Shown piece by piece: positions 1-48,371 of a stretch of DNA of 48,371 nt. Position 1 is the stretch's first letter; each line of letters begins with the position of its first letter. The position numbers and the translations under genes are program-made. The stretch covers positions 1-48,371 of the forward strand of contig CANRIG010000014.1 of NCBI GenBank assembly GCA_947630595.1, in the 5' to 3' direction. The stretch comes from an uncultured Lachnospiraceae bacterium. Its GTDB lineage: Bacteria; Bacillota; Clostridia; Lachnospirales; Lachnospiraceae. The notes under the pieces are model-generated. The model saw only the letters and a list, made by a program, of their open reading frames with translations. It did not search any database and was not told where the DNA came from.

Positions 1-282
1 CTTATAAAACTGTCGGATATTTTTCAGATTTCCGACTGAAAATCCTTTTCCATAATGCCGTGTCAAGTAAGCCGATAGTTCTTTTAAAAGTTGCGAGCCA
101 TATGCCGCACGGCTTTCTCCATTCTGTTCTTCCTCTATGATTTTTCTACCAATCTCGTAATAAGCATAAACCATAGAAAGATTGACAGCAGTCCTGGCAT
201 TTTTTCTGGCTTTTTCCAGAATATCAGAAATACTTTGAAAAAAATCCTGGTTTATCGAAAATGTCAGTTCATTTTTATCCAT
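1..282 (-). CDS. YhcG/DUF1016-family PDDEXK nuclease, N-terminal part (runs off window)
   Basis: The first 94 codons of a gene that continues beyond the left edge. The ATG at 282 follows an AGGAGGGC ribosome-binding site at about 286-293. The peptide shows the DUF1016 N-terminal pattern: a helix with NARTAVNLSMVYAYYEIG, then IIEEEQNGES, YGSQLLKELSAYLT, and GKGFSVGNLKNIRQFY. In known members this domain precedes a PD-(D/E)XK nuclease domain, which would lie outside the window. Such proteins are often found in accessory or defence regions and with restriction systems; their precise role is poorly defined. The codons are more AT-rich than those of the neighbouring rlmD, which fits a transferred segment. 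Family assignment is from pattern recognition only. Confidence 0.82.
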   Translation of the reverse strand, partial: MDKNELTFSINQDFFQSISDILEKARKNARTAVNLSMVYAYYEIGRKIIEEEQNGESRAAYGSQLLKELSAYLTRHYGKGFSVGNLKNIRQFYK

Positions 283-322
283 GGATGCCCTCCTAAATTA
301 CCTTTACCCTGGTGTAGGATCT

Positions 323-590
323 TCATTTTTCTAAGTGAGTAGCACGGAATTTCACCATGATATCTTCGCCATCATAATTAACAGGAAACGACCATGGTGA
401 GGCCGCAATCTCAATGTATTCTGCTCCGTTTTCGGTGAGAAGATTTACATCTGCAACAATGCCAAGCTTGTTTTGGATTTTGTTTGGAATATCCTCCATC
501 AGTTTCCTGGCATCACTGACGCCAATAACAGCGCCATCGTTCGTATTAGTCAAGGAATTTCCAGTACTACCAATTCCGTTTATGGCACTT
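323..590 (-). pseudogene. Fragment of an AlbA_2 (Schlafen-like) putative ATP/DNA-binding protein
   Basis: The open frame ends at 323. Its last 75 or so residues resemble the AlbA_2/divergent-AAA family: NTNDGAVIGVSDARKLM, then DIPNKIQNKLGIVADVN and ENGAEYIEIAASPWSFPVNY, which is the usual core of that domain. The frame upstream of about 590 runs into the 3' end of rlmD and is not homologous, so the normal N-terminus is missing. The C-terminus stops soon after the NYDGE segment, whereas full family members are several hundred residues long. I read this as a truncated remnant left at the junction between the DUF1016 gene and the conserved rlmD block. No usable start codon with a ribosome-binding site is visible. 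Confidence 0.6.
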
Positions 591-599
591 TTTCGGCGG

Positions 600-1961
600 T
601 CAGTCCTCAACCCTTGACAGCAAAACCACGCACTCACAGTGCACGCTGTTTCCAAACATGTCCGTCGGGCACACCTTTTTCACCTCGTACCCCCGCCCGC
701 ACAGGTATTTCAGGTCCCGCGCCAGCGTCGCCGGATCGCAGCTCACGTACACGATGCGCTGCGGCCGCATGCGCGCCATCGTCTCCAGCACGCTCTCCTC
801 GCAGCCCTTGCGCGGCGGGTCGACGACGATCACGTCGGCGCGGATGCCCTCGTCCGCATATTTTTGCGGCAGTACATCCTCCACCCTGCCGGCGTAAAAT
901 TCCGCGTTGGCGATGCCGTTTAAAGCGGCGTTGCGCTGCGCGTCGCGGATGGCCTCCGGCACCAGCTCCACGCCGTACACCTGGCGCGCTTTCTGCGCCA
1001 GAAACAGGGAGATGGTTCCGATGCCGCAGTAGAGGTCCCAGACGGTCTCCCGGCCGGTCAGGCCCGCGTATTCCAGGGCTTTTTCGTAGAGCTTCTGCGT
1101 CTGCCGCGGATTGACCTGGTAAAAGGACAGCGGCGAGATGCAAAAGCGCACGTCCCCGATCATATCCTCAATAAAATCGCTGCCCCAGAGCAGAGTCAGC
1201 TCCCTGCCCAGGATCACGTTCGTCTTTTCGGTATTGTGACTGAGGGTAATGCTCCTCATGCCCGGGATTTCGGCGAGGGCCACGCAGAGCGCTTCGCTGT
1301 GCGGAAGCTGTCTGCCATTGACGACGATGCAGACCATGATCTGACCGGTGCAAAAACCGACGCGCGTCATGGCATGGCGCACGAGCCCGCTGCCGTCCGC
1401 CTCATTGTAAGATGCAATATGATACTTTTCCATGTGGGAGAGAACCAGATCGAGAATCCGTTCGTTGACCTCCGCGCCCAGAAGGCAGTCGCGGCAGGAA
1501 ATGATGGAATGAGTGCGCCCGGCGTAAAATCCGGCGGTCAGCCGGCCTTCACGGTCTCTGCCGACCGGGAACTGCGCTTTGTTGCGGTAGCGAAACGGCG
1601 TGTCCATGCCGATGATCGGCTCCATCGGAGGATCCGCGATTCCGCCGATGCGCTGCAGGCAGCTGCGCACCTTTTTCTCCTTGAAGCGAAGCTGCGCGGG
1701 ATAGCTCATCGCCTGAATCTGGCAGCCGCCGCACTGCCGCGCCACCGGGCAGGGCGGCTCGATGCGGTCCGGGCTCGGCGCAAGCAGGCGCGTCAGCCGG
1801 GCGTACCCGTATGTCTTTTTCATTTTCATGACTTTGGCCTCGGCGACGTCGCCGATCACCGTGTCCTTCACAAAAAACGTGAAGCCGTCCGCCCGCCCGA
1901 CGCCGAGCCCCTCGCTGCTCAGGTCTTCAATCGTCAGCGTGATGATGTCGTCCTTTTTCAT
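600..1961 (-). CDS. rlmD: 23S rRNA (uracil-C5)-methyltransferase, RlmD/RlmCD type
   Basis: A SAM-dependent enzyme that methylates uracil C5 in 23S rRNA. The N-terminal 55 residues form a TRAM RNA-binding domain (ITLTIEDLSSEGLGVGRADG). A cysteine cluster, CPVARQCGGC, with a later Cys in ISCRDC, is the [4Fe-4S] site. The C-terminal half is a Rossmann methyltransferase with WDLYCGIGTISLFLA (SAM loop), VVDPPRKG, and VSCDPATLARDL carrying the nucleophilic Cys. The frame is open to 1991, but the ATG at 1961 has GGAGG 6 nt upstream and gives 453 residues, normal for the family. It lies just downstream of yhaM on the same strand. Many Firmicutes carry two or three paralogues, so the exact uracil target cannot be given. 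Confidence 0.93.
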   Translation of the reverse strand: MKKDDIITLTIEDLSSEGLGVGRADGFTFFVKDTVIGDVAEAKVMKMKKTYGYARLTRLLAPSPDRIEPPCPVARQCGGCQIQAMSYPAQLRFKEKKVRSCLQRIGGIADPPMEPIIGMDTPFRYRNKAQFPVGRDREGRLTAGFYAGRTHSIISCRDCLLGAEVNERILDLVLSHMEKYHIASYNEADGSGLVRHAMTRVGFCTGQIMVCIVVNGRQLPHSEALCVALAEIPGMRSITLSHNTEKTNVILGRELTLLWGSDFIEDMIGDVRFCISPLSFYQVNPRQTQKLYEKALEYAGLTGRETVWDLYCGIGTISLFLAQKARQVYGVELVPEAIRDAQRNAALNGIANAEFYAGRVEDVLPQKYADEGIRADVIVVDPPRKGCEESVLETMARMRPQRIVYVSCDPATLARDLKYLCGRGYEVKKVCPTDMFGNSVHCECVVLLSRVED

Positions 1962-1987
1962 ATTGCCTCCGCAGGTTTCCTGTTTTC

Positions 1988-2935
1988 TCAAAACTCCGAG
2001 CTTTTGCGCAGGTTCGAGTCAAACAGCCGGTTGAATCCGAGCCACTCCTTGTTGTCGCCGGCGCCTTTCAGCACCTCGCGCATGGTCTCCAGCTTGGCGT
2101 CGGTGTTGTCGGCAAAATTGAGCGCCATCGCCTCGGCGAGGGCCGGTTTTTTCGGGGAGCCGAACTCCAGCTCGCCGTGATGCGCCAGAATGCAGTGCTG
2201 GAGCTCGCTCATCAGCTTTTTGGGGAAGTTTTTGATGTGGCGGCAACCGAAGCCGACCAGCTCGCTGCCCATCACGATGTGCCCCAGCAGCTGCCCGTCG
2301 TCGGTGTAATCGTTCTCCGGAAAGTTGGAAATCTCCTTGAGCTTGCCGATGTCGTGAAACAGCGCCGCCGTCAGCAGCAGGTCGCGGTTGAGGAACGGGT
2401 ACTGCTGCACGTAAAACATGCACAGCTTCACCACGCCCAGCGTGTGCTCCAGCAGTCCGCCGACGAAGCTGTGGTGCACGGTCTTGGCCGCCGAATGTTT
2501 TTTGAATGCCTCGATAAACGCTTCGTTGTCCACGTAGTACATCTGAATCAGCTTGCTCAGATACGGATTTTCCACCTGCTTCATGCAGTCCATGAGCTCC
2601 CGGTACATCTGGTCGATGTCCTTTTCGCTGACCGGCACGTAATTCGCGGCCGTATACTCGCTCTCGTCCGCCCGGCGCGCGCGCTTGATGCTCATCTGCA
2701 GCGTACCCTGAAAGCTGGTGACGTCGCCGGTGATAAAAATGTAGTCCATGACCTCAAACTCGCCGATGCCGGAAGAATTTGGATCCCAGATTTTGGCGTC
2801 GATCGTGCCCGTCTTATCCTGTAAAATCACATTTTCGTATAATTTGCCGTTCTTGGCCGTAGCCGACTGTCTGTACTTGCACAGATAAATATCGTTAATC
2901 TTATCTCCCTCGCGGAAGGTTTCAATATATTTCAT
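1988..2935 (-). CDS. yhaM: 3'-5' exoribonuclease YhaM (OB-fold plus HD domain)
   Basis: YhaM/CBF1-type nuclease of RNA turnover. The N-terminal part (about residues 10-100) is an OB-fold (YENVILQDKTGTIDAKIWD). The C-terminal part is an HD phosphohydrolase: HHSFVGGLLEHTLGVV supplies the first His residues, LFHDIGK is the HD pair, and HCILAHHGELEFGSPKKP supplies the later metal ligands. The ATG at 2935 follows AGGAGG and gives 315 residues, almost the length of B. subtilis YhaM. The longer frame to 3016 has no ribosome-binding site and is rejected. It ends 26 bp before the rlmD start, so the two are probably co-transcribed. It is divergent from mutS2. Confidence 0.92.
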   Translation of the reverse strand: MKYIETFREGDKINDIYLCKYRQSATAKNGKLYENVILQDKTGTIDAKIWDPNSSGIGEFEVMDYIFITGDVTSFQGTLQMSIKRARRADESEYTAANYVPVSEKDIDQMYRELMDCMKQVENPYLSKLIQMYYVDNEAFIEAFKKHSAAKTVHHSFVGGLLEHTLGVVKLCMFYVQQYPFLNRDLLLTAALFHDIGKLKEISNFPENDYTDDGQLLGHIVMGSELVGFGCRHIKNFPKKLMSELQHCILAHHGELEFGSPKKPALAEAMALNFADNTDAKLETMREVLKGAGDNKEWLGFNRLFDSNLRKSSEF

Positions 2936-3000
2936 CGCATCCTCCTGACGGGGCGCACTCATCTGTGGTTCGCCCCTTGCGCCATTATAGCATGTTGAAA

Positions 3001-3016
3001 TTGGTTCGACAACCAA
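3001..3016. repeat. Small palindrome in the yhaM/mutS2 divergent region
   Basis: TTGGTT-CGAC-AACCAA, two perfect 6-bp arms around 4 bp, lies between the divergent yhaM and mutS2 genes. It could be an operator or chance; nothing else supports a role. Confidence 0.3.
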
Positions 3017-3157
3017 AAAGGGGGCATTTTACGGTTTTCAAATACTCCGATTTGAGATAAAATATTCACAAAGACATCGAAACGGGAAATCCCGCCGGCA
3101 ATTTCACAAAGCAGTACCGCCGCGGGCGTTTCCTCAAAAAACTGTCGAGGTATCCAT

Positions 3158-5539
3158 ATGAATGAGAAAGCGTTAAAAGTACTGGAATATCCGAAAATCA
3201 TAGAAAAGCTGGCCGAATTTGCCGCTTCGCAGCCCGGGAAGGCGCTGTGCCGGGCGCTGGAGCCCTCCGACGACCTGTCGGAGATCCGCCGCATGCAGCG
3301 CGAGACCTCCGATGCAGTCGCCCGGCTGCTGCGCAAGGGCGGCGTCTCCTATGCCGGGCTGAGCGACATCCGCGGCTCGCTGAAACGGCTCGAGGTCGGC
3401 GGCACGCTCAGCATCGAGGAGCTGCTGCGCATCTGCCGGGTGCTGGAGGTGACGAACCGCGTCAAGTCCTGGGCCCGCAGCGAGAGCCGCGCGGAGCTGC
3501 CGGACGATTCGCTGGAGCAGATGTTCCGCGACCTGCAGCCGCTGTCCCCGCTGGCGGCGGAAATCCGGCGCTGCATCCTCTCCGAGGACGAGATCAGCGA
3601 CGACGCCAGCTCCGGCCTGCGCCAGGTGCGGCGGCAGATGAAGCTGACCAACGAAAAAATCCGCTCCCAGCTCGCGGCCATGGTCAACGGCTCCGCGCGC
3701 ACCTACCTGCAGGACGCCGTCATCACCCAGCGCAACGGGCGCTTCTGCCTGCCGGTCAAGGCCGAGTACCGCGGCCAGGTGCCGGGCATGATTCACGACC
3801 AGTCCTCCAGCGGCTCCACCGTTTTTGTCGAACCGATGGCGGTCGTCCGGCTCAACAACGACCTGCGCGAGCTGGAAATTCAGGAGGCCAGGGAGATCGA
3901 GATTGTGCTGGCCAGTTTAAGCGCGCTGGCGGCGGAGCAGGCGGAAGCCCTGCGCGACAACGTCCTGCTGCTGACTGAGCTCGATTTCATTTTCGCGCGC
4001 GCCCAGCTCTCCCGCTCCTACAACGGCGCGGAGCCGGAATTCAACGAGGAGGGCCGCATCCGCATCCGCAAGGGCCGTCATCCTCTGCTCGCCTCCAAAA
4101 CGGTGGTGCCGGTCGACATCCATCTCGGCGACGAATTTACGCTGCTCGTGATCTCCGGCCCCAACACCGGCGGCAAGACGGTTTCCCTGAAAACGGTGGG
4201 CCTTTTTACGCTGATGGGACAGGCCGGGCTGCACATTCCCGCGCTCGACCGCTCGGAGCTGGCCGTGTTTCACGAGGTCTACGCCGACATCGGCGACGAA
4301 CAGAGCATCGAGCAGAGCCTGAGCACGTTTTCCTCCCACATGACCAACATCGTCTCCTTCTGGGAGCACGCCGACGAGCGCTCGCTCGTGCTCTTTGACG
4401 AGCTGGGCGCCGGCACCGACCCGACCGAGGGCGCGGCCCTCGCCATCGCCATCCTGTCCAACCTGCACCAGCGCGGCATCCGCACGATCGCGACCACGCA
4501 TTACAGCGAGCTGAAGGTGTTTGCGCTGTCCACGCCGGGCGTCGAGAACGCCTGCTGCGAGTTTGACGTGGAAACGCTGCGCCCGACCTACCGCCTGCTG
4601 ATCGGCATCCCCGGCAAGAGCAACGCCTTCGCCATCTCCGAGAAGCTGGGCCTGCCGGATTATATCATCGACGAAGCCCGCGGGCACCTGAGCCAGGAGG
4701 CGGAGGATTTCGAGGACGTCATCGCCAATCTCGAGACCAGCCGCGTCACCATCGAGCAGGAGCAGCAGAAAATCGACCTTTACCGGCGCGAAATCGAGGA
4801 GCTGAAACAGCGCCTCGAGCGCAAGGAGGACCGCCTCGAGGCCAGCCGCGAAGCGATCCTGCAGAAGGCCCGCGAGGAGGCGCAGTCCATCCTGCGCGAG
4901 GCCAAGGAGTACGCGGACAGCGCCATCCGCAAATACAACAGGCTCGGCAAATCCTCCGACGCCTCCCGCGAAATGGAGCAGGAGCGCACCAGGCTGCGCG
5001 AAAAAATGTCCGGGCTGGAAAAGAATATGGGGCTGAAAGCGCCGCAGAAGGCAAAAAAAGAGCTGACCGCAAAAGACCTGCGCGTCGGCGACAGCGTGCG
5101 CGTGCTGAGCATGAACCTGAAAGGCACCGTCAGCACCCTCCCCGACGCCAAAGGCAATCTTTTTGTACAGATGGGAATCCTGCGCTCGCAGGTGAACCTG
5201 AACGATCTGGAAAAGCTGGAGGAGGAACCATCCTACCGCGGGCCTTCCGCCTCCCGCACGGGCCAGAGCGGAGTCAAGATGTCCAAGTCCTACTCCATCA
5301 GCGCCGAGATCAACCTCATCGGCAAGTCGGCGGACGAGGCGCTCGTCGAGCTCGACAAATATCTGGACGACGCTTATCTGGCGCATCTCTCGCCGGTGCG
5401 CGTCGTGCACGGCAAGGGCAGCGGCATTCTCCGCAAGGCGGTCCATCAGTACCTGCGCCGCCAGAAGCACGTCAAATCCTTCCGCCTCGGCGAGTACGGG
5501 GAGGGCGACGCGGGCGTGACGATCGTGGAATTCAAATGA
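3158..5539 (+). CDS. mutS2: Endonuclease MutS2
   Basis: MutS2 acts on branched DNA (anti-recombination) and, in Bacillus, on collided ribosomes. The 793 residues match the family. They comprise an N-terminal core and lever region to about 300, then the ABC-type ATPase with Walker A GPNTGGKT (about residues 334-341) and Walker B LVLFDELGAGTDPTEG (about 410-425). A long charged coiled-coil insertion (about 520-640) follows, then a KOW-like segment (about 640-700). The C-terminal Smr nuclease domain carries SPVRVVHGKGSGILR. The MutS1 mismatch-recognition domain is absent, as expected. The response-regulator gene starts 15 bp downstream and is probably co-transcribed. Confidence 0.97.
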   Translation: MNEKALKVLEYPKIIEKLAEFAASQPGKALCRALEPSDDLSEIRRMQRETSDAVARLLRKGGVSYAGLSDIRGSLKRLEVGGTLSIEELLRICRVLEVTNRVKSWARSESRAELPDDSLEQMFRDLQPLSPLAAEIRRCILSEDEISDDASSGLRQVRRQMKLTNEKIRSQLAAMVNGSARTYLQDAVITQRNGRFCLPVKAEYRGQVPGMIHDQSSSGSTVFVEPMAVVRLNNDLRELEIQEAREIEIVLASLSALAAEQAEALRDNVLLLTELDFIFARAQLSRSYNGAEPEFNEEGRIRIRKGRHPLLASKTVVPVDIHLGDEFTLLVISGPNTGGKTVSLKTVGLFTLMGQAGLHIPALDRSELAVFHEVYADIGDEQSIEQSLSTFSSHMTNIVSFWEHADERSLVLFDELGAGTDPTEGAALAIAILSNLHQRGIRTIATTHYSELKVFALSTPGVENACCEFDVETLRPTYRLLIGIPGKSNAFAISEKLGLPDYIIDEARGHLSQEAEDFEDVIANLETSRVTIEQEQQKIDLYRREIEELKQRLERKEDRLEASREAILQKAREEAQSILREAKEYADSAIRKYNRLGKSSDASREMEQERTRLREKMSGLEKNMGLKAPQKAKKELTAKDLRVGDSVRVLSMNLKGTVSTLPDAKGNLFVQMGILRSQVNLNDLEKLEEEPSYRGPSASRTGQSGVKMSKSYSISAEINLIGKSADEALVELDKYLDDAYLAHLSPVRVVHGKGSGILRKAVHQYLRRQKHVKSFRLGEYGEGDAGVTIVEFK

Positions 5540-5554
5540 TACAGGAGGCGCAGC

Positions 5555-6271
5555 ATGGCCGCAAATGAAAAAATACTGATCGCAGACGGCGACATCGACG
5601 GCTCGGAGGAGCTTTCGCGCAGCCTCCGGGCGGATCGGTTTGAGACGGAAATCGTCCGCAGCGGCGAAGCCGCGCTGCGGCGCCTGGAATCGTACCGGCC
5701 GGACCTGGTGCTTTTAGAGCTGGCGCTGCCGGGCATCGACGGCTTTCAGACTTGCCGTGAAATCCGAGTGCGCCACGGTCTGCCGGTGATCGTCATCTCG
5801 GCCAGGGACAACATTCCCGACAAGGTGCGCGCCCTCGACCTGGGCGCGGACGATTATCTGGTCCGGCCCTGCGACCGCCGGGAGCTGACGGCCCGCATCC
5901 GCGCGGTGCTGCGCCGCTGCCACCCTGACATGTCTCCCATCCCGCAGGCAACGCAGACAACGCCGAATGAAAAGCGCGTGGAATACCCGGATCTGGTCAT
6001 CAGCCTCACGAATTATTCCGTGCTGTACCGCGGCAGGTCGGTGGAAATGCCGCCCAAGGAGCTGGAGCTGCTCTATTTTCTGGCCTCCTCGCCCAACCAG
6101 GTGTTCACGCGCGAGCAGCTTCTGGACAACCTCTGGGGCTATGAATACCTCGGCGACACCCGCACCGTGGACGTACATATCAAGCGGCTGCGCGAAAAAA
6201 TCAAAGATCATCCGTGCTGGGCCATCGCAACGGTGTGGGGTGTGGGGTACCAGTTCAAACTGAAAAGCTGA
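5555..6271 (+). CDS. Atypical OmpR-family response regulator without phospho-acceptor Asp
   Basis: Receiver domain (about residues 5-120) plus winged-helix DNA-binding domain (about 145-235, ending in RTVDVHIKRLREKI and VWGVGYQF). The receiver looks pseudo-receiver-like: the residue where the phosphorylated Asp should sit is Glu55, in DLVLLELALPGIDGF (codon GAG). The conserved Lys of the KP motif is Arg104 (YLVRPCD). The acidic pocket at the start is ADGDID instead of VDDD. A Glu at this site often mimics the phosphorylated state, so the protein may be constitutively active or controlled by another signal. No histidine kinase is adjacent. It follows mutS2 by 15 bp and ends at a strong terminator. 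GGAGG precedes the ATG. The target is unknown. Confidence 0.88.
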   Translation: MAANEKILIADGDIDGSEELSRSLRADRFETEIVRSGEAALRRLESYRPDLVLLELALPGIDGFQTCREIRVRHGLPVIVISARDNIPDKVRALDLGADDYLVRPCDRRELTARIRAVLRRCHPDMSPIPQATQTTPNEKRVEYPDLVISLTNYSVLYRGRSVEMPPKELELLYFLASSPNQVFTREQLLDNLWGYEYLGDTRTVDVHIKRLREKIKDHPCWAIATVWGVGYQFKLKS

Positions 6272-6281
6272 ATTGCAGAAA

Positions 6282-6336
6282 AAACGCCTCCGGGAAAGCC
6301 CTGCAGCGGGCTTTTGTCCGGAGACGTTTCTTTTTT
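6282..6336. terminator. Bidirectional rho-independent terminator, nested hairpin
   Basis: Outer arms AAACGCCTCCGG (6282-6293) and CCGGAGACGTTT (6318-6329) pair with one G-T, enclosing an inner AAAGCCC/GGGCTTT hairpin. TTTTTT follows on the + strand and an A-run precedes it, so it can stop both the response-regulator transcript and the convergent transketolase transcript. Confidence 0.85.
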
Positions 6337-6366
6337 ATCTGAAACAGTTAAATGCAGAAATATGCT

Positions 6367-7305
6367 TTACAGCCACGCCTTTACCTGCTCGTAAACGCCT
6401 GCGCCGTCCAGCTTGTATTTCGCCAGCAGAGCCGCAGCCGGGCCGGACTCGCCGAACTCATCCTGCACGCCGATGCGCAGCACCGGTACCGGAGCCTTTG
6501 CGGAAAGCGTCTCGCAGACCGCGCCGCCGAGGCCGCCGATCACGGAGTGCTCCTCCACGGTCACAACCTTGCCGGTCGCCTTCGCCGCCCTGACGACAAG
6601 CTCCTCATCCAGCGGCTTGATGGTGTGGATGTTGACCACTTTTGCGGAAACGCCGTCCTTCGCCAGCATCTCTGCCGCTTCCAGGGCGCTGTTTACGCAC
6701 AGGCCGGTCGCGATGATCGTGACGTCTTTGCCGTCGCGCAGCTCCACGCCCTTGCCGATCTCAAATTTGTAATCCGGGTCGGTGTTGATTACCGGCACAG
6801 CCAGACGGCCGAAGCGCAGGTACACCGGGCCCACATATTCGTACGCCGCTTTCACGGCTGCCTTTGCCTCGATATCGTCGGACGGGTTGATGACGACCAT
6901 GCCCGGGATCGTGCGCATCAGGGCCAGGTCCTCGTTGCACTGGTGCGTCGCGCCGTCTTCGCCGACGGAGATGCCTGCGTGCGTCGCGCCGATCTTGACG
7001 TTCAGGTGCGGATAGCCGATGGCGTTTCTCACCTGCTCAAACGCTCTGCCTGCCGCAAACATGGCGAACGTGCTGGCAAACGGAACCTTGCCCGTCGTAG
7101 CCAGGCCGGCAGCGATGCCCATCATATTGCTCTCTGCGATGCCGCAGTCGATGTGGCGCTCCGGAAACGCCTTTTTGAAGACGCCGGTCTTGGTAGCGCC
7201 CGCGAGGTCCGCGTCCAGAACTACAAGATTGTCATGCTCTGCTCCGAGCTCCGCCAACGCGTTCCCGTAACTTTCTCTGGTGGCAATTTTCTTTACTTCT
7301 GACAT
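6367..7305 (-). CDS. tkt: Transketolase, C-terminal subunit
   Basis: Pyrimidine-binding and C-terminal domains of a split transketolase. It shows VVLDADLAGATKTGVFKK, DCGIAESNMMGIAAGLA (thiamine-activating Glu) and FASTFAMFAAGRAFEQ, then a C-terminal domain (VVTVEEHSVIGGLGGA). The 312 residues fit two-subunit enzymes, in which the N-terminal half is a separate gene. The ATG at 7305 overlaps the end of the upstream subunit gene by 13 bp, with GGGGGA as ribosome-binding site, so translation is probably coupled. Together the pair transfers two-carbon ketol units in the non-oxidative pentose phosphate pathway. Confidence 0.94.
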   Translation of the reverse strand: MSEVKKIATRESYGNALAELGAEHDNLVVLDADLAGATKTGVFKKAFPERHIDCGIAESNMMGIAAGLATTGKVPFASTFAMFAAGRAFEQVRNAIGYPHLNVKIGATHAGISVGEDGATHQCNEDLALMRTIPGMVVINPSDDIEAKAAVKAAYEYVGPVYLRFGRLAVPVINTDPDYKFEIGKGVELRDGKDVTIIATGLCVNSALEAAEMLAKDGVSAKVVNIHTIKPLDEELVVRAAKATGKVVTVEEHSVIGGLGGAVCETLSAKAPVPVLRIGVQDEFGESGPAAALLAKYKLDGAGVYEQVKAWL

Positions 7306-8132
7306 AATGCTTCCCCCACTTTCTCTAAGTCTGCCATAGCGACTGCGAACTGTTCATCGTTCGGAGCCGTGCCGTGCCATGACGCCTGATTCTCCATAAA
7401 GGAGACGCCTTTTCCTTTTACTGTCTTCATGATAATCGCAACCGGCATGCCTTTCACGGTCTTCGCCTCCGCGAACGCCGCTCTCAGCTGGTCCATATCG
7501 TTGCCGTCCGCCACATTGATGACATGGAAATTGAATGCTTCAAATTTTTTGTCGATCGGGTACGGAGAGCAGACGTCGGCGATGTTGCCGTCGATCTGAA
7601 GCCCGTTGTTGTCCACGATCACGGTGAGGTTGTCCAGCTTTCTGTGGCCGGCAAACATCGCTGCCTCCCACACCTGGCCCTCCTGCAGCTCGCCGTCGCC
7701 GAGCAGCGTGTATACATGGTAGGATTTGTTGTCAAGCTTGCCCGCCACCGCCATGCCTACCGCCGCGGAAATGCCCTGGCCCAGGGAGCCTGAGGACATA
7801 TCGACGCCCGGAAGGTGCTGCATGCACGGATGTCCCTGCAGATGGGAGCCGATCTTGCGCAGCGTCTTCATGTCTTCTACCGGGAAATATCCCCTGTGCG
7901 CCATCGCCGCATAGTAGCCCGGCGCGGTATGGCCCTTGGAGAGAACAAAGCGGTCGCGGTCCGGGTTCTTCGGATCCGCGGGATCAATATTCATCTCCTC
8001 AAAATACAGGTAGGTGAATACATCAGCCGCGGAGAGCGATCCGCCCGGATGGCCGGCCTTCGCGCTGTGCACACCTATCAGAATACTTTTGCGAACTTCG
8101 TTCGCCATTTTCTGTAATTCCAGTGTCGTCAT
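7293..8132 (-). CDS. tkt: Transketolase, N-terminal (thiamine diphosphate-binding) subunit
   Basis: The 279 residues carry the ThDP pyrophosphate domain: HSAKAGHPGGSLSAADV, RDRFVLSKGHTAPGYYA, MSSGSLGQGISAAVGMA, and the metal/ThDP motif LLGDGELQEGQVWEAAMFA ending in the conserved Asn (IVDNNGLQIDG). It is the first gene of the pair; the second subunit gene overlaps its 3' end by 13 bp. The ATG at 8132 follows GGAGAG/AAGGAAAGG. A plausible promoter sits 72 bp upstream. These split enzymes occur widely in Firmicutes; close relatives can act in aromatic or sugar pathways, but nothing nearby suggests a special role. Confidence 0.94.
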   Translation of the reverse strand: MTTLELQKMANEVRKSILIGVHSAKAGHPGGSLSAADVFTYLYFEEMNIDPADPKNPDRDRFVLSKGHTAPGYYAAMAHRGYFPVEDMKTLRKIGSHLQGHPCMQHLPGVDMSSGSLGQGISAAVGMAVAGKLDNKSYHVYTLLGDGELQEGQVWEAAMFAGHRKLDNLTVIVDNNGLQIDGNIADVCSPYPIDKKFEAFNFHVINVADGNDMDQLRAAFAEAKTVKGMPVAIIMKTVKGKGVSFMENQASWHGTAPNDEQFAVAMADLEKVGEALCQK

Positions 8133-8203
8133 AGTGGTTCGTACCTTTCCTTTCTCTCCAGCCAGGTCTCACGTGTCCCATGGAGATTATTCTATATAGA
8201 AAT

Positions 8204-8232
8204 ATCATACACTTTTTTCCCATATTCGTCCA
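8204..8232 (-). promoter_or_regulatory. Candidate sigma-A promoter of the transketolase pair
   Basis: On the minus strand TGGACG (8232-8227) is followed after 17 bp by TATGAT (8209-8204), close to the TTGACA/TATAAT consensus, 72 bp before the start codon. Confidence 0.5.
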
Positions 8233-8292
8233 GTGCTTTAAATGATCGTTTGCTGTTCCGGGCCCGGACGGCGCCCGGTTTTACCCGGATCG

Positions 8293-11200
8293 TCACTCGA
8301 TGCTCTTGAGCGATTCCACCATATCGATTTTTTTCAGCTTGAAATACATGACGCCGTTGACGATCACCGAAAATCCGATGGTGAACAGCGATCCGTAGAC
8401 AAAGCTCGGCGGATTGATGTTGCGCCCGAACATGCAGGCGTCCACCTCCACGGTCGTGATGACGAACGCGTGCAGGAATTTGCCGATGAAAATACCGAGC
8501 GCCGTGCCGATCAGGGTGAGCAGGACGTTTTCGCGGTAAACATATGCCGCCACTTCGCCGTTGTAAAAACCGAGCACCTTCAAGGTCGCCAGCTCCCGGC
8601 GCCGCTCGTTGATGTTGATGTTGTTGAGGTTGTACAGCACCACGAACGCCAGCATGCCGGCGGAAACGATGATCACGATCATGACCACGTCCAGCGCGCC
8701 CAGCATGTTGTCAATCTGCTCCGCCATCGTCCCGGTGTAGGTGATGTTCAGCACCGCGTCCTGCTCCAGGAGCGATTCGCCGACCTCCTCGATCACGTCC
8801 TGCTCCTCCCCGCTGCGCAGGAAAACGCTGTTGTACTCCGGCGTTTCCCCGTATACCTTCTCGTAGAGGGCCGGGGTCAGGTAAAGGTAATGCGAAAGGT
8901 AGTTCTCGCAGACGGCCGCCACCGGTATCTCGACGTCGTCCTCATCCTCGCGCTCCAGCGTGATCGTATCGCCGGGCTGAATATCCAGCTTACGGGCTAT
9001 TTTTTCCGTGAGAATCGCGCCCTCGTCGGTAAGCGCATAGGGCTCCTTCGTCTCGCGGTCGCGGAAGCAGAAGAAGTTCTCAATATCCTGCAGGTCCTCC
9101 GGGACGTAAACGTACACCGACCACTGCTTGTCGGACGCGCCGGTCTTGCGCACGTCCTGCATCTGCATGAAGAAGCGCTTCGACTCCGAAATCCTGCCGT
9201 CCGCTTGCACCTGGTCCAGCAGCTCCTGCTGTTCCTGCGCGGAGGCGTCCGTGTCCAGAATCACCATCGCGTCCTGCAGCTGCAGCTCGTCAAACTGCAG
9301 CACGCCGATATCCATGATCGAATCCTGCAGGCCGTAGCCGACCAGCAGCAGGCCCATGCAGCCGCCGATGCCGATCACGGTCATCAGGAAGCGCTTTTTG
9401 TAGCGGAACAGATTGCGCACGGTCGATTTCCAGGTAAAGCTCAGCCGCCGCCAGATAAACGGCAGATATTCCAGCCACACCCGCTTGCCCTGCTTGGGCG
9501 CCGGCGGGCGCATCAGCTGCGCCGGAACCGCCAGCAGCTCCCGGTAGCAGGCGGAGAGCGTCGCTCCCATCGTGCACAGCAGCGCGGCTCCCGTCGCAAT
9601 CAGCGCGTAATTCCAGTTGTAGTCGAGCACAATCTGCGGCAGATAGTGGTACATGATCCCATAGGCGTTGATGATGACCCACGGGAAAATCTTTTCGCCG
9701 ACCAGCGCGCCGAAGACGCTGCCGCCGATCGTCGCCAGAAACGCGTATTTCAGATATTTGGAAGCAATCGCCGCCTTGCTGTAGCCCAGGGCCTTGAGGG
9801 TGCCGATCTGCGTGCGCTCCTCCTCGACCATACGCGTCATCGTCGTCAGGCTGATCAGGGCCGCCACCAGGAAAAACAGCAGGGGCACCACCTTTGCGAT
9901 GTTGGACAGGCGCTCCGCATTCTCGCCGAACCCGGAATGCTCCGGCAGCACGCTGCGGTTGTCCACATACCACTCCGGGTAACGCAGGTCGTTCAGCTCC
10001 TCCTCGGCGTCCGCGATTTCCTCCTCGGCGTCCGCAATCTCCTGTTCGGCGTCCGCAATCTCCCGTTCGCCGTCGGCGATTTCCTCCTCGGCCTCCCGTT
10101 TGCCTTCCTCGTAATCCTTCCAGCCGTCCTCCAGCTCTTTTTCGTTGTCGGCAATCTCCTGCTCGCCGTCGGCGATCTCCTGCCGTCCTTCCTCCAGCTG
10201 CGCCCGCGCGTCCGCCAGCTGCTGCCGGGCCGCGGCCAGCTGCTGTTCGCCGTCCGCGATCTGCCGCTGCGAGGCGTTGTACTGCGCCCAGCCCTCGTCC
10301 AGCTCCTCGCGCGCCGAGGTCAGCTGGGCTTTGGCCTTTTTCAGTTCTTTTTTCAGCTGCTTTTTGCCTTTCTTGAGCTCCTTCTTTCCCTGCTTGAGCT
10401 CCTGCTCGCTGGCCTCCAGCGTCGTCCGCGCTTCCTCGAGCTGCGCCCGCGCAGGCTCCAGATTTGCCTTCTGCTCGTTGAGCTGCTGCCACCCGGCCGC
10501 AAGCTGTTCGGCCGCGGAGTTTAGCTGCGCCTCGTTTTCCGCTATGGTCTGACCGGCGGCAGCGAGCTGGGCGGAAGACTGATCCAGCTGCTGTTTGCCG
10601 GCATTTATCATGTCAATGCCCGCCTGAGCCTTGACAAGCTGTTCCTGAAGGGTCGGAAGATTTTCTGCGGCGGCCTGCGCCTGATTCAGGCCTTCCTTGG
10701 CCATTCCGAGGGCCTGCTCCGCCATTCCGGCGGCCTGCGCCTGCGCCTCCAGTGTCGGTCCAAGCGCTGCGATATCGGCGTCATAGCTGTCGATACTGGA
10801 CTGCAGGTCGGTTATTGCACCGTCAAGCGCTGCGATCTGGCTGTCCAGACCGGCGATTTCACTGGTAAGCGTGCCGATTTGTGCTTCCAGCGCCGCTTTT
10901 TGCCCTTCCTCATCCGGCGTAAGCCCGTCTGTACTTTCTTTCTCTGTCAGTGTTTGTAAATTGCCATTTGCTGTTGTAAGTTCATTTTCTCTGTCAGTTT
11001 TCGAGGCAGCCGCCGCGTCGCGCTCTGCTTCCTTCCCCGCTATCTCCGTTTCCGCATTTGTTTTCAAGGCTCTATATTCATCCATCTGCGCCTGGCTCGA
11101 CGCCAGCGCCGCGGCCGCCGCATCGTATGCAGCCTGATACTGCTGCACCGCAGCGTTTGCCCCCTCCAGCCCCGCCTGAATCTGCTGGATATTTTCATTC

Positions 11201-12639
11201 ATCTGCGCGACGGCGCTCTCCAACTGCGGTAAATTCTGTGCTTGCGATTCATATTCCGCCTGCCCCGCCGCCAGCTGCTGCATCCCGGCCTCGTACTGCG
11301 CTTTCCCGTCGGCAAGCGCCGCCACGCCCTCGTCGTAAGCCGCCTGCTGCTGCGTCAGCTCCTGCTCGGCCGCGGTCAGCTGCTGTTCGCCGGCCTCAAA
11401 CGCCGCCAGGTTTTCATTGTACTCCGCCCAGCCCTGATCCAGGGCGGCCTGGCCCTCGTCAAGCTGCTGCTGGGACTTCTCCAGCTCCGCCGACGCGCTC
11501 TCCGACTGGCTTTCGTACTCCGCCAGTCCGCTCTTGTACTCGGCTTCCCCGGAATTTAAGGTGTTCAGAGCGCTGGCGAGCTGATTTCTGCCGTCCGCCA
11601 GCGTCGCCTCATTCTGCGCGATCTCCCGCTCTCCGTCGGCAATTTCCTGTTCGCCCTCAGCCAGCTCCTGCTTCGCATCCTCCAGCTCCTGTTTTCCTTC
11701 CTCCAGCTGCCGTTCGCCGTCGAGCAGCTCCGACTCGGCCTCAGCCAGTTCGGACTCGGCTTCCGCCCTGCCGTCCTCCAGCTCTTTTTTGGCGTCTGCC
11801 AGCTCCTGCTTGCCGTCCTCGACCTCCTGCCTTGCGTCGTCCAGCTTCTCCTGCGCCTCGGTCATAACCTCGTCGTACCGAATCTCACAGCGCGCGTCCG
11901 CAATGCCCTCCACGCGGTCCTGCACCCGTTCGATCAGATCGTCGTAGGAATCGGTAAATTCCGTCGTCTCACCCGCGTCCTCCGCCAGCAGGTAGGCAAT
12001 GCTGTAAACCTCCGAATCAAATTCCTCCGGGACCACGTAGGCGAATCCGTTCACCGAACCGGTGCCCAGCGTCGTGCTGCCGCGGTTGAACGAGACATAG
12101 CACGGGCTGTAGCCATAACCGGATATCGTATACGCCCGGTGCCGCAGGCTGCTGTCGTCCTCCGACGACACGGTGATCTCGATCGTGTCGCCCACGCCGT
12201 AGCCCTGGCTCGCCGCGTAGGCCGCGTCCAGAAAGCACTCGCCCGCGCGCTGCGGAATATCGCCCCTCACCGCCGCCAGCCGGTTCATGTCCTCCGGCAG
12301 CGACTCAAAATGAAGCACCTGCCGCGCGTCCGCCTCGCCGCAGTAGACATCCTCCATATAACAACCCGACACGCGCTCCACGCCCTCGACCTCCGTGAGC
12401 GCCTCCAGGTCATCTTCCGTCAGGCCCAGCGTGCTGATCACACGCATGTCCATCAGGCCGCTGTCGTCAAAATAATAGTCCCCGGTCGCCCGCATGTCGG
12501 GCGCGGAGGACTGAATGCCAGCAAAAAAAGACACGCCCAGTGCCACAATGAAGAAAATCGAGAGGAAGCGGTTCAGGCTCTTTTTGATTTCTGTGCGAAA
12601 ATCCTTATGTAACGCTTTCTTCTTCATATAGTTTACCAT
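8293..12639 (-). CDS. FtsX-like ABC permease with giant coiled-coil extracytoplasmic domain
   Basis: The membrane partner of the upstream ATPase; 1448 residues. The first TM segment (about residues 25-45, FLSIFFIVALGVSFFAGI) precedes a MacB-like periplasmic region. From about 265 to 880 there is a very long Ala/Glu/Gln-rich coiled coil built of units such as ELADAKKELEDG and EIADGEREIA. FtsX-type TM bundles follow (LLFFLVAALISLTTMTRM; FLATIGGSVFGALVGEKIFPW). A second pair of membrane helices near the C-terminus includes VVMIVIIVSAGMLAFVVLYNL and ends in the family signature LKVLGFYNGEVAAYVYRENVLL. The ATG at 12639 overlaps the ATPase stop (ATGGTAA); a second ATG at 12627 is also possible. The pair probably moves or senses something at the envelope; the substrate is unknown. 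Confidence 0.9.
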   Translation of the reverse strand: MVNYMKKKALHKDFRTEIKKSLNRFLSIFFIVALGVSFFAGIQSSAPDMRATGDYYFDDSGLMDMRVISTLGLTEDDLEALTEVEGVERVSGCYMEDVYCGEADARQVLHFESLPEDMNRLAAVRGDIPQRAGECFLDAAYAASQGYGVGDTIEITVSSEDDSSLRHRAYTISGYGYSPCYVSFNRGSTTLGTGSVNGFAYVVPEEFDSEVYSIAYLLAEDAGETTEFTDSYDDLIERVQDRVEGIADARCEIRYDEVMTEAQEKLDDARQEVEDGKQELADAKKELEDGRAEAESELAEAESELLDGERQLEEGKQELEDAKQELAEGEQEIADGEREIAQNEATLADGRNQLASALNTLNSGEAEYKSGLAEYESQSESASAELEKSQQQLDEGQAALDQGWAEYNENLAAFEAGEQQLTAAEQELTQQQAAYDEGVAALADGKAQYEAGMQQLAAGQAEYESQAQNLPQLESAVAQMNENIQQIQAGLEGANAAVQQYQAAYDAAAAALASSQAQMDEYRALKTNAETEIAGKEAERDAAAASKTDRENELTTANGNLQTLTEKESTDGLTPDEEGQKAALEAQIGTLTSEIAGLDSQIAALDGAITDLQSSIDSYDADIAALGPTLEAQAQAAGMAEQALGMAKEGLNQAQAAAENLPTLQEQLVKAQAGIDMINAGKQQLDQSSAQLAAAGQTIAENEAQLNSAAEQLAAGWQQLNEQKANLEPARAQLEEARTTLEASEQELKQGKKELKKGKKQLKKELKKAKAQLTSAREELDEGWAQYNASQRQIADGEQQLAAARQQLADARAQLEEGRQEIADGEQEIADNEKELEDGWKDYEEGKREAEEEIADGEREIADAEQEIADAEEEIADAEEELNDLRYPEWYVDNRSVLPEHSGFGENAERLSNIAKVVPLLFFLVAALISLTTMTRMVEEERTQIGTLKALGYSKAAIASKYLKYAFLATIGGSVFGALVGEKIFPWVIINAYGIMYHYLPQIVLDYNWNYALIATGAALLCTMGATLSACYRELLAVPAQLMRPPAPKQGKRVWLEYLPFIWRRLSFTWKSTVRNLFRYKKRFLMTVIGIGGCMGLLLVGYGLQDSIMDIGVLQFDELQLQDAMVILDTDASAQEQQELLDQVQADGRISESKRFFMQMQDVRKTGASDKQWSVYVYVPEDLQDIENFFCFRDRETKEPYALTDEGAILTEKIARKLDIQPGDTITLEREDEDDVEIPVAAVCENYLSHYLYLTPALYEKVYGETPEYNSVFLRSGEEQDVIEEVGESLLEQDAVLNITYTGTMAEQIDNMLGALDVVMIVIIVSAGMLAFVVLYNLNNININERRRELATLKVLGFYNGEVAAYVYRENVLLTLIGTALGIFIGKFLHAFVITTVEVDACMFGRNINPPSFVYGSLFTIGFSVIVNGVMYFKLKKIDMVESLKSIE

Positions 12640-13340
12640 TCTATGGTTTCGACCGGAGTCGGATGCTCGTTCAGCCGCAGATCAGAAACGCGGCCGTTCT
12701 TAATTCGGATGACGCGGTCCGCCATCGGCGCAATCGCCGTATTGTGCGTGATCACAATCACCGTCATGCCCTTCTGGCGGCACATGTCCTGCAGCAGCTT
12801 GAGAATCGACTTGCCGGTCTGGTAATCGAGCGCGCCGGTCGGCTCGTCGCACAGCAGCAGCTTGGGGTTCTTGGCCAGCGCCCTGGCAATGGACACGCGC
12901 TGCTGCTCGCCGCCCGAAAGCTGGGCCGGGAAATTGCCCATGCGCTGGTCCAGTCCGACCTCCTGCAGCACCATCTTCGCGTTCAGCGGCTTTTTGCAGA
13001 TCTGCATCGCCAGCTCCACGTTTTCCAGCGCGGTCAGGTTGGGAATCAGATTGTAAAACTGGAAGACGAATCCGATGTCGTCCCGCCGGTACGACGTCAG
13101 CCTGCGCTGGCTGTAGCGGGCGATGTCCTGCCCGTCCACCACCACCGAGCCGCTGCTGGCGGAATCCATCCCGCCCAGAATGTTGAGCACCGTCGTCTTG
13201 CCGGCGCCGCTGGGCCCCACGATCACGACAAATTCGCCCTTCTGTATCTCAAAGTCGATGCCGTCCACCGCATGGATTTCCACCTCGCCCATACGGTAAA
13301 TTTTCGTCACGTGCTCCAGCTTTACAAATGCATCCGACAT
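12633..13340 (-). CDS. ABC transporter ATP-binding protein (LolD/MacB type)
   Basis: Walker [18 protein letters not shown]-loop [19 protein letters not shown], signature [16 protein letters not shown], Walker [13 protein letters not shown] and switch His (VITHN) are all present, in the LolD/MacB subgroup. The frame extends to 13385, but the ATG at 13340 has GGAGG 8 nt upstream and gives the usual N-terminus ([18 protein letters not shown]). Its stop overlaps the permease start by a few bases, a sign of translational coupling. It energises the FtsX-like permease downstream. Confidence 0.95.
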
Positions 13341-13444
13341 CCGCCGTTCCTCCGCAGTCTCCGAACAAATTGCACTACTCTTCATTTGAAACCGATAGAT
13401 TTATTTTACCGTCGCAGACGCAAACCTGCAATCATTTTATGAAA

Positions 13445-13495
13445 ATTTAATGGTTCCTGAGTTTTGTCAATAGTTTTGCGAATTTAATGGTTCCA
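13445..13495. repeat. Two direct copies of AATTTAATGGTTCC, 36 bp apart
   Basis: AATTTAATGGTTCC occurs at about 13445 and 13481, each followed by a related GTTTTGTC or GATTTGTC stretch. The position in the AT-rich gap upstream of an Rpn-family gene could be an operator pair or the worn end of an insertion sequence. No transposase of a conventional IS is present beside it. Confidence 0.4.
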
Positions 13496-13552
13496 GTGAT
13501 TTGTCCTTGTCCCATGTTCACACCTGCTTTTCTGTGTGTTTCAATTTGTTGC

Positions 13553-13581
13553 TTTACAAATTCTCATATTCATATTATAAT
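13553..13581 (+). promoter_or_regulatory. Strong sigma-A promoter of the Rpn-family gene
   Basis: TTTACA (13553-13558), a 17-bp spacer and TATAAT (13576-13581), 47 bp before the start codon. Confidence 0.75.
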
Positions 13582-13628
13582 TCACACATTATATAAATGT
13601 TGTCACATTTTCAAAAAGGAGGACGCCT

Positions 13629-14648
13629 ATGACAAATTTTGCATTGCGAAAACGGTTTCCCTTTATCCGGGAACGCCATCAGGTGCTGGCAGATCTGCAG
13701 GCCCGCCCGGAGCTCTGGGAAAAATTCACCGGCTGGGGAGAAAACCGGCAGCAGTATTTTCTCGATCTCTGTACCGGCGCCCGTGGGATCAAGCCGCTTT
13801 ACGACCGCTTTTTTAAGGCGGTTATGAACCCCGACACGGTCCCGGAGCGGCTGGAGACGCTGCTGTCGCTGATTTTAGACGAACAGGTAAAAATCCTGAA
13901 GGTTCTGCCAAGCGACTCCGGAGGAATCGCCGCGGAGCAATCGCTTCTCATCCTGGATATTGTCGTCGAGCTCGCCGACCGCAGCATCGCCAACGTGGAA
14001 GTGCAGCGCATCGGCTACGCCTTTCCGGGTCAGAGAAGCGCCTGCTATTCCGCCGACCTGCTGCTGCGCCAGTACAAACACGCAAAAGGCGAGCTCGGCC
14101 GGGCGTTCAGTTACCGCAACGTCAAAAAAGTGTACACCATCGTGTTCTTTGATAAAAGCGGCAGTGAATTTCACGCGTTTGAGGATTCCTGGATTCACCA
14201 CATGCAGCAGACCTCCGATACCGGCATCCGCATTGACCTGCTTCAGGAATACGTCTTTTTCGCACTTGACATATTCCGCAAAAATCTGCAAAATAAAAAC
14301 GTGGAAGACAATGAGCTCAACGCCTGGCTGACTTTTCTGAGCGTGGACGATCCAGAAATCATTCTGCAGTTTCTGACCGCTCACCCGGAATTTGAGCCTT
14401 TGTATCGGGAGGTGTACGAAATGTGTCAGGACACGGAAAACATGATGCAGTTTTTTTCAAAGGAACTGAGGCAGATGGATGCCAACACGACGGAATACAT
14501 GATCGATGAAATGCAGGATACGATCGACGAGATGAAGAACACCATCGGCGGCTTGCAGAGTACAATTGACGGAATGCAGAATACTATCGATACACAAAAG
14601 GAACGCATCGCCGAACTGGAAATGCTTCTGGCAGAGAAAAATAAATAA
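13629..14648 (+). CDS. Rpn-family (PD-(D/E)XK) recombination-promoting nuclease/putative transposase
   Basis: 339 residues. The nuclease core is seen as a strand with LDIVVELADRSIANVEVQRIG (about residues 109-129), giving the Asp and E-x-Q of the Rpn/YhgA active site, followed by RSACYSADLLLRQY. KVYTIVFFDKSGSEFH and the helix with VFFALDIFRKN are typical of the family. Residues 290-339 form a coiled coil with repeated IDEMKNTI / IDGMQNTI heptads. In E. coli, RpnA promotes RecA-independent recombination with DNA cleavage; family members are numerous, fast-evolving accessory genes. AAAAAGGAGGA precedes the ATG. It stands alone, with its own promoter and terminator. Confidence 0.88.
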   Translation: MTNFALRKRFPFIRERHQVLADLQARPELWEKFTGWGENRQQYFLDLCTGARGIKPLYDRFFKAVMNPDTVPERLETLLSLILDEQVKILKVLPSDSGGIAAEQSLLILDIVVELADRSIANVEVQRIGYAFPGQRSACYSADLLLRQYKHAKGELGRAFSYRNVKKVYTIVFFDKSGSEFHAFEDSWIHHMQQTSDTGIRIDLLQEYVFFALDIFRKNLQNKNVEDNELNAWLTFLSVDDPEIILQFLTAHPEFEPLYREVYEMCQDTENMMQFFSKELRQMDANTTEYMIDEMQDTIDEMKNTIGGLQSTIDGMQNTIDTQKERIAELEMLLAEKNK

Positions 14649-14659
14649 GGTACAAAAGA

Positions 14660-14725
14660 AACGCGGCTCCCCGAAAACCATGTCACTCTATAAAGACATT
14701 CTTTGGGGAATCGCGTTATTTTTTT
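14660..14725 (+). terminator. Rho-independent terminator after the Rpn-family gene
   Basis: AACGCG and CCCC (14660-14672) pair with GGGG and CGCGTT (14705-14717), with an inner ATGTC/GACAT hairpin; ATTTTTTT follows at 14718-14725. Confidence 0.8.
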
Positions 14726-14807
14726 GCGAAAAAAGATACTGGGGCATCGTGGACGGAGTCCTCTCATGTCACAGCCGTCATACAGCATATGCCGGTTCCT
14801 CAGTCAG

Positions 14808-14895
14808 ATACACGGCCATCACCCCGCGCATGGCTCCGCCGCCAAATATACGCCCATCACCCCGCGCATGACTCCGCCGCCAGATATACGGCCAC
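14808..14895. repeat. 38-bp tandem repeat spanning the GH36 stop codon
   Basis: About 2.3 copies of a 38-bp unit, each with CCATCACCCCGCGCATG followed by CTCCGCCGCCA. The GH36 stop (14857-14859) lies inside a unit, so the last codons of the gene are duplicated downstream in shifted frames. The period is not a multiple of three. Confidence 0.85.
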
Positions 14896-17784
14896 CGCTC
14901 TCCAGTTTTCACGCGGACGGCAGCAGATTTGGCCGTTCTCCAGCCAGACCTCCGCTTTCTCGTCGGAATAGCAGTCTGCGATACGCCATTTTGTGCCGGA
15001 CGGCAGCGGCAGCCGGATGATATTCGGAATCGCTCCGCCGAACGTGTGCAGCACCAGATAAGCGTCACGGCAGCTTTGCTGTGCCTCCGGGCAGCCTTTT
15101 CCGTCCGTGCTCTCCGGACAGACTTTTCCGCCCATGCGCTCCGCGCAGTCTTTTCCATCCGTGCGCTCCGGGTAATCCTTATCGCCCGTGCGCTCCGAAC
15201 AACCTTTCCCGTCCGTGTGCTCTGAACAGCCTTTCTCGTCCGTGTGCTCCGAGCAACCCTTGCCGTCCGCATGCCCCGGCAGCTTCGCCTCTCCGGAGCC
15301 GACGCGAAGGACAGCCTGCCAGCCCTCCGGCTCGCGGATGTGCGCGATCTGCGGGCTCAGGTGATAGGTCTGGCCCTTTTTGATGATCGGCGCAATCCGG
15401 CGGTAAAAGGCAATGCCGCGCCCGATCACGTCCCACTGCTCCTCGCTCAGATTTGTCACGTCGCCGGACAGACACATCCTGCCGAGGAACGTGGCCGCCA
15501 CGGAGTAGGCGATCCGCTTCCGGCTGTCCGTTTCACGGATCACCGACCAGATCTGGCTCTGACGCGGCAGGATCGCCCTCTGCACGTTGGATGCGATGAT
15601 CGGAATTTCCACGCACTCGTGCGCATCGGAGAAGGAGGCCATCGACGTCGCCGCCATGAATCCGGGCTCCAGCCGGTGCCCGCCGGAAGCGCAATTTTCC
15701 AAGATGATACCCGGCACTTCCTCTCTGACCCGCGCGAAAAACGCCATGGTCGCCTCCATGTTGCGGCGCAGCCCCTCGCCCGGGGATTCCGCGCCGTCGC
15801 AGCCGACACCGATCGTGTCGTTGTAATCGACCTTCATGTAATCAAAACGATATTTTTTCAGTGTGCCGATCACGCGCTCTCCCAGATAATCCTGCACCCA
15901 GGGGTCGTTCATGTCCCAGAAACGCCGCCGGGTCGTCGTCAGAGGGAAGCCGTCCCGCCGCAGCAGATGATCGGTCTGATGAAAGGCGTCGGACGCATGG
16001 CCCACATTTTCAATCTCAAACCAGATGCCGGCTTTCATGCCCTCGTCGTGAATCGCCTGCACCGTTTTCTCAAGTCCCTGCGGAAACAGCGTCCGCGAGG
16101 GGAGATAATCGCCCATGCTGATGTCCCACGGCACTCCGTCCGCCTTGTACCAGCCGCAATCAATAACAAAATAGTCAAAGCCTCTGCCGCGGATGGCCTC
16201 AAGGATGTTGACAATGTTTTCGTGGGACGGACAGCCCCAGGTCGCACAGTATTCATTAAAGATGATTGGCAGCTCCTGCTCGCAGGCGGGACCGGCATCC
16301 GCCGCCTTTTCCCCGGCCTCCGTTAGGCGCTGACAGAACAGATCCAGAGCAAGATTCTCTCCGCACCCGTTCTCTGCTCCGCTCCGGTCTCCGATGTCAG
16401 CCCCGCCGCCCTGACTGTTCAGGTCCAGAGCAAGCTTCTCGTCACACCCGTTCGCCTCTCCGCTCCGGTCTCCGACGTCGGCCCCGCTGTCCTGACTGTT
16501 CAGGTTCAGCGCGAGATTCTCACCGCACCCGTTCTCTGCTCCGCTTCGGTCTCCGACATCCGCCCCGCCGCCCTGACTGCTCAGGTTCAGCCCGATGCGT
16601 TCCTCCGGGATATAAGCCACCGAGACGATCGCCTCCGGCGTCGTAAAGCGCTCTCCGGGTTTCAGCTCCTTCATCCAGTGGCCGAACTCCCGGTCGGCGA
16701 GGCCGCCGCTGACGGCGAGATTTTCATCAAAGCGGTAAAGCTCCATCTGCCAGGAAGCCGGATGCGCGAGCTGCGCGCCCCAGAACACATGATGCTTTGT
16801 GTCTTCCACGGCCAGGAACGGGAAATAGTGATTCACCGGCAGTGAACCGACCTGCCCGAAACGCTCGCAGCGCACGGAATCCCGGTTCCACGCAGTCTCG
16901 AGCTGCAGCTCCTCCAGCGTCTGCGACTGCAGCCGCCCCTCCTGGCTCCAGCGGGACTGCAGCCTGTGGACGGTAATGTCCCCGCTGCCGTTTCCCTCCA
17001 GGTACGCGGAAAGGCCGGTCAGGGAAAAGCTGGACAGCAGCTCCAGACGAATGGGCTGCTTCGACTGATTTTCGTATGTACAGTACATGCGCACAAAACG
17101 CGCGCCTTCCTCCCATACGGCCGTGTGCACCGCTTCGTAGCCGCGGTCGTCCCGCAGCACAGTGCGTACCCGGCGCTGCGCCCCGTCCTCCTCCAGCGTC
17201 TGGCCCGCAAACACGAGCCTCATGGCGCTCTCCGAATCCCGCAACGTATTGCCGGGCGCATAGCAGCCCTTATAGATGTCGCCGACGAGCTTCACCTGCA
17301 CCAGCGGGTCCATTCCGCCCGGCAGCCGCAGTCTGTACCGCGCCGCATCGTCCGGCTGTCTGGCCATTTTCGCCGCTGCCTCAGCCTCCGGCTGTCCGGT
17401 CGTTTTCACCGCTGCTCCGGCCTCCGGCTGCCCGAACATTTTCGCTGCCGCTGCTCCGGCCTCTGGATGTCCGGCCGTTTTCGCTGCCGCTGCTCCGGCC
17501 CCCGGCTGCCCGGCCATTTTCGCTGCCGCTGCTCCGGCCTCTGGATATCCTGCCGTTTTCGTTGCCGCTGCTCCGGCCTCCGGCTGCCCGGACATTTTCG
17601 CTGCCGCTGCCCCGGCCTCCGGCTGTCCGGCCGTTTCCGCCACTGCCCCGGCCTCCGGCTGCCCGGCCGCTTCCTCCAGCGGCAGGCAATCCGCCGGGTA
17701 CATCGCCAGCCCCGTGCGTCCCTGCCCGTCCTGTACATAACATAAAATCATATCTCCAAACTGATACCTGGTCTGTCTGTCCAT
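14857..17784 (-). CDS. GH36-family alpha-galactosidase with three in-frame repeat insertions
   Basis: An exo-glycosidase of clan GH-D, expected to release terminal alpha-galactose. The catalytic barrel shows IIFNEYCATWGCPSHENI, DYFVIDCGWY, and nucleophile Asp652 in YMKVDYNDTIG. GIILENCASGGHRLEPGF and acid/base Asp720 in SFSDAHECVEI follow. The family is usually about 720-750 residues; this one is 975 because of three low-complexity tandem repeats: about residues 38-145 (13-aa units around GQPEAGAAAAK), 397-481 (27-aa units around GADVGDRSGAENGCGE) and 838-900 (9-aa units such as TDGKGCSEH). They fall in the N-terminal beta-sandwich, at the sandwich/barrel junction, and in the C-terminal domain. 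The ATG at 17784 has AAAGGA upstream; the longer frame to 17847 does not. No signal peptide, so cytoplasmic. Last gene of the glycoside operon. Confidence 0.87.
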   Translation of the reverse strand: MDRQTRYQFGDMILCYVQDGQGRTGLAMYPADCLPLEEAAGQPEAGAVAETAGQPEAGAAAAKMSGQPEAGAAATKTAGYPEAGAAAAKMAGQPGAGAAAAKTAGHPEAGAAAAKMFGQPEAGAAVKTTGQPEAEAAAKMARQPDDAARYRLRLPGGMDPLVQVKLVGDIYKGCYAPGNTLRDSESAMRLVFAGQTLEEDGAQRRVRTVLRDDRGYEAVHTAVWEEGARFVRMYCTYENQSKQPIRLELLSSFSLTGLSAYLEGNGSGDITVHRLQSRWSQEGRLQSQTLEELQLETAWNRDSVRCERFGQVGSLPVNHYFPFLAVEDTKHHVFWGAQLAHPASWQMELYRFDENLAVSGGLADREFGHWMKELKPGERFTTPEAIVSVAYIPEERIGLNLSSQGGGADVGDRSGAENGCGENLALNLNSQDSGADVGDRSGEANGCDEKLALDLNSQGGGADIGDRSGAENGCGENLALDLFCQRLTEAGEKAADAGPACEQELPIIFNEYCATWGCPSHENIVNILEAIRGRGFDYFVIDCGWYKADGVPWDISMGDYLPSRTLFPQGLEKTVQAIHDEGMKAGIWFEIENVGHASDAFHQTDHLLRRDGFPLTTTRRRFWDMNDPWVQDYLGERVIGTLKKYRFDYMKVDYNDTIGVGCDGAESPGEGLRRNMEATMAFFARVREEVPGIILENCASGGHRLEPGFMAATSMASFSDAHECVEIPIIASNVQRAILPRQSQIWSVIRETDSRKRIAYSVAATFLGRMCLSGDVTNLSEEQWDVIGRGIAFYRRIAPIIKKGQTYHLSPQIAHIREPEGWQAVLRVGSGEAKLPGHADGKGCSEHTDEKGCSEHTDGKGCSERTGDKDYPERTDGKDCAERMGGKVCPESTDGKGCPEAQQSCRDAYLVLHTFGGAIPNIIRLPLPSGTKWRIADCYSDEKAEVWLENGQICCRPRENWRAVAVYLAAESCAG
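15083..15271. repeat. 27-bp tandem repeat, 7 copies, in GH36
   Basis: Seven units of exactly 27 bp encode nonapeptides like TDGKGCSEH, TDGKDCAER and MGGKVCPES on the minus strand. They sit inside the C-terminal domain of the GH36 enzyme and keep the frame. Confidence 0.9.
16339..16592. repeat. 81-bp tandem repeat, 3 copies plus a partial, in GH36
   Basis: Units at 16339-16419, 16420-16500 and 16501-16581 plus the start of a fourth; each encodes 27 residues around GADVGDRSGAENGCGENLA. They are 80-90% alike by eye and lie between the sandwich domain and the catalytic barrel. Confidence 0.9.
17350..17670. repeat. 36/39-bp tandem repeat, about 8 copies, in GH36
   Basis: Eight units encoding 12-13 residues around GQPEAGAAAAKMA on the minus strand. 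Some units lack one Ala codon, so length changes stay in multiples of three. Confidence 0.9.
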
Positions 17785-17835
17785 ACGCTGTCCTTTCACC
17801 GCTTCCGCGGTTATACCTCTGCTGAAATATGTTAT

Positions 17836-17925
17836 GGGAAACGACAAAACGATTTTCGTTTTGCTCGTTTCCCGCGCCGAATTTGCGCTGCGTAAGCAGC
17901 ATATTTCCGGTGCAAATTCGTGCGC
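17836..17925. repeat. Compound inverted-repeat element between GH4 and GH36
   Basis: First a near-perfect hairpin: GGGAAACGACAAAACGA (17836-17852) pairs with TCGTTTTG-C-TCGTTTCCC (17856-17873), with one bulge. Then a branched structure: GCGC and GAATTTGC (17874-17886) pair with GCAAATTC and GCGC (17912-17925), enclosing GCTGC-GTAA-GCAGC. No T-run follows, so it is not a plain terminator. It may be an mRNA-processing or stability element, or a small mobile palindromic repeat. Confidence 0.65.
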
Positions 17926-17981
17926 ATCCCCCGGAGGGACCGCAGCAAACGGAACATATATTTGACGTTTGCCATAAATCT

Positions 17982-19448
17982 TTACGCGGTTATCACGCGC
18001 TCCGCACGTTCGGCGGCAATCTCCTCCACCGTCTTCTCCTGCAGGCGCACCGCGCCCCTGTAGCCCTCATGTACCGGCAAAAGATTTCCGGAAGCCAGGC
18101 GTTTCTCGGCCTCCGCGATCGCCTCACGGTACTGCGGGAGCCACTCCGCCTCCGCGACCAGCATCTCGTCGATCATCTGCCATACCTCCGGCGGGTTGCA
18201 CACCGCTCCGGTCAGCGGATCCATCAGAGCCGCCTGTTTCAGCAGGTTCGCGTCGCCGCTCACCGCCGCTTCCACCGCCAGCTTCTGCACCCAGATCGAC
18301 TGAGAGCACACGGCCGCGCAGCCCAGAGGCAGATCGCCCACCTTTGGTACGCTGATTCCGTTTCCATCCACGAAACACGGCACCTCCACCACGCACTCGT
18401 ATGGCAGGTTCGTGATGCAGCCCTCATTCATTACGTTGAAGTGCCCGCGGTACTTCCGGCCTGTCTCCAGGCTCTCCATGATATAGGAGCAGTGCTCTTT
18501 TCCTCGCTCAGAGCCGTCCAGCTTCTTCGGCGGCTCCGCCAGAATCTTCGGGTACTCCGTTTCAAACCAGTTGCGTTCCTCCCGTGTGATCCGCAGATAA
18601 CCGCCGGTTTCCCCGTTGATCCAGTTGTCGGTATTGATCCACTGGGCGATCTCGTCCGGGCGTTTCCGATACCATGCCACGTACTCGGACAGATGGCCGT
18701 TGGACTCCGTCGAGTAATGGCCGAAGCGTTTCAGAATGTCGATACGCACTTTCTCTTCCTCGCTGAAACGCTTGTGCGCCTCGAAGCCGGCCAGCAGTTT
18801 GTCCTTCAGCTCCACGCCGTGGTGTTTCACGCTGATATACCAGGTCTGGTGATTGATGCCCGCGCAGGTGATATCCAGTTCCTCCCGCGGTATTCCCAGC
18901 ACCTCCGCAATCTGCATCTCGCCGTGAATCTCGCCGTGGCACAGGCCGATGGTCCTGACTCCGCCGTACTTGTTGCACGCCCAGGTCGCCATCGCGTTCG
19001 GGTTGGAGTAGTTGAGCAGGATGGCTCCCGGTTCCGCCACCTCGCGGATGTCCTTGCAGAAATTCAGCATCTCCGCGATCACGCGCTGGCCGTACATGAT
19101 GCCGCCGGTGCAGAGCGTATCGCCCACGCACTGATCCACGCCGTATTTCAGGGGGATATCTACATCCATCTCAAAGCCGCGCAGGCCGCCAATGCGGACG
19201 CAGTTGACGATGTATCTGGCATTTGTAAAAGCCTCCCGGCGGTCCGTGGTCGCCTGGATTTTGATCGGGATGTTGTTGCTGTCCAGATCACGCTGGCAGA
19301 GCTTCGTCACCTTGTCCAGGTTGTCCTTGTTTATATCGGTAAACACAATCTCGATGTCGTGAAATTCCGGAACAGACATAATATCCGTAAACAGCGTTCT
19401 GGTAAATACCAGGCTGCCTGCCCCGATAAACGCAACTTTAAAGCTCAT
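17982..19448 (-). CDS. GH4-family NAD- and Mn-dependent glycosidase (alpha-galactosidase/uronidase-like)
   Basis: 488 residues. The N-terminal Rossmann motif (VAFIGAGSLVFTRTLFTDI) binds NAD; IVFTDINKDNLDKV follows. The active site shows NYSNPNAMATWA, the metal/cofactor motif GLCHGEIHGEM and AGINHQTWY. GH4 enzymes cleave by a redox-elimination route rather than by acid hydrolysis. Known GH4 subgroups differ at the Cys-His-X position, and MelA alpha-galactosidases usually carry Cys-His-Ser. Here it is Cys-His-Gly, so substrates such as alpha-glucuronides or galacturonides are possible. GAGGAGG precedes the ATG. It lies between the DUF624 gene and GH36 in the operon. Confidence 0.88.
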   Translation of the reverse strand: MSFKVAFIGAGSLVFTRTLFTDIMSVPEFHDIEIVFTDINKDNLDKVTKLCQRDLDSNNIPIKIQATTDRREAFTNARYIVNCVRIGGLRGFEMDVDIPLKYGVDQCVGDTLCTGGIMYGQRVIAEMLNFCKDIREVAEPGAILLNYSNPNAMATWACNKYGGVRTIGLCHGEIHGEMQIAEVLGIPREELDITCAGINHQTWYISVKHHGVELKDKLLAGFEAHKRFSEEEKVRIDILKRFGHYSTESNGHLSEYVAWYRKRPDEIAQWINTDNWINGETGGYLRITREERNWFETEYPKILAEPPKKLDGSERGKEHCSYIMESLETGRKYRGHFNVMNEGCITNLPYECVVEVPCFVDGNGISVPKVGDLPLGCAAVCSQSIWVQKLAVEAAVSGDANLLKQAALMDPLTGAVCNPPEVWQMIDEMLVAEAEWLPQYREAIAEAEKRLASGNLLPVHEGYRGAVRLQEKTVEEIAAERAERVITA

Positions 19449-19508
19449 TTTATTGTTTCCTCCTCAATTAAGTAAAGTCACAAATTATATTTTCCGCCTC
19501 CGGTCCGC

Positions 19509-20159
19509 TCACTCCAGGTACCAGGGCAGATCATCCGAATCCGCATATTTCTCCCGTTCCTTTTTCAGATATTTCCGAAAAACCGGCTCTATGAGCAGGG
19601 AACTGACAAACGCGCAGATCCCCGGCAGAACCAGAAGGGAGAATGAAAACAGATACGCGCAGCACAGCACCGCGGCCAGCCAGAGAACCAGGACAAGCGT
19701 CGTCAAAGGATGTCCCACCGACATATGCAGGGCGTACTGCAGCTGCCTCGCCATGCCGGCGTCAAACCGGGACAGGACCGGAAAGATATATACGATCGTA
19801 AACAGAAACGGCGCGCCCAGCAGAATCCCCGCCGCAGCGTACGCATAAGGGCTGACGGCAGCCTCCCCCAGCCTTCCCCAGAGAAAGCCGTACGCTGCCA
19901 GCACAGCCCCGTAAGCCAGATACAGCACCGTGAGTCCGATTCCCTGCCGCAGATTTCCGCGGAAGGAATGAAAAAACGCCGACGTCACCGTGTCTCTTTT
20001 CCTGCGCACCACTTTTACCACCGTATAATACAGCGCCGCCGTCGCCGGCCCGATCGTGACGACCGGGAGCGAGCACAAAAGCCACAGAAATCCGGCGACC
20101 AGAAGATCCGCGATCTGTTCCGCTATATTCGCCGCAGGCGAATCCATTGATAATTTCAA
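19509..20159 (-). CDS. DUF624/YesL-family membrane protein
   Basis: 216 residues with about five TM segments (LLVAGFLWLLCSLPVVTIGPA; GLTVLYLAYGAVLAAYGFLW; AGILLGAPFLFTIVYIF; TLVLVLWLAAVLCCAYLF; LLVLPGICAFVSSLLI). PVVTIGPATAALYYTVVK near the N-terminus is the DUF624 signature. Proteins of this family sit in Firmicute operons with LplABC/YtcP-like sugar ABC transporters and glycosidases, as here; their function is unknown. It starts 12 bp after the permease gene. Confidence 0.88.
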   Translation of the reverse strand: MKLSMDSPAANIAEQIADLLVAGFLWLLCSLPVVTIGPATAALYYTVVKVVRRKRDTVTSAFFHSFRGNLRQGIGLTVLYLAYGAVLAAYGFLWGRLGEAAVSPYAYAAAGILLGAPFLFTIVYIFPVLSRFDAGMARQLQYALHMSVGHPLTTLVLVLWLAAVLCCAYLFSFSLLVLPGICAFVSSLLIEPVFRKYLKKEREKYADSDDLPWYLE

Positions 20160-20171
20160 TTTCAGACTCCT

Positions 20172-21062
20172 TTAGCTCTTGATGGCGCTGTCCACCTGGC
20201 CCTGAATAAAGTATTTCTGCAGGAACAGGTACACGACGATCAGCGGAAGCATGCCGATTACCGCAGTCGCCGCCGCGGAGCCGTAGTCGTTGGACACCGC
20301 GGAGAAGAACGTCTTGATGACCAGCGTGATCGTGCGCATTTCCGTTTTCTGCAGGAAATAGTAAGCGTACGTATACTCGTTCCATACGCTGACGCCCTGC
20401 AGAATGATGACGGTCACCGTGACGGTTTTCAGCTGCGGCAGAATGATCTTGAAGAAAATCTGCAGGTTGCTGGCGCCGTCGATCGCCGCCGCTTCATCCA
20501 GCGCCACCGGGATGGATGCGATAAAGTTCGTATACAGGAAAATCACCAGCGGCAGTCCGAACGCGCTGAGCACCAGCACCATGCCCCAGTAGGTGGAGGT
20601 CGCATGGATGTTAGACATCGTGGAGTACACACCGACCAGGATGGTCAGCGGCGTGATCATCATGACCGACATGATCAGGCTCCGCACCACTTCGTTTAAT
20701 TTCGACTGGTTGCGCGCCAGTCCGTAAGCCGCCATGCAGCCGAGCACAATCTCTACCAGAAGCACAAACACCGTGATAATCAGGCAGTTGCGGATACCCG
20801 TGAAGATTTCCCCGCTGGAGATTACCTTGTTAAAGTTCTCCCAGTATATGGGGGACGGGAACTGTATTCTGGAGGTTGTATCCTGAAACGATTTCAGAGA
20901 TACGTTGATAATGATGTAAAACGGAAACAGATAGATAATCAGCAGGCAGAGGCTTATGAGATATTTCCACCAGTCCTTCGCCCGGAATTCCATCTTCTCG
21001 ATATGTTCGCTTGTGGCGGTCACACCCACCTTTTCTTTTTTCAGTTTGTCCGTCAGGCTCAT
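20172..21062 (-). CDS. Carbohydrate ABC transporter permease (MalG/MsmG type)
   Basis: Six TM segments, starting with WWKYLISLCLLIIYLFPFYIIINV, and the cytoplasmic EAA loop (EAAAIDGASNLQIFFKIILP) that docks on the ATPase. It ends in GMLPLIVVYLFLQKYFIQG, typical of the family. The ATG at 21062 overlaps the previous stop (TGATG); a GTG one codon upstream is an alternative, and GGAGGTGGAG serves either. No ATPase is encoded in the operon, so a shared MsmK-like ATPase elsewhere probably powers it. Confidence 0.93.
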   Translation of the reverse strand: MSLTDKLKKEKVGVTATSEHIEKMEFRAKDWWKYLISLCLLIIYLFPFYIIINVSLKSFQDTTSRIQFPSPIYWENFNKVISSGEIFTGIRNCLIITVFVLLVEIVLGCMAAYGLARNQSKLNEVVRSLIMSVMMITPLTILVGVYSTMSNIHATSTYWGMVLVLSAFGLPLVIFLYTNFIASIPVALDEAAAIDGASNLQIFFKIILPQLKTVTVTVIILQGVSVWNEYTYAYYFLQKTEMRTITLVIKTFFSAVSNDYGSAAATAVIGMLPLIVVYLFLQKYFIQGQVDSAIKS

Positions 21063-21934
21063 CACATCTCCACCTCCTTCTTCCGGAAATACGCGTTCAC
21101 GATGATGGAAATGAGCATGATCATCGCAAACGAGAATACGCCGATCGCCGCCGCATACCCGGCCCGTTCCGCATCAAAATACCGGTTGGCAATGTAGGTC
21201 GCCAGGGAATGCGTCTTTTTCGCCGGGCCGCCGTCCGTCAAAGCGATAATCACATCGTAGAGCTTCAGTCCACCGATAAGGTTGTAAATCACAGAGGACG
21301 AAAGCGCCGGAACCAGAAGCGGCAGGATGATATAGCGGAATCTCTGCCAGGAATTCGCGCCGTCCACCGTAGCCGCCTCGATGTAGGACTGGGATACTCC
21401 CTGAATGCCCGCCAGGTAAATAACCATACTGATGCCGACAAACTGCCAGGTGTTGATAAACACGATGACGCCGATCGCGGAGGTGCCGTTGCCCAGCCAG
21501 TCATAGGCTTCCATGCCCAGGAACGCCAGAATATCGTTCACCACGCCGCCGCGGTACTGGAAGAAGAAATACATGATGTAGCCCATGACCAGACCGGATA
21601 CCATCGCCGGCATGTAGATGACGGTACGCACGATGCCTCTTCCCTTAAATTTGCTGTTCAGAAACAGCGCCAGGGTCAGACCGATGATCTGCTGGAAAAT
21701 CGTACACAGGAAACCGTAAATCAGCGTGTTTCTCAGAGAAGAGAGAAATACCTTGTCTTTAAACATGGAAATGTAATTGGTAACTCCGATGAAATCCTTG
21801 CTGGAAGAATAGCCGTTCCATTTGAAAAAAGACAGGTAGATCGCGTTAAAAAGCGGATAAGCGATAAAAGCCAGCATCAAAATGACTGCCGGCACATAAA
21901 ACCAGTTCAGTTTTTTCTTTCTTTTTTCAGTCAT
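21062..21934 (-). CDS. Carbohydrate ABC transporter permease (MalF/UgpA type)
   Basis: Six TM segments from LNWFYVPAVILMLAFIAYPLFNAIYLS, with IYLSFFKWNGYSS, and the EAA loop AATVDGANSWQRFRYIILP. The open frame runs to 21985, but the ATG at 21934 with TTGGAG upstream gives the usual short charged N-terminus (MTEKRKKKLNW). It overlaps the second permease gene and is preceded by a hairpin/T-run that may lower expression relative to the binding protein. Confidence 0.93.
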   Translation of the reverse strand: MTEKRKKKLNWFYVPAVILMLAFIAYPLFNAIYLSFFKWNGYSSSKDFIGVTNYISMFKDKVFLSSLRNTLIYGFLCTIFQQIIGLTLALFLNSKFKGRGIVRTVIYMPAMVSGLVMGYIMYFFFQYRGGVVNDILAFLGMEAYDWLGNGTSAIGVIVFINTWQFVGISMVIYLAGIQGVSQSYIEAATVDGANSWQRFRYIILPLLVPALSSSVIYNLIGGLKLYDVIIALTDGGPAKKTHSLATYIANRYFDAERAGYAAAIGVFSFAMIMLISIIVNAYFRKKEVEM

Positions 21935-21952
21935 ACGCGCTCCAATCTGAAC

Positions 21953-22001
21953 AAAAAATTTCGCACCCGGACGGTGCATGGACACTCATCCAGGTGCGAA
22001 A
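21953..22001 (-). terminator. Intra-operon terminator/attenuator after the binding-protein gene
   Basis: TTTCGCACCTGGA and TCCGGGTGCGAAA form a 13-bp stem on the minus strand with one G-T pair, directly followed by TTTTTT. It lies between the binding-protein stop and the first permease start, the usual place for partial termination that keeps binding protein in excess. Confidence 0.8.
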
Positions 22002-22013
22002 CCAATCCTTACA

Positions 22014-23318
22014 TTAGTTGCCCATCAAATCGTTGTAGTTGTCAGCAACCATGCCGATTGCCTCGTCGATCGCCGCGTCCGGATCGCCGTCTGCCAGAAG
22101 AACCTGAACAGAGTCGCCCATTACGCTCCACATACCGCTGGGGAGATACTCGCGGTCGAAGAAGTTGTCATAGACCAGATCGCCGTCGAACGCTTCCTGA
22201 GCAGCCTTGAACGCGTTTGCGGTGTAAGCGGACTGATGCGTCTCATCCAGCTCGATGGTGGTCAGAGACGGGATGCCGCCGTCGATCTGAACGATAGTCG
22301 TCGCAATCTCCGGCTGTGCCAGATACTCAAGGAACGCCTTGCAGGCTTCCGGATACTTGGTGTCTTTCCAGATGCCGAAGCAGCTGAAGTTGCCCTCGCC
22401 CGTTCCGAAGTAGGAAGCTGTGTCCTCAGAAGCTGCCGGAACCGGAAGGATACCGAGATTCACATCCGCGTTGTAAGCCAGCACGGACGGGATCATCTCC
22501 GTGGAGTAAAGGCTGAACGCGCCCTCGCCGTTCGCCATTGCACGGCAGACGTCGTCTTTCGTGCCGCTTACGTAGTCCTCATTGAAGTAACCGGCTTTCA
22601 GCCAGTTGCCCAGCATCTCAAAGCCCTGGCGGCCGTCTGCATCCCAGTCAAAGGAGCCGTCCTGCAGAGCCTCTACCTTGCTGTCCGCCAGATCGCTGTT
22701 GGACAGAAGCGTGGGCCAGATATCCTCAGGAGCATATGCGTCGTAAGCGTCGCCCATAACGATCTCGATCGGAGCCGCGTCGGTGTTGTCAAGAACCGCC
22801 TGGCAGGCTGCGTCAAAATCATCCCACGTACGGATCGCGGTGGCATCAACGCCTGCCGCTTCCAGAACGTCCGCGTTGTAAACGATTGCCGTGACAGCCT
22901 GGGTGATCGGCAGGATAAAGAGCTCGCCGTCGTCGTTGGTGATAACGTCCTTCAGGCCTGCGTCGATATCAGCAACCCATGGCTGATCGCTCAAATCCAT
23001 CATATACTCGCTGTAGCGGATCAGGCTCCATCCGTGCGTCGTCCACATATCCGGAAGGTCGCCGGACGACATACGCGTCTTCATCGCCGACTCATAATCG
23101 TCGCCGCCGTTGTAAATCGTAACCTTAACGCCGGTCTGATCCATGAAGTCGTTCACGAGACCCTCAAAAACTGCAAAATCCTCTGTCGTCAGGTTGTAGG
23201 CGATTTCAATCTCCGCCCCTTCCTCCGGTTCCGCAGCCATTGCCGCCATCGGCATGCTGGCGAGAACAAGAGAAGCCGCAGTCAGACCCATCAGTACCTT
23301 TTTCATTCTTCTTGCCAT
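22014..23318 (-). CDS. Extracellular sugar-binding protein of the ABC transporter
   Basis: 434 residues of the solute-binding protein family 1. A signal peptide (RRMKKVLMGLTAASLVLASMPMAAMAAEP) opens the protein. It contains no lipobox Cys, unlike most Firmicute binding proteins, so it may be released or held by its permeases. The mature part has the usual pattern: ITIYNGGDDYESAMKTRM-like segment near residues 70-90, WTTHGWSLIRYSEYM, LPITQAVTAIVYNADVL. The ATG at 23318 follows AGGAGG by 8 nt. First gene of the operon. The sugar is likely an alpha-galactoside or related oligosaccharide, inferred from the GH4 and GH36 genes. Confidence 0.92.
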   Translation of the reverse strand: MARRMKKVLMGLTAASLVLASMPMAAMAAEPEEGAEIEIAYNLTTEDFAVFEGLVNDFMDQTGVKVTIYNGGDDYESAMKTRMSSGDLPDMWTTHGWSLIRYSEYMMDLSDQPWVADIDAGLKDVITNDDGELFILPITQAVTAIVYNADVLEAAGVDATAIRTWDDFDAACQAVLDNTDAAPIEIVMGDAYDAYAPEDIWPTLLSNSDLADSKVEALQDGSFDWDADGRQGFEMLGNWLKAGYFNEDYVSGTKDDVCRAMANGEGAFSLYSTEMIPSVLAYNADVNLGILPVPAASEDTASYFGTGEGNFSCFGIWKDTKYPEACKAFLEYLAQPEIATTIVQIDGGIPSLTTIELDETHQSAYTANAFKAAQEAFDGDLVYDNFFDREYLPSGMWSVMGDSVQVLLADGDPDAAIDEAIGMVADNYNDLMGN

Positions 23319-23401
23319 TTTCTGTTCCTCCTTTTTCTATTCTGCGCCGATTTGGCCCTCACATTTTCTCCAAATTCCGCTGTCAGCCCTTTCGCACCGC
23401 T

Positions 23402-23407
23402 ATCATA
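23402..23407 (-). promoter_or_regulatory. Possible -10 box of the glycoside operon
   Basis: TATGAT on the minus strand, 84 bp before the binding-protein start, without a convincing -35 box. A weak -35 is common at AraC-activated promoters. Confidence 0.3.
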
Positions 23408-23463
23408 TTTACCAATGACGGCCGCCGCGGAACCGGAATGCCTATGCAAAGTCCAATCATTTC

Positions 23464-23490
23464 ACACAAATTATCGGCAATAATTTGTGT
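23464..23490. promoter_or_regulatory. Perfect dyad operator in the araC/binding-protein divergent region
   Basis: ACACAAATTAT (23464-23474), CGGCA, ATAATTTGTGT (23480-23490): an 11-bp perfect inverted repeat just upstream of the araC -35 box and about 60 bp upstream of the possible -10 of the transport operon. It is well placed for a regulator acting on both. Confidence 0.75.
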
Positions 23491-23494
23491 ATAT

Positions 23495-23524
23495 TTGACA
23501 TTATAGCAGATATACGTGTATAAT
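23495..23524 (+). promoter_or_regulatory. Sigma-A promoter of the AraC-family gene
   Basis: TTGACA (23495-23500), 18-bp spacer, TATAAT (23519-23524), 51 bp before the start codon. Confidence 0.75.
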
Positions 23525-23574
23525 AATGAATAATTCCACTACAATACCACACAATTATTGCACATGGAGGACAT

Positions 23575-24396
23575 ATGTTTTACGAAAACAAAGTCGGAGC
23601 TTTCCTCCGCTACCGGGAACTGAATCCGCTGAATTACCCGCTTCACCTCCACCAGTACATCGAAATCCTGCATGTGGTGCGGGGCGGCATGGAGATGCAG
23701 ATCGGTTCCGAGCTGTATTCGCTTGCCCCAGGCGACATTGCCATCGCGTTTCCCAATGTCCCGCACAGCTACCATACGCTGTCCCTGCCCGGAAATACGC
23801 AGCTGCACATCCTGAACTGCTATGTGGATTTGCTGCCCTATCACCAGAAAGTTCTTCTGGAGAAGGTTCCCGCAAAACCCGTACTGCACCCGGAAGACGT
23901 CCACGCGGACATTCTCTATGCGGAGCAGCGCCTTTTTGAGCTTGACATCATGGACAGCGTCAACGTGGATCTGGTGGGCTCCCTGATGTCCCTGTACCTC
24001 AGCCGGATGATTCCGCCCCTGTGCCTGACCGACCAGCCCGGCACCCCTTCGCAGGATCTGACCACGGAAATCATTACCTATATCGCCGACCATTACACCG
24101 AGGATCTCTCCCTGGACATGCTGGCGAACCATTTCGGTCTGGGAAAATACGCCCTGTCCCGGATTTTTTCCAACGTGCTGAAGGTAAACTTTGCCGCCTA
24201 CATCAACACTCTGCGCATCAGCAACGCCAGGCATCTTCTGCAGAGCACCAACCTGAGCATTCTGGCCATCGCCATGGAATGCGGGTATCACAACCAGCAG
24301 ACCTTCAACCGCGCCTTCAAGGAGCGGTGCGGCTATACGCCCCGGGAGTACCGGGAGGCTCCGCTGGTATCGGACATCGGGAACACAGCGGTCTGA
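23575..24396 (+). CDS. AraC-family transcriptional regulator (cupin sensor)
   Basis: 273 residues. An N-terminal cupin (about 10-100) with HLHQYIEILHVVRGG and APGDIAIAFPNVPHSY would bind the sugar. The C-terminal double helix-turn-helix (about 165-262) shows YIADHYTEDLSLDMLANHFGL and then SILAIAMECGYHNQQTFNRAFKERCGYTPREYR, the classic AraC end. TGGAGGA precedes the ATG. It is divergent from the transport and glycosidase operon, and most likely its activator. Confidence 0.93.
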   Translation: MFYENKVGAFLRYRELNPLNYPLHLHQYIEILHVVRGGMEMQIGSELYSLAPGDIAIAFPNVPHSYHTLSLPGNTQLHILNCYVDLLPYHQKVLLEKVPAKPVLHPEDVHADILYAEQRLFELDIMDSVNVDLVGSLMSLYLSRMIPPLCLTDQPGTPSQDLTTEIITYIADHYTEDLSLDMLANHFGLGKYALSRIFSNVLKVNFAAYINTLRISNARHLLQSTNLSILAIAMECGYHNQQTFNRAFKERCGYTPREYREAPLVSDIGNTAV

Positions 24397-24435
24397 GAAG
24401 CGGCCGCTCCCCGGATTTATATTTTCCCGCAATCA

Positions 24436-24475
24436 AACGGGGCCGGCAGAAACGCATGTTTTCCGTCGGCCCGTT
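24436..24475. terminator. Bidirectional terminator between araC and the NCS1 gene
   Basis: AACGGGGCCGGCAGAAA pairs with TTTTCCGTCGGCCCGTT, with a few mismatches, and TCTTT follows. It can stop the araC transcript and the convergent allantoin operon. Confidence 0.6.
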
Positions 24476-24515
24476 CTTTGATCACTCAGCTTCGTTTGTC
24501 AGATATTGGTCCCCC

Positions 24516-25880
24516 TCAGTTGTCAAAAATCGTTCCCTTGCGGAATTCTTTCGAGGACGGCATTACCTTCATCAGCACGTAGTAAGCCACGCCTGTCGGG
24601 ATCAGGCTCACGTACCAAGACAGCTGCATCACCAGCAGCGAGCAGATCGAACCGAAGATAATCGCGATCACGGCCGCCCAGTTGATGCCCCTGAACTTGC
24701 CGTCCTTGTTGTACATGTCGTTGATGTCCAGTTTCTTCTTGCGCAGGATGTAGTAGTCCACCGCCATCACCGCAAAGATCGGGCCGAGGAACGCAGAGTA
24801 GAACTGCGTGAACATATTCAGGCCCGCCGCGGACTCATCGGTCACCAGCTTCCACGGCATGCAGCACATGGAGAGGACGCCGACGAGAATCGTAGCGTAT
24901 TTCCACTTCATCTTGAACGACTCCATCAGCACGTAGGACGGCGGCACGATGTTGTTGAGCACGTTCGTGGTCACCTGTGCAAACGCGATGAAGAGCAGGG
25001 TCACGATGGTCAGGAATTTGCTGCCCATGGTCGTCGAGAACACGACTACCGGGTCGCTGTTGCCGGTCGCCGCCGTCACCAGAAGGCCGATCAGGCCCAT
25101 GAACAGGGTAACCGGAAGAATCGCAACCGTGTAAATGCTGGCAGCCTTCACCGGCTTGATGTCCTCGGTCGCATTCCGCGAATAGTCGGACGCGTTGATG
25201 ATCATCGTCGAGTAAATACCGAGGAAGGAAGTCGTCGCCGCCCAGAACGGCATGCCCCACGTGCCCTTGATGCCGGAGAACACGTCGCCGATCTCTGTGG
25301 AGAACTGGGTGTTGACCACATACAGCATGTAAATGAGGATTGCAATGATAAATACGCAGGAGATGTTCTCCAGCCACTTGATGCCTTCAAAGCCGTTGAT
25401 GGCCAGCAGTACCTGCAGCGCCGTGAACAGCACGTACACGACCGGCAGGTTGTCAAAACCAAAGAGGATGTTCAGGCAGCTGTTGATCGCGCCCGCGCCA
25501 ACCCAGCTCTGGAAGCCGAACCACACGATAGCCGGAAGTCCGCGCAGGACGCCCGGAATCTTGACGCCGGTGGTACCGAAGCTGCTGCGCAGCTGAACCG
25601 TAAACGGGATGCCGTATTTGTGTCCGCAGTTGCCGATGACGGCCAGCGCAATTGCAATGACGAGGCAGCCGATGGTCATCGCCAGAATTGCCTGACCCAC
25701 GGTCAGGACGCCGATCAGGCCCGCGCCCATGGAGAAGGTGCCGATCGATACGCAGCCGCCCATGAAGCTCGCCGCGTAGGAAACGGTGCCCATAATTCTC
25801 TTTTGCGTCGGCTGAAGGTCGGGGTCTACATTTTTGACCAGATTCGGATTCAGGACCTGATTGTCAACGATATTGCTCAT
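24516..25880 (-). CDS. NCS1-family permease (allantoin/hydantoin/purine type)
   Basis: 454 residues, about 12 TM segments. The NCS1 family (PucI, PurCytosine, Mhp1) is indicated by SYAASFMGGCVSIGTF, LRGLPAIVWFGFQSWVGAGAIN, WGMPFWAATTSFLGIYSTMIINASDYSR and GPIFAVMAVDYYILRKKKLDI. It follows an allantoinase-like gene by 36 bp and is the last gene of the long operon. Likely substrates are allantoin or a related ureide; a paralogue is encoded at 40513-41877. The gene carries AAAGGAG before the ATG. Confidence 0.9.
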   Translation of the reverse strand: MSNIVDNQVLNPNLVKNVDPDLQPTQKRIMGTVSYAASFMGGCVSIGTFSMGAGLIGVLTVGQAILAMTIGCLVIAIALAVIGNCGHKYGIPFTVQLRSSFGTTGVKIPGVLRGLPAIVWFGFQSWVGAGAINSCLNILFGFDNLPVVYVLFTALQVLLAINGFEGIKWLENISCVFIIAILIYMLYVVNTQFSTEIGDVFSGIKGTWGMPFWAATTSFLGIYSTMIINASDYSRNATEDIKPVKAASIYTVAILPVTLFMGLIGLLVTAATGNSDPVVVFSTTMGSKFLTIVTLLFIAFAQVTTNVLNNIVPPSYVLMESFKMKWKYATILVGVLSMCCMPWKLVTDESAAGLNMFTQFYSAFLGPIFAVMAVDYYILRKKKLDINDMYNKDGKFRGINWAAVIAIIFGSICSLLVMQLSWYVSLIPTGVAYYVLMKVMPSSKEFRKGTIFDN

Positions 25881-25916
25881 ATTTTTTCTCCTTTCCCTTG
25901 TCTTTGGATACGCCGC

Positions 25917-27290
25917 TTATTTCAGCTTTCTGATCAGGGTGCCGACGCCTTTTTCCGCGGTGATCTTTCCGTCCTCAGCCACCACGCTGCCGCGGACGAT
26001 CGTGCACACCGGAAGGCCCTTGCCCTTCATGCCTACAAATGCGGAAATCTTGTTCACATACAGCAGAGACTCGCTCGTGATCTCCCACTCCTTATCCGGA
26101 TCCACGATCAGCAGGTCCGCGTCGAAGCCGATGCGGATGTCGCCCTTTCTGCCATAGATGCCGAATGCCTTCGCCGGCTGCGCCGCCATCGCGTTCGCCA
26201 GCACCGTCGGGCACACGCCGCGCTTCACGCAGCCCTCGTGGAACGCCACCTGGAAGCCGCTCTGGATGCCGCTGATGCCGCCCCACACGTCGAAGACGTT
26301 CTCAATCTTCGCGCCGAGAATCTCATTGTATTTCTCGTCGTAGGAGCACGGGGAGTGGTCGCTCGCAATGCCGCTGAACGTGCCATCGATTACGTACTCC
26401 CACAGCCGGTCCACTTCCTCCTGGGAGCGAAGCGGCGGCGCACACTTGAACATCGGTCCGTTTTTGATCACGTCCTGATCGGTCAGGCTCAGGTAATGGG
26501 AACAGGTCTCCGCCGTGATGTCGTAGCCCTCCTGCTGCGCCTCTTTGATCTTCTGCGCGACGTCCGGGCTGCTGACATGGCAGATGTGCGCCTTGCAGCC
26601 GGTCGCCTTCGCGATCTCGATGATGTCGACCGTCGCCAGCATCTCGGCGATCACCGGGCGGGAATCCAAAAATCCCTGCCAGTCCAGACGTCCCGCGTCC
26701 TTCATGCGCTTTTCCTGCCACTTGATGGTGGAAAAGTCCTCGCAGTGGAAGCCGGCGCGTCCGCCGAACTCTTTGATGATCTGCATCGCCTCGTACGCCT
26801 GCCCGTAGCTTAACGAGCTGTAGTCCGGCGACACCGGGCCGATGAAGGATTTAAACGCCACGCAGCCCTTGTCGTCCAGGTCTTTGAGGTCCCCGAAATT
26901 GTCGGGAATCAGACCGCCCCAGAAGCAGTAATCCACGTATGCGTTCGGGGAAACCGCCGCTTCCTTTTTGTCAAACAGAGCCGCCGTCGTCATCGCCGGC
27001 TCATTCTGCAGCGGCATGTCGATGATCGTCGTGTAGCCGCCCACGGCCGCGGCCGCCGTCCCGTGCGCATAATCCTCGCGCCACTCGTAGCCCGGATCAT
27101 TCAGGTGCGCGTGCGTGTCGATCGCGCCCGGGAATACGTACTTGCCGGCCGCGTCGATCACCTTTGCCGCCTCCGGCTCATCACCGGGCGCAAGGATTGC
27201 GGCAATCTTTTCGCCCTTCACCGCAATGTTGCCCTCGGTAATACTGTCTGCAGTTACGATTTTTCCGTTTTTCACCAAAACGTCGTACAT
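25917..27290 (-). CDS. Allantoinase-like cyclic amidohydrolase (second copy)
   Basis: 457 residues of the dihydroorotase/hydantoinase superfamily. Binuclear-metal ligands are complete: His60 and His62 (DTHAHLNDPG), carboxylated Lys147 (AFKSFI), His182 (FHCED), His238 (CHVSS) and Asp311 (ASDHSP). PLRSQEEVDRLW and the tail match AllB-type allantoinases. It differs clearly from the other copy (41956-43359), so the two may split work between enantiomers of allantoin, or one may act on a related hydantoin or dihydropyrimidine. GGAGGG precedes the ATG; 49 bp after the carrier gene. Confidence 0.87.
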   Translation of the reverse strand: MYDVLVKNGKIVTADSITEGNIAVKGEKIAAILAPGDEPEAAKVIDAAGKYVFPGAIDTHAHLNDPGYEWREDYAHGTAAAAVGGYTTIIDMPLQNEPAMTTAALFDKKEAAVSPNAYVDYCFWGGLIPDNFGDLKDLDDKGCVAFKSFIGPVSPDYSSLSYGQAYEAMQIIKEFGGRAGFHCEDFSTIKWQEKRMKDAGRLDWQGFLDSRPVIAEMLATVDIIEIAKATGCKAHICHVSSPDVAQKIKEAQQEGYDITAETCSHYLSLTDQDVIKNGPMFKCAPPLRSQEEVDRLWEYVIDGTFSGIASDHSPCSYDEKYNEILGAKIENVFDVWGGISGIQSGFQVAFHEGCVKRGVCPTVLANAMAAQPAKAFGIYGRKGDIRIGFDADLLIVDPDKEWEITSESLLYVNKISAFVGMKGKGLPVCTIVRGSVVAEDGKITAEKGVGTLIRKLK

Positions 27291-27339
27291 ACGAACCCTC
27301 CTCTACACTTTGATCTATATAGTTTTGCTTTTCGTTCCC

Positions 27340-28587
27340 TCAATACTGTACCGTCTTTTTTTCGTCAAATACATCATGATCAAGCTCGCCAAGCTTGCTT
27401 GCCACCAGCATACCCACCATAACATCCACGTCTACGTTCATCAGCGTGCGGAACATTCCCGCGAACCAGTCAATACCAATCAGCACCGCAATGCTTTCAA
27501 GCGGCAGGCCAAGAGACGATGCCAGGAATGTATAAACAATCACAGAACCGCCCGGCACGGAAATCGTGCCCATGCACATCAGGCAGGACAGCAGGATTGC
27601 CATGCCCATCTGGTACGGAGACATCTGAATGCCGGTCGACTGCGCCATGAAGAAAATCGCCGCTACGTAACACTGTGCGGCGCCGCAGCTGTTCATGGAC
27701 ATGGTAATCGGCCCTGTAAAGTCAGCAACCTTGCGGCTCACGCCAAATTTGGTCACAGCGTCCTCCATCTTGGTCGGAAGACAAATGGCGCCGGAGGTTG
27801 TAGTGATGGCCATCATTGACATTTTTGCATATTTCTTCGGCATTTTAAACAAATTTACTTTACACAGAGCTGCGGTCAGCGGTCCGAACAGCACGAACTG
27901 AATCGCATCACCGATCAAAAGCAGGCCAAGGAATTTCAGCATTGGAATGATTACCTTGAAACCGGTTGCGCCCGCTACGTTTGCCAGCAGGCAGAAAATA
28001 CCGATCGGAGCCACAGTCATAACCATCTTGATGATGTTGGTAACAATGCCGTTAAGACCCTTGACCCAGTCTACCACCACCGTGTTGCCGGTCTGACGGG
28101 TGTATGTTCCCATCGCTACGCCAAAGAACAGGGCAAACACGATACACGGAACCATACTGCCGTCTGCCATTGACGCGAGCACATTCGTCGGCACAAAGTT
28201 CAGCAACGTATCCTGCAAAGATGCGGACTGTACCTCTGCCGCTGCAATTGCTTCCTCACTCGCAATTTCAATCCCCACACCCGGCCTGATAATCATCGCC
28301 AGCACCATGCCGAGCGCCGCCGCGATCAAGGTAAATATGATAATCCATTTAAATGTATGCAGACCCATTTTACCGACATCACGGCTGTCGCCGCCGCCTA
28401 CCGCCGCCGCTACCGCGGACATGACCAGAATCACAACCGACATCTGAATCAGCCGGATAAACATATCGCCAATAAATTTCAGATTTGCCGCCCAGGGGCC
28501 GACAATGGATCCAAACACAATGCCGCCTACCGTTGCCACCAGAATCTGGGTAGTCAGCGAAATTTTCAATCCTTTCTTCTCTTTCAT
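27340..28587 (-). CDS. Dicarboxylate/amino acid:cation symporter (DAACS family)
   Basis: 415 residues with the GltPh/DctA fold: TQILVATVGGIVFGSIVG at the start, serine-rich HP1 replaced by TTTSGAICLPTKMEDA, and GTISVPGGSVIVYTFLAS in HP2. In TM7 the usual NMDGTA is NSCGAAQ, and only Asn and Gly are kept. TM8 keeps Asp and Arg-Thr-x-x-Asn (IDWFAGMFRTLMNVDVD), the carboxylate-binding residues. The unusual TM7 suggests altered cation coupling or an unusual acid substrate. In this operon a glyoxylate-, oxamate- or ureide-acid-type substrate is plausible. AGAGGTAA precedes the ATG. Confidence 0.85.
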   Translation of the reverse strand: MKEKKGLKISLTTQILVATVGGIVFGSIVGPWAANLKFIGDMFIRLIQMSVVILVMSAVAAAVGGGDSRDVGKMGLHTFKWIIIFTLIAAALGMVLAMIIRPGVGIEIASEEAIAAAEVQSASLQDTLLNFVPTNVLASMADGSMVPCIVFALFFGVAMGTYTRQTGNTVVVDWVKGLNGIVTNIIKMVMTVAPIGIFCLLANVAGATGFKVIIPMLKFLGLLLIGDAIQFVLFGPLTAALCKVNLFKMPKKYAKMSMMAITTTSGAICLPTKMEDAVTKFGVSRKVADFTGPITMSMNSCGAAQCYVAAIFFMAQSTGIQMSPYQMGMAILLSCLMCMGTISVPGGSVIVYTFLASSLGLPLESIAVLIGIDWFAGMFRTLMNVDVDVMVGMLVASKLGELDHDVFDEKKTVQY

Positions 28588-28670
28588 ATCATGTTACCTC
28601 TTTTCCTTGTATTAACCTTACATCAATTTTAAATTTATCAGCAAAGGCAGGCCTGCCGGATACTCCGCCC

Positions 28671-29672
28671 TTACTGGAAATTGTACCGTCCCATCGCGTT
28701 GTCCAGGTGCTCCTGCATCGCCTGCGCGGCGCCCGCGCCGTCCCGGACGATCAGGAGGCCGTAAATCCGCTGGTGCTCTCCGTTGATCTCCAGAAGCTGC
28801 GTCTCATCCGCCATACCGGTGCCGCTGACGTGCTTGAGCAGGTTGCGGATGGACTGAATCATGCCGTAGATCACCGGGTTCTCGGAGCACTCCGCGATGC
28901 AGAGATGAAACTGGATGTCCTCCTCCAGAAACGCCCGGTAATCGCGCTGCATGTAGGTGCTGCGCAGACGGCTGGAGCTGTCGTGGAGCCGCTGCAGCTT
29001 TTCCTCGTCCCGGCAGCCGGCCGCCAGCTCCGCCGCCTTTACCTCTAAAAGGTTGCGCACCAGCAGGATGCTGTCCACCTGGTCGACATTCAGAAACAGC
29101 GTCCACGAAAGCGGAATGATGAAAAAGTTTTCTTCCCTGCTGCTGATATAGCTGCCCTGCCCGGGCCGGATGCTGATCATCCCCATCACGTCGAGCACCT
29201 TCAGCGCCTCCCGGATGGCTGAGCGCCCCACGCCCAGCTTCGCCGCCAGCACACGGTCGGATTCGATCTTGTCGCCCTTTTTCAACTTTTTCTCCAGAAT
29301 CTGCTCCGCAAAGTACATGGTCAGCCGGTTCAGCAGCCGGTCGATGGAGCCCTGCGCGGCCGCGGCCGGCCCCGGGCCTGCCTCGGCGGCAGGGCCCGGG
29401 AGCAGCACCTCGATCTGTTCCGCAAACTGCTCCGGGGGCATCGAAAACATCATCGGATCCGCCGCCAGCTTCTCCGCCAGCGTCAGCAGCGTCTCGTTCA
29501 GACGCGCGCCGCCTTTGGATTCCAGATTGGAATAGGTGGCGAGGCTCATGGATGCCTTTCCTTCCCCGTCCGTCAGATACCGGTCGATCAGTTCCCTCTG
29601 CGTCAGGCCGAGATGATGTCTCAAAAGCCGCAGATTGTCTTTCTTATAAGCCGGATTTCTCTCTTCACCCAT
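28671..29672 (-). CDS. Hybrid XRE-GntR-FCD transcriptional regulator
   Basis: 333 residues with an unusual architecture. Residues 10-75 look like an XRE-type helix-turn-helix (NLRLLRHHLGLTQRELIDRY, then MSLATYSNLESKGGARLN). A Pro/Ala/Gly linker (92-108) follows. Residues 109-178 are a GntR winged helix (KKGDKIESDRVLAAKLGVGR then IREALKVLDVMGMI and IRPGQGSYI). Residues 185-325 are an FCD ligand domain (LVRNLLEVKAAELAA; FHLCIAECSENPVIYGMI; EHQRIYGLLIVRDG; MQEHLDN). It lies inside the allantoin operon, between allC and a carrier gene, and is the obvious local regulator. GGAGA precedes the ATG. The effector is unknown; allantoate, ureidoglycolate or glyoxylate are candidates. Confidence 0.88.
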   Translation of the reverse strand: MGEERNPAYKKDNLRLLRHHLGLTQRELIDRYLTDGEGKASMSLATYSNLESKGGARLNETLLTLAEKLAADPMMFSMPPEQFAEQIEVLLPGPAAEAGPGPAAAAQGSIDRLLNRLTMYFAEQILEKKLKKGDKIESDRVLAAKLGVGRSAIREALKVLDVMGMISIRPGQGSYISSREENFFIIPLSWTLFLNVDQVDSILLVRNLLEVKAAELAAGCRDEEKLQRLHDSSSRLRSTYMQRDYRAFLEEDIQFHLCIAECSENPVIYGMIQSIRNLLKHVSGTGMADETQLLEINGEHQRIYGLLIVRDGAGAAQAMQEHLDNAMGRYNFQ

Positions 29673-29699
29673 TCGATTCTCCGTTTCGCAGGCTGCGTT

Positions 29700-30941
29700 T
29701 TATCTGGTCAGCAGCTTTTCCGCAAGGTCTGTCATGATGACGGACGCCTTTGCGAAATCGCTGTACTTCGTAAATTCCACCTGGCAGTGGCTTCTTCCGT
29801 CCTTGCTCGGCACAAACAGCATCACGGTCGGGAGCACCTGGCCGATCTCCAGGGAGTCGTGGCCCGCGCCGCTCGCCAGCCGTTTGCAGCTGTAGCCCTT
29901 GGCTTTGCAGTCCTCCTCCATGATGTCGAGCATTTCCTCCGACAGCATCACCGGCGTGATCGTCAGCTTGTTCTCCATCTCGTAGCTGCCGCCCATCTGC
30001 TTCGTCTCATAGTCGAGCGCCGCGCGGATGCGCTTTGTGATGTCGTTGATGTTGTCGTTGTTGCTGGAGCGGATATCCACAGTAAACTCCACCTGCTCGG
30101 CCACAATGTTCATGCCGCCCGGAACCGTGTGGATATAGCCGACCGTCGCCACGGTGCCGTCCGCTTTCTCACGCGCCCAGTCCGCAATCTTGGAGATGAC
30201 CTTGGTCGCCGCGTCCACCGCGTCCAGACGCATGTCCATCGGCGTCGTGCCCGCATGGTCAGAGCGGCCGTGCACGGTCACCATGTAGCGCTGGATGCCG
30301 ACGATGCAGTTAACCAGGCCCAGCTCGACGTGCTCCGCGTCAAGCACCGGCCCCTGCTCGATGTGCAGCTCCAGGAAAGAGCCGATCGAGCCTTCTTTCC
30401 ATTTCGCCTCGCCGATGCGCTCCGGGTCCAGCCCGTAGCCCTTCATGGCGTCGTAGATGGAAATGCCGTCCGTATCTTTAAATTTTTTGCAGTATTCCAC
30501 GTCGCGGTTGCCGAGCATCGCGCCGGAGCCGAAATAGCCGGTACCGAAGCGCATGCCCTCCTCGTCGCAGAAGCCGACCGCCACGAAATTGCGTTTCGGA
30601 ACCACACCACGCTCTTTGAGCTGCCGTGCGGCCTCGATCGCGCAGACCACGCCCGCGATGCCGTCGAAGTCGCCGCCCTTGATCACGGAATCATAGTGAG
30701 AGCCCATCATCACGCACGGTGCGTCCGGGTCCTCGCCCTTCATCAGGCCGAACACGTTTCCGGCTGCATCCTCCCAGACTTCAAGCCCGGCGTCCGCCAT
30801 GATCCCTTTCAGGTAGTCGACCGCGCCGCGCGCTTCCTTTGTGAACGGAAGTCTGGTGCAGCCTTCGCCCGGCGTGGCCGTGAACTGCTTCAGCCCCTCC
30901 AAGTTTGTGGCAATCCTGCCGGTAATCATTTCCATTGGCAT
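29700..30941 (-). CDS. allC: Allantoate amidohydrolase (M20 family)
   Basis: 413 residues of the Zn/Mn-dependent amidohydrolase group that includes AllC, UAH and N-carbamoyl-amino-acid hydrolases. Metal ligands are His82 (GSHYDS), Asp93 (GGDFDG), Glu127/Glu128 (CDEEGMRFGT), His193 (ELHIEQGPVL) and His385 (GRSHCQVEF). The dimerisation/substrate region has HGRSDHAGTTPMDMRLDA. It would hydrolyse allantoate to ureidoglycine, ammonia and CO2; AllE in the same operon uses that product. AGGAGGG precedes the ATG. An N-carbamoyl amidase role cannot be excluded from sequence alone, but the context strongly favours AllC. Confidence 0.9.
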   Translation of the reverse strand: MPMEMITGRIATNLEGLKQFTATPGEGCTRLPFTKEARGAVDYLKGIMADAGLEVWEDAAGNVFGLMKGEDPDAPCVMMGSHYDSVIKGGDFDGIAGVVCAIEAARQLKERGVVPKRNFVAVGFCDEEGMRFGTGYFGSGAMLGNRDVEYCKKFKDTDGISIYDAMKGYGLDPERIGEAKWKEGSIGSFLELHIEQGPVLDAEHVELGLVNCIVGIQRYMVTVHGRSDHAGTTPMDMRLDAVDAATKVISKIADWAREKADGTVATVGYIHTVPGGMNIVAEQVEFTVDIRSSNNDNINDITKRIRAALDYETKQMGGSYEMENKLTITPVMLSEEMLDIMEEDCKAKGYSCKRLASGAGHDSLEIGQVLPTVMLFVPSKDGRSHCQVEFTKYSDFAKASVIMTDLAEKLLTR

Positions 30942-30989
30942 ATGTTTTCACCCTCCTTGCCTTTATTCGTATCTGCCGCCGTCCGGCAG

Positions 30990-31184
30990 TTACTTACGTT
31001 TCAGTAGATATACCTCGACCGGCGAATAGAGCATCGCCGCCGCGATCAGGACAAACCCGACCACGCAGACCGCCTCGCTGCCCATGGCGAGCCCGGCCAT
31101 GATCAAGAAAAACGCCGCCATGATCACGATAAACGCCAGCGTCAGATGCCCGGCCCTTGTTTTCCAGAAACTCTGTTTTTCCAC
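30990..31184 (-). CDS. Small two-TM membrane protein
   Basis: 64 residues, starting at a GTG with AGGAGGG six bases upstream. Two hydrophobic helices (HLTLAFIVIMAAFFLIMAGL; AVCVVGFVLIAAAMLYS) end in a Lys/Arg tail (YLLKRK). It sits 15 bp after the LctP gene and 48 bp before allC, so it belongs to the operon. Small partners of this kind sometimes assist a carrier; no function is known. I do not recognise a family. Confidence 0.75.
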   Translation of the reverse strand: MEKQSFWKTRAGHLTLAFIVIMAAFFLIMAGLAMGSEAVCVVGFVLIAAAMLYSPVEVYLLKRK

Positions 31185-31199
31185 TGCGCGCCCTCCTTC

Positions 31200-32810
31200 C
31201 TACATCGCTACCATCGCGTACACGATCACGCCGATGACGATCGTCGCCGGAACCGTAATTCCGAGAATCTTCTTCATGACCTGTCCCTCGCTGCCGAGGA
31301 TGTTGGCCGTCGTCGTGCCGAGGATGATCTTGCTCGGGCTGACCGCGCTGCCGATCGCGCCGCCCGCCGACTGCGCCCCCAGCACCGCCGACGCGTCGAC
31401 GTGGAGCAGGCTGGCCGTCGTCATCTGGAAATCGCCGAAGAGGATATTGGAGCTCATGTTGCTGCCCGTCATAAAGGTGCCCAGCAGTCCCACGAACGGA
31501 GCCAGTATCACATACGCCTTTCCGAGCACGTTGGCGATGCCGTTCGCCAGCACCACCGTCTGGCCGGTGCCTCCCATGATCCTCGACATGATCACGAGGC
31601 CGATGACTGCGATGCCGGACGGCATCGTCATGGAGATCGATTTTACAAACACGCGCTTCACGCCGCCCCCGTGGATCCAGCCGTGGCTCTTATAATAGAA
31701 GAGACCGATGATCGACGAGACAAACAGGAACATGCTCGCGTGCGTGAACAGCGCCAGCGGCGAAAAGTTCGCCGAAGCCTCATTCACATAGCCGTAGCCG
31801 GTGGCCGTCTCCGGGAACGCCAGTCCGATCGAGAACTGCCCGAGGAACGCGTTGATCGGCTTTACCAGCAGCACGACCAGCGTGATCGCCGACAGCAGGA
31901 AGTACGGAACGAACGCCTGCACCAGCGTCATGCCCTCCGGCGCCTCGCCGCCGCCCGCGGCTGCGCTCTCGCGGTTCATGATCGGGCTGTCCTCCAGGCT
32001 CCACTCCTCGCGGTACAGCTTCATCCGCCCGAGCACGAGCAGCACCACCAGCGAAATGCACGACGGCAGGAAACACGAGAGCGTCGTGTTGACCTGGCTC
32101 AGAAGCAGCTCGCCGCCGCCCTGAATCAGCGCCATGACGGCGATCGCCGGCAGGCCCTTTTTCAGCGCCTTCCCCTTGCCGTAAAACCAGCAGATGGCGA
32201 CGCCGGTGACGATGTTCCACAGGAACAGAAACGCCGCCGTCCACAGGGCCGTCTTGAAGTAGGCCGCGCTGCCCACGGTCAGCCCCGCCGACATCGCCAG
32301 CGAATCCCAGGCCGCCGCCAGCGTGCCGAAGGTGTTGCCCCAGGCCTGGCCGAGCAGCGGGATGATGACCGCCCACAGCGGATGCACGCCGATGCCGATC
32401 AGCAGCGGAGCGCCGACGGCCACCGGCACGCCAAAGCCGGTGATGCCCTGCAGGAAGCTCTCAAAAATCCAGCCCATGGCGATGACCAGCAAAAGCTCGT
32501 TCGGGAGCAGCCTGCGCATGCCGTTGCGGATCACCAGAAAGGCCCGGGCCTCGTCGCCCACCTGATACATCAAAATCGCCGTCCACACGATCAGCAGAAT
32601 CGTCATCGCGCTCCAGATGCCCTTCGCGCTCTCCACCGCCAGCAGAAAGAAATCCGCCTTGTAAAACGCCACGCCCGTGAAAGCGGTGATCAGCAGGCCG
32701 ATCGCCGCCGCCTCCGTCGCGCCCCAGTTGAATTTAATCATCAGAATCAGTAACACTATGATTGGCAAAAATGCCATGACCCACATGAAAGGGGTTACCG
32801 GTATGTCCAT
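31200..32810 (-). CDS. L-lactate permease (LctP) family carrier
   Basis: 536 residues, about 12-14 TM segments. The family signatures are visible: FESFLQGITGFGVPVAVGAPLL, PLWAVIIPLLGQAWGNTFGTLAAAWDSLA, GSNMSSNILFGDFQMTTA and QSAGGAIGSAVSPSKIILGTTT. Known members import lactate and glycolate. Here the gene lies between carbamate kinase and allC in an allantoin pathway whose carbon end product is oxamate, a close structural analogue of lactate. Oxamate export, or uptake of a related 2-hydroxy or 2-oxo acid, is therefore a reasonable inference. Confidence 0.9.
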   Translation of the reverse strand: MDIPVTPFMWVMAFLPIIVLLILMIKFNWGATEAAAIGLLITAFTGVAFYKADFFLLAVESAKGIWSAMTILLIVWTAILMYQVGDEARAFLVIRNGMRRLLPNELLLVIAMGWIFESFLQGITGFGVPVAVGAPLLIGIGVHPLWAVIIPLLGQAWGNTFGTLAAAWDSLAMSAGLTVGSAAYFKTALWTAAFLFLWNIVTGVAICWFYGKGKALKKGLPAIAVMALIQGGGELLLSQVNTTLSCFLPSCISLVVLLVLGRMKLYREEWSLEDSPIMNRESAAAGGGEAPEGMTLVQAFVPYFLLSAITLVVLLVKPINAFLGQFSIGLAFPETATGYGYVNEASANFSPLALFTHASMFLFVSSIIGLFYYKSHGWIHGGGVKRVFVKSISMTMPSGIAVIGLVIMSRIMGGTGQTVVLANGIANVLGKAYVILAPFVGLLGTFMTGSNMSSNILFGDFQMTTASLLHVDASAVLGAQSAGGAIGSAVSPSKIILGTTTANILGSEGQVMKKILGITVPATIVIGVIVYAMVAM

Positions 32811-32827
32811 CTATTATCCCCCATTCT

Positions 32828-32866
32828 GAACGTCCGTCCATCCTGTTTCAGATGAACGGACGGTTC
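32828..32866 (-). other. Intercistronic stem-loop between carbamate kinase and lctP
   Basis: GAACCGTCCGTTCATC and GATGGACGGACGTTC form a stem with an 8-nt loop and one or two bulges. No T-run follows, so it is more likely an mRNA-stability or processing element than a terminator. Confidence 0.55.
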
Positions 32867-32887
32867 TTCGTATCTGCAGTGTGCTGT

Positions 32888-33823
32888 CTAAGCATGGATT
32901 ACCGTGCCCGTTCTGCCCGCAATGCCGTCCGCGGCTTTGTCGAGCAGCGTGATCAGCGCGCGGCGTCCCGGAGCGGACTGGGCGAAGCGCACAGCCGCCT
33001 CGACCTTCGGGAGCATGGAGCCCTTTGCAAACTGTCCCTGTGCAATGTACTCCTGCGCCTGCTCCACGGTCAGGTCGGAGAGCCACTCCTGATTTTCTTT
33101 GCCGAAATTGATGGCTACCTTTTCCACCGCCGTGAGGATGATCAGGTAATCCGCGCCCAGCTTGTCCGCCAGCAGGCTGCTGGCGTTGTCCTTGTCGATG
33201 ACTGCGTTGACGCCCACCAGGTGGCCGCCCCGGTCCACGACCGGAATCCCGCCGCCGCCGCAGGTGATGACGATATGGCCCGCGTCGATCAGGGTGCGGA
33301 TGGTCAGCAGCTCACGGATGCGCTTGGGCATCGGGGAAGCCACCACCACGCGGTAGCCTCTGCCCGCGTCCTCCATGCAGCGGACTCCGTTGGCCTCGTT
33401 GCGCTCCGCCTCCTCTCTGGTGATGAAGCGGCCGATGGGCTTGGTCGGATGCTCAAACGCCGGATCCGCCGCGTCCACCTCCACCTGCGAAAGGATGGTG
33501 GAAACCTTGCCGTCGATGCCGCGGCTGTACAGCTCGTATTTGATCGCGTTCTGCAGGTCGATCCCGATATAGCCCTGGCTCATGGCCACGCAGGTCGGCA
33601 GCGGAATCTGCTTGTAGTTCTGGTATTCGCTGATCAGGTTGTCCATCGCGTTCTGAATCATGCCCACCTGCGGCCCGTTGCCGTGGGTGACCACGAGGTT
33701 CATGCCCTGCTCCGCCAGATCTACGATCACGCGGGCGGTCTTGGCGACGGCCTCCTTCTGCTCCTCGATATCCTTGCCGAGCGCATTGCCTCCGAGGGCG
33801 ATGACTACTGTTTTCTTTTCCAT
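32888..33823 (-). CDS. arcC: Carbamate kinase
   Basis: 311 residues of the amino-acid kinase fold: VIALGGNALG (phosphate loop), VVTHGNGPQVG, CVAMSQGYIGIDLQNAI, VVASPMPKRI, ITCGGGGIPVV, DKDNASSLLADKLGADYLIILT and GSMLPKVEAA. It transfers the phosphate of carbamoyl phosphate to ADP. Placed directly after the oxamate carbamoyltransferase fusion, it would be the ATP-yielding last step of allantoin fermentation. GGAGGGA precedes the ATG. The E. coli allantoin cluster has a comparable kinase (ybcF/allK). Confidence 0.95.
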   Translation of the reverse strand: MEKKTVVIALGGNALGKDIEEQKEAVAKTARVIVDLAEQGMNLVVTHGNGPQVGMIQNAMDNLISEYQNYKQIPLPTCVAMSQGYIGIDLQNAIKYELYSRGIDGKVSTILSQVEVDAADPAFEHPTKPIGRFITREEAERNEANGVRCMEDAGRGYRVVVASPMPKRIRELLTIRTLIDAGHIVITCGGGGIPVVDRGGHLVGVNAVIDKDNASSLLADKLGADYLIILTAVEKVAINFGKENQEWLSDLTVEQAQEYIAQGQFAKGSMLPKVEAAVRFAQSAPGRRALITLLDKAADGIAGRTGTVIHA

Positions 33824-33866
33824 GTTATCCCTCCTTTTCCCGGCGCCGGGCTGCCCCGGGCTTCAC

Positions 33867-36800
33867 TCAGCCCTTGTAGCCCAGCTTCTTCGCGTACGCC
33901 GCGATTGCCTTCTCGAAGCATACGAGCGGCGGATGCACCGTGCCTGCGCCGATCTGGCCGTAGCCTGCGATCTTGTGCGCGATGCCGGTGTTGATGACCG
34001 GGGTGATGCCTTTCTCGACCACCAGCCGCGCGTCGATGCCGAGGCAGATGCCCTGGAAGTTCCAGTTTGGAATGATGAAGTTCGGGTTGCGGTCGATCGT
34101 GATCTCCGTCATCTCGTTGCTGGTGCGCAGCGCGTCCTCGTAGCCGCCCGCGCCCACAAATCTCGTCACGGCCGGAGCTGCGATCATCGCCATCGCGCCG
34201 ACGCCGAAGGTCTCGGTGATCGCGCTGTCGCCCATATCCGGGCACGCGTCCTCGCCGTCATAGCCGGTAAAGTACAGGCCCTGCGGGGTATTCACCGGGC
34301 CGGTGAACCACTCGTCGCCCATGCCGCTAATGCGGATGCCGAACTCCACGCCGTTGCGGCACATCGCGGTCACGATCGTGCCGTCCGTCACCAGGCGCGC
34401 GCCGTCCATGACTGCCTTGCCGGTCGCCATCATGATGTTGAGGAAGAACTGGTCGGTGTCGGCCAGGAACTTGATCACGTCGTAGCGGTCCTTCTCCTCC
34501 ATATCCAGCTTCGTGATAATCGGCGCCACCTCTTTCAGGAATGCGAGGGATGCCGCGATATTTCTCTGATGAAACTCATCGCCCATGGCGATTGCCTTGG
34601 CGATCAGCGGGTTGATGCTGAGGCCGTTTTCCATGGAGCGGATCGCCCTGCCGAGCGTCGGGCCGAGGATGTCTCTCATCCAGCGCAGACGGTTGACCAC
34701 TTCCTCGGAGTATGCGCCGAAGCGGAGCACCTTGCCGATGCCCTCGTTCATGGAGCAGTACGCCCGGTTGCCGTCGGTCACGTTTTCCACCACGAACACC
34801 GGCATATCCGCGGAGGTGATGCCGCCCATCGGTCCCACCGCGTTCACATGGTGGCAGGGGATGAACTTCACTTCGCCGGACTCCAGCAGCTTTCGCGCGT
34901 CCGCCTCGTTGTCCGCCCACTCCTGGAAGAGCACCGCGCCCACGCAGGAGCCCTGTACCGGGTCGGGCATGTTTTTGTATTCGATCGGCGGGCCTGCGTG
35001 CAGGATCACCTTGCCTTCGTTCAGCTCCTTGATCACGGACTTCGCCGGCACCACGTCGCGCATCACGGGCTGGCTCGCCACAACCTTGGCGATCACGGAA
35101 CGGTTGGCCTCGTCGATGTCGATCTCTTTATAATTTCTCAGGAAGTTCAGCATCTTGATCAGCTCAACGTTGCCTCCTGCGGGCGGCATCCAATCGTACT
35201 GTACGACTTCGCAGCCGAACTCCTCGCAGACCTCGGCAAAGCTCTTGAGGCCGACGTTGATGATGCGCGGCTTCGCGGACAGCAGCTCGCGCAGCTTGTC
35301 GGACGGCGCCGCCTTTTGGGCGCTGACCACCTGTTTCGGGCGGATCTCCTTCACCGGCTCCGAGAAATCTCTGCCGATGGCGCGGATCGCCGTGCGGCAT
35401 GCGAGCTTGTTGTTCTCGCACACGATCACGCCCGCGTCTTTTAATTTATTGACCGCCGCGTCGTAGCCCTGGAAATCTCTCCGGGTGCCGCAGACGGTAG
35501 CCACAAAGAATACCTTCCTGCCCAGGGCCGCAGCCTTGTCGCGCAGCTCGATGATGGACGGAAGCAGCGCGCCCGCCATATCCGGGTGCGAGCCGTAGCC
35601 GAGCATGATGTCGAGCAGAATCACGCCCGTGGACTCGTCGTCGATCGCGTCCTGCATGCACTCGATGCGCTTCGCCGGGTCGATCATCGGATGCGGCTTG
35701 CCCTGCGTGTAGGCGTCGTCGCCCAGGTCGACCACCACGTTGCCGTCGAGCTGGAGCATATAGCCCTCGATGTCCTCCGGCGGAACCTTCACGTCCAGCG
35801 CGTCCTTGATCAGCATCGCCGCCTCGTTCGCCAGCGTGCCGCCGGAATAGTATGCCTTGATCGTCTTCTTTTCCTCCGGCTTGAAGAACGTGGACTCGTC
35901 CACATCCGCCTTCGCCTCCGGAATCTCGGCGCCGCGCACCAGACTCACTGCAAGACGCGCCGCCTCGTCGAGCGTATAGGTGTGGTAGAAATTCTCCTCA
36001 TGGTACGCCGGCTTCTCGCCCACGAACAGGGTCACGACCGGCTTGCTGAAATCGCTGAGGCGGGCCGCAATCCTGTCGCGCACTTCCTTTGCAGGCGGCT
36101 TGGAGACGATGATCAGAACCTTCACGGAGTCGTCATCCTCCATGGCGTCGATCATGTCCATCATCGTAATGCCGCCGACCGCCGCATTGAGGTCGCGGCC
36201 GCCGATGCCGATGGCGTTGGTCACGCCCTCGCCCAGACGGTCAATGATCGTGGTCAGCTCCTGGATGCCGGTGCCGGATGCGCCGATGATGCCGATGGAG
36301 CCCGGGCTCACGCTGTTGGTGAAAGCGATCGGCACGCTCTGGATGATGCCGGTGCCGCAGTCCGGTCCCATCACGGAGAGGCCTTTCTCATGCGCTTTCT
36401 TTTTCAGTCTGACCTCGTCCTCGAGGGTCACGTTGTCGCTGAACATAAAGACGTTCAGCCCCTCGTCGAGCGCGCGGTCCGCCTCCAGCGCCGCGTACGC
36501 GCCCGGAATCGAGATCACGGCCAGATTGGCGTCGGGCAGTTTTTTCAGCGCCTTCTCCCAGGATTTCACGCTCTCCGCGCCCTTCTGCGCCGAGGATTCG
36601 GTGGACTGCTTTTTGAAATACTCGTCCACCTCCGCCATAATGGTATCCAGCAGGCTGTCGTCGTCGACGTCCGCCACAACCACCATGTCGTTGGCCGTCG
36701 CCGCCATCAGTTCCTCGGTATCCAGGCCGCTCTGCCGGAAAATATCCTTGTTGGCCGGGGTCGCCATCATGATGGAAACCTTTTTCACGCCCTCGATGGC

Positions 36801-36875
36801 CGAAATCTGATTGGTCAGAAGCATCAGTACGACGGAATCATGGTAACTGCCCTTTTTTACAACTGTTCTTAACAT
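33867..36875 (-). CDS. allFG: Fused FdrA (AllF) - DUF1116 (AllG) subunits of oxamate carbamoyltransferase
   Basis: One uninterrupted 1002-residue frame. Residues 1 to about 525 are FdrA, with succinyl-CoA-synthetase-like folds: AVISIPGAYAALEADRALDEG, SVMGPDCGTGII, IGIIGASGTGIQELT, NAIGIGGRDLNAAVGG and LLDIMLGYGSHPDMAGALLP. After a short linker (VSAQKAAP), residues about 530-1002 are DUF1116, with VQYDWMPPAGGN, FIPCHHVNAVGPMGGITSADMPV and TGPVNTPQGLYF. In E. coli these are two genes (fdrA, about 555 codons; ylbE, about 420) that, together with ylbF (allH), form the oxamate carbamoyltransferase converting oxalurate to oxamate and carbamoyl phosphate. Here they are one protein; the AllH partner is at 43649-44752. 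GGAGGGAG precedes the ATG. Confidence 0.93.
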   Translation of the reverse strand: MLRTVVKKGSYHDSVVLMLLTNQISAIEGVKKVSIMMATPANKDIFRQSGLDTEELMAATANDMVVVADVDDDSLLDTIMAEVDEYFKKQSTESSAQKGAESVKSWEKALKKLPDANLAVISIPGAYAALEADRALDEGLNVFMFSDNVTLEDEVRLKKKAHEKGLSVMGPDCGTGIIQSVPIAFTNSVSPGSIGIIGASGTGIQELTTIIDRLGEGVTNAIGIGGRDLNAAVGGITMMDMIDAMEDDDSVKVLIIVSKPPAKEVRDRIAARLSDFSKPVVTLFVGEKPAYHEENFYHTYTLDEAARLAVSLVRGAEIPEAKADVDESTFFKPEEKKTIKAYYSGGTLANEAAMLIKDALDVKVPPEDIEGYMLQLDGNVVVDLGDDAYTQGKPHPMIDPAKRIECMQDAIDDESTGVILLDIMLGYGSHPDMAGALLPSIIELRDKAAALGRKVFFVATVCGTRRDFQGYDAAVNKLKDAGVIVCENNKLACRTAIRAIGRDFSEPVKEIRPKQVVSAQKAAPSDKLRELLSAKPRIINVGLKSFAEVCEEFGCEVVQYDWMPPAGGNVELIKMLNFLRNYKEIDIDEANRSVIAKVVASQPVMRDVVPAKSVIKELNEGKVILHAGPPIEYKNMPDPVQGSCVGAVLFQEWADNEADARKLLESGEVKFIPCHHVNAVGPMGGITSADMPVFVVENVTDGNRAYCSMNEGIGKVLRFGAYSEEVVNRLRWMRDILGPTLGRAIRSMENGLSINPLIAKAIAMGDEFHQRNIAASLAFLKEVAPIITKLDMEEKDRYDVIKFLADTDQFFLNIMMATGKAVMDGARLVTDGTIVTAMCRNGVEFGIRISGMGDEWFTGPVNTPQGLYFTGYDGEDACPDMGDSAITETFGVGAMAMIAAPAVTRFVGAGGYEDALRTSNEMTEITIDRNPNFIIPNWNFQGICLGIDARLVVEKGITPVINTGIAHKIAGYGQIGAGTVHPPLVCFEKAIAAYAKKLGYKG

Positions 36876-36893
36876 TTGCTCTCCACTCCCTCC

Positions 36894-37946
36894 TCAGTCT
36901 GCAAATCTGTTTTTATGGTCGTATCTGTTGTAATGAATATCGTCGCTCTTCAGGTATTCGTAAACGTCGTCCGCAATGTCGACGCCGCCGGTCGCGTACG
37001 CCTTCTCCCTGCGCATCACGGCGCGCTCGCCCGGATAATATACCTTGTCGTGTCCCGGAGCCGGGGCCATCTCTCCAAGCTCGTCGCACACCTGGGACAT
37101 GCTCTTTTTAAACGCCTCGAGGCCGACAAACCGCTCCGGGTCCATCACGATGTGCATCTGGCCGAGCCCTCTGCCCTCGGACAGATCGTGGTACATGGAG
37201 CTGACGTGTTTGCCGAACGGCACGCCCAGCAGCACGCCGGAAAATACGTCCACCAGCATCATCAGGCCGTAGCCCTTGGCGCCCGCGATCGGCACCAGCG
37301 CGTTCACCAGATGGGGATCGGTCACCGGCACGCCTTTCTCGTCCACGGCCCAGGTGTCCGGAATCAGTTCATGCCGCGAACGCTTGTCGAGAATCTTGCC
37401 CCAGGCCTGCACGGTCGTCGCCATGTCGAAGACTACCTGGCGGTCGTCCGCGGTCGGCGCCGCGAAGGAGATGGGATTGGTGCCGTAGTACGGCTCGGTG
37501 CCGCCGAACGGGACCGCCATCGGGTCGGACTGGCAGAAGGAAATCGCCACCATGTCCTGATTCGCCGCCATCTCGGTGTAGTAGCCGAGCGCGCCGCTGT
37601 GCGCGATGTTTTTGATGCCGACGACCGCGATGCCGTTTCGCTTCGCCATCTCGATGGCTTTCTCCATCGCCATCTTTGCCGCTACATAGCCGCTGGCATT
37701 GTCGCCGTCAAACATCGCGGAGCAGGGTCCGGTCTCCTGCCAGCTGAATTTGGGATTCAGCGTCCACCCGCCCTTGGCAATGCGCTCGCTGTAATACTCT
37801 ACGCGCACCGCGCCGTGGGAGTGGTAGCCTCTCTCGTCCGACCAGGTCAGAACCTCGGATACGGTTTCCGCCTGATCCTCCGGGAGTCCCGCTTTCATCA
37901 TTTTGTTCTTCATCAGCCCTTTCAGTTCGTCGCGTGAAAGCTTCAT
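36894..37946 (-). CDS. allD: Ureidoglycolate dehydrogenase
   Basis: 350 residues of the malate/lactate dehydrogenase family 2 (Ldh2/AllD). It shows DERGYHSHGAVRVEYYSERI, NASGYVAAKMAMEKAIEMAK, VGIKNIAHSGALGYYTEMAA with the catalytic His, YYGTNPISFAAPT and the end VMRREKAYATGGVDIADDVYEYL. It would oxidise ureidoglycolate to oxalurate with NAD. The frame opens at 37985, but the ATG at 37946 with GGAGGG is the good start. The fusion gene starts 18 bp downstream. Confidence 0.92.
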   Translation of the reverse strand: MKLSRDELKGLMKNKMMKAGLPEDQAETVSEVLTWSDERGYHSHGAVRVEYYSERIAKGGWTLNPKFSWQETGPCSAMFDGDNASGYVAAKMAMEKAIEMAKRNGIAVVGIKNIAHSGALGYYTEMAANQDMVAISFCQSDPMAVPFGGTEPYYGTNPISFAAPTADDRQVVFDMATTVQAWGKILDKRSRHELIPDTWAVDEKGVPVTDPHLVNALVPIAGAKGYGLMMLVDVFSGVLLGVPFGKHVSSMYHDLSEGRGLGQMHIVMDPERFVGLEAFKKSMSQVCDELGEMAPAPGHDKVYYPGERAVMRREKAYATGGVDIADDVYEYLKSDDIHYNRYDHKNRFAD

Positions 37947-37996
37947 TTCGTTGCCCTCCGTTCTTTTTATTTTTTTGTTTTTCATTCTTAAATATG

Positions 37997-38063
37997 ATGC
38001 CAGAGTCAGAAGTCATAAACCGCGATGCGCCTGCGCAAGAGTGGTTTTATGCCTTAATGACCC
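37997..38063 (+). repeat. Dispersed palindromic element, copy 1
   Basis: About 67 bp. The core, 38012-38053, begins GTCATAAACC and ends GGTTTTATGCC, which pair; an inner TGCG-CCTG-CGCA hairpin is nested. An inverted copy lies at 43548-43615, with similarity extending into GATGCC(A/G)G on one side and (T/C)GACCCGCC on the other. Confidence 0.75.
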
Positions 38064-38090
38064 GCCGCATTCACAATCCGGGCTGCCGCC

Positions 38091-38220
38091 CTTCCTGTTC
38101 CTCCGGCTGGTCTGTCGCCCCTCCTGTTCTTCCGGCTGGTTCGTTTACCGCCTTTCCTGTTCTTCCGGCCGATCTGTCTGCCGCTCTTCCTGTTCATCTG
38201 GCAAGCCGGCTGCCGTCCTT
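38091..38220. repeat. About 33-bp tandem repeat, 4 copies, downstream of allE
   Basis: Units of 29, 33, 33 and 31 bp begin with (C/T)TTCCTGTTC(T/C)TCCGGC and contain a TCTGTC(T)GCC stretch. They fill most of the gap between allE and allD. The minus-strand frame after the allE stop stays open for 57 Arg/Lys-rich codons through the array, but no start or ribosome-binding site supports translation. Confidence 0.8.
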
Positions 38221-38233
38221 CCATCGACGGGCT

Positions 38234-39022
38234 TTACAACGCTACGTCCCGGTTGCAGTCCTTGGAATAAATATAAATCAGGTCGTCCTCGCGCCCCACC
38301 GCGTAGCAGGCCTGCGGGCAGTAAGCGTCCATGAACACGTAATCGCCCTTCTTCACCGGAATCCACTCGTCGTCCAGACGGTACATGGCCTTGCCGGACA
38401 GGAAGTACATGCCGTGCTCCTGAATGTGGGTCTCGATGTAGCCGTGCGATGCGCCGAGGCGGAATTTCAGAATGTGCATATTCATGTCGAAGCCAAAATC
38501 GCCGGCCGCCGGCAGCAGATCCTTGACGTGGCAGTTCTCCATGCCCTCGTATTCAATCCACGGCATCTCGTTTACGTTGCCCACGACGGTGTGCGCGCTC
38601 AGGCCCTCGAGGCGCTCGTATCTGCGCTTGTAGAGATAGAGCTTCGCGTCCGCGCCGGATTTGTTTTCAAAGGAAATCGTCACGCTCTCCGGGGAATAGA
38701 TATAGCCGCCCTCGGTCAGCACCGCCTCCTGGTCGGCATTTTTCACCGCGACCTCTCCCTCGAGCACGTAGAGGAAGGACTCCAGGCCTGCCCCGCCGAA
38801 CGCCGCGTTCTTCCCGCCGGCATGCACGGTTGCCAGGTAATCTGCAAAGGACGCGCCCATCGCCGGCGAGCCGAGGATCGTCACATCGCAGCCCTCATAG
38901 CCCGGGATGCTGTTTTTCACCAGTCCGTCCGGCTCAAGCAGGACAAAATTTTCCTTTCTGACGATCGAACGCGTCGACAGAAGCTCCTCACGGTATCCAA
39001 TCTGGTTGTTTAAATAAGACAT
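38234..39022 (-). CDS. allE: (S)-ureidoglycine aminohydrolase
   Basis: 262 residues, bicupin. It starts like AllE proteins (RSIVRKENFVLLEPDGLVKNSIPG) and shows ILGSPAMGASFADYLATVHAGG, FLYVLEGEVAVKNADQEAVL, MNMHILKFRLGASHGYIETHIQEHGMYFLSG with Mn ligands, and DYVFMDAYCPQACYAVG. It removes ammonia from ureidoglycine to give ureidoglycolate, preventing spontaneous decay. First gene of the 11-gene operon; AGGAGG precedes the ATG. Confidence 0.94.
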   Translation of the reverse strand: MSYLNNQIGYREELLSTRSIVRKENFVLLEPDGLVKNSIPGYEGCDVTILGSPAMGASFADYLATVHAGGKNAAFGGAGLESFLYVLEGEVAVKNADQEAVLTEGGYIYSPESVTISFENKSGADAKLYLYKRRYERLEGLSAHTVVGNVNEMPWIEYEGMENCHVKDLLPAAGDFGFDMNMHILKFRLGASHGYIETHIQEHGMYFLSGKAMYRLDDEWIPVKKGDYVFMDAYCPQACYAVGREDDLIYIYSKDCNRDVAL

Positions 39023-39059
39023 CTTTGTTCCTCCTTTTTTAGATTAAAATAATCGCTTT

Positions 39060-39071
39060 GTGGTCAACCAC
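39060..39071. promoter_or_regulatory. Candidate GntR-type operator of the allantoin operon
   Basis: GTGGT-TG-ACCAC on the minus strand, a perfect 5-2-5 palindrome. FCD-class GntR regulators bind TGGT-n-ACCA palindromes. It lies just downstream of the -10 box (about +8 to +20 of the transcript), where binding would block transcription. The XRE-GntR-FCD protein in the operon is the natural candidate. Confidence 0.6.
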
Positions 39072-39084
39072 TTTTTATAATGTG

Positions 39085-39113
39085 ATTATCGCAGATTTAC
39101 CACATTTTTTCAA
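39085..39113 (-). promoter_or_regulatory. Main promoter of the allantoin operon
   Basis: TTGAAA (39113-39108), 17-bp spacer, GATAAT (39090-39085) on the minus strand, 62 bp upstream of allE. Confidence 0.7.
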
Positions 39114-39317
39114 TGGACATTTTGTACAAATCAACGAAATCTTTCTTGTCTATAATGCCTTAATTACAGCACTTTTTCACTATTTAAAAAAAGCGGTTCC
39201 TGTGTTATACTGAAAAAGGACGAAACGCCCGCAAAAGGGCTTTGAACAAAAACTGTATTAAAATTTATTTCCCCGTTTGTGATAAAATTGTCAACCATAT
39301 TTTAAGGAGCATCCATC

Positions 39318-40166
39318 ATGTACCAGGAAAAGACCTGCCGCCTCGACCACGCGGCCTACCCCAAGCACGTTACCGTCTACCGCGACCCGCAGACCGCGGT
39401 CCGGGCGCGCATTTTTTATTTTCACGGCGGCGGCCTGCTCTACGGTTCCCGCCTCGACCTGCCCGCCGGACACATCGAAACGTTTACCGGGGCAGGCTAT
39501 GAGATCGTCGCCTTCGACTACCCGCTGGCCCCCGCGGCCGGCCTCGAGGAGATCGTGGACGATGTCTGCGCCTCGGTCAATCTCGCCTGCAGCGCGGACG
39601 CCGCGTTCACCGACGGTTCCCTGCCCTATTACCTCTGGGGCCGCTCCGCCGGCGCCTACCTGTGCCTGATCGCCGCCTTCTCGGGCCGCCTGGCGCGCGC
39701 GCCGCGCGGCATCCTCTCCTACTACGGCTACGGTTTCCTCTGCGAGGGCTGGTTCTGCACGCCCAGCAGCTATTACTGCACCCTGCCGCCGGTCGACCCG
39801 TCCTGCCTCGACCATCTGCCCGAAGGCATCCATGCCGACGGCAGCCTCGCCACGCACTACAGCGTCTACGTCTACGCGCGCCAGACCGGCTCCTGGAGCC
39901 GCATCATCTACCGCGGCCGGGAGAAATTCTTCTATTTAAAGTACTCCCTGCGCACCTGCGATTCCCTGCCCTGCCCGCTGTTCTGCGCCCACTGCACCGG
40001 CGACACCGACGTGCCCTATGCGGAGTTTCTCGAGCTCTGCAGCCGCTACGGCGCGCAGCGCTTCATCGCGCCCGGCAGCGTGCACGACTTCGACCGCGAC
40101 GAGCAGAATCCCTTTACGGGACAGCTGCTGCGGGCGTCGGTGGACTTTCTGGACGGGCACCGCTGA
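39318..40166 (+). CDS. Alpha/beta-hydrolase (HSL-type esterase-like)
   Basis: 282 residues. FYFHGGGLLYGSR is the His-Gly-Gly oxyanion-hole motif of the hormone-sensitive-lipase group. The nucleophile elbow is GRSAG (YYLWGRSAGAYLCL), the acid is in AHCTGDTDVPY, and the His in PGSVHDFDRDEQ. A complete catalytic triad is thus present. It is divergent from allE and flanks the allantoin genes, so a ureide-related role is possible but unproven; esterase or acylaminoacyl-peptidase activity is the general guess. AAGGAG precedes the ATG. Confidence 0.83.
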   Translation: MYQEKTCRLDHAAYPKHVTVYRDPQTAVRARIFYFHGGGLLYGSRLDLPAGHIETFTGAGYEIVAFDYPLAPAAGLEEIVDDVCASVNLACSADAAFTDGSLPYYLWGRSAGAYLCLIAAFSGRLARAPRGILSYYGYGFLCEGWFCTPSSYYCTLPPVDPSCLDHLPEGIHADGSLATHYSVYVYARQTGSWSRIIYRGREKFFYLKYSLRTCDSLPCPLFCAHCTGDTDVPYAEFLELCSRYGAQRFIAPGSVHDFDRDEQNPFTGQLLRASVDFLDGHR

Positions 40167-40214
40167 GGGGTGCAGGCCGGAGATTTTGTGCCGCCATCCG
40201 CGGCAGACCGTGCG

Positions 40215-40425
40215 GATGTCTTCGATGTGTCGCGCGAATAGTTCATGATACGCTGCGCGGATATCCTCGATACACCGTGCAGATATCTTCGATATGCCGT
40301 GCAGACATCTTCGATACACCACGTGTGTATCCTCGATGCTCTGTGCGAATATCTTCGATACGTTATGCGGATATCCTCAATATGCCGTGTAGACTTCTTC
40401 GATACGTTTACGTTATGCGGATATC
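40215..40425. repeat. 22-bp tandem repeat, about 9 copies, with a palindrome in each unit
   Basis: Consensus GATATC(T/C)TCGATA(T/C)(G/A)CCGTGC(A/G). Most units contain ATATC-TTC-GATAT or a G-T variant, i.e. a small dyad every 22 bp, two turns of the helix. One unit is 23 bp and one 28 bp. No spacers, so not a CRISPR array. The 346-bp gap between the esterase and the NCS1 gene contains this array and the hairpin next to it and no gene. Confidence 0.88.
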
Positions 40426-40460
40426 AAGGCATGCAAAATGCAAAATATACAGAGTACAGA

Positions 40461-40497
40461 AATGCGCAGGGAGAACGATTTCGCTTCCCCGCGCATT
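40461..40497 (-). terminator. Possible terminator after the NCS1 gene
   Basis: AATGCGCGGGGA pairs with TCCCTGCGCATT with one mismatch, followed by TTCT rather than a long T-run. It lies 15 bp past the stop of the upstream NCS1 permease gene. Confidence 0.45.
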
Positions 40498-40512
40498 CTT
40501 AAATATCACATC

Positions 40513-41877
40513 TTATTTTTCCAGTGTGGTTCCCTTGCGGAAACGCGCGCAGGACGGCATATACTTCATGCAGAAGTAGAAAATCAGGGCCGTCGGAATC
40601 GTCGCCGTAAAGAAGGAAATGTTTACGTTGACCAGACCGATCACAGCGCCCACCGCAATCGCGATGATCGCAGCCCAGTTGACGCCCGCGTGGTTGCCGT
40701 GGTCGTCGTAGAGGTCGTCCAGCGTTTCCTTGGTGACGTTTCTGCGGTGCAGGATGAAGTAATCCGTGATCAGCACCGCAAAGATCGGGCCGAAGAACGC
40801 CGTGTAGAGCTTCGTGAACATGTCAAGGCCGGCCGCGGAGCTGTCGTTCGTGAGAATCCACGGGCAGGTGCAGACCGCCAGGATGCCGACGAGGATAACC
40901 GCCGTTCTGTGCTTCATCTTGAAGGTATCCATAAACGCGTAGGCAGGCGGAATGACGTTGCTGGCCAGGTTCGTCGAAAGCTGTGCGAAAATGATGAAGC
41001 CCAGCGTCACGACAAGGACGAGCTTGTTGTCAACCATCTGTGCAAATGCATTGATCGGGTTTGCGATTCCGGTCGCCGTGGAAGCCATTGCGCCGATCAG
41101 GCCCAGCAGCACGGTCGCCGGCACCATCGCCAGGAAATAGGAAACGCCGCGCACCGGTGCGGAGTAGCCCGTTTTCACCTCGCGCGAATAGTCGCCCGCG
41201 TTCAGCATGACGGTGGTGCTGTTGCCGAAGAACGCGATGACTGCGCCGATAAACGGCATGCCCCAGGTGCCGCTGTGGTTCATCAGCTTGGTGCCGATGA
41301 CGTCGCCGTACTGGGTGACGCAGATGTAAAGCAAATAGAGCATTGCCACCGAAATGACGACGCCGCCGATGTTGCCGACCCATTTTGCGCCCTGGAAGCC
41401 CTTGATCGACAACAGAATCTGTATCACCTGGAACAGAATGAAGTACAGCCAGATGTTGTCATAGCCGAAGAACGCAATGGAAATATTGTTCAGCGCCGCG
41501 CCGCCCAGCCAGGTCTGGAAGCCGTACCAGACGATTGCCGGCAGGCCCCTGAGCATGACGGGAACCACGCTTCCCTTGGTGCCGAACGCGCTCTTTAACT
41601 GAATCGCGTAAGGCGCGCCGGTCTTATAGCTGAACTGGTCGTTGAGCGTGATGCCGACAATCAGAATCATCGAGCCGATGAACACCGCCAGGAACAGCTG
41701 AATGAGGTTCAGGCCTTTCTCCAGCTGCGCGGAGCCCATGGTCAGGGTGCCGATGGAAATACAGCCGCCCAGCCACAGCATGGTGTTGGAACCCCAGCTC
41801 ATGATACGGTCTTTGGGCTGAATCGGGGCCAGCGAGCTGGCCTGTTTCTTTTCGTGATCGTTGTTTGTGTTACTCAT
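40513..41877 (-). CDS. NCS1-family allantoin permease
   Basis: 454 residues, 12 TM segments. Signatures match the first copy: LWLGGCISIGTLTMG, MLRGLPAIVWYGFQTWLGGAALN, WGMPFIGAVIAFFGNSTTVMLNAGDYSREVK, PPAYAFMDTFKMKHR and GPIFAVLITDYFILHRRNV. Both copies end with a similar RKGT(T/I) tail. It follows allB by 78 bp and is the likely allantoin importer. AAAGGAGAAGGA precedes the ATG. Confidence 0.9.
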   Translation of the reverse strand: MSNTNNDHEKKQASSLAPIQPKDRIMSWGSNTMLWLGGCISIGTLTMGSAQLEKGLNLIQLFLAVFIGSMILIVGITLNDQFSYKTGAPYAIQLKSAFGTKGSVVPVMLRGLPAIVWYGFQTWLGGAALNNISIAFFGYDNIWLYFILFQVIQILLSIKGFQGAKWVGNIGGVVISVAMLYLLYICVTQYGDVIGTKLMNHSGTWGMPFIGAVIAFFGNSTTVMLNAGDYSREVKTGYSAPVRGVSYFLAMVPATVLLGLIGAMASTATGIANPINAFAQMVDNKLVLVVTLGFIIFAQLSTNLASNVIPPAYAFMDTFKMKHRTAVILVGILAVCTCPWILTNDSSAAGLDMFTKLYTAFFGPIFAVLITDYFILHRRNVTKETLDDLYDDHGNHAGVNWAAIIAIAVGAVIGLVNVNISFFTATIPTALIFYFCMKYMPSCARFRKGTTLEK

Positions 41878-41955
41878 AATCCTTCTCCTTTCTCTTTCTC
41901 TCCGGGATAGAGGCGGGGCCTGCCGCTGTCAGAATCTGCAGCCCCGCTGCTGTCA

Positions 41956-43359
41956 TTATTTTACCGGCGTCACGTACTGTCCGTAGCCGACTGCATCCTC
42001 TTTGTAAACGCCGTCCTCCGCCACAACTTTGCCGCGGATGATCGTGCACACCGGAGCGCCCTTGCCCTCCAGGCCGTCGAAGCAGGATACGTGGCCCTTC
42101 GTGAACAGCTTCTCCTGCTCGCATTTCCACGCCTTGTCCGGGTCGACGATGACGATGTCGCCATCAAAGCCGAGCTCAAACGCGCCCTTGCGCCCGTAGA
42201 GTCCGAACACCTTCGCCGGATTGTAGTCCATGACCTTCGCGATCAGCGTCGGGCTCAGGCCTTTCTTATGCACCACCATGTCGAACATCATCGGCAGGAA
42301 GAACTGGATCGAGTTGAGGCCGCCCCATGCGTGCCAGATATCTTTTGTGGCATTATCCTTCTCCTCGTCCGCCGCCGGGGAATGGTCGCTTCCCACACAG
42401 GACAGCGTGCCGTCAAGCACATAGTCCCAGAGCTTTTCCATATCCTCTTTGGTGCGCATCGGCGGCGTGCATTTCGCCGGAGCGCCCTTTTCAAACACAA
42501 AGTCCTCGGTGAAGCCAAGGTAATGCGGGCAGGTCTCCGCCGTGACCGGCAGACCCTCGTGAATCGCGTCCTTCACCACCTGCGCTACCATCGGATGGCT
42601 GACGTGGCAGATATGTACGCGGCCGCCGGTCGCCCGCGCCATGTCGATGACGTTCTTGGTCGCCACATACTCGGTCCACACGTCGTGCGCGTCGAGGAAA
42701 TCGCGAATCTTTTCTTCATTGGTACGGCCCTCTTTCGCCTTGGCCTCTCTCTCCCGCTCGCGCACCTGGCCGAACTCCTCGCAGTGGAAGCCGCACAGCG
42801 CGCCGTAAGGCTTCAGAACCTCCAGGGCCTTGCGGACATTGCCCATGTTGACGGTCGGGAACAGATTGCCGTTGGGGCAGGTAAAGCCCTTAAATGCGGC
42901 CACGCCGCACTTGTGCAGATCGACCAGATCGTTTATATTATTCTTGACGGAATCCGGCTGGTCGTCGTAGTCGCCCACGATGCCGCCCCACAGCGCGAAA
43001 TCAACATAGGAATGCTTGCTGATCAGGCCCAGCTTCATGTCGAAGATTTCCTTGTTCATCAGCGACGGGTCGTTGTTCAGCGGCATGTCGATCAGGCAGG
43101 TGCAGCCCGCCGCCACCGCCGCGCGGGAACCGGTCGCGAAATCCTCGCGGTACTCAAAACCTGGCTCGTTCAGATGCGCGTGGCAGTCGATGATGCCCGG
43201 ATACACGTATCCGCCCTTAGCGTCGATGACCTCTTTGGCCTCCGCCTCCGCGCCCGGCAGCAGGAACGCCGCATATTTGCCGTCCGTGATGGCGATATCG
43301 GCCTCATAGATGCGGTCGGGGGTCACCAGTTTTCCGTTGCGAATCAATAAGTCATACAT
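41956..43359 (-). CDS. allB: Allantoinase
   Basis: 467 residues. Ligands are His60 and His62 (DCHAHLNEPG), carboxylated Lys157 (AFKGFT), His192 (FHCEEF), His252 (CHVSHP) and Asp325 (GSDHSP). CLIDMPLNNDPSL, TPPMRTKEDMEKLW and EKLFTKGHVSCFDGLEGKG are as in AllB. It opens the hydantoin ring of allantoin to give allantoate. AGGAGGG precedes the ATG; an NCS1 permease follows on the same transcript. This copy is closer to the classic AllB than the one at 25917-27290. Confidence 0.93.
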   Translation of the reverse strand: MYDLLIRNGKLVTPDRIYEADIAITDGKYAAFLLPGAEAEAKEVIDAKGGYVYPGIIDCHAHLNEPGFEYREDFATGSRAAVAAGCTCLIDMPLNNDPSLMNKEIFDMKLGLISKHSYVDFALWGGIVGDYDDQPDSVKNNINDLVDLHKCGVAAFKGFTCPNGNLFPTVNMGNVRKALEVLKPYGALCGFHCEEFGQVREREREAKAKEGRTNEEKIRDFLDAHDVWTEYVATKNVIDMARATGGRVHICHVSHPMVAQVVKDAIHEGLPVTAETCPHYLGFTEDFVFEKGAPAKCTPPMRTKEDMEKLWDYVLDGTLSCVGSDHSPAADEEKDNATKDIWHAWGGLNSIQFFLPMMFDMVVHKKGLSPTLIAKVMDYNPAKVFGLYGRKGAFELGFDGDIVIVDPDKAWKCEQEKLFTKGHVSCFDGLEGKGAPVCTIIRGKVVAEDGVYKEDAVGYGQYVTPVK

Positions 43360-43547
43360 TTTGTTTCCCTCCTTTAAATGATTTGTAGTAATATATAAAT
43401 TTTATTGCTACCATGATGTTGGGGACAGGTAATGCCATACGGGAACAAGTGATGCCATACGGATTGTTCCGTGCTTCACACCTTCGCAATCCTGCCCAAC
43501 ATTCGGAATGCATGGGGCCCCTGCCCTATTTCTTCCTCAGGTCCGGG

Positions 43548-43615
43548 CGGGTCGTTCCGTCATAAAACCGCTCCTGCGTGGGCGCATTGTGGTTTATGAC
43601 TTTTGCCCCCGGCAT
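43548..43615 (-). repeat. Dispersed palindromic element, copy 2
   Basis: Inverted copy of the element at 37997-38063. The core, 43559-43600, reads GTCATAAAACC ... GGTTTATGAC and pairs with itself. About 35 of 42 core positions agree with the reverse complement of copy 1. It sits between allB and allH, directly upstream of the allH ribosome-binding site. Confidence 0.75.
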
Positions 43616-43648
43616 CTCTGCTATATAGTTAATTAAGGAGTTATTGTT

Positions 43649-44752
43649 ATGAATCATCAAAACCAGTTTTCTGCAGCCTGCACGATCCGCCGCGCGTCGG
43701 AATACGCGCTGTCCCTGCTGCGGACGCATACGCGCGGAACAATACATTCCGTCTACCGGAAGACAGTCAACCTGCTGCTGGAGGAGCCGTGCGGCGCAGG
43801 CTTTGGGTCTGTATCACCCCAAAAGTCACATACTGTACTGGTGGCCCTGCAGGCCGCGGCGTCGCCGCTGTCCCCGGTCAGCCTGATCACCGGGCTGGGC
43901 GCAGAACAGATGGCTTCGCTCCCGCTCGCGCCGGGCATGGCCGTGTCGGTGTGTCAGGATTCCATCCTCGCAGCCTCCGGGTGCCGGTTTTTACTGAATG
44001 TATCCCATCCGGCCAGGCTGCTGCTGGACGCTGCGCTGCCGGAACCGGAGCTGCAGCTGCTGGAGCGGCGCATCGCGGAGGCGCTTTCCCTGCGCGACGC
44101 CGGCAGCTTTGAGCTGCTGTTTCATGCGCCGGAGCGCGCGGCGGAAATTCCGTTTCTGGCCGTCGCCGGAAAACGTCTTGCGGAAGCTGCGGAGGCGCTG
44201 CGGAGTGCTTCCCGCATCAAAACGGCGGAGGCTGCGCAGGGCGGTTCTCCTGAACATATACCGGAAGCTGCGCAAAGCGGTTCTCCTGAATATACATCGG
44301 AAGCCGCGCAGGGCGGTTCTCCCAAACATATATCGGAAGCCGCGCAGGGCGGTTCTCCCGTGCGCACAGTGAAAAATCCGGAAAACAGGTACTTTGCAGA
44401 GGCGGCGTCCTCCCTCGTCCGCCTTGTTGGGCTCGGGCTCGGCCTCACGCCCGGCGGGGACGATTTCCTCTGCGGCGTCCTCGCCGGCCTGATTCTCTGC
44501 GGCCGGCGGCAGCATCCGTTTGCGCTTTTACTCGCGGACGAAATCGCCGCTCACTTAAATGACACCAATAAAATCAGCGCAGCATTTCTTGCCTGCTCCC
44601 TGGAAAACCAGTTCAGCCAGGCAGTCAATGAACTGCGCCTTTGCCATTCGGCCGCAAAAATCCTGCGTATCTTTTGCGAAATCGGACATTCGTCCGGAAC
44701 CGATACGCTGTGCGGCATTTACTATGCAATTCAGCTGCGGACTCTGCTTTGA
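43649..44752 (+). CDS. allH: DUF2877 protein, third subunit of oxamate carbamoyltransferase
   Basis: 367 residues. The DUF2877/YlbF motifs are GLGLTPGGDDFLCGVLAGLILCG, FLACSLENQFSQAVNEL and EIGHSSGTDTLCGIYYAIQL. With FdrA (AllF) and the DUF1116 protein (AllG) it makes up the E. coli enzyme that splits oxalurate. E. coli YlbF is about 270 residues. Here residues 194-241 are four 12-aa repeats such as EAAQGGSPEHIP, an insertion placed before the TPGGDD motif; the N-terminal part is also longer. It is transcribed opposite to the other all genes. AAGGAG precedes the ATG. Confidence 0.88.
   Translation: MNHQNQFSAACTIRRASEYALSLLRTHTRGTIHSVYRKTVNLLLEEPCGAGFGSVSPQKSHTVLVALQAAASPLSPVSLITGLGAEQMASLPLAPGMAVSVCQDSILAASGCRFLLNVSHPARLLLDAALPEPELQLLERRIAEALSLRDAGSFELLFHAPERAAEIPFLAVAGKRLAEAAEALRSASRIKTAEAAQGGSPEHIPEAAQSGSPEYTSEAAQGGSPKHISEAAQGGSPVRTVKNPENRYFAEAASSLVRLVGLGLGLTPGGDDFLCGVLAGLILCGRRQHPFALLLADEIAAHLNDTNKISAAFLACSLENQFSQAVNELRLCHSAAKILRIFCEIGHSSGTDTLCGIYYAIQLRTLL
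44228..44371. repeat. 36-bp tandem repeat, 4 copies, in allH
   Basis: Units 44228-44263, 44264-44299, 44300-44335 and 44336-44371 encode EAAQ(G/S)GSP plus four variable residues. Inserted in frame. Confidence 0.92.
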
Positions 44753-44834
44753 CCACAGCTTCCCCCACACATTACTGTTCATGCATCTCCTTTTTTGCAG
44801 CAGCCTCCATATATAATGAAGGCTCTGCGAATTG

Positions 44835-44972
44835 TTCCGTGCCATGCACGCCCGTCAAAAGCCTGGCGGGCATTCTGTGCCATGCACGTCTGTCAGAGGC
44901 CCGGCAGACATTCATGCCGTGCACGTCCGTCAGAGACCCCGCGGGCATTCTGTGCCGTGCACGCCGTCTGTC
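44835..44972. repeat. 38-bp tandem repeat with covarying hairpin, about 3.6 copies
   Basis: Units at 44835, 44873, 44911 (37 bp) and 44948 (partial). Each contains GTGC-CAT-GCAC and a second stem with a 12-nt loop: GCCCG/CGGGC in unit 1, GTCTG/CAGAC in unit 2, GTCCG/CGGGC in unit 3. Changes on one arm are matched on the other. It lies between the convergent allH and citrate synthase genes. Confidence 0.85.
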
Positions 44973-46340
44973 TTACCTGCTTTCCAGTTCCACATACGGT
45001 CTGTGGTGCCCTACATATTTATACGCAGGGCGGACAATCTTGCCCTCGTTTACCAGCTCTTCAATGCGGTGCGCGCTCCAGCCGGCAATCCTTGAAATCG
45101 CGAAAATCGGCGTGTACATCTGCCGCGGAATCCCCAGCATCGAATACACAAGTCCGCTGTAAAAGTCGACATTGCAGCAAATCGGCTTGTGCAGGTTTTT
45201 GGTGCTGGTCAGAATATCGGAAGCGATGCGCTCCACCTTTTCATAGAGCTCGAATTCTTCGGTGCGCTCCTTTTCCTCGGAGAGCGATCTTGCATATTCT
45301 TTCAGAATCACCGCGCGGGGATCCGACAAGGTGTACACCGCGTGTCCCATGCCGTAGATCAGGCCGGTGCCGTCAAACGCTTCCTTATTGATGATCTTGG
45401 TCAGGTAAGCGCGAATCGCATTGTCATCGCCCCAGTTGTGCACGTGCGCCTTGATGTCCTCAAACATCTGCTCCACCTTGAGGTTGGCGCCGCCGTGCCT
45501 CGGGCCCTTGAGTGAACCGAGCGAAGCGGCGATCGCGGAATACGTGTCCGTGCCCGTGGAGGATACGACGTGCGTCGTGAAAGTGGAGTTGTTGCCGCCG
45601 CCGTGCTCCGCGTGAATCACCAGCGCGATGTCGAGCACCCGCGCCTCCAGCTCCGTGTATTTGCCGTCCGTGCGCAGAATCCGCAGAATGTTTTCCGCCG
45701 TCGAAAGCTCCGGCTTCGGGTAGCGGATCACCAGACTCTTATCATTGTGGTAATGCTGATACGAATGATACGCGTAAACCGAGATCAGCGGGAACGTCGC
45801 GATCAGCGTCAGGCACTGCTTGAGGACGTTAGGAATGCTGATATCGTCAGGGTTCTCATCGTAGGAATAGAGCGTCAGCACGCTCCGCTGCAGCGCGTTC
45901 ATGATGTCCATGCTCGGTGCTTTCATGATGACGTCGCGCACAAATTTGTTGGGCAGCTCCCGGTACTGACCCAGTATGTCAATAAACGAATCCAGCTGCT
46001 GCCGGTTGGGCAGCGCTCCGAATAAAAGCAGATAAGTAATCTCCTCGTAGTTGAATTTGCGGTCCGCAAATCCGTTTTTCAAATCCATAATATTGTAGCC
46101 CTGATAGTAGAGCTGGCCTTCCATGGGAATCTTCTCCCCCGCCGTCGTGTCGAAGGCGACGACGTCGGAAATCTCCGTCAGGCCGGTGAGCACGCCCTTG
46201 CCGTCGGACTCACGCAGCCCGCGTTTTACATCATATTCCTGATACAGGCTTAAATCCAGAGCGCCTGATATCATGCAGTACTTTACAAGCTCGGATAACC
46301 GGATGTCCCGAATCATCCTGGACTCATCACTGCTTACCAT
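44973..46340 (-). CDS. gltA: Citrate synthase
   Basis: 455 residues from the ATG at 46340, which follows AGGAGG by 8 nt; the frame opens two codons earlier at a TTG. Catalytic residues are visible: His in VIHAEHGGGNNSTFT, His in IYGMGHAVYTLSDPRAVIL and Asp in CCNVDFYSGLVYSMLG. SLGSLKGPRHGGANLKVEQMF is typical. It condenses oxaloacetate and acetyl-CoA. The N-terminal 60 residues are longer than in short bacterial forms and match the Clostridia type. No aconitase or isocitrate dehydrogenase is adjacent. Confidence 0.95.
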   Translation of the reverse strand: MVSSDESRMIRDIRLSELVKYCMISGALDLSLYQEYDVKRGLRESDGKGVLTGLTEISDVVAFDTTAGEKIPMEGQLYYQGYNIMDLKNGFADRKFNYEEITYLLLFGALPNRQQLDSFIDILGQYRELPNKFVRDVIMKAPSMDIMNALQRSVLTLYSYDENPDDISIPNVLKQCLTLIATFPLISVYAYHSYQHYHNDKSLVIRYPKPELSTAENILRILRTDGKYTELEARVLDIALVIHAEHGGGNNSTFTTHVVSSTGTDTYSAIAASLGSLKGPRHGGANLKVEQMFEDIKAHVHNWGDDNAIRAYLTKIINKEAFDGTGLIYGMGHAVYTLSDPRAVILKEYARSLSEEKERTEEFELYEKVERIASDILTSTKNLHKPICCNVDFYSGLVYSMLGIPRQMYTPIFAISRIAGWSAHRIEELVNEGKIVRPAYKYVGHHRPYVELESR

Positions 46341-46441
46341 ATGCAACTCCTCCTTTTCTCTCTGACCACGGCCGGCGCGGCTGCTGCCTGCCCGGGCGGC
46401 GCTTTCCGGCGGTGCGGTACGCCAGAGCTTCTTATGTGAAT

Positions 46442-46487
46442 AAAAGCGGGCGGCGTATTCCTCCTCTGGACTGCGTCGTCCGCTTTT
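46442..46487 (-). terminator. Terminator after the zinc-ribbon gene
   Basis: AAAAGCGGACGACG pairs with CGCCGCCCGCTTTT with two mismatches on the minus strand, ending in TTTTATT. Confidence 0.65.
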
Positions 46488-46490
46488 GTG

Positions 46491-47372
46491 TCAGTTTAGT
46501 ATTATAATATCCGCCGTTCCGTCGTCCGGCTGCGTATCCTGATCCGGCGATTCTTCGGGCGGTATTTTCTGATCTGCAGGCTGCGCCTCCTGATTTACGG
46601 CAGGCGGCTGTCCGCCGATGCGGTCCCGCGTGCTGCGGTCGGAACTTCTCAACCCGACCCAGAAAATACCGAATGCAAGCAGAGCTGCCAGAGATACCAC
46701 GATGACACCGATCAATACGCACTGTGCCGAAGTAAATCTCCGCTCGTCCTCATCCGCGCCCATTCGCTCCCACGATTGCCCCCAGCCGTCGTCCACACGA
46801 TACGGACGGGGATTTTGCTGCGGCCTGACCGGATTCTGATTCAACATCGGCTGCTGTGTATGTTGACTGCAGTTCGGCATCGGCTGCTGTGCACGCTGTC
46901 TGCGGTCGCCGTCTTCCGGCTCTGTCAGGCGGGGATTCCGCCGCTGGCCGGGTTGGGAAACAGATTGTGACTGGCTACTATTCGACGCCGACTGCTGTAC
47001 ACGCTGCCTGCGGCTGCTGTCTTCCGGCTCTGCCAGGCGGAAATTTCGCCGCTGGCCGGGCTGGGAAACCATTTGCGGCTGACTGCGATTCGACATTGGC
47101 TGTTGTACACGCTGTCTGCGGCCGCCGTCTTCCGGCTCTGTCAAGCGGGAATTTCGCCTCTGGCCGGGTTGGGAAACTGTTTGCGGCTGGCCGTAATTCT
47201 GGTTTTGTCCCTGGCCGCGGTTCACACGGGGAATGCTGTGCCCCGGATGATACGGCGGGCGGATGTCTGTCTGCTGCTGCCGTAACGGCTGCTGCATCCC
47301 GCAGTTATCGCAGGAACGACTGCCCGGAATGAGGGGCGCGCCGCAGCGTTCGCAATACCGGATGTCACTCAT
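46491..47372 (-). CDS. Membrane-anchored zinc-ribbon protein with 36-residue repeats
   Basis: 293 residues. The N-terminus is a zinc ribbon (Cys7, Cys10, Cys21, Cys24 in YCERCGAPLIPGSRSCDNCG). Residues 30-200 are low in complexity, rich in Gln, Pro and Arg, and include three 36-residue repeats around SQPGQRRNxRLTEPEDGGR. One TM helix (about 218-240, CVLIGVIVVSLAALLAFGIFW) follows, then an acidic, Pro/Gln-rich outer tail. Proteins with a cytoplasmic zinc ribbon and one TM are common in Clostridia and of unknown function. Its ATG overlaps the ArsR stop by 8 bp, so the two are made together. Confidence 0.8.
   Translation of the reverse strand: MSDIRYCERCGAPLIPGSRSCDNCGMQQPLRQQQTDIRPPYHPGHSIPRVNRGQGQNQNYGQPQTVSQPGQRRNSRLTEPEDGGRRQRVQQPMSNRSQPQMVSQPGQRRNFRLAEPEDSSRRQRVQQSASNSSQSQSVSQPGQRRNPRLTEPEDGDRRQRAQQPMPNCSQHTQQPMLNQNPVRPQQNPRPYRVDDGWGQSWERMGADEDERRFTSAQCVLIGVIVVSLAALLAFGIFWVGLRSSDRSTRDRIGGQPPAVNQEAQPADQKIPPEESPDQDTQPDDGTADIIILN
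46882..47193. repeat. 108-bp tandem repeat, about 3 copies, in the zinc-ribbon gene
   Basis: Units 46882-46989, 46990-47097 and 47098-47193 encode the 36-residue repeats; the 108-bp period is strict between the first two. Confidence 0.92.
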
Positions 47373-48072
47373 TGCTCCCGCCCCATTTCATCACATAAGC
47401 GCTGATTGCCGCCAGCTTTTCGCTGTTCGTCCTGTAATAAGACCATTTCCCCTGCTTTCTGCAGTGCACAAGATCATGTTCCACCAGCACCCTCATGTGG
47501 TGCGATAAAGTAGACTGTACAATAGGAAGAGACTGCAGCAAATCTCCGGCGCATTTTTCGCCTTCCAGCAAAAGCGTCAAAATCTGCATCCGGCTCTCGT
47601 CCCCGAGCGCCCGCAGCGCCTCCGCCATCTCAGCCTCAGAGAGGTCTGTCAGCTTTGTTTTCCCTGTGCCGGAAATTTCAGCCGTTTTTATCTTTCTTTC
47701 CCCGGAAGCCTTCGCTGCTTCTGTCTTGTTTTTGCTGAAAATCTCCGCTGTTTCTGCTTTCCTTTCGCTGAAAACTTCTGCTGTTTTTGCCTTTCTTTCG
47801 CTGGAAACCTCCGCTGTTTTTGCCTTTCTTTCGCTGGAAACCTCCGCTGTTTTTGCTTTCCTTTCGCTGAGAATCTCCGCTGTCTTTGACTTTTCAGCTT
47901 CAAAGGACATTCTTTTCTTTTTGTCTTCCTGCGTCCTCTTTTCTTTTTTCGGCGGTTTTTCTGGTTTCTGTGCTTTCTCTGATTTCAGCGTCTTCTCTGC
48001 TTTCAGCAGTTTCTCTTCTTTCCCCTTATTTTTACCTTTTTTTTGTTTCTCCTGTTTTTTCTTCTTCCCCAT
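47365..48072 (-). CDS. ArsR-family regulator with a long Lys-rich repetitive N-terminus
   Basis: 235 residues from the ATG at 48072; a TTG at 48093 would add seven. The last 90 residues are an ArsR winged helix: LSEAEMAEALRALGDESRMQILTLLLEGEKCAGDLLQSLP, then STLSHHMRVLVEHDLVHCRKQGKWSYYRTN. ArsR proteins are usually 90-120 residues. Here about 140 residues precede the domain: a very Lys-rich stretch (MGKKKKQEKQKKGKNKGKEE), then seven or so 11-residue repeats like KTAEVSSERKA. The composition recalls histone H1-like bacterial tails and may give non-specific DNA binding or a coiled coil. The metal-site Cys pattern of ArsR/SmtB is not obvious (single Cys in GEKCAGD), so the signal is unknown. Confidence 0.87.
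   Translation of the reverse strand: MGKKKKQEKQKKGKNKGKEEKLLKAEKTLKSEKAQKPEKPPKKEKRTQEDKKKRMSFEAEKSKTAEILSERKAKTAEVSSERKAKTAEVSSERKAKTAEVFSERKAETAEIFSKNKTEAAKASGERKIKTAEISGTGKTKLTDLSEAEMAEALRALGDESRMQILTLLLEGEKCAGDLLQSLPIVQSTLSHHMRVLVEHDLVHCRKQGKWSYYRTNSEKLAAISAYVMKWGGSNE
47660..47890. repeat. 33-bp tandem repeat, about 7 copies, in the ArsR gene
   Basis: Units of 33 bp encode KTAEVSSERKA-like 11-mers; the central three are almost identical and outer ones diverge. Confidence 0.9.
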
Positions 48073-48130
48073 GCCGCACCTGCCACCCTTCAAGGTATGC
48101 CCGCACTAAAAAAACAATGAATATTTTGTA

Positions 48131-48159
48131 ATTATAGCATAATATTCCACCCACGTAAA
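48131..48159 (-). promoter_or_regulatory. Promoter of the arsR/zinc-ribbon operon
   Basis: TTTACG (48159-48154), 17-bp spacer, TATAAT (48136-48131) on the minus strand, 58 bp before the ATG. Confidence 0.7.
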
Positions 48160-48172
48160 GAGTTGGATGATT

Positions 48173-48220
48173 TTTATAAACGTTTTTATAAACATTTTGA
48201 TTTTTATTGGCATTTATAAA
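48173..48220. repeat. Three TTTATAAA palindromes upstream of the arsR promoter
   Basis: TTTATAAA at 48173-48180, 48185-48192 and 48213-48220, inside an AT-rich tract just upstream of the -35 box. Either an UP-element-like region or binding sites, possibly for the ArsR protein itself. Confidence 0.45.
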
Positions 48221-48319
48221 GCGAATTTTACTATGATCCCCTTTGACTCTGTGCCTCCAGTCAGGCCTGCAGCCGGCTTAAGTACTTCTTTCTGTCCTGA
48301 GTTTTACAGTTTCGATGTC

Positions 48320-48362
48320 AAAAAATCCCTGCAATGCCCATAAATAAAGGCCTGCAGGGATT
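48320..48362 (-). terminator. Terminator of a gene beyond the right edge
   Basis: AATCCCTGCA and TGCAGGGATT form a perfect 10-bp stem; on the minus strand the hairpin is followed by TTTT. It would end a leftward transcript that enters from outside the window. Between 48220 and 48320 I see no gene. Confidence 0.7.
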
Positions 48363-48371
48363 CGCCTTTAT

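Follow-up and report, generated by a model that had tools for sequence, protein, structure and literature searches.

Genome-wide minisatellites in an uncultured Lachnospiraceae bacterium, in frame inside genes and of free period elsewhere

We report that the genome of an uncultured Lachnospiraceae bacterium carries minisatellites of unrelated sequence throughout the stretches that we sampled, inside genes as well as between them. The reading that we favor, with a probability of about two in three, is that this lineage is unusually prone to short tandem duplication, that the products are filtered by reading frame and by protein fold, and that the process is several-fold stronger here than in the genus. 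Such a genome allows the birth of minisatellites to be measured on the arrays outside genes and their selective filtering on the arrays inside genes.

RESULTS

Tandem arrays in the window

The stretch of DNA under analysis (48,371 nucleotides, termed the window) corresponds to the complete contig C14 of a draft genome of 3.31 Mb (151 contigs, 99% complete). Matches of its citrate synthase place it in the Lachnospiraceae, the best of those with names being a bin of unclassified Lachnospiraceae (89%), Parablautia sp. Marseille-Q6255 (88%), and Lapin bins. A first-pass annotation, made from the sequence alone, had described at least ten arrays within 33 kb, six of them inside genes for a GH36 protein (three arrays), an AllH protein, a zinc-ribbon protein, and an ArsR regulator. 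Tandem Repeats Finder (TRF; score of at least 100, overlapping rows merged) recovered ten arrays between positions 14808 and 47893, with matching periods, and Pfam agreed with the four hosts, the zinc ribbon scoring below its cut-off. Six of the ten arrays lie inside genes, one runs across the GH36 stop, and three are located between genes (at 38083, 40247, and 44835). The host genes and the arrays are as follows.

14857..17847, (-) strand: GH36 alpha-galactosidase-like gene, 996 aa from a TTG start (975 aa in the database copy); Pfam Melibiase at residues 523-825
43649..44752, (+) strand: AllH-like gene, 367 aa; Pfam AllH at residues 259-360
46491..47372, (-) strand: zinc-ribbon membrane protein gene, 293 aa; Pfam Zn_Ribbon_1 at 21.3 bits (cut-off, 25)
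47365..48093, (-) strand: ArsR-type regulator gene with a long N-terminal extension; Pfam HTH_5 at residues 165-209
14808..14894, no strand: 38-bp array spanning the GH36 3' end (stop), 38 of its 87 bp within the gene (TRF)
15081..15269, (-) strand: 27/54-bp array, GH36 residues about 859-922, ahead of the C-terminal strands (TRF)
16345..16590, (-) strand: 81-bp array, GH36 residues about 419-501, N-terminal to the Melibiase domain (TRF)
17351..17668, (-) strand: 39/78-bp array, GH36 residues about 60-166, N-terminal linker (TRF)
38083..38202, no strand: about 33-bp array with indels, between an Ldh_2 gene and a cupin gene (TRF, gene finder)
40247..40405, no strand: 22/44-bp array between genes (TRF, gene finder)
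44226..44358, (+) strand: 36-bp array, AllH residues 192-237, directly N-terminal to the Pfam domain (TRF)
44835..44968, no strand: 38-bp array between the AllH and citrate synthase genes (TRF)
46873..47189, (-) strand: 108-bp array in the linker between the zinc ribbon and the membrane helix of the zinc-ribbon protein (TRF)
47673..47893, (-) strand: 33/99-bp array in the N-terminal extension of the ArsR-type regulator, residues 67-140 (TRF)

TRF also returned an eleventh array outside this span (positions 9998-10111, 21 bp), which is an ordinary one in an apparent coiled-coil heptad region. In an FtsX/MacB-type permease of 1,448 aa (positions 8293-12639), several repeats of 21 bp probably encode a long coiled-coil insert. 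A PD-(D/E)XK family transposase gene (13629-14648) adjoins the array-rich GH36 gene, and a 793-aa open reading frame (3158-5539, + strand) that matches MutS_V over part of its length is probably MutS2.

Array density in the genome and in related species

We then looked into the rest of the genome. A sample of 848 kb, composed of the window and the two terminal 20-kb stretches of each of 20 large contigs (40 in all) and amounting to about a quarter of the genome, contained 118 arrays with a TRF score of at least 100, or 139 per Mb; a further 20-kb stretch with four arrays (L248), added later, does not enter this count. The density was 134 per Mb without the window (107 arrays in 800 kb), and the whole genome would hold about 460 arrays if the sample is typical. 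The arrays are head-to-tail copies with unit sizes of the minisatellite or VNTR-type class (about 10 to 200 bp); their median period is 42 bp, their periods range from 8 to 180 bp, and they have a median of 2.9 copies. With the same settings, we found 35 arrays in 1.057 Mb from 19 species of the same genus (7 to 100 kb each), i.e., 33 per Mb (rate ratio of 4.2, p = 3e-16), 10 arrays in 431 kb from nine genomes of other families (23 per Mb), and none in 100 kb of Escherichia coli K-12. Order-2 Markov resampling of 448 kb yielded no array with a score of at least 100, versus 63 observed. Arrays are therefore not equally rare elsewhere in the 848-kb sample, and the view of the first-pass annotation that a repeat-forming process is active genome-wide is borne out by the comparison with the 19 siblings. 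The siblings nearest in density were G023 (100 per Mb) and G003 (85 per Mb), each with about 60 kb sampled. The neighborhoods of citrate synthase in 79 named loci averaged 120 arrays per Mb (70 loci of at least 10 kb), a value that we do not take as a genome density because these loci contain the array-prone ArsR and zinc-ribbon genes.

It seems very improbable that the genome is unremarkable and that TRF caught nothing beyond the low-complexity linkers, coiled coils, and cell-wall repeats to be found in any genome. Some arrays look plainly of this sort (periods in multiples of 21 bp, choline-binding repeats, T/E/P-rich linkers of surface-type proteins), and the siblings have some too. However, the density is still 126 per Mb when periods in multiples of 21 bp are removed, the E. 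coli stretch had no array at all, and the intergenic arrays of free period would be left unexplained. An assembly or binning artefact is hardly credible: the draft genome consists of 151 contigs and many relatives are titled MAG, but the copies are imperfect and in frame, an identical AllH array exists in another record, the arrays of homologues come from other assemblies, and contig ends are not enriched, as 2 of the 42 ends examined were within 100 bp of an array.

The consensus units of the 118 arrays appeared unrelated by eye, except for neighbors within one gene, which extends to the whole sample what had been claimed of the units in the window. We thus did not find the related units of a dispersed mobile repeat family (RPE, PU/REP, transposed satellites). 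A common core motif was sought by k-mer enrichment and rejected, since the enrichment was only weak (e.g., AACGGAAG in 7 arrays versus 0.23 expected); several enriched k-mers come from adjacent arrays of one surface-type gene. Two long intergenic arrays are among the best matched of the sample, L184:15395-15900 (131 bp, 3.9 copies, 94% match) and L006:18226-18508 (68 bp, 4.1 copies, 96% match).

Arrays inside genes preserve the reading frame and avoid folded domains

Genes were predicted with a codon-Markov finder trained on the sample (703 genes, 84% of the sequence covered). The period was divisible by three in all 60 arrays located inside genes, compared to 21 of the 58 arrays at gene edges and between genes (Fisher p = 6e-16), a contrast that the finder somewhat favors because an array that shifts the frame would truncate its gene and be scored as an edge array. 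The latter proportion is about the one third expected without constraint. It is composed of 4/21 arrays at gene edges and 17/37 between genes, the 108-bp array of the window being counted among the intergenic ones, though truly in-gene, because the finder missed the zinc-ribbon gene. Exclusion of the window, which had been chosen for its arrays, left 54/54 versus 19/53 multiples of three, and exclusion of multiples of 21, which are possible heptads, left 53/53 in-gene periods divisible by three. The siblings showed the same pattern, with 25 multiples of three and one exception among 26 in-gene periods. Among the edge arrays, 16 of 21 were at 3' ends. The filtering by selection on frame that had been suggested from the window is therefore found across the sample. 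As all in-gene periods are multiples of three, a frame-switching contingency mechanism (phase variation) does not describe the arrays inside genes.

By our own arithmetic, coding DNA contains about 84 arrays per Mb and noncoding DNA 424 per Mb, when edge arrays are counted as noncoding. A frame filter alone would bring the expected coding density to 141, a third of the noncoding value, and the shortfall to 84 fits a second filter, against folded domains. We found a Pfam domain above the cut-off in 35 of 42 array-bearing genes, and in 32 of these 35 no array overlapped the best stretches (hand count, with the single best stretch per family considered). In the remaining three, arrays fall in choline-binding repeats, in a coiled-coil protein, and over three residues of a beta-propeller. 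Arrays were located right before the second half of diaminopimelate epimerase (DapF), between the SAM and HemN_C domains of a HemN-like radical-SAM enzyme, and between the J and C-terminal domains of DnaJ; further hosts include IF-2, a signal peptidase, a SpoU-type methylase, an Orn/Lys/Arg decarboxylase, and a MatE transporter. When the copies within genes were pooled, leaving out two arrays with a pN of at least 0.4, we obtained a pN of 0.14, a pS of 0.34, and a dN/dS of 0.35, from which it follows that the lengthened linkers are under some constraint, in a few cases perhaps by being true repeat domains.

GH36, AllH, and zinc-ribbon proteins

Full-length homologues of the GH36 protein in the genus have stop-to-stop frames of 698 to 786 aa, compared to 996 aa here, and align as blocks covering residues about 177-412, 500-851, and 928-990, so that all three arrays are left out. 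Among the 119 other best matches listed (of 3,145), the median length was 701 and the longest was 838. A paralogue on contig C121 of the same genome is devoid of the 39/78-bp and 81-bp arrays and has 7 and 27 residues in their place, versus 119 and 75; the 39/78-bp array itself occurs only once in the whole genome. The AlphaFold model (32 sequences, mean pLDDT of 69, pTM of 0.72) resembles GH36 alpha-galactosidases such as AgaA. Its long internal segments with a pLDDT below 50 (residues 59-176, 419-496, and 854-924) compare with arrays at 60-166, 419-501, and 859-922, i.e., the three arrays are predicted to fill low-confidence loops of the model.

The AllH-like protein (367 aa) is also long for its family, the median being 289 among the 120 listed of 314 matches. 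Its clear homologues in the genus lack the array (G002, G011) or carry a 66-bp array in a different loop (G003, by TRF). In a 98%-identical protein, the array region is unchanged residue for residue. All seven differences between these two proteins fall inside residues 48-57, another variable loop, and have the appearance of a one-step block replacement.

The zinc-ribbon gene, although overlooked by the gene finder, has matches in 17 of the 47 genomes of the genus (its own included). We examined 12 of the 16 sibling genomes with a match, representing 13 loci, and TRF revealed linker arrays with other periods or units in 8 of the 13 loci (7 of the 12 genomes). The periods were 84 bp in G017, 36 and 108 bp in G002 (two copies), 45 bp in G016, and 75 bp in G019, and a 39-bp period was common to G042, G023, and G043. 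Within these 13 loci, TRF found no linker array in G011, G004, and G024, and G041 and G018 carry one elsewhere. The protein database contains one other match, which is identical at 59/62 positions of the N terminus, 73/80 around the membrane helix, and 21/24 of the C terminus. Its repeat linker is 25 residues shorter (95 versus 120 here), and a repeat-like stretch ahead of the tail is 53 residues longer (60 versus 7). Since several siblings have different repeats in the same loops, they provide a direct view of changes in linker length in conserved proteins. The findings also caution that a metagenome protein of outlying length may be genuine.

The linkers had been expected to vary rapidly. 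The zinc-ribbon protein of a very close relative, with its altered linker and tail, accords with this expectation; the AllH array, unchanged at 98% identity, and the age of most arrays (see below) do not. Fast linker change is thus seen once and absent once.

Homologous loops in siblings

Homologues of the HemN-like protein in 15 siblings have open frames of 395 to 610 residues (530 here), with a loop that is short or otherwise extended and that contained TRF repeats in only one of the 15 (G001). The DapF loop also varies in length among siblings, and TRF found repeats in 0 of 15. The MutL linker contained arrays, with other units, in 3 of 9 siblings (G003, G005, and G002). The recurrence of arrays in the zinc-ribbon and MutL loops reflects either repeated array birth or the turnover of old arrays to units proper to each species, the latter being compatible with our data because several zinc-ribbon linkers share the 39-bp period.

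We considered whether linker arrays are selected as tunable spacers, forming a contingency system for enzyme evolution. The same loops bear repeats in several species in the case of the zinc-ribbon protein and MutL, and linker length differs between close relatives, as this proposal would have it. Nonetheless, we regard it as improbable: several of the hosts are housekeeping proteins without an evident need for variation (DapF, the HemN-like enzyme, DnaJ, IF-2), and arrays outside genes and at edges are about as frequent as those inside genes (68 and 71 per Mb of sample, respectively), are far denser per base, and show the largest rise relative to the siblings. This rise is eightfold for the nongenic and edge class (68 versus 8.5 per Mb) and threefold for the genic class (71 versus 24.6 per Mb), which argues for mutation rather than for selection of repeats in proteins.

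Age of the arrays and signs of recent duplication

The median match between the copies of an array is 84%, and a match of at least 95% is reached in 8 of the 118 arrays; most arrays are therefore old. Near-identical duplications were nevertheless commoner here, with 32 in 848 kb (37.7 per Mb), than in the 19 siblings, with 15 in 1.057 Mb. In the 23 of these 32 that have fewer than three copies, the ends share a median of 7 bp, whereas a null obtained by in silico doubling had a median of 0; the 12 of the 23 that lie outside any longer array gave the same result. Such shared ends are compatible with slippage, or a switch of template, from one short direct repeat to another, and preexisting repetition may also lengthen them. 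The nested periods (27/54, 39/78, 33/99, and 22/44) point to later rounds of duplication. Near the MutL gene (L229:6292-6449), we noticed two consecutive 15-bp arrays, the first with 5.4 copies at a 98% match.

An ordinary duplication rate combined with weaker purifying selection, owing to a small effective population, would let more short duplications persist. The divergence of most arrays and their gathering where constraint is weak (loops, gene ends, and spacers) speak for this alternative, which we rate as unlikely but worth serious attention. The excess of near-identical duplications is against it, and the frame filter and the dN/dS of 0.35 indicate that selection is still working. Array density increased with G+C (Spearman coefficient of 0.52, p = 0.013, computed over the 22 genomes represented by 40 kb or more, after removal of named loci shorter than 10 kb), and the G+C of this genome is above that of most siblings sampled. 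A higher G+C is not a usual sign of relaxed selection.

DISCUSSION

We consider a raised birth rate of duplications the simplest account of these results, and weaker removal the next. Our data show the density, the unrelated units, the frame filter, the position outside domains, a gain of arrays specific to this lineage, the short shared ends of near-identical duplications, and a change of length in one protein; the slippage mechanism, and a birth rate raised beyond what retention alone would give, are inferred. Short tandem duplications (about 15 to 180 bp) would form at an unusually high rate, probably where short direct repeats allow slippage or template switching. They would be born at unrelated sequences all over the genome and then diverge by point mutation, and further rounds would add or drop copies, giving nested periods. 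Selection would purge the duplicates that shift the frame and those within folded domains, leaving free-period arrays in intergenic DNA and at gene ends, along with in-frame arrays in interdomain loops. Several observations go against this proposal. The eight arrays with a match of at least 95% are fewer than expected for a very active process, unless assembly lost perfect arrays; the AllH array did not change at 98% identity; the DapF and HemN loops of the siblings are nearly free of repeats; the densities derive from about a quarter of this genome and from 7 to 100 kb per sibling, with G023 and G003 coming close; and the six repair families described below are present.

Disordered protein regions can grow by repeat expansion. 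The repeats of E. coli tolA exemplify the growth of a linker or disordered region by repeat duplication (PMC3477136), and, as far as the consulted part of that article goes, such cases concern single proteins or protein classes, while the arrays described here are genome-wide and have a matching noncoding class. We had been led to expect that no described system behaves in this way, an expectation that does not hold, since satellite-rich prokaryotes have been reported (PMC6749651, PMC8161180, each in the sections consulted). Subirana and Messeguer described, in the sections of their article that we draw on, prokaryotes such as Methanobrevibacter ruminantium and Clostridioides difficile with unique, unrelated satellites, the long repeats being mostly multiples of three and their birth being ascribed to replication anomalies; at least half of the long repeats of M. 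ruminantium are noncoding (PMC6749651). A genome counts as satellite-rich by the criterion given there if satellites of four or more repeats exceed 4 per Mb (PMC6749651). Using an approximation of the four-decamer criterion of SATFIND, we found 42 such satellites in the 848 kb, i.e., 49.5 per Mb by this rough copy of the criterion, well within the satellite-rich range and compared to 37.4 in Methanosarcina mazei, the highest value noted in the same sections (PMC6749651). The siblings had 7.6 per Mb, the other families 9.3 per Mb, and E. coli 0; TRF arrays with at least four copies numbered 25 in our sample (29 per Mb). In comparison with the satellite-rich prokaryotes as portrayed in those sections (PMC6749651), the arrays here occupy loops of housekeeping enzymes, and 46 congeneric genomes are available for comparison.

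According to the portion consulted of a survey of Bacillus, most bacteria have few repeats, and a class of tandem repeats with sizes in multiples of three, prominent in the B. cereus group, encodes amino acid repeats (PMC8161180). The Bacillus repeats presented there mostly keep to a constant size, 20-21 or 52 nt, and group into families (PMC8161180), unlike the free periods, from 8 to 180 bp, and the unrelated units found here. Small variable segments of bacterial genomes comprise short in-frame length changes within genes between strains, some of them minisatellites, which make up 2-4% of the variable loci in E. coli alignments in the portion of that work that we refer to (PMC2884548); our own data consist of the arrays themselves. 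In the open-licence literature (titles and starts of abstracts), we found no account of the subject for Lachnospiraceae, gut bacteria, or Clostridia. This genome is thus an extreme member of a known, satellite-rich kind, and what sets it apart is that arrays occupy loops of housekeeping enzymes and that it contrasts with its siblings.

Repair genes

We did not find a lost repair gene among the six families searched, as MutS, MutL, PolA (5' nuclease), SbcD, RecJ, and XseA are all present. Judging from MutS_V and DNA_mis_repair matches in stop-free frames (G000), the genome does not appear to be a mismatch-repair mutator by loss of mutS or mutL. MutS seemed to exceed the length found in most siblings by about 100 aa, a difference that we attribute to upstream read-through in the stop-to-stop frame and not to an insertion. 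We hold it doubtful, though conceivable, that an inherited tandem-duplication mutator state lengthens loops in many protein classes and that arrays in MutL, RecJ, and SbcD weaken these guards, in which case the process may feed itself. Loop minisatellites are indeed found in these three repair proteins, with periods of 39 and 33 bp in MutL (L229, G000:C23), 78 bp in RecJ, and 72 bp in SbcD, and the stretches concerned are L229, L326 (G000:C17), and L239 (G000:C34).
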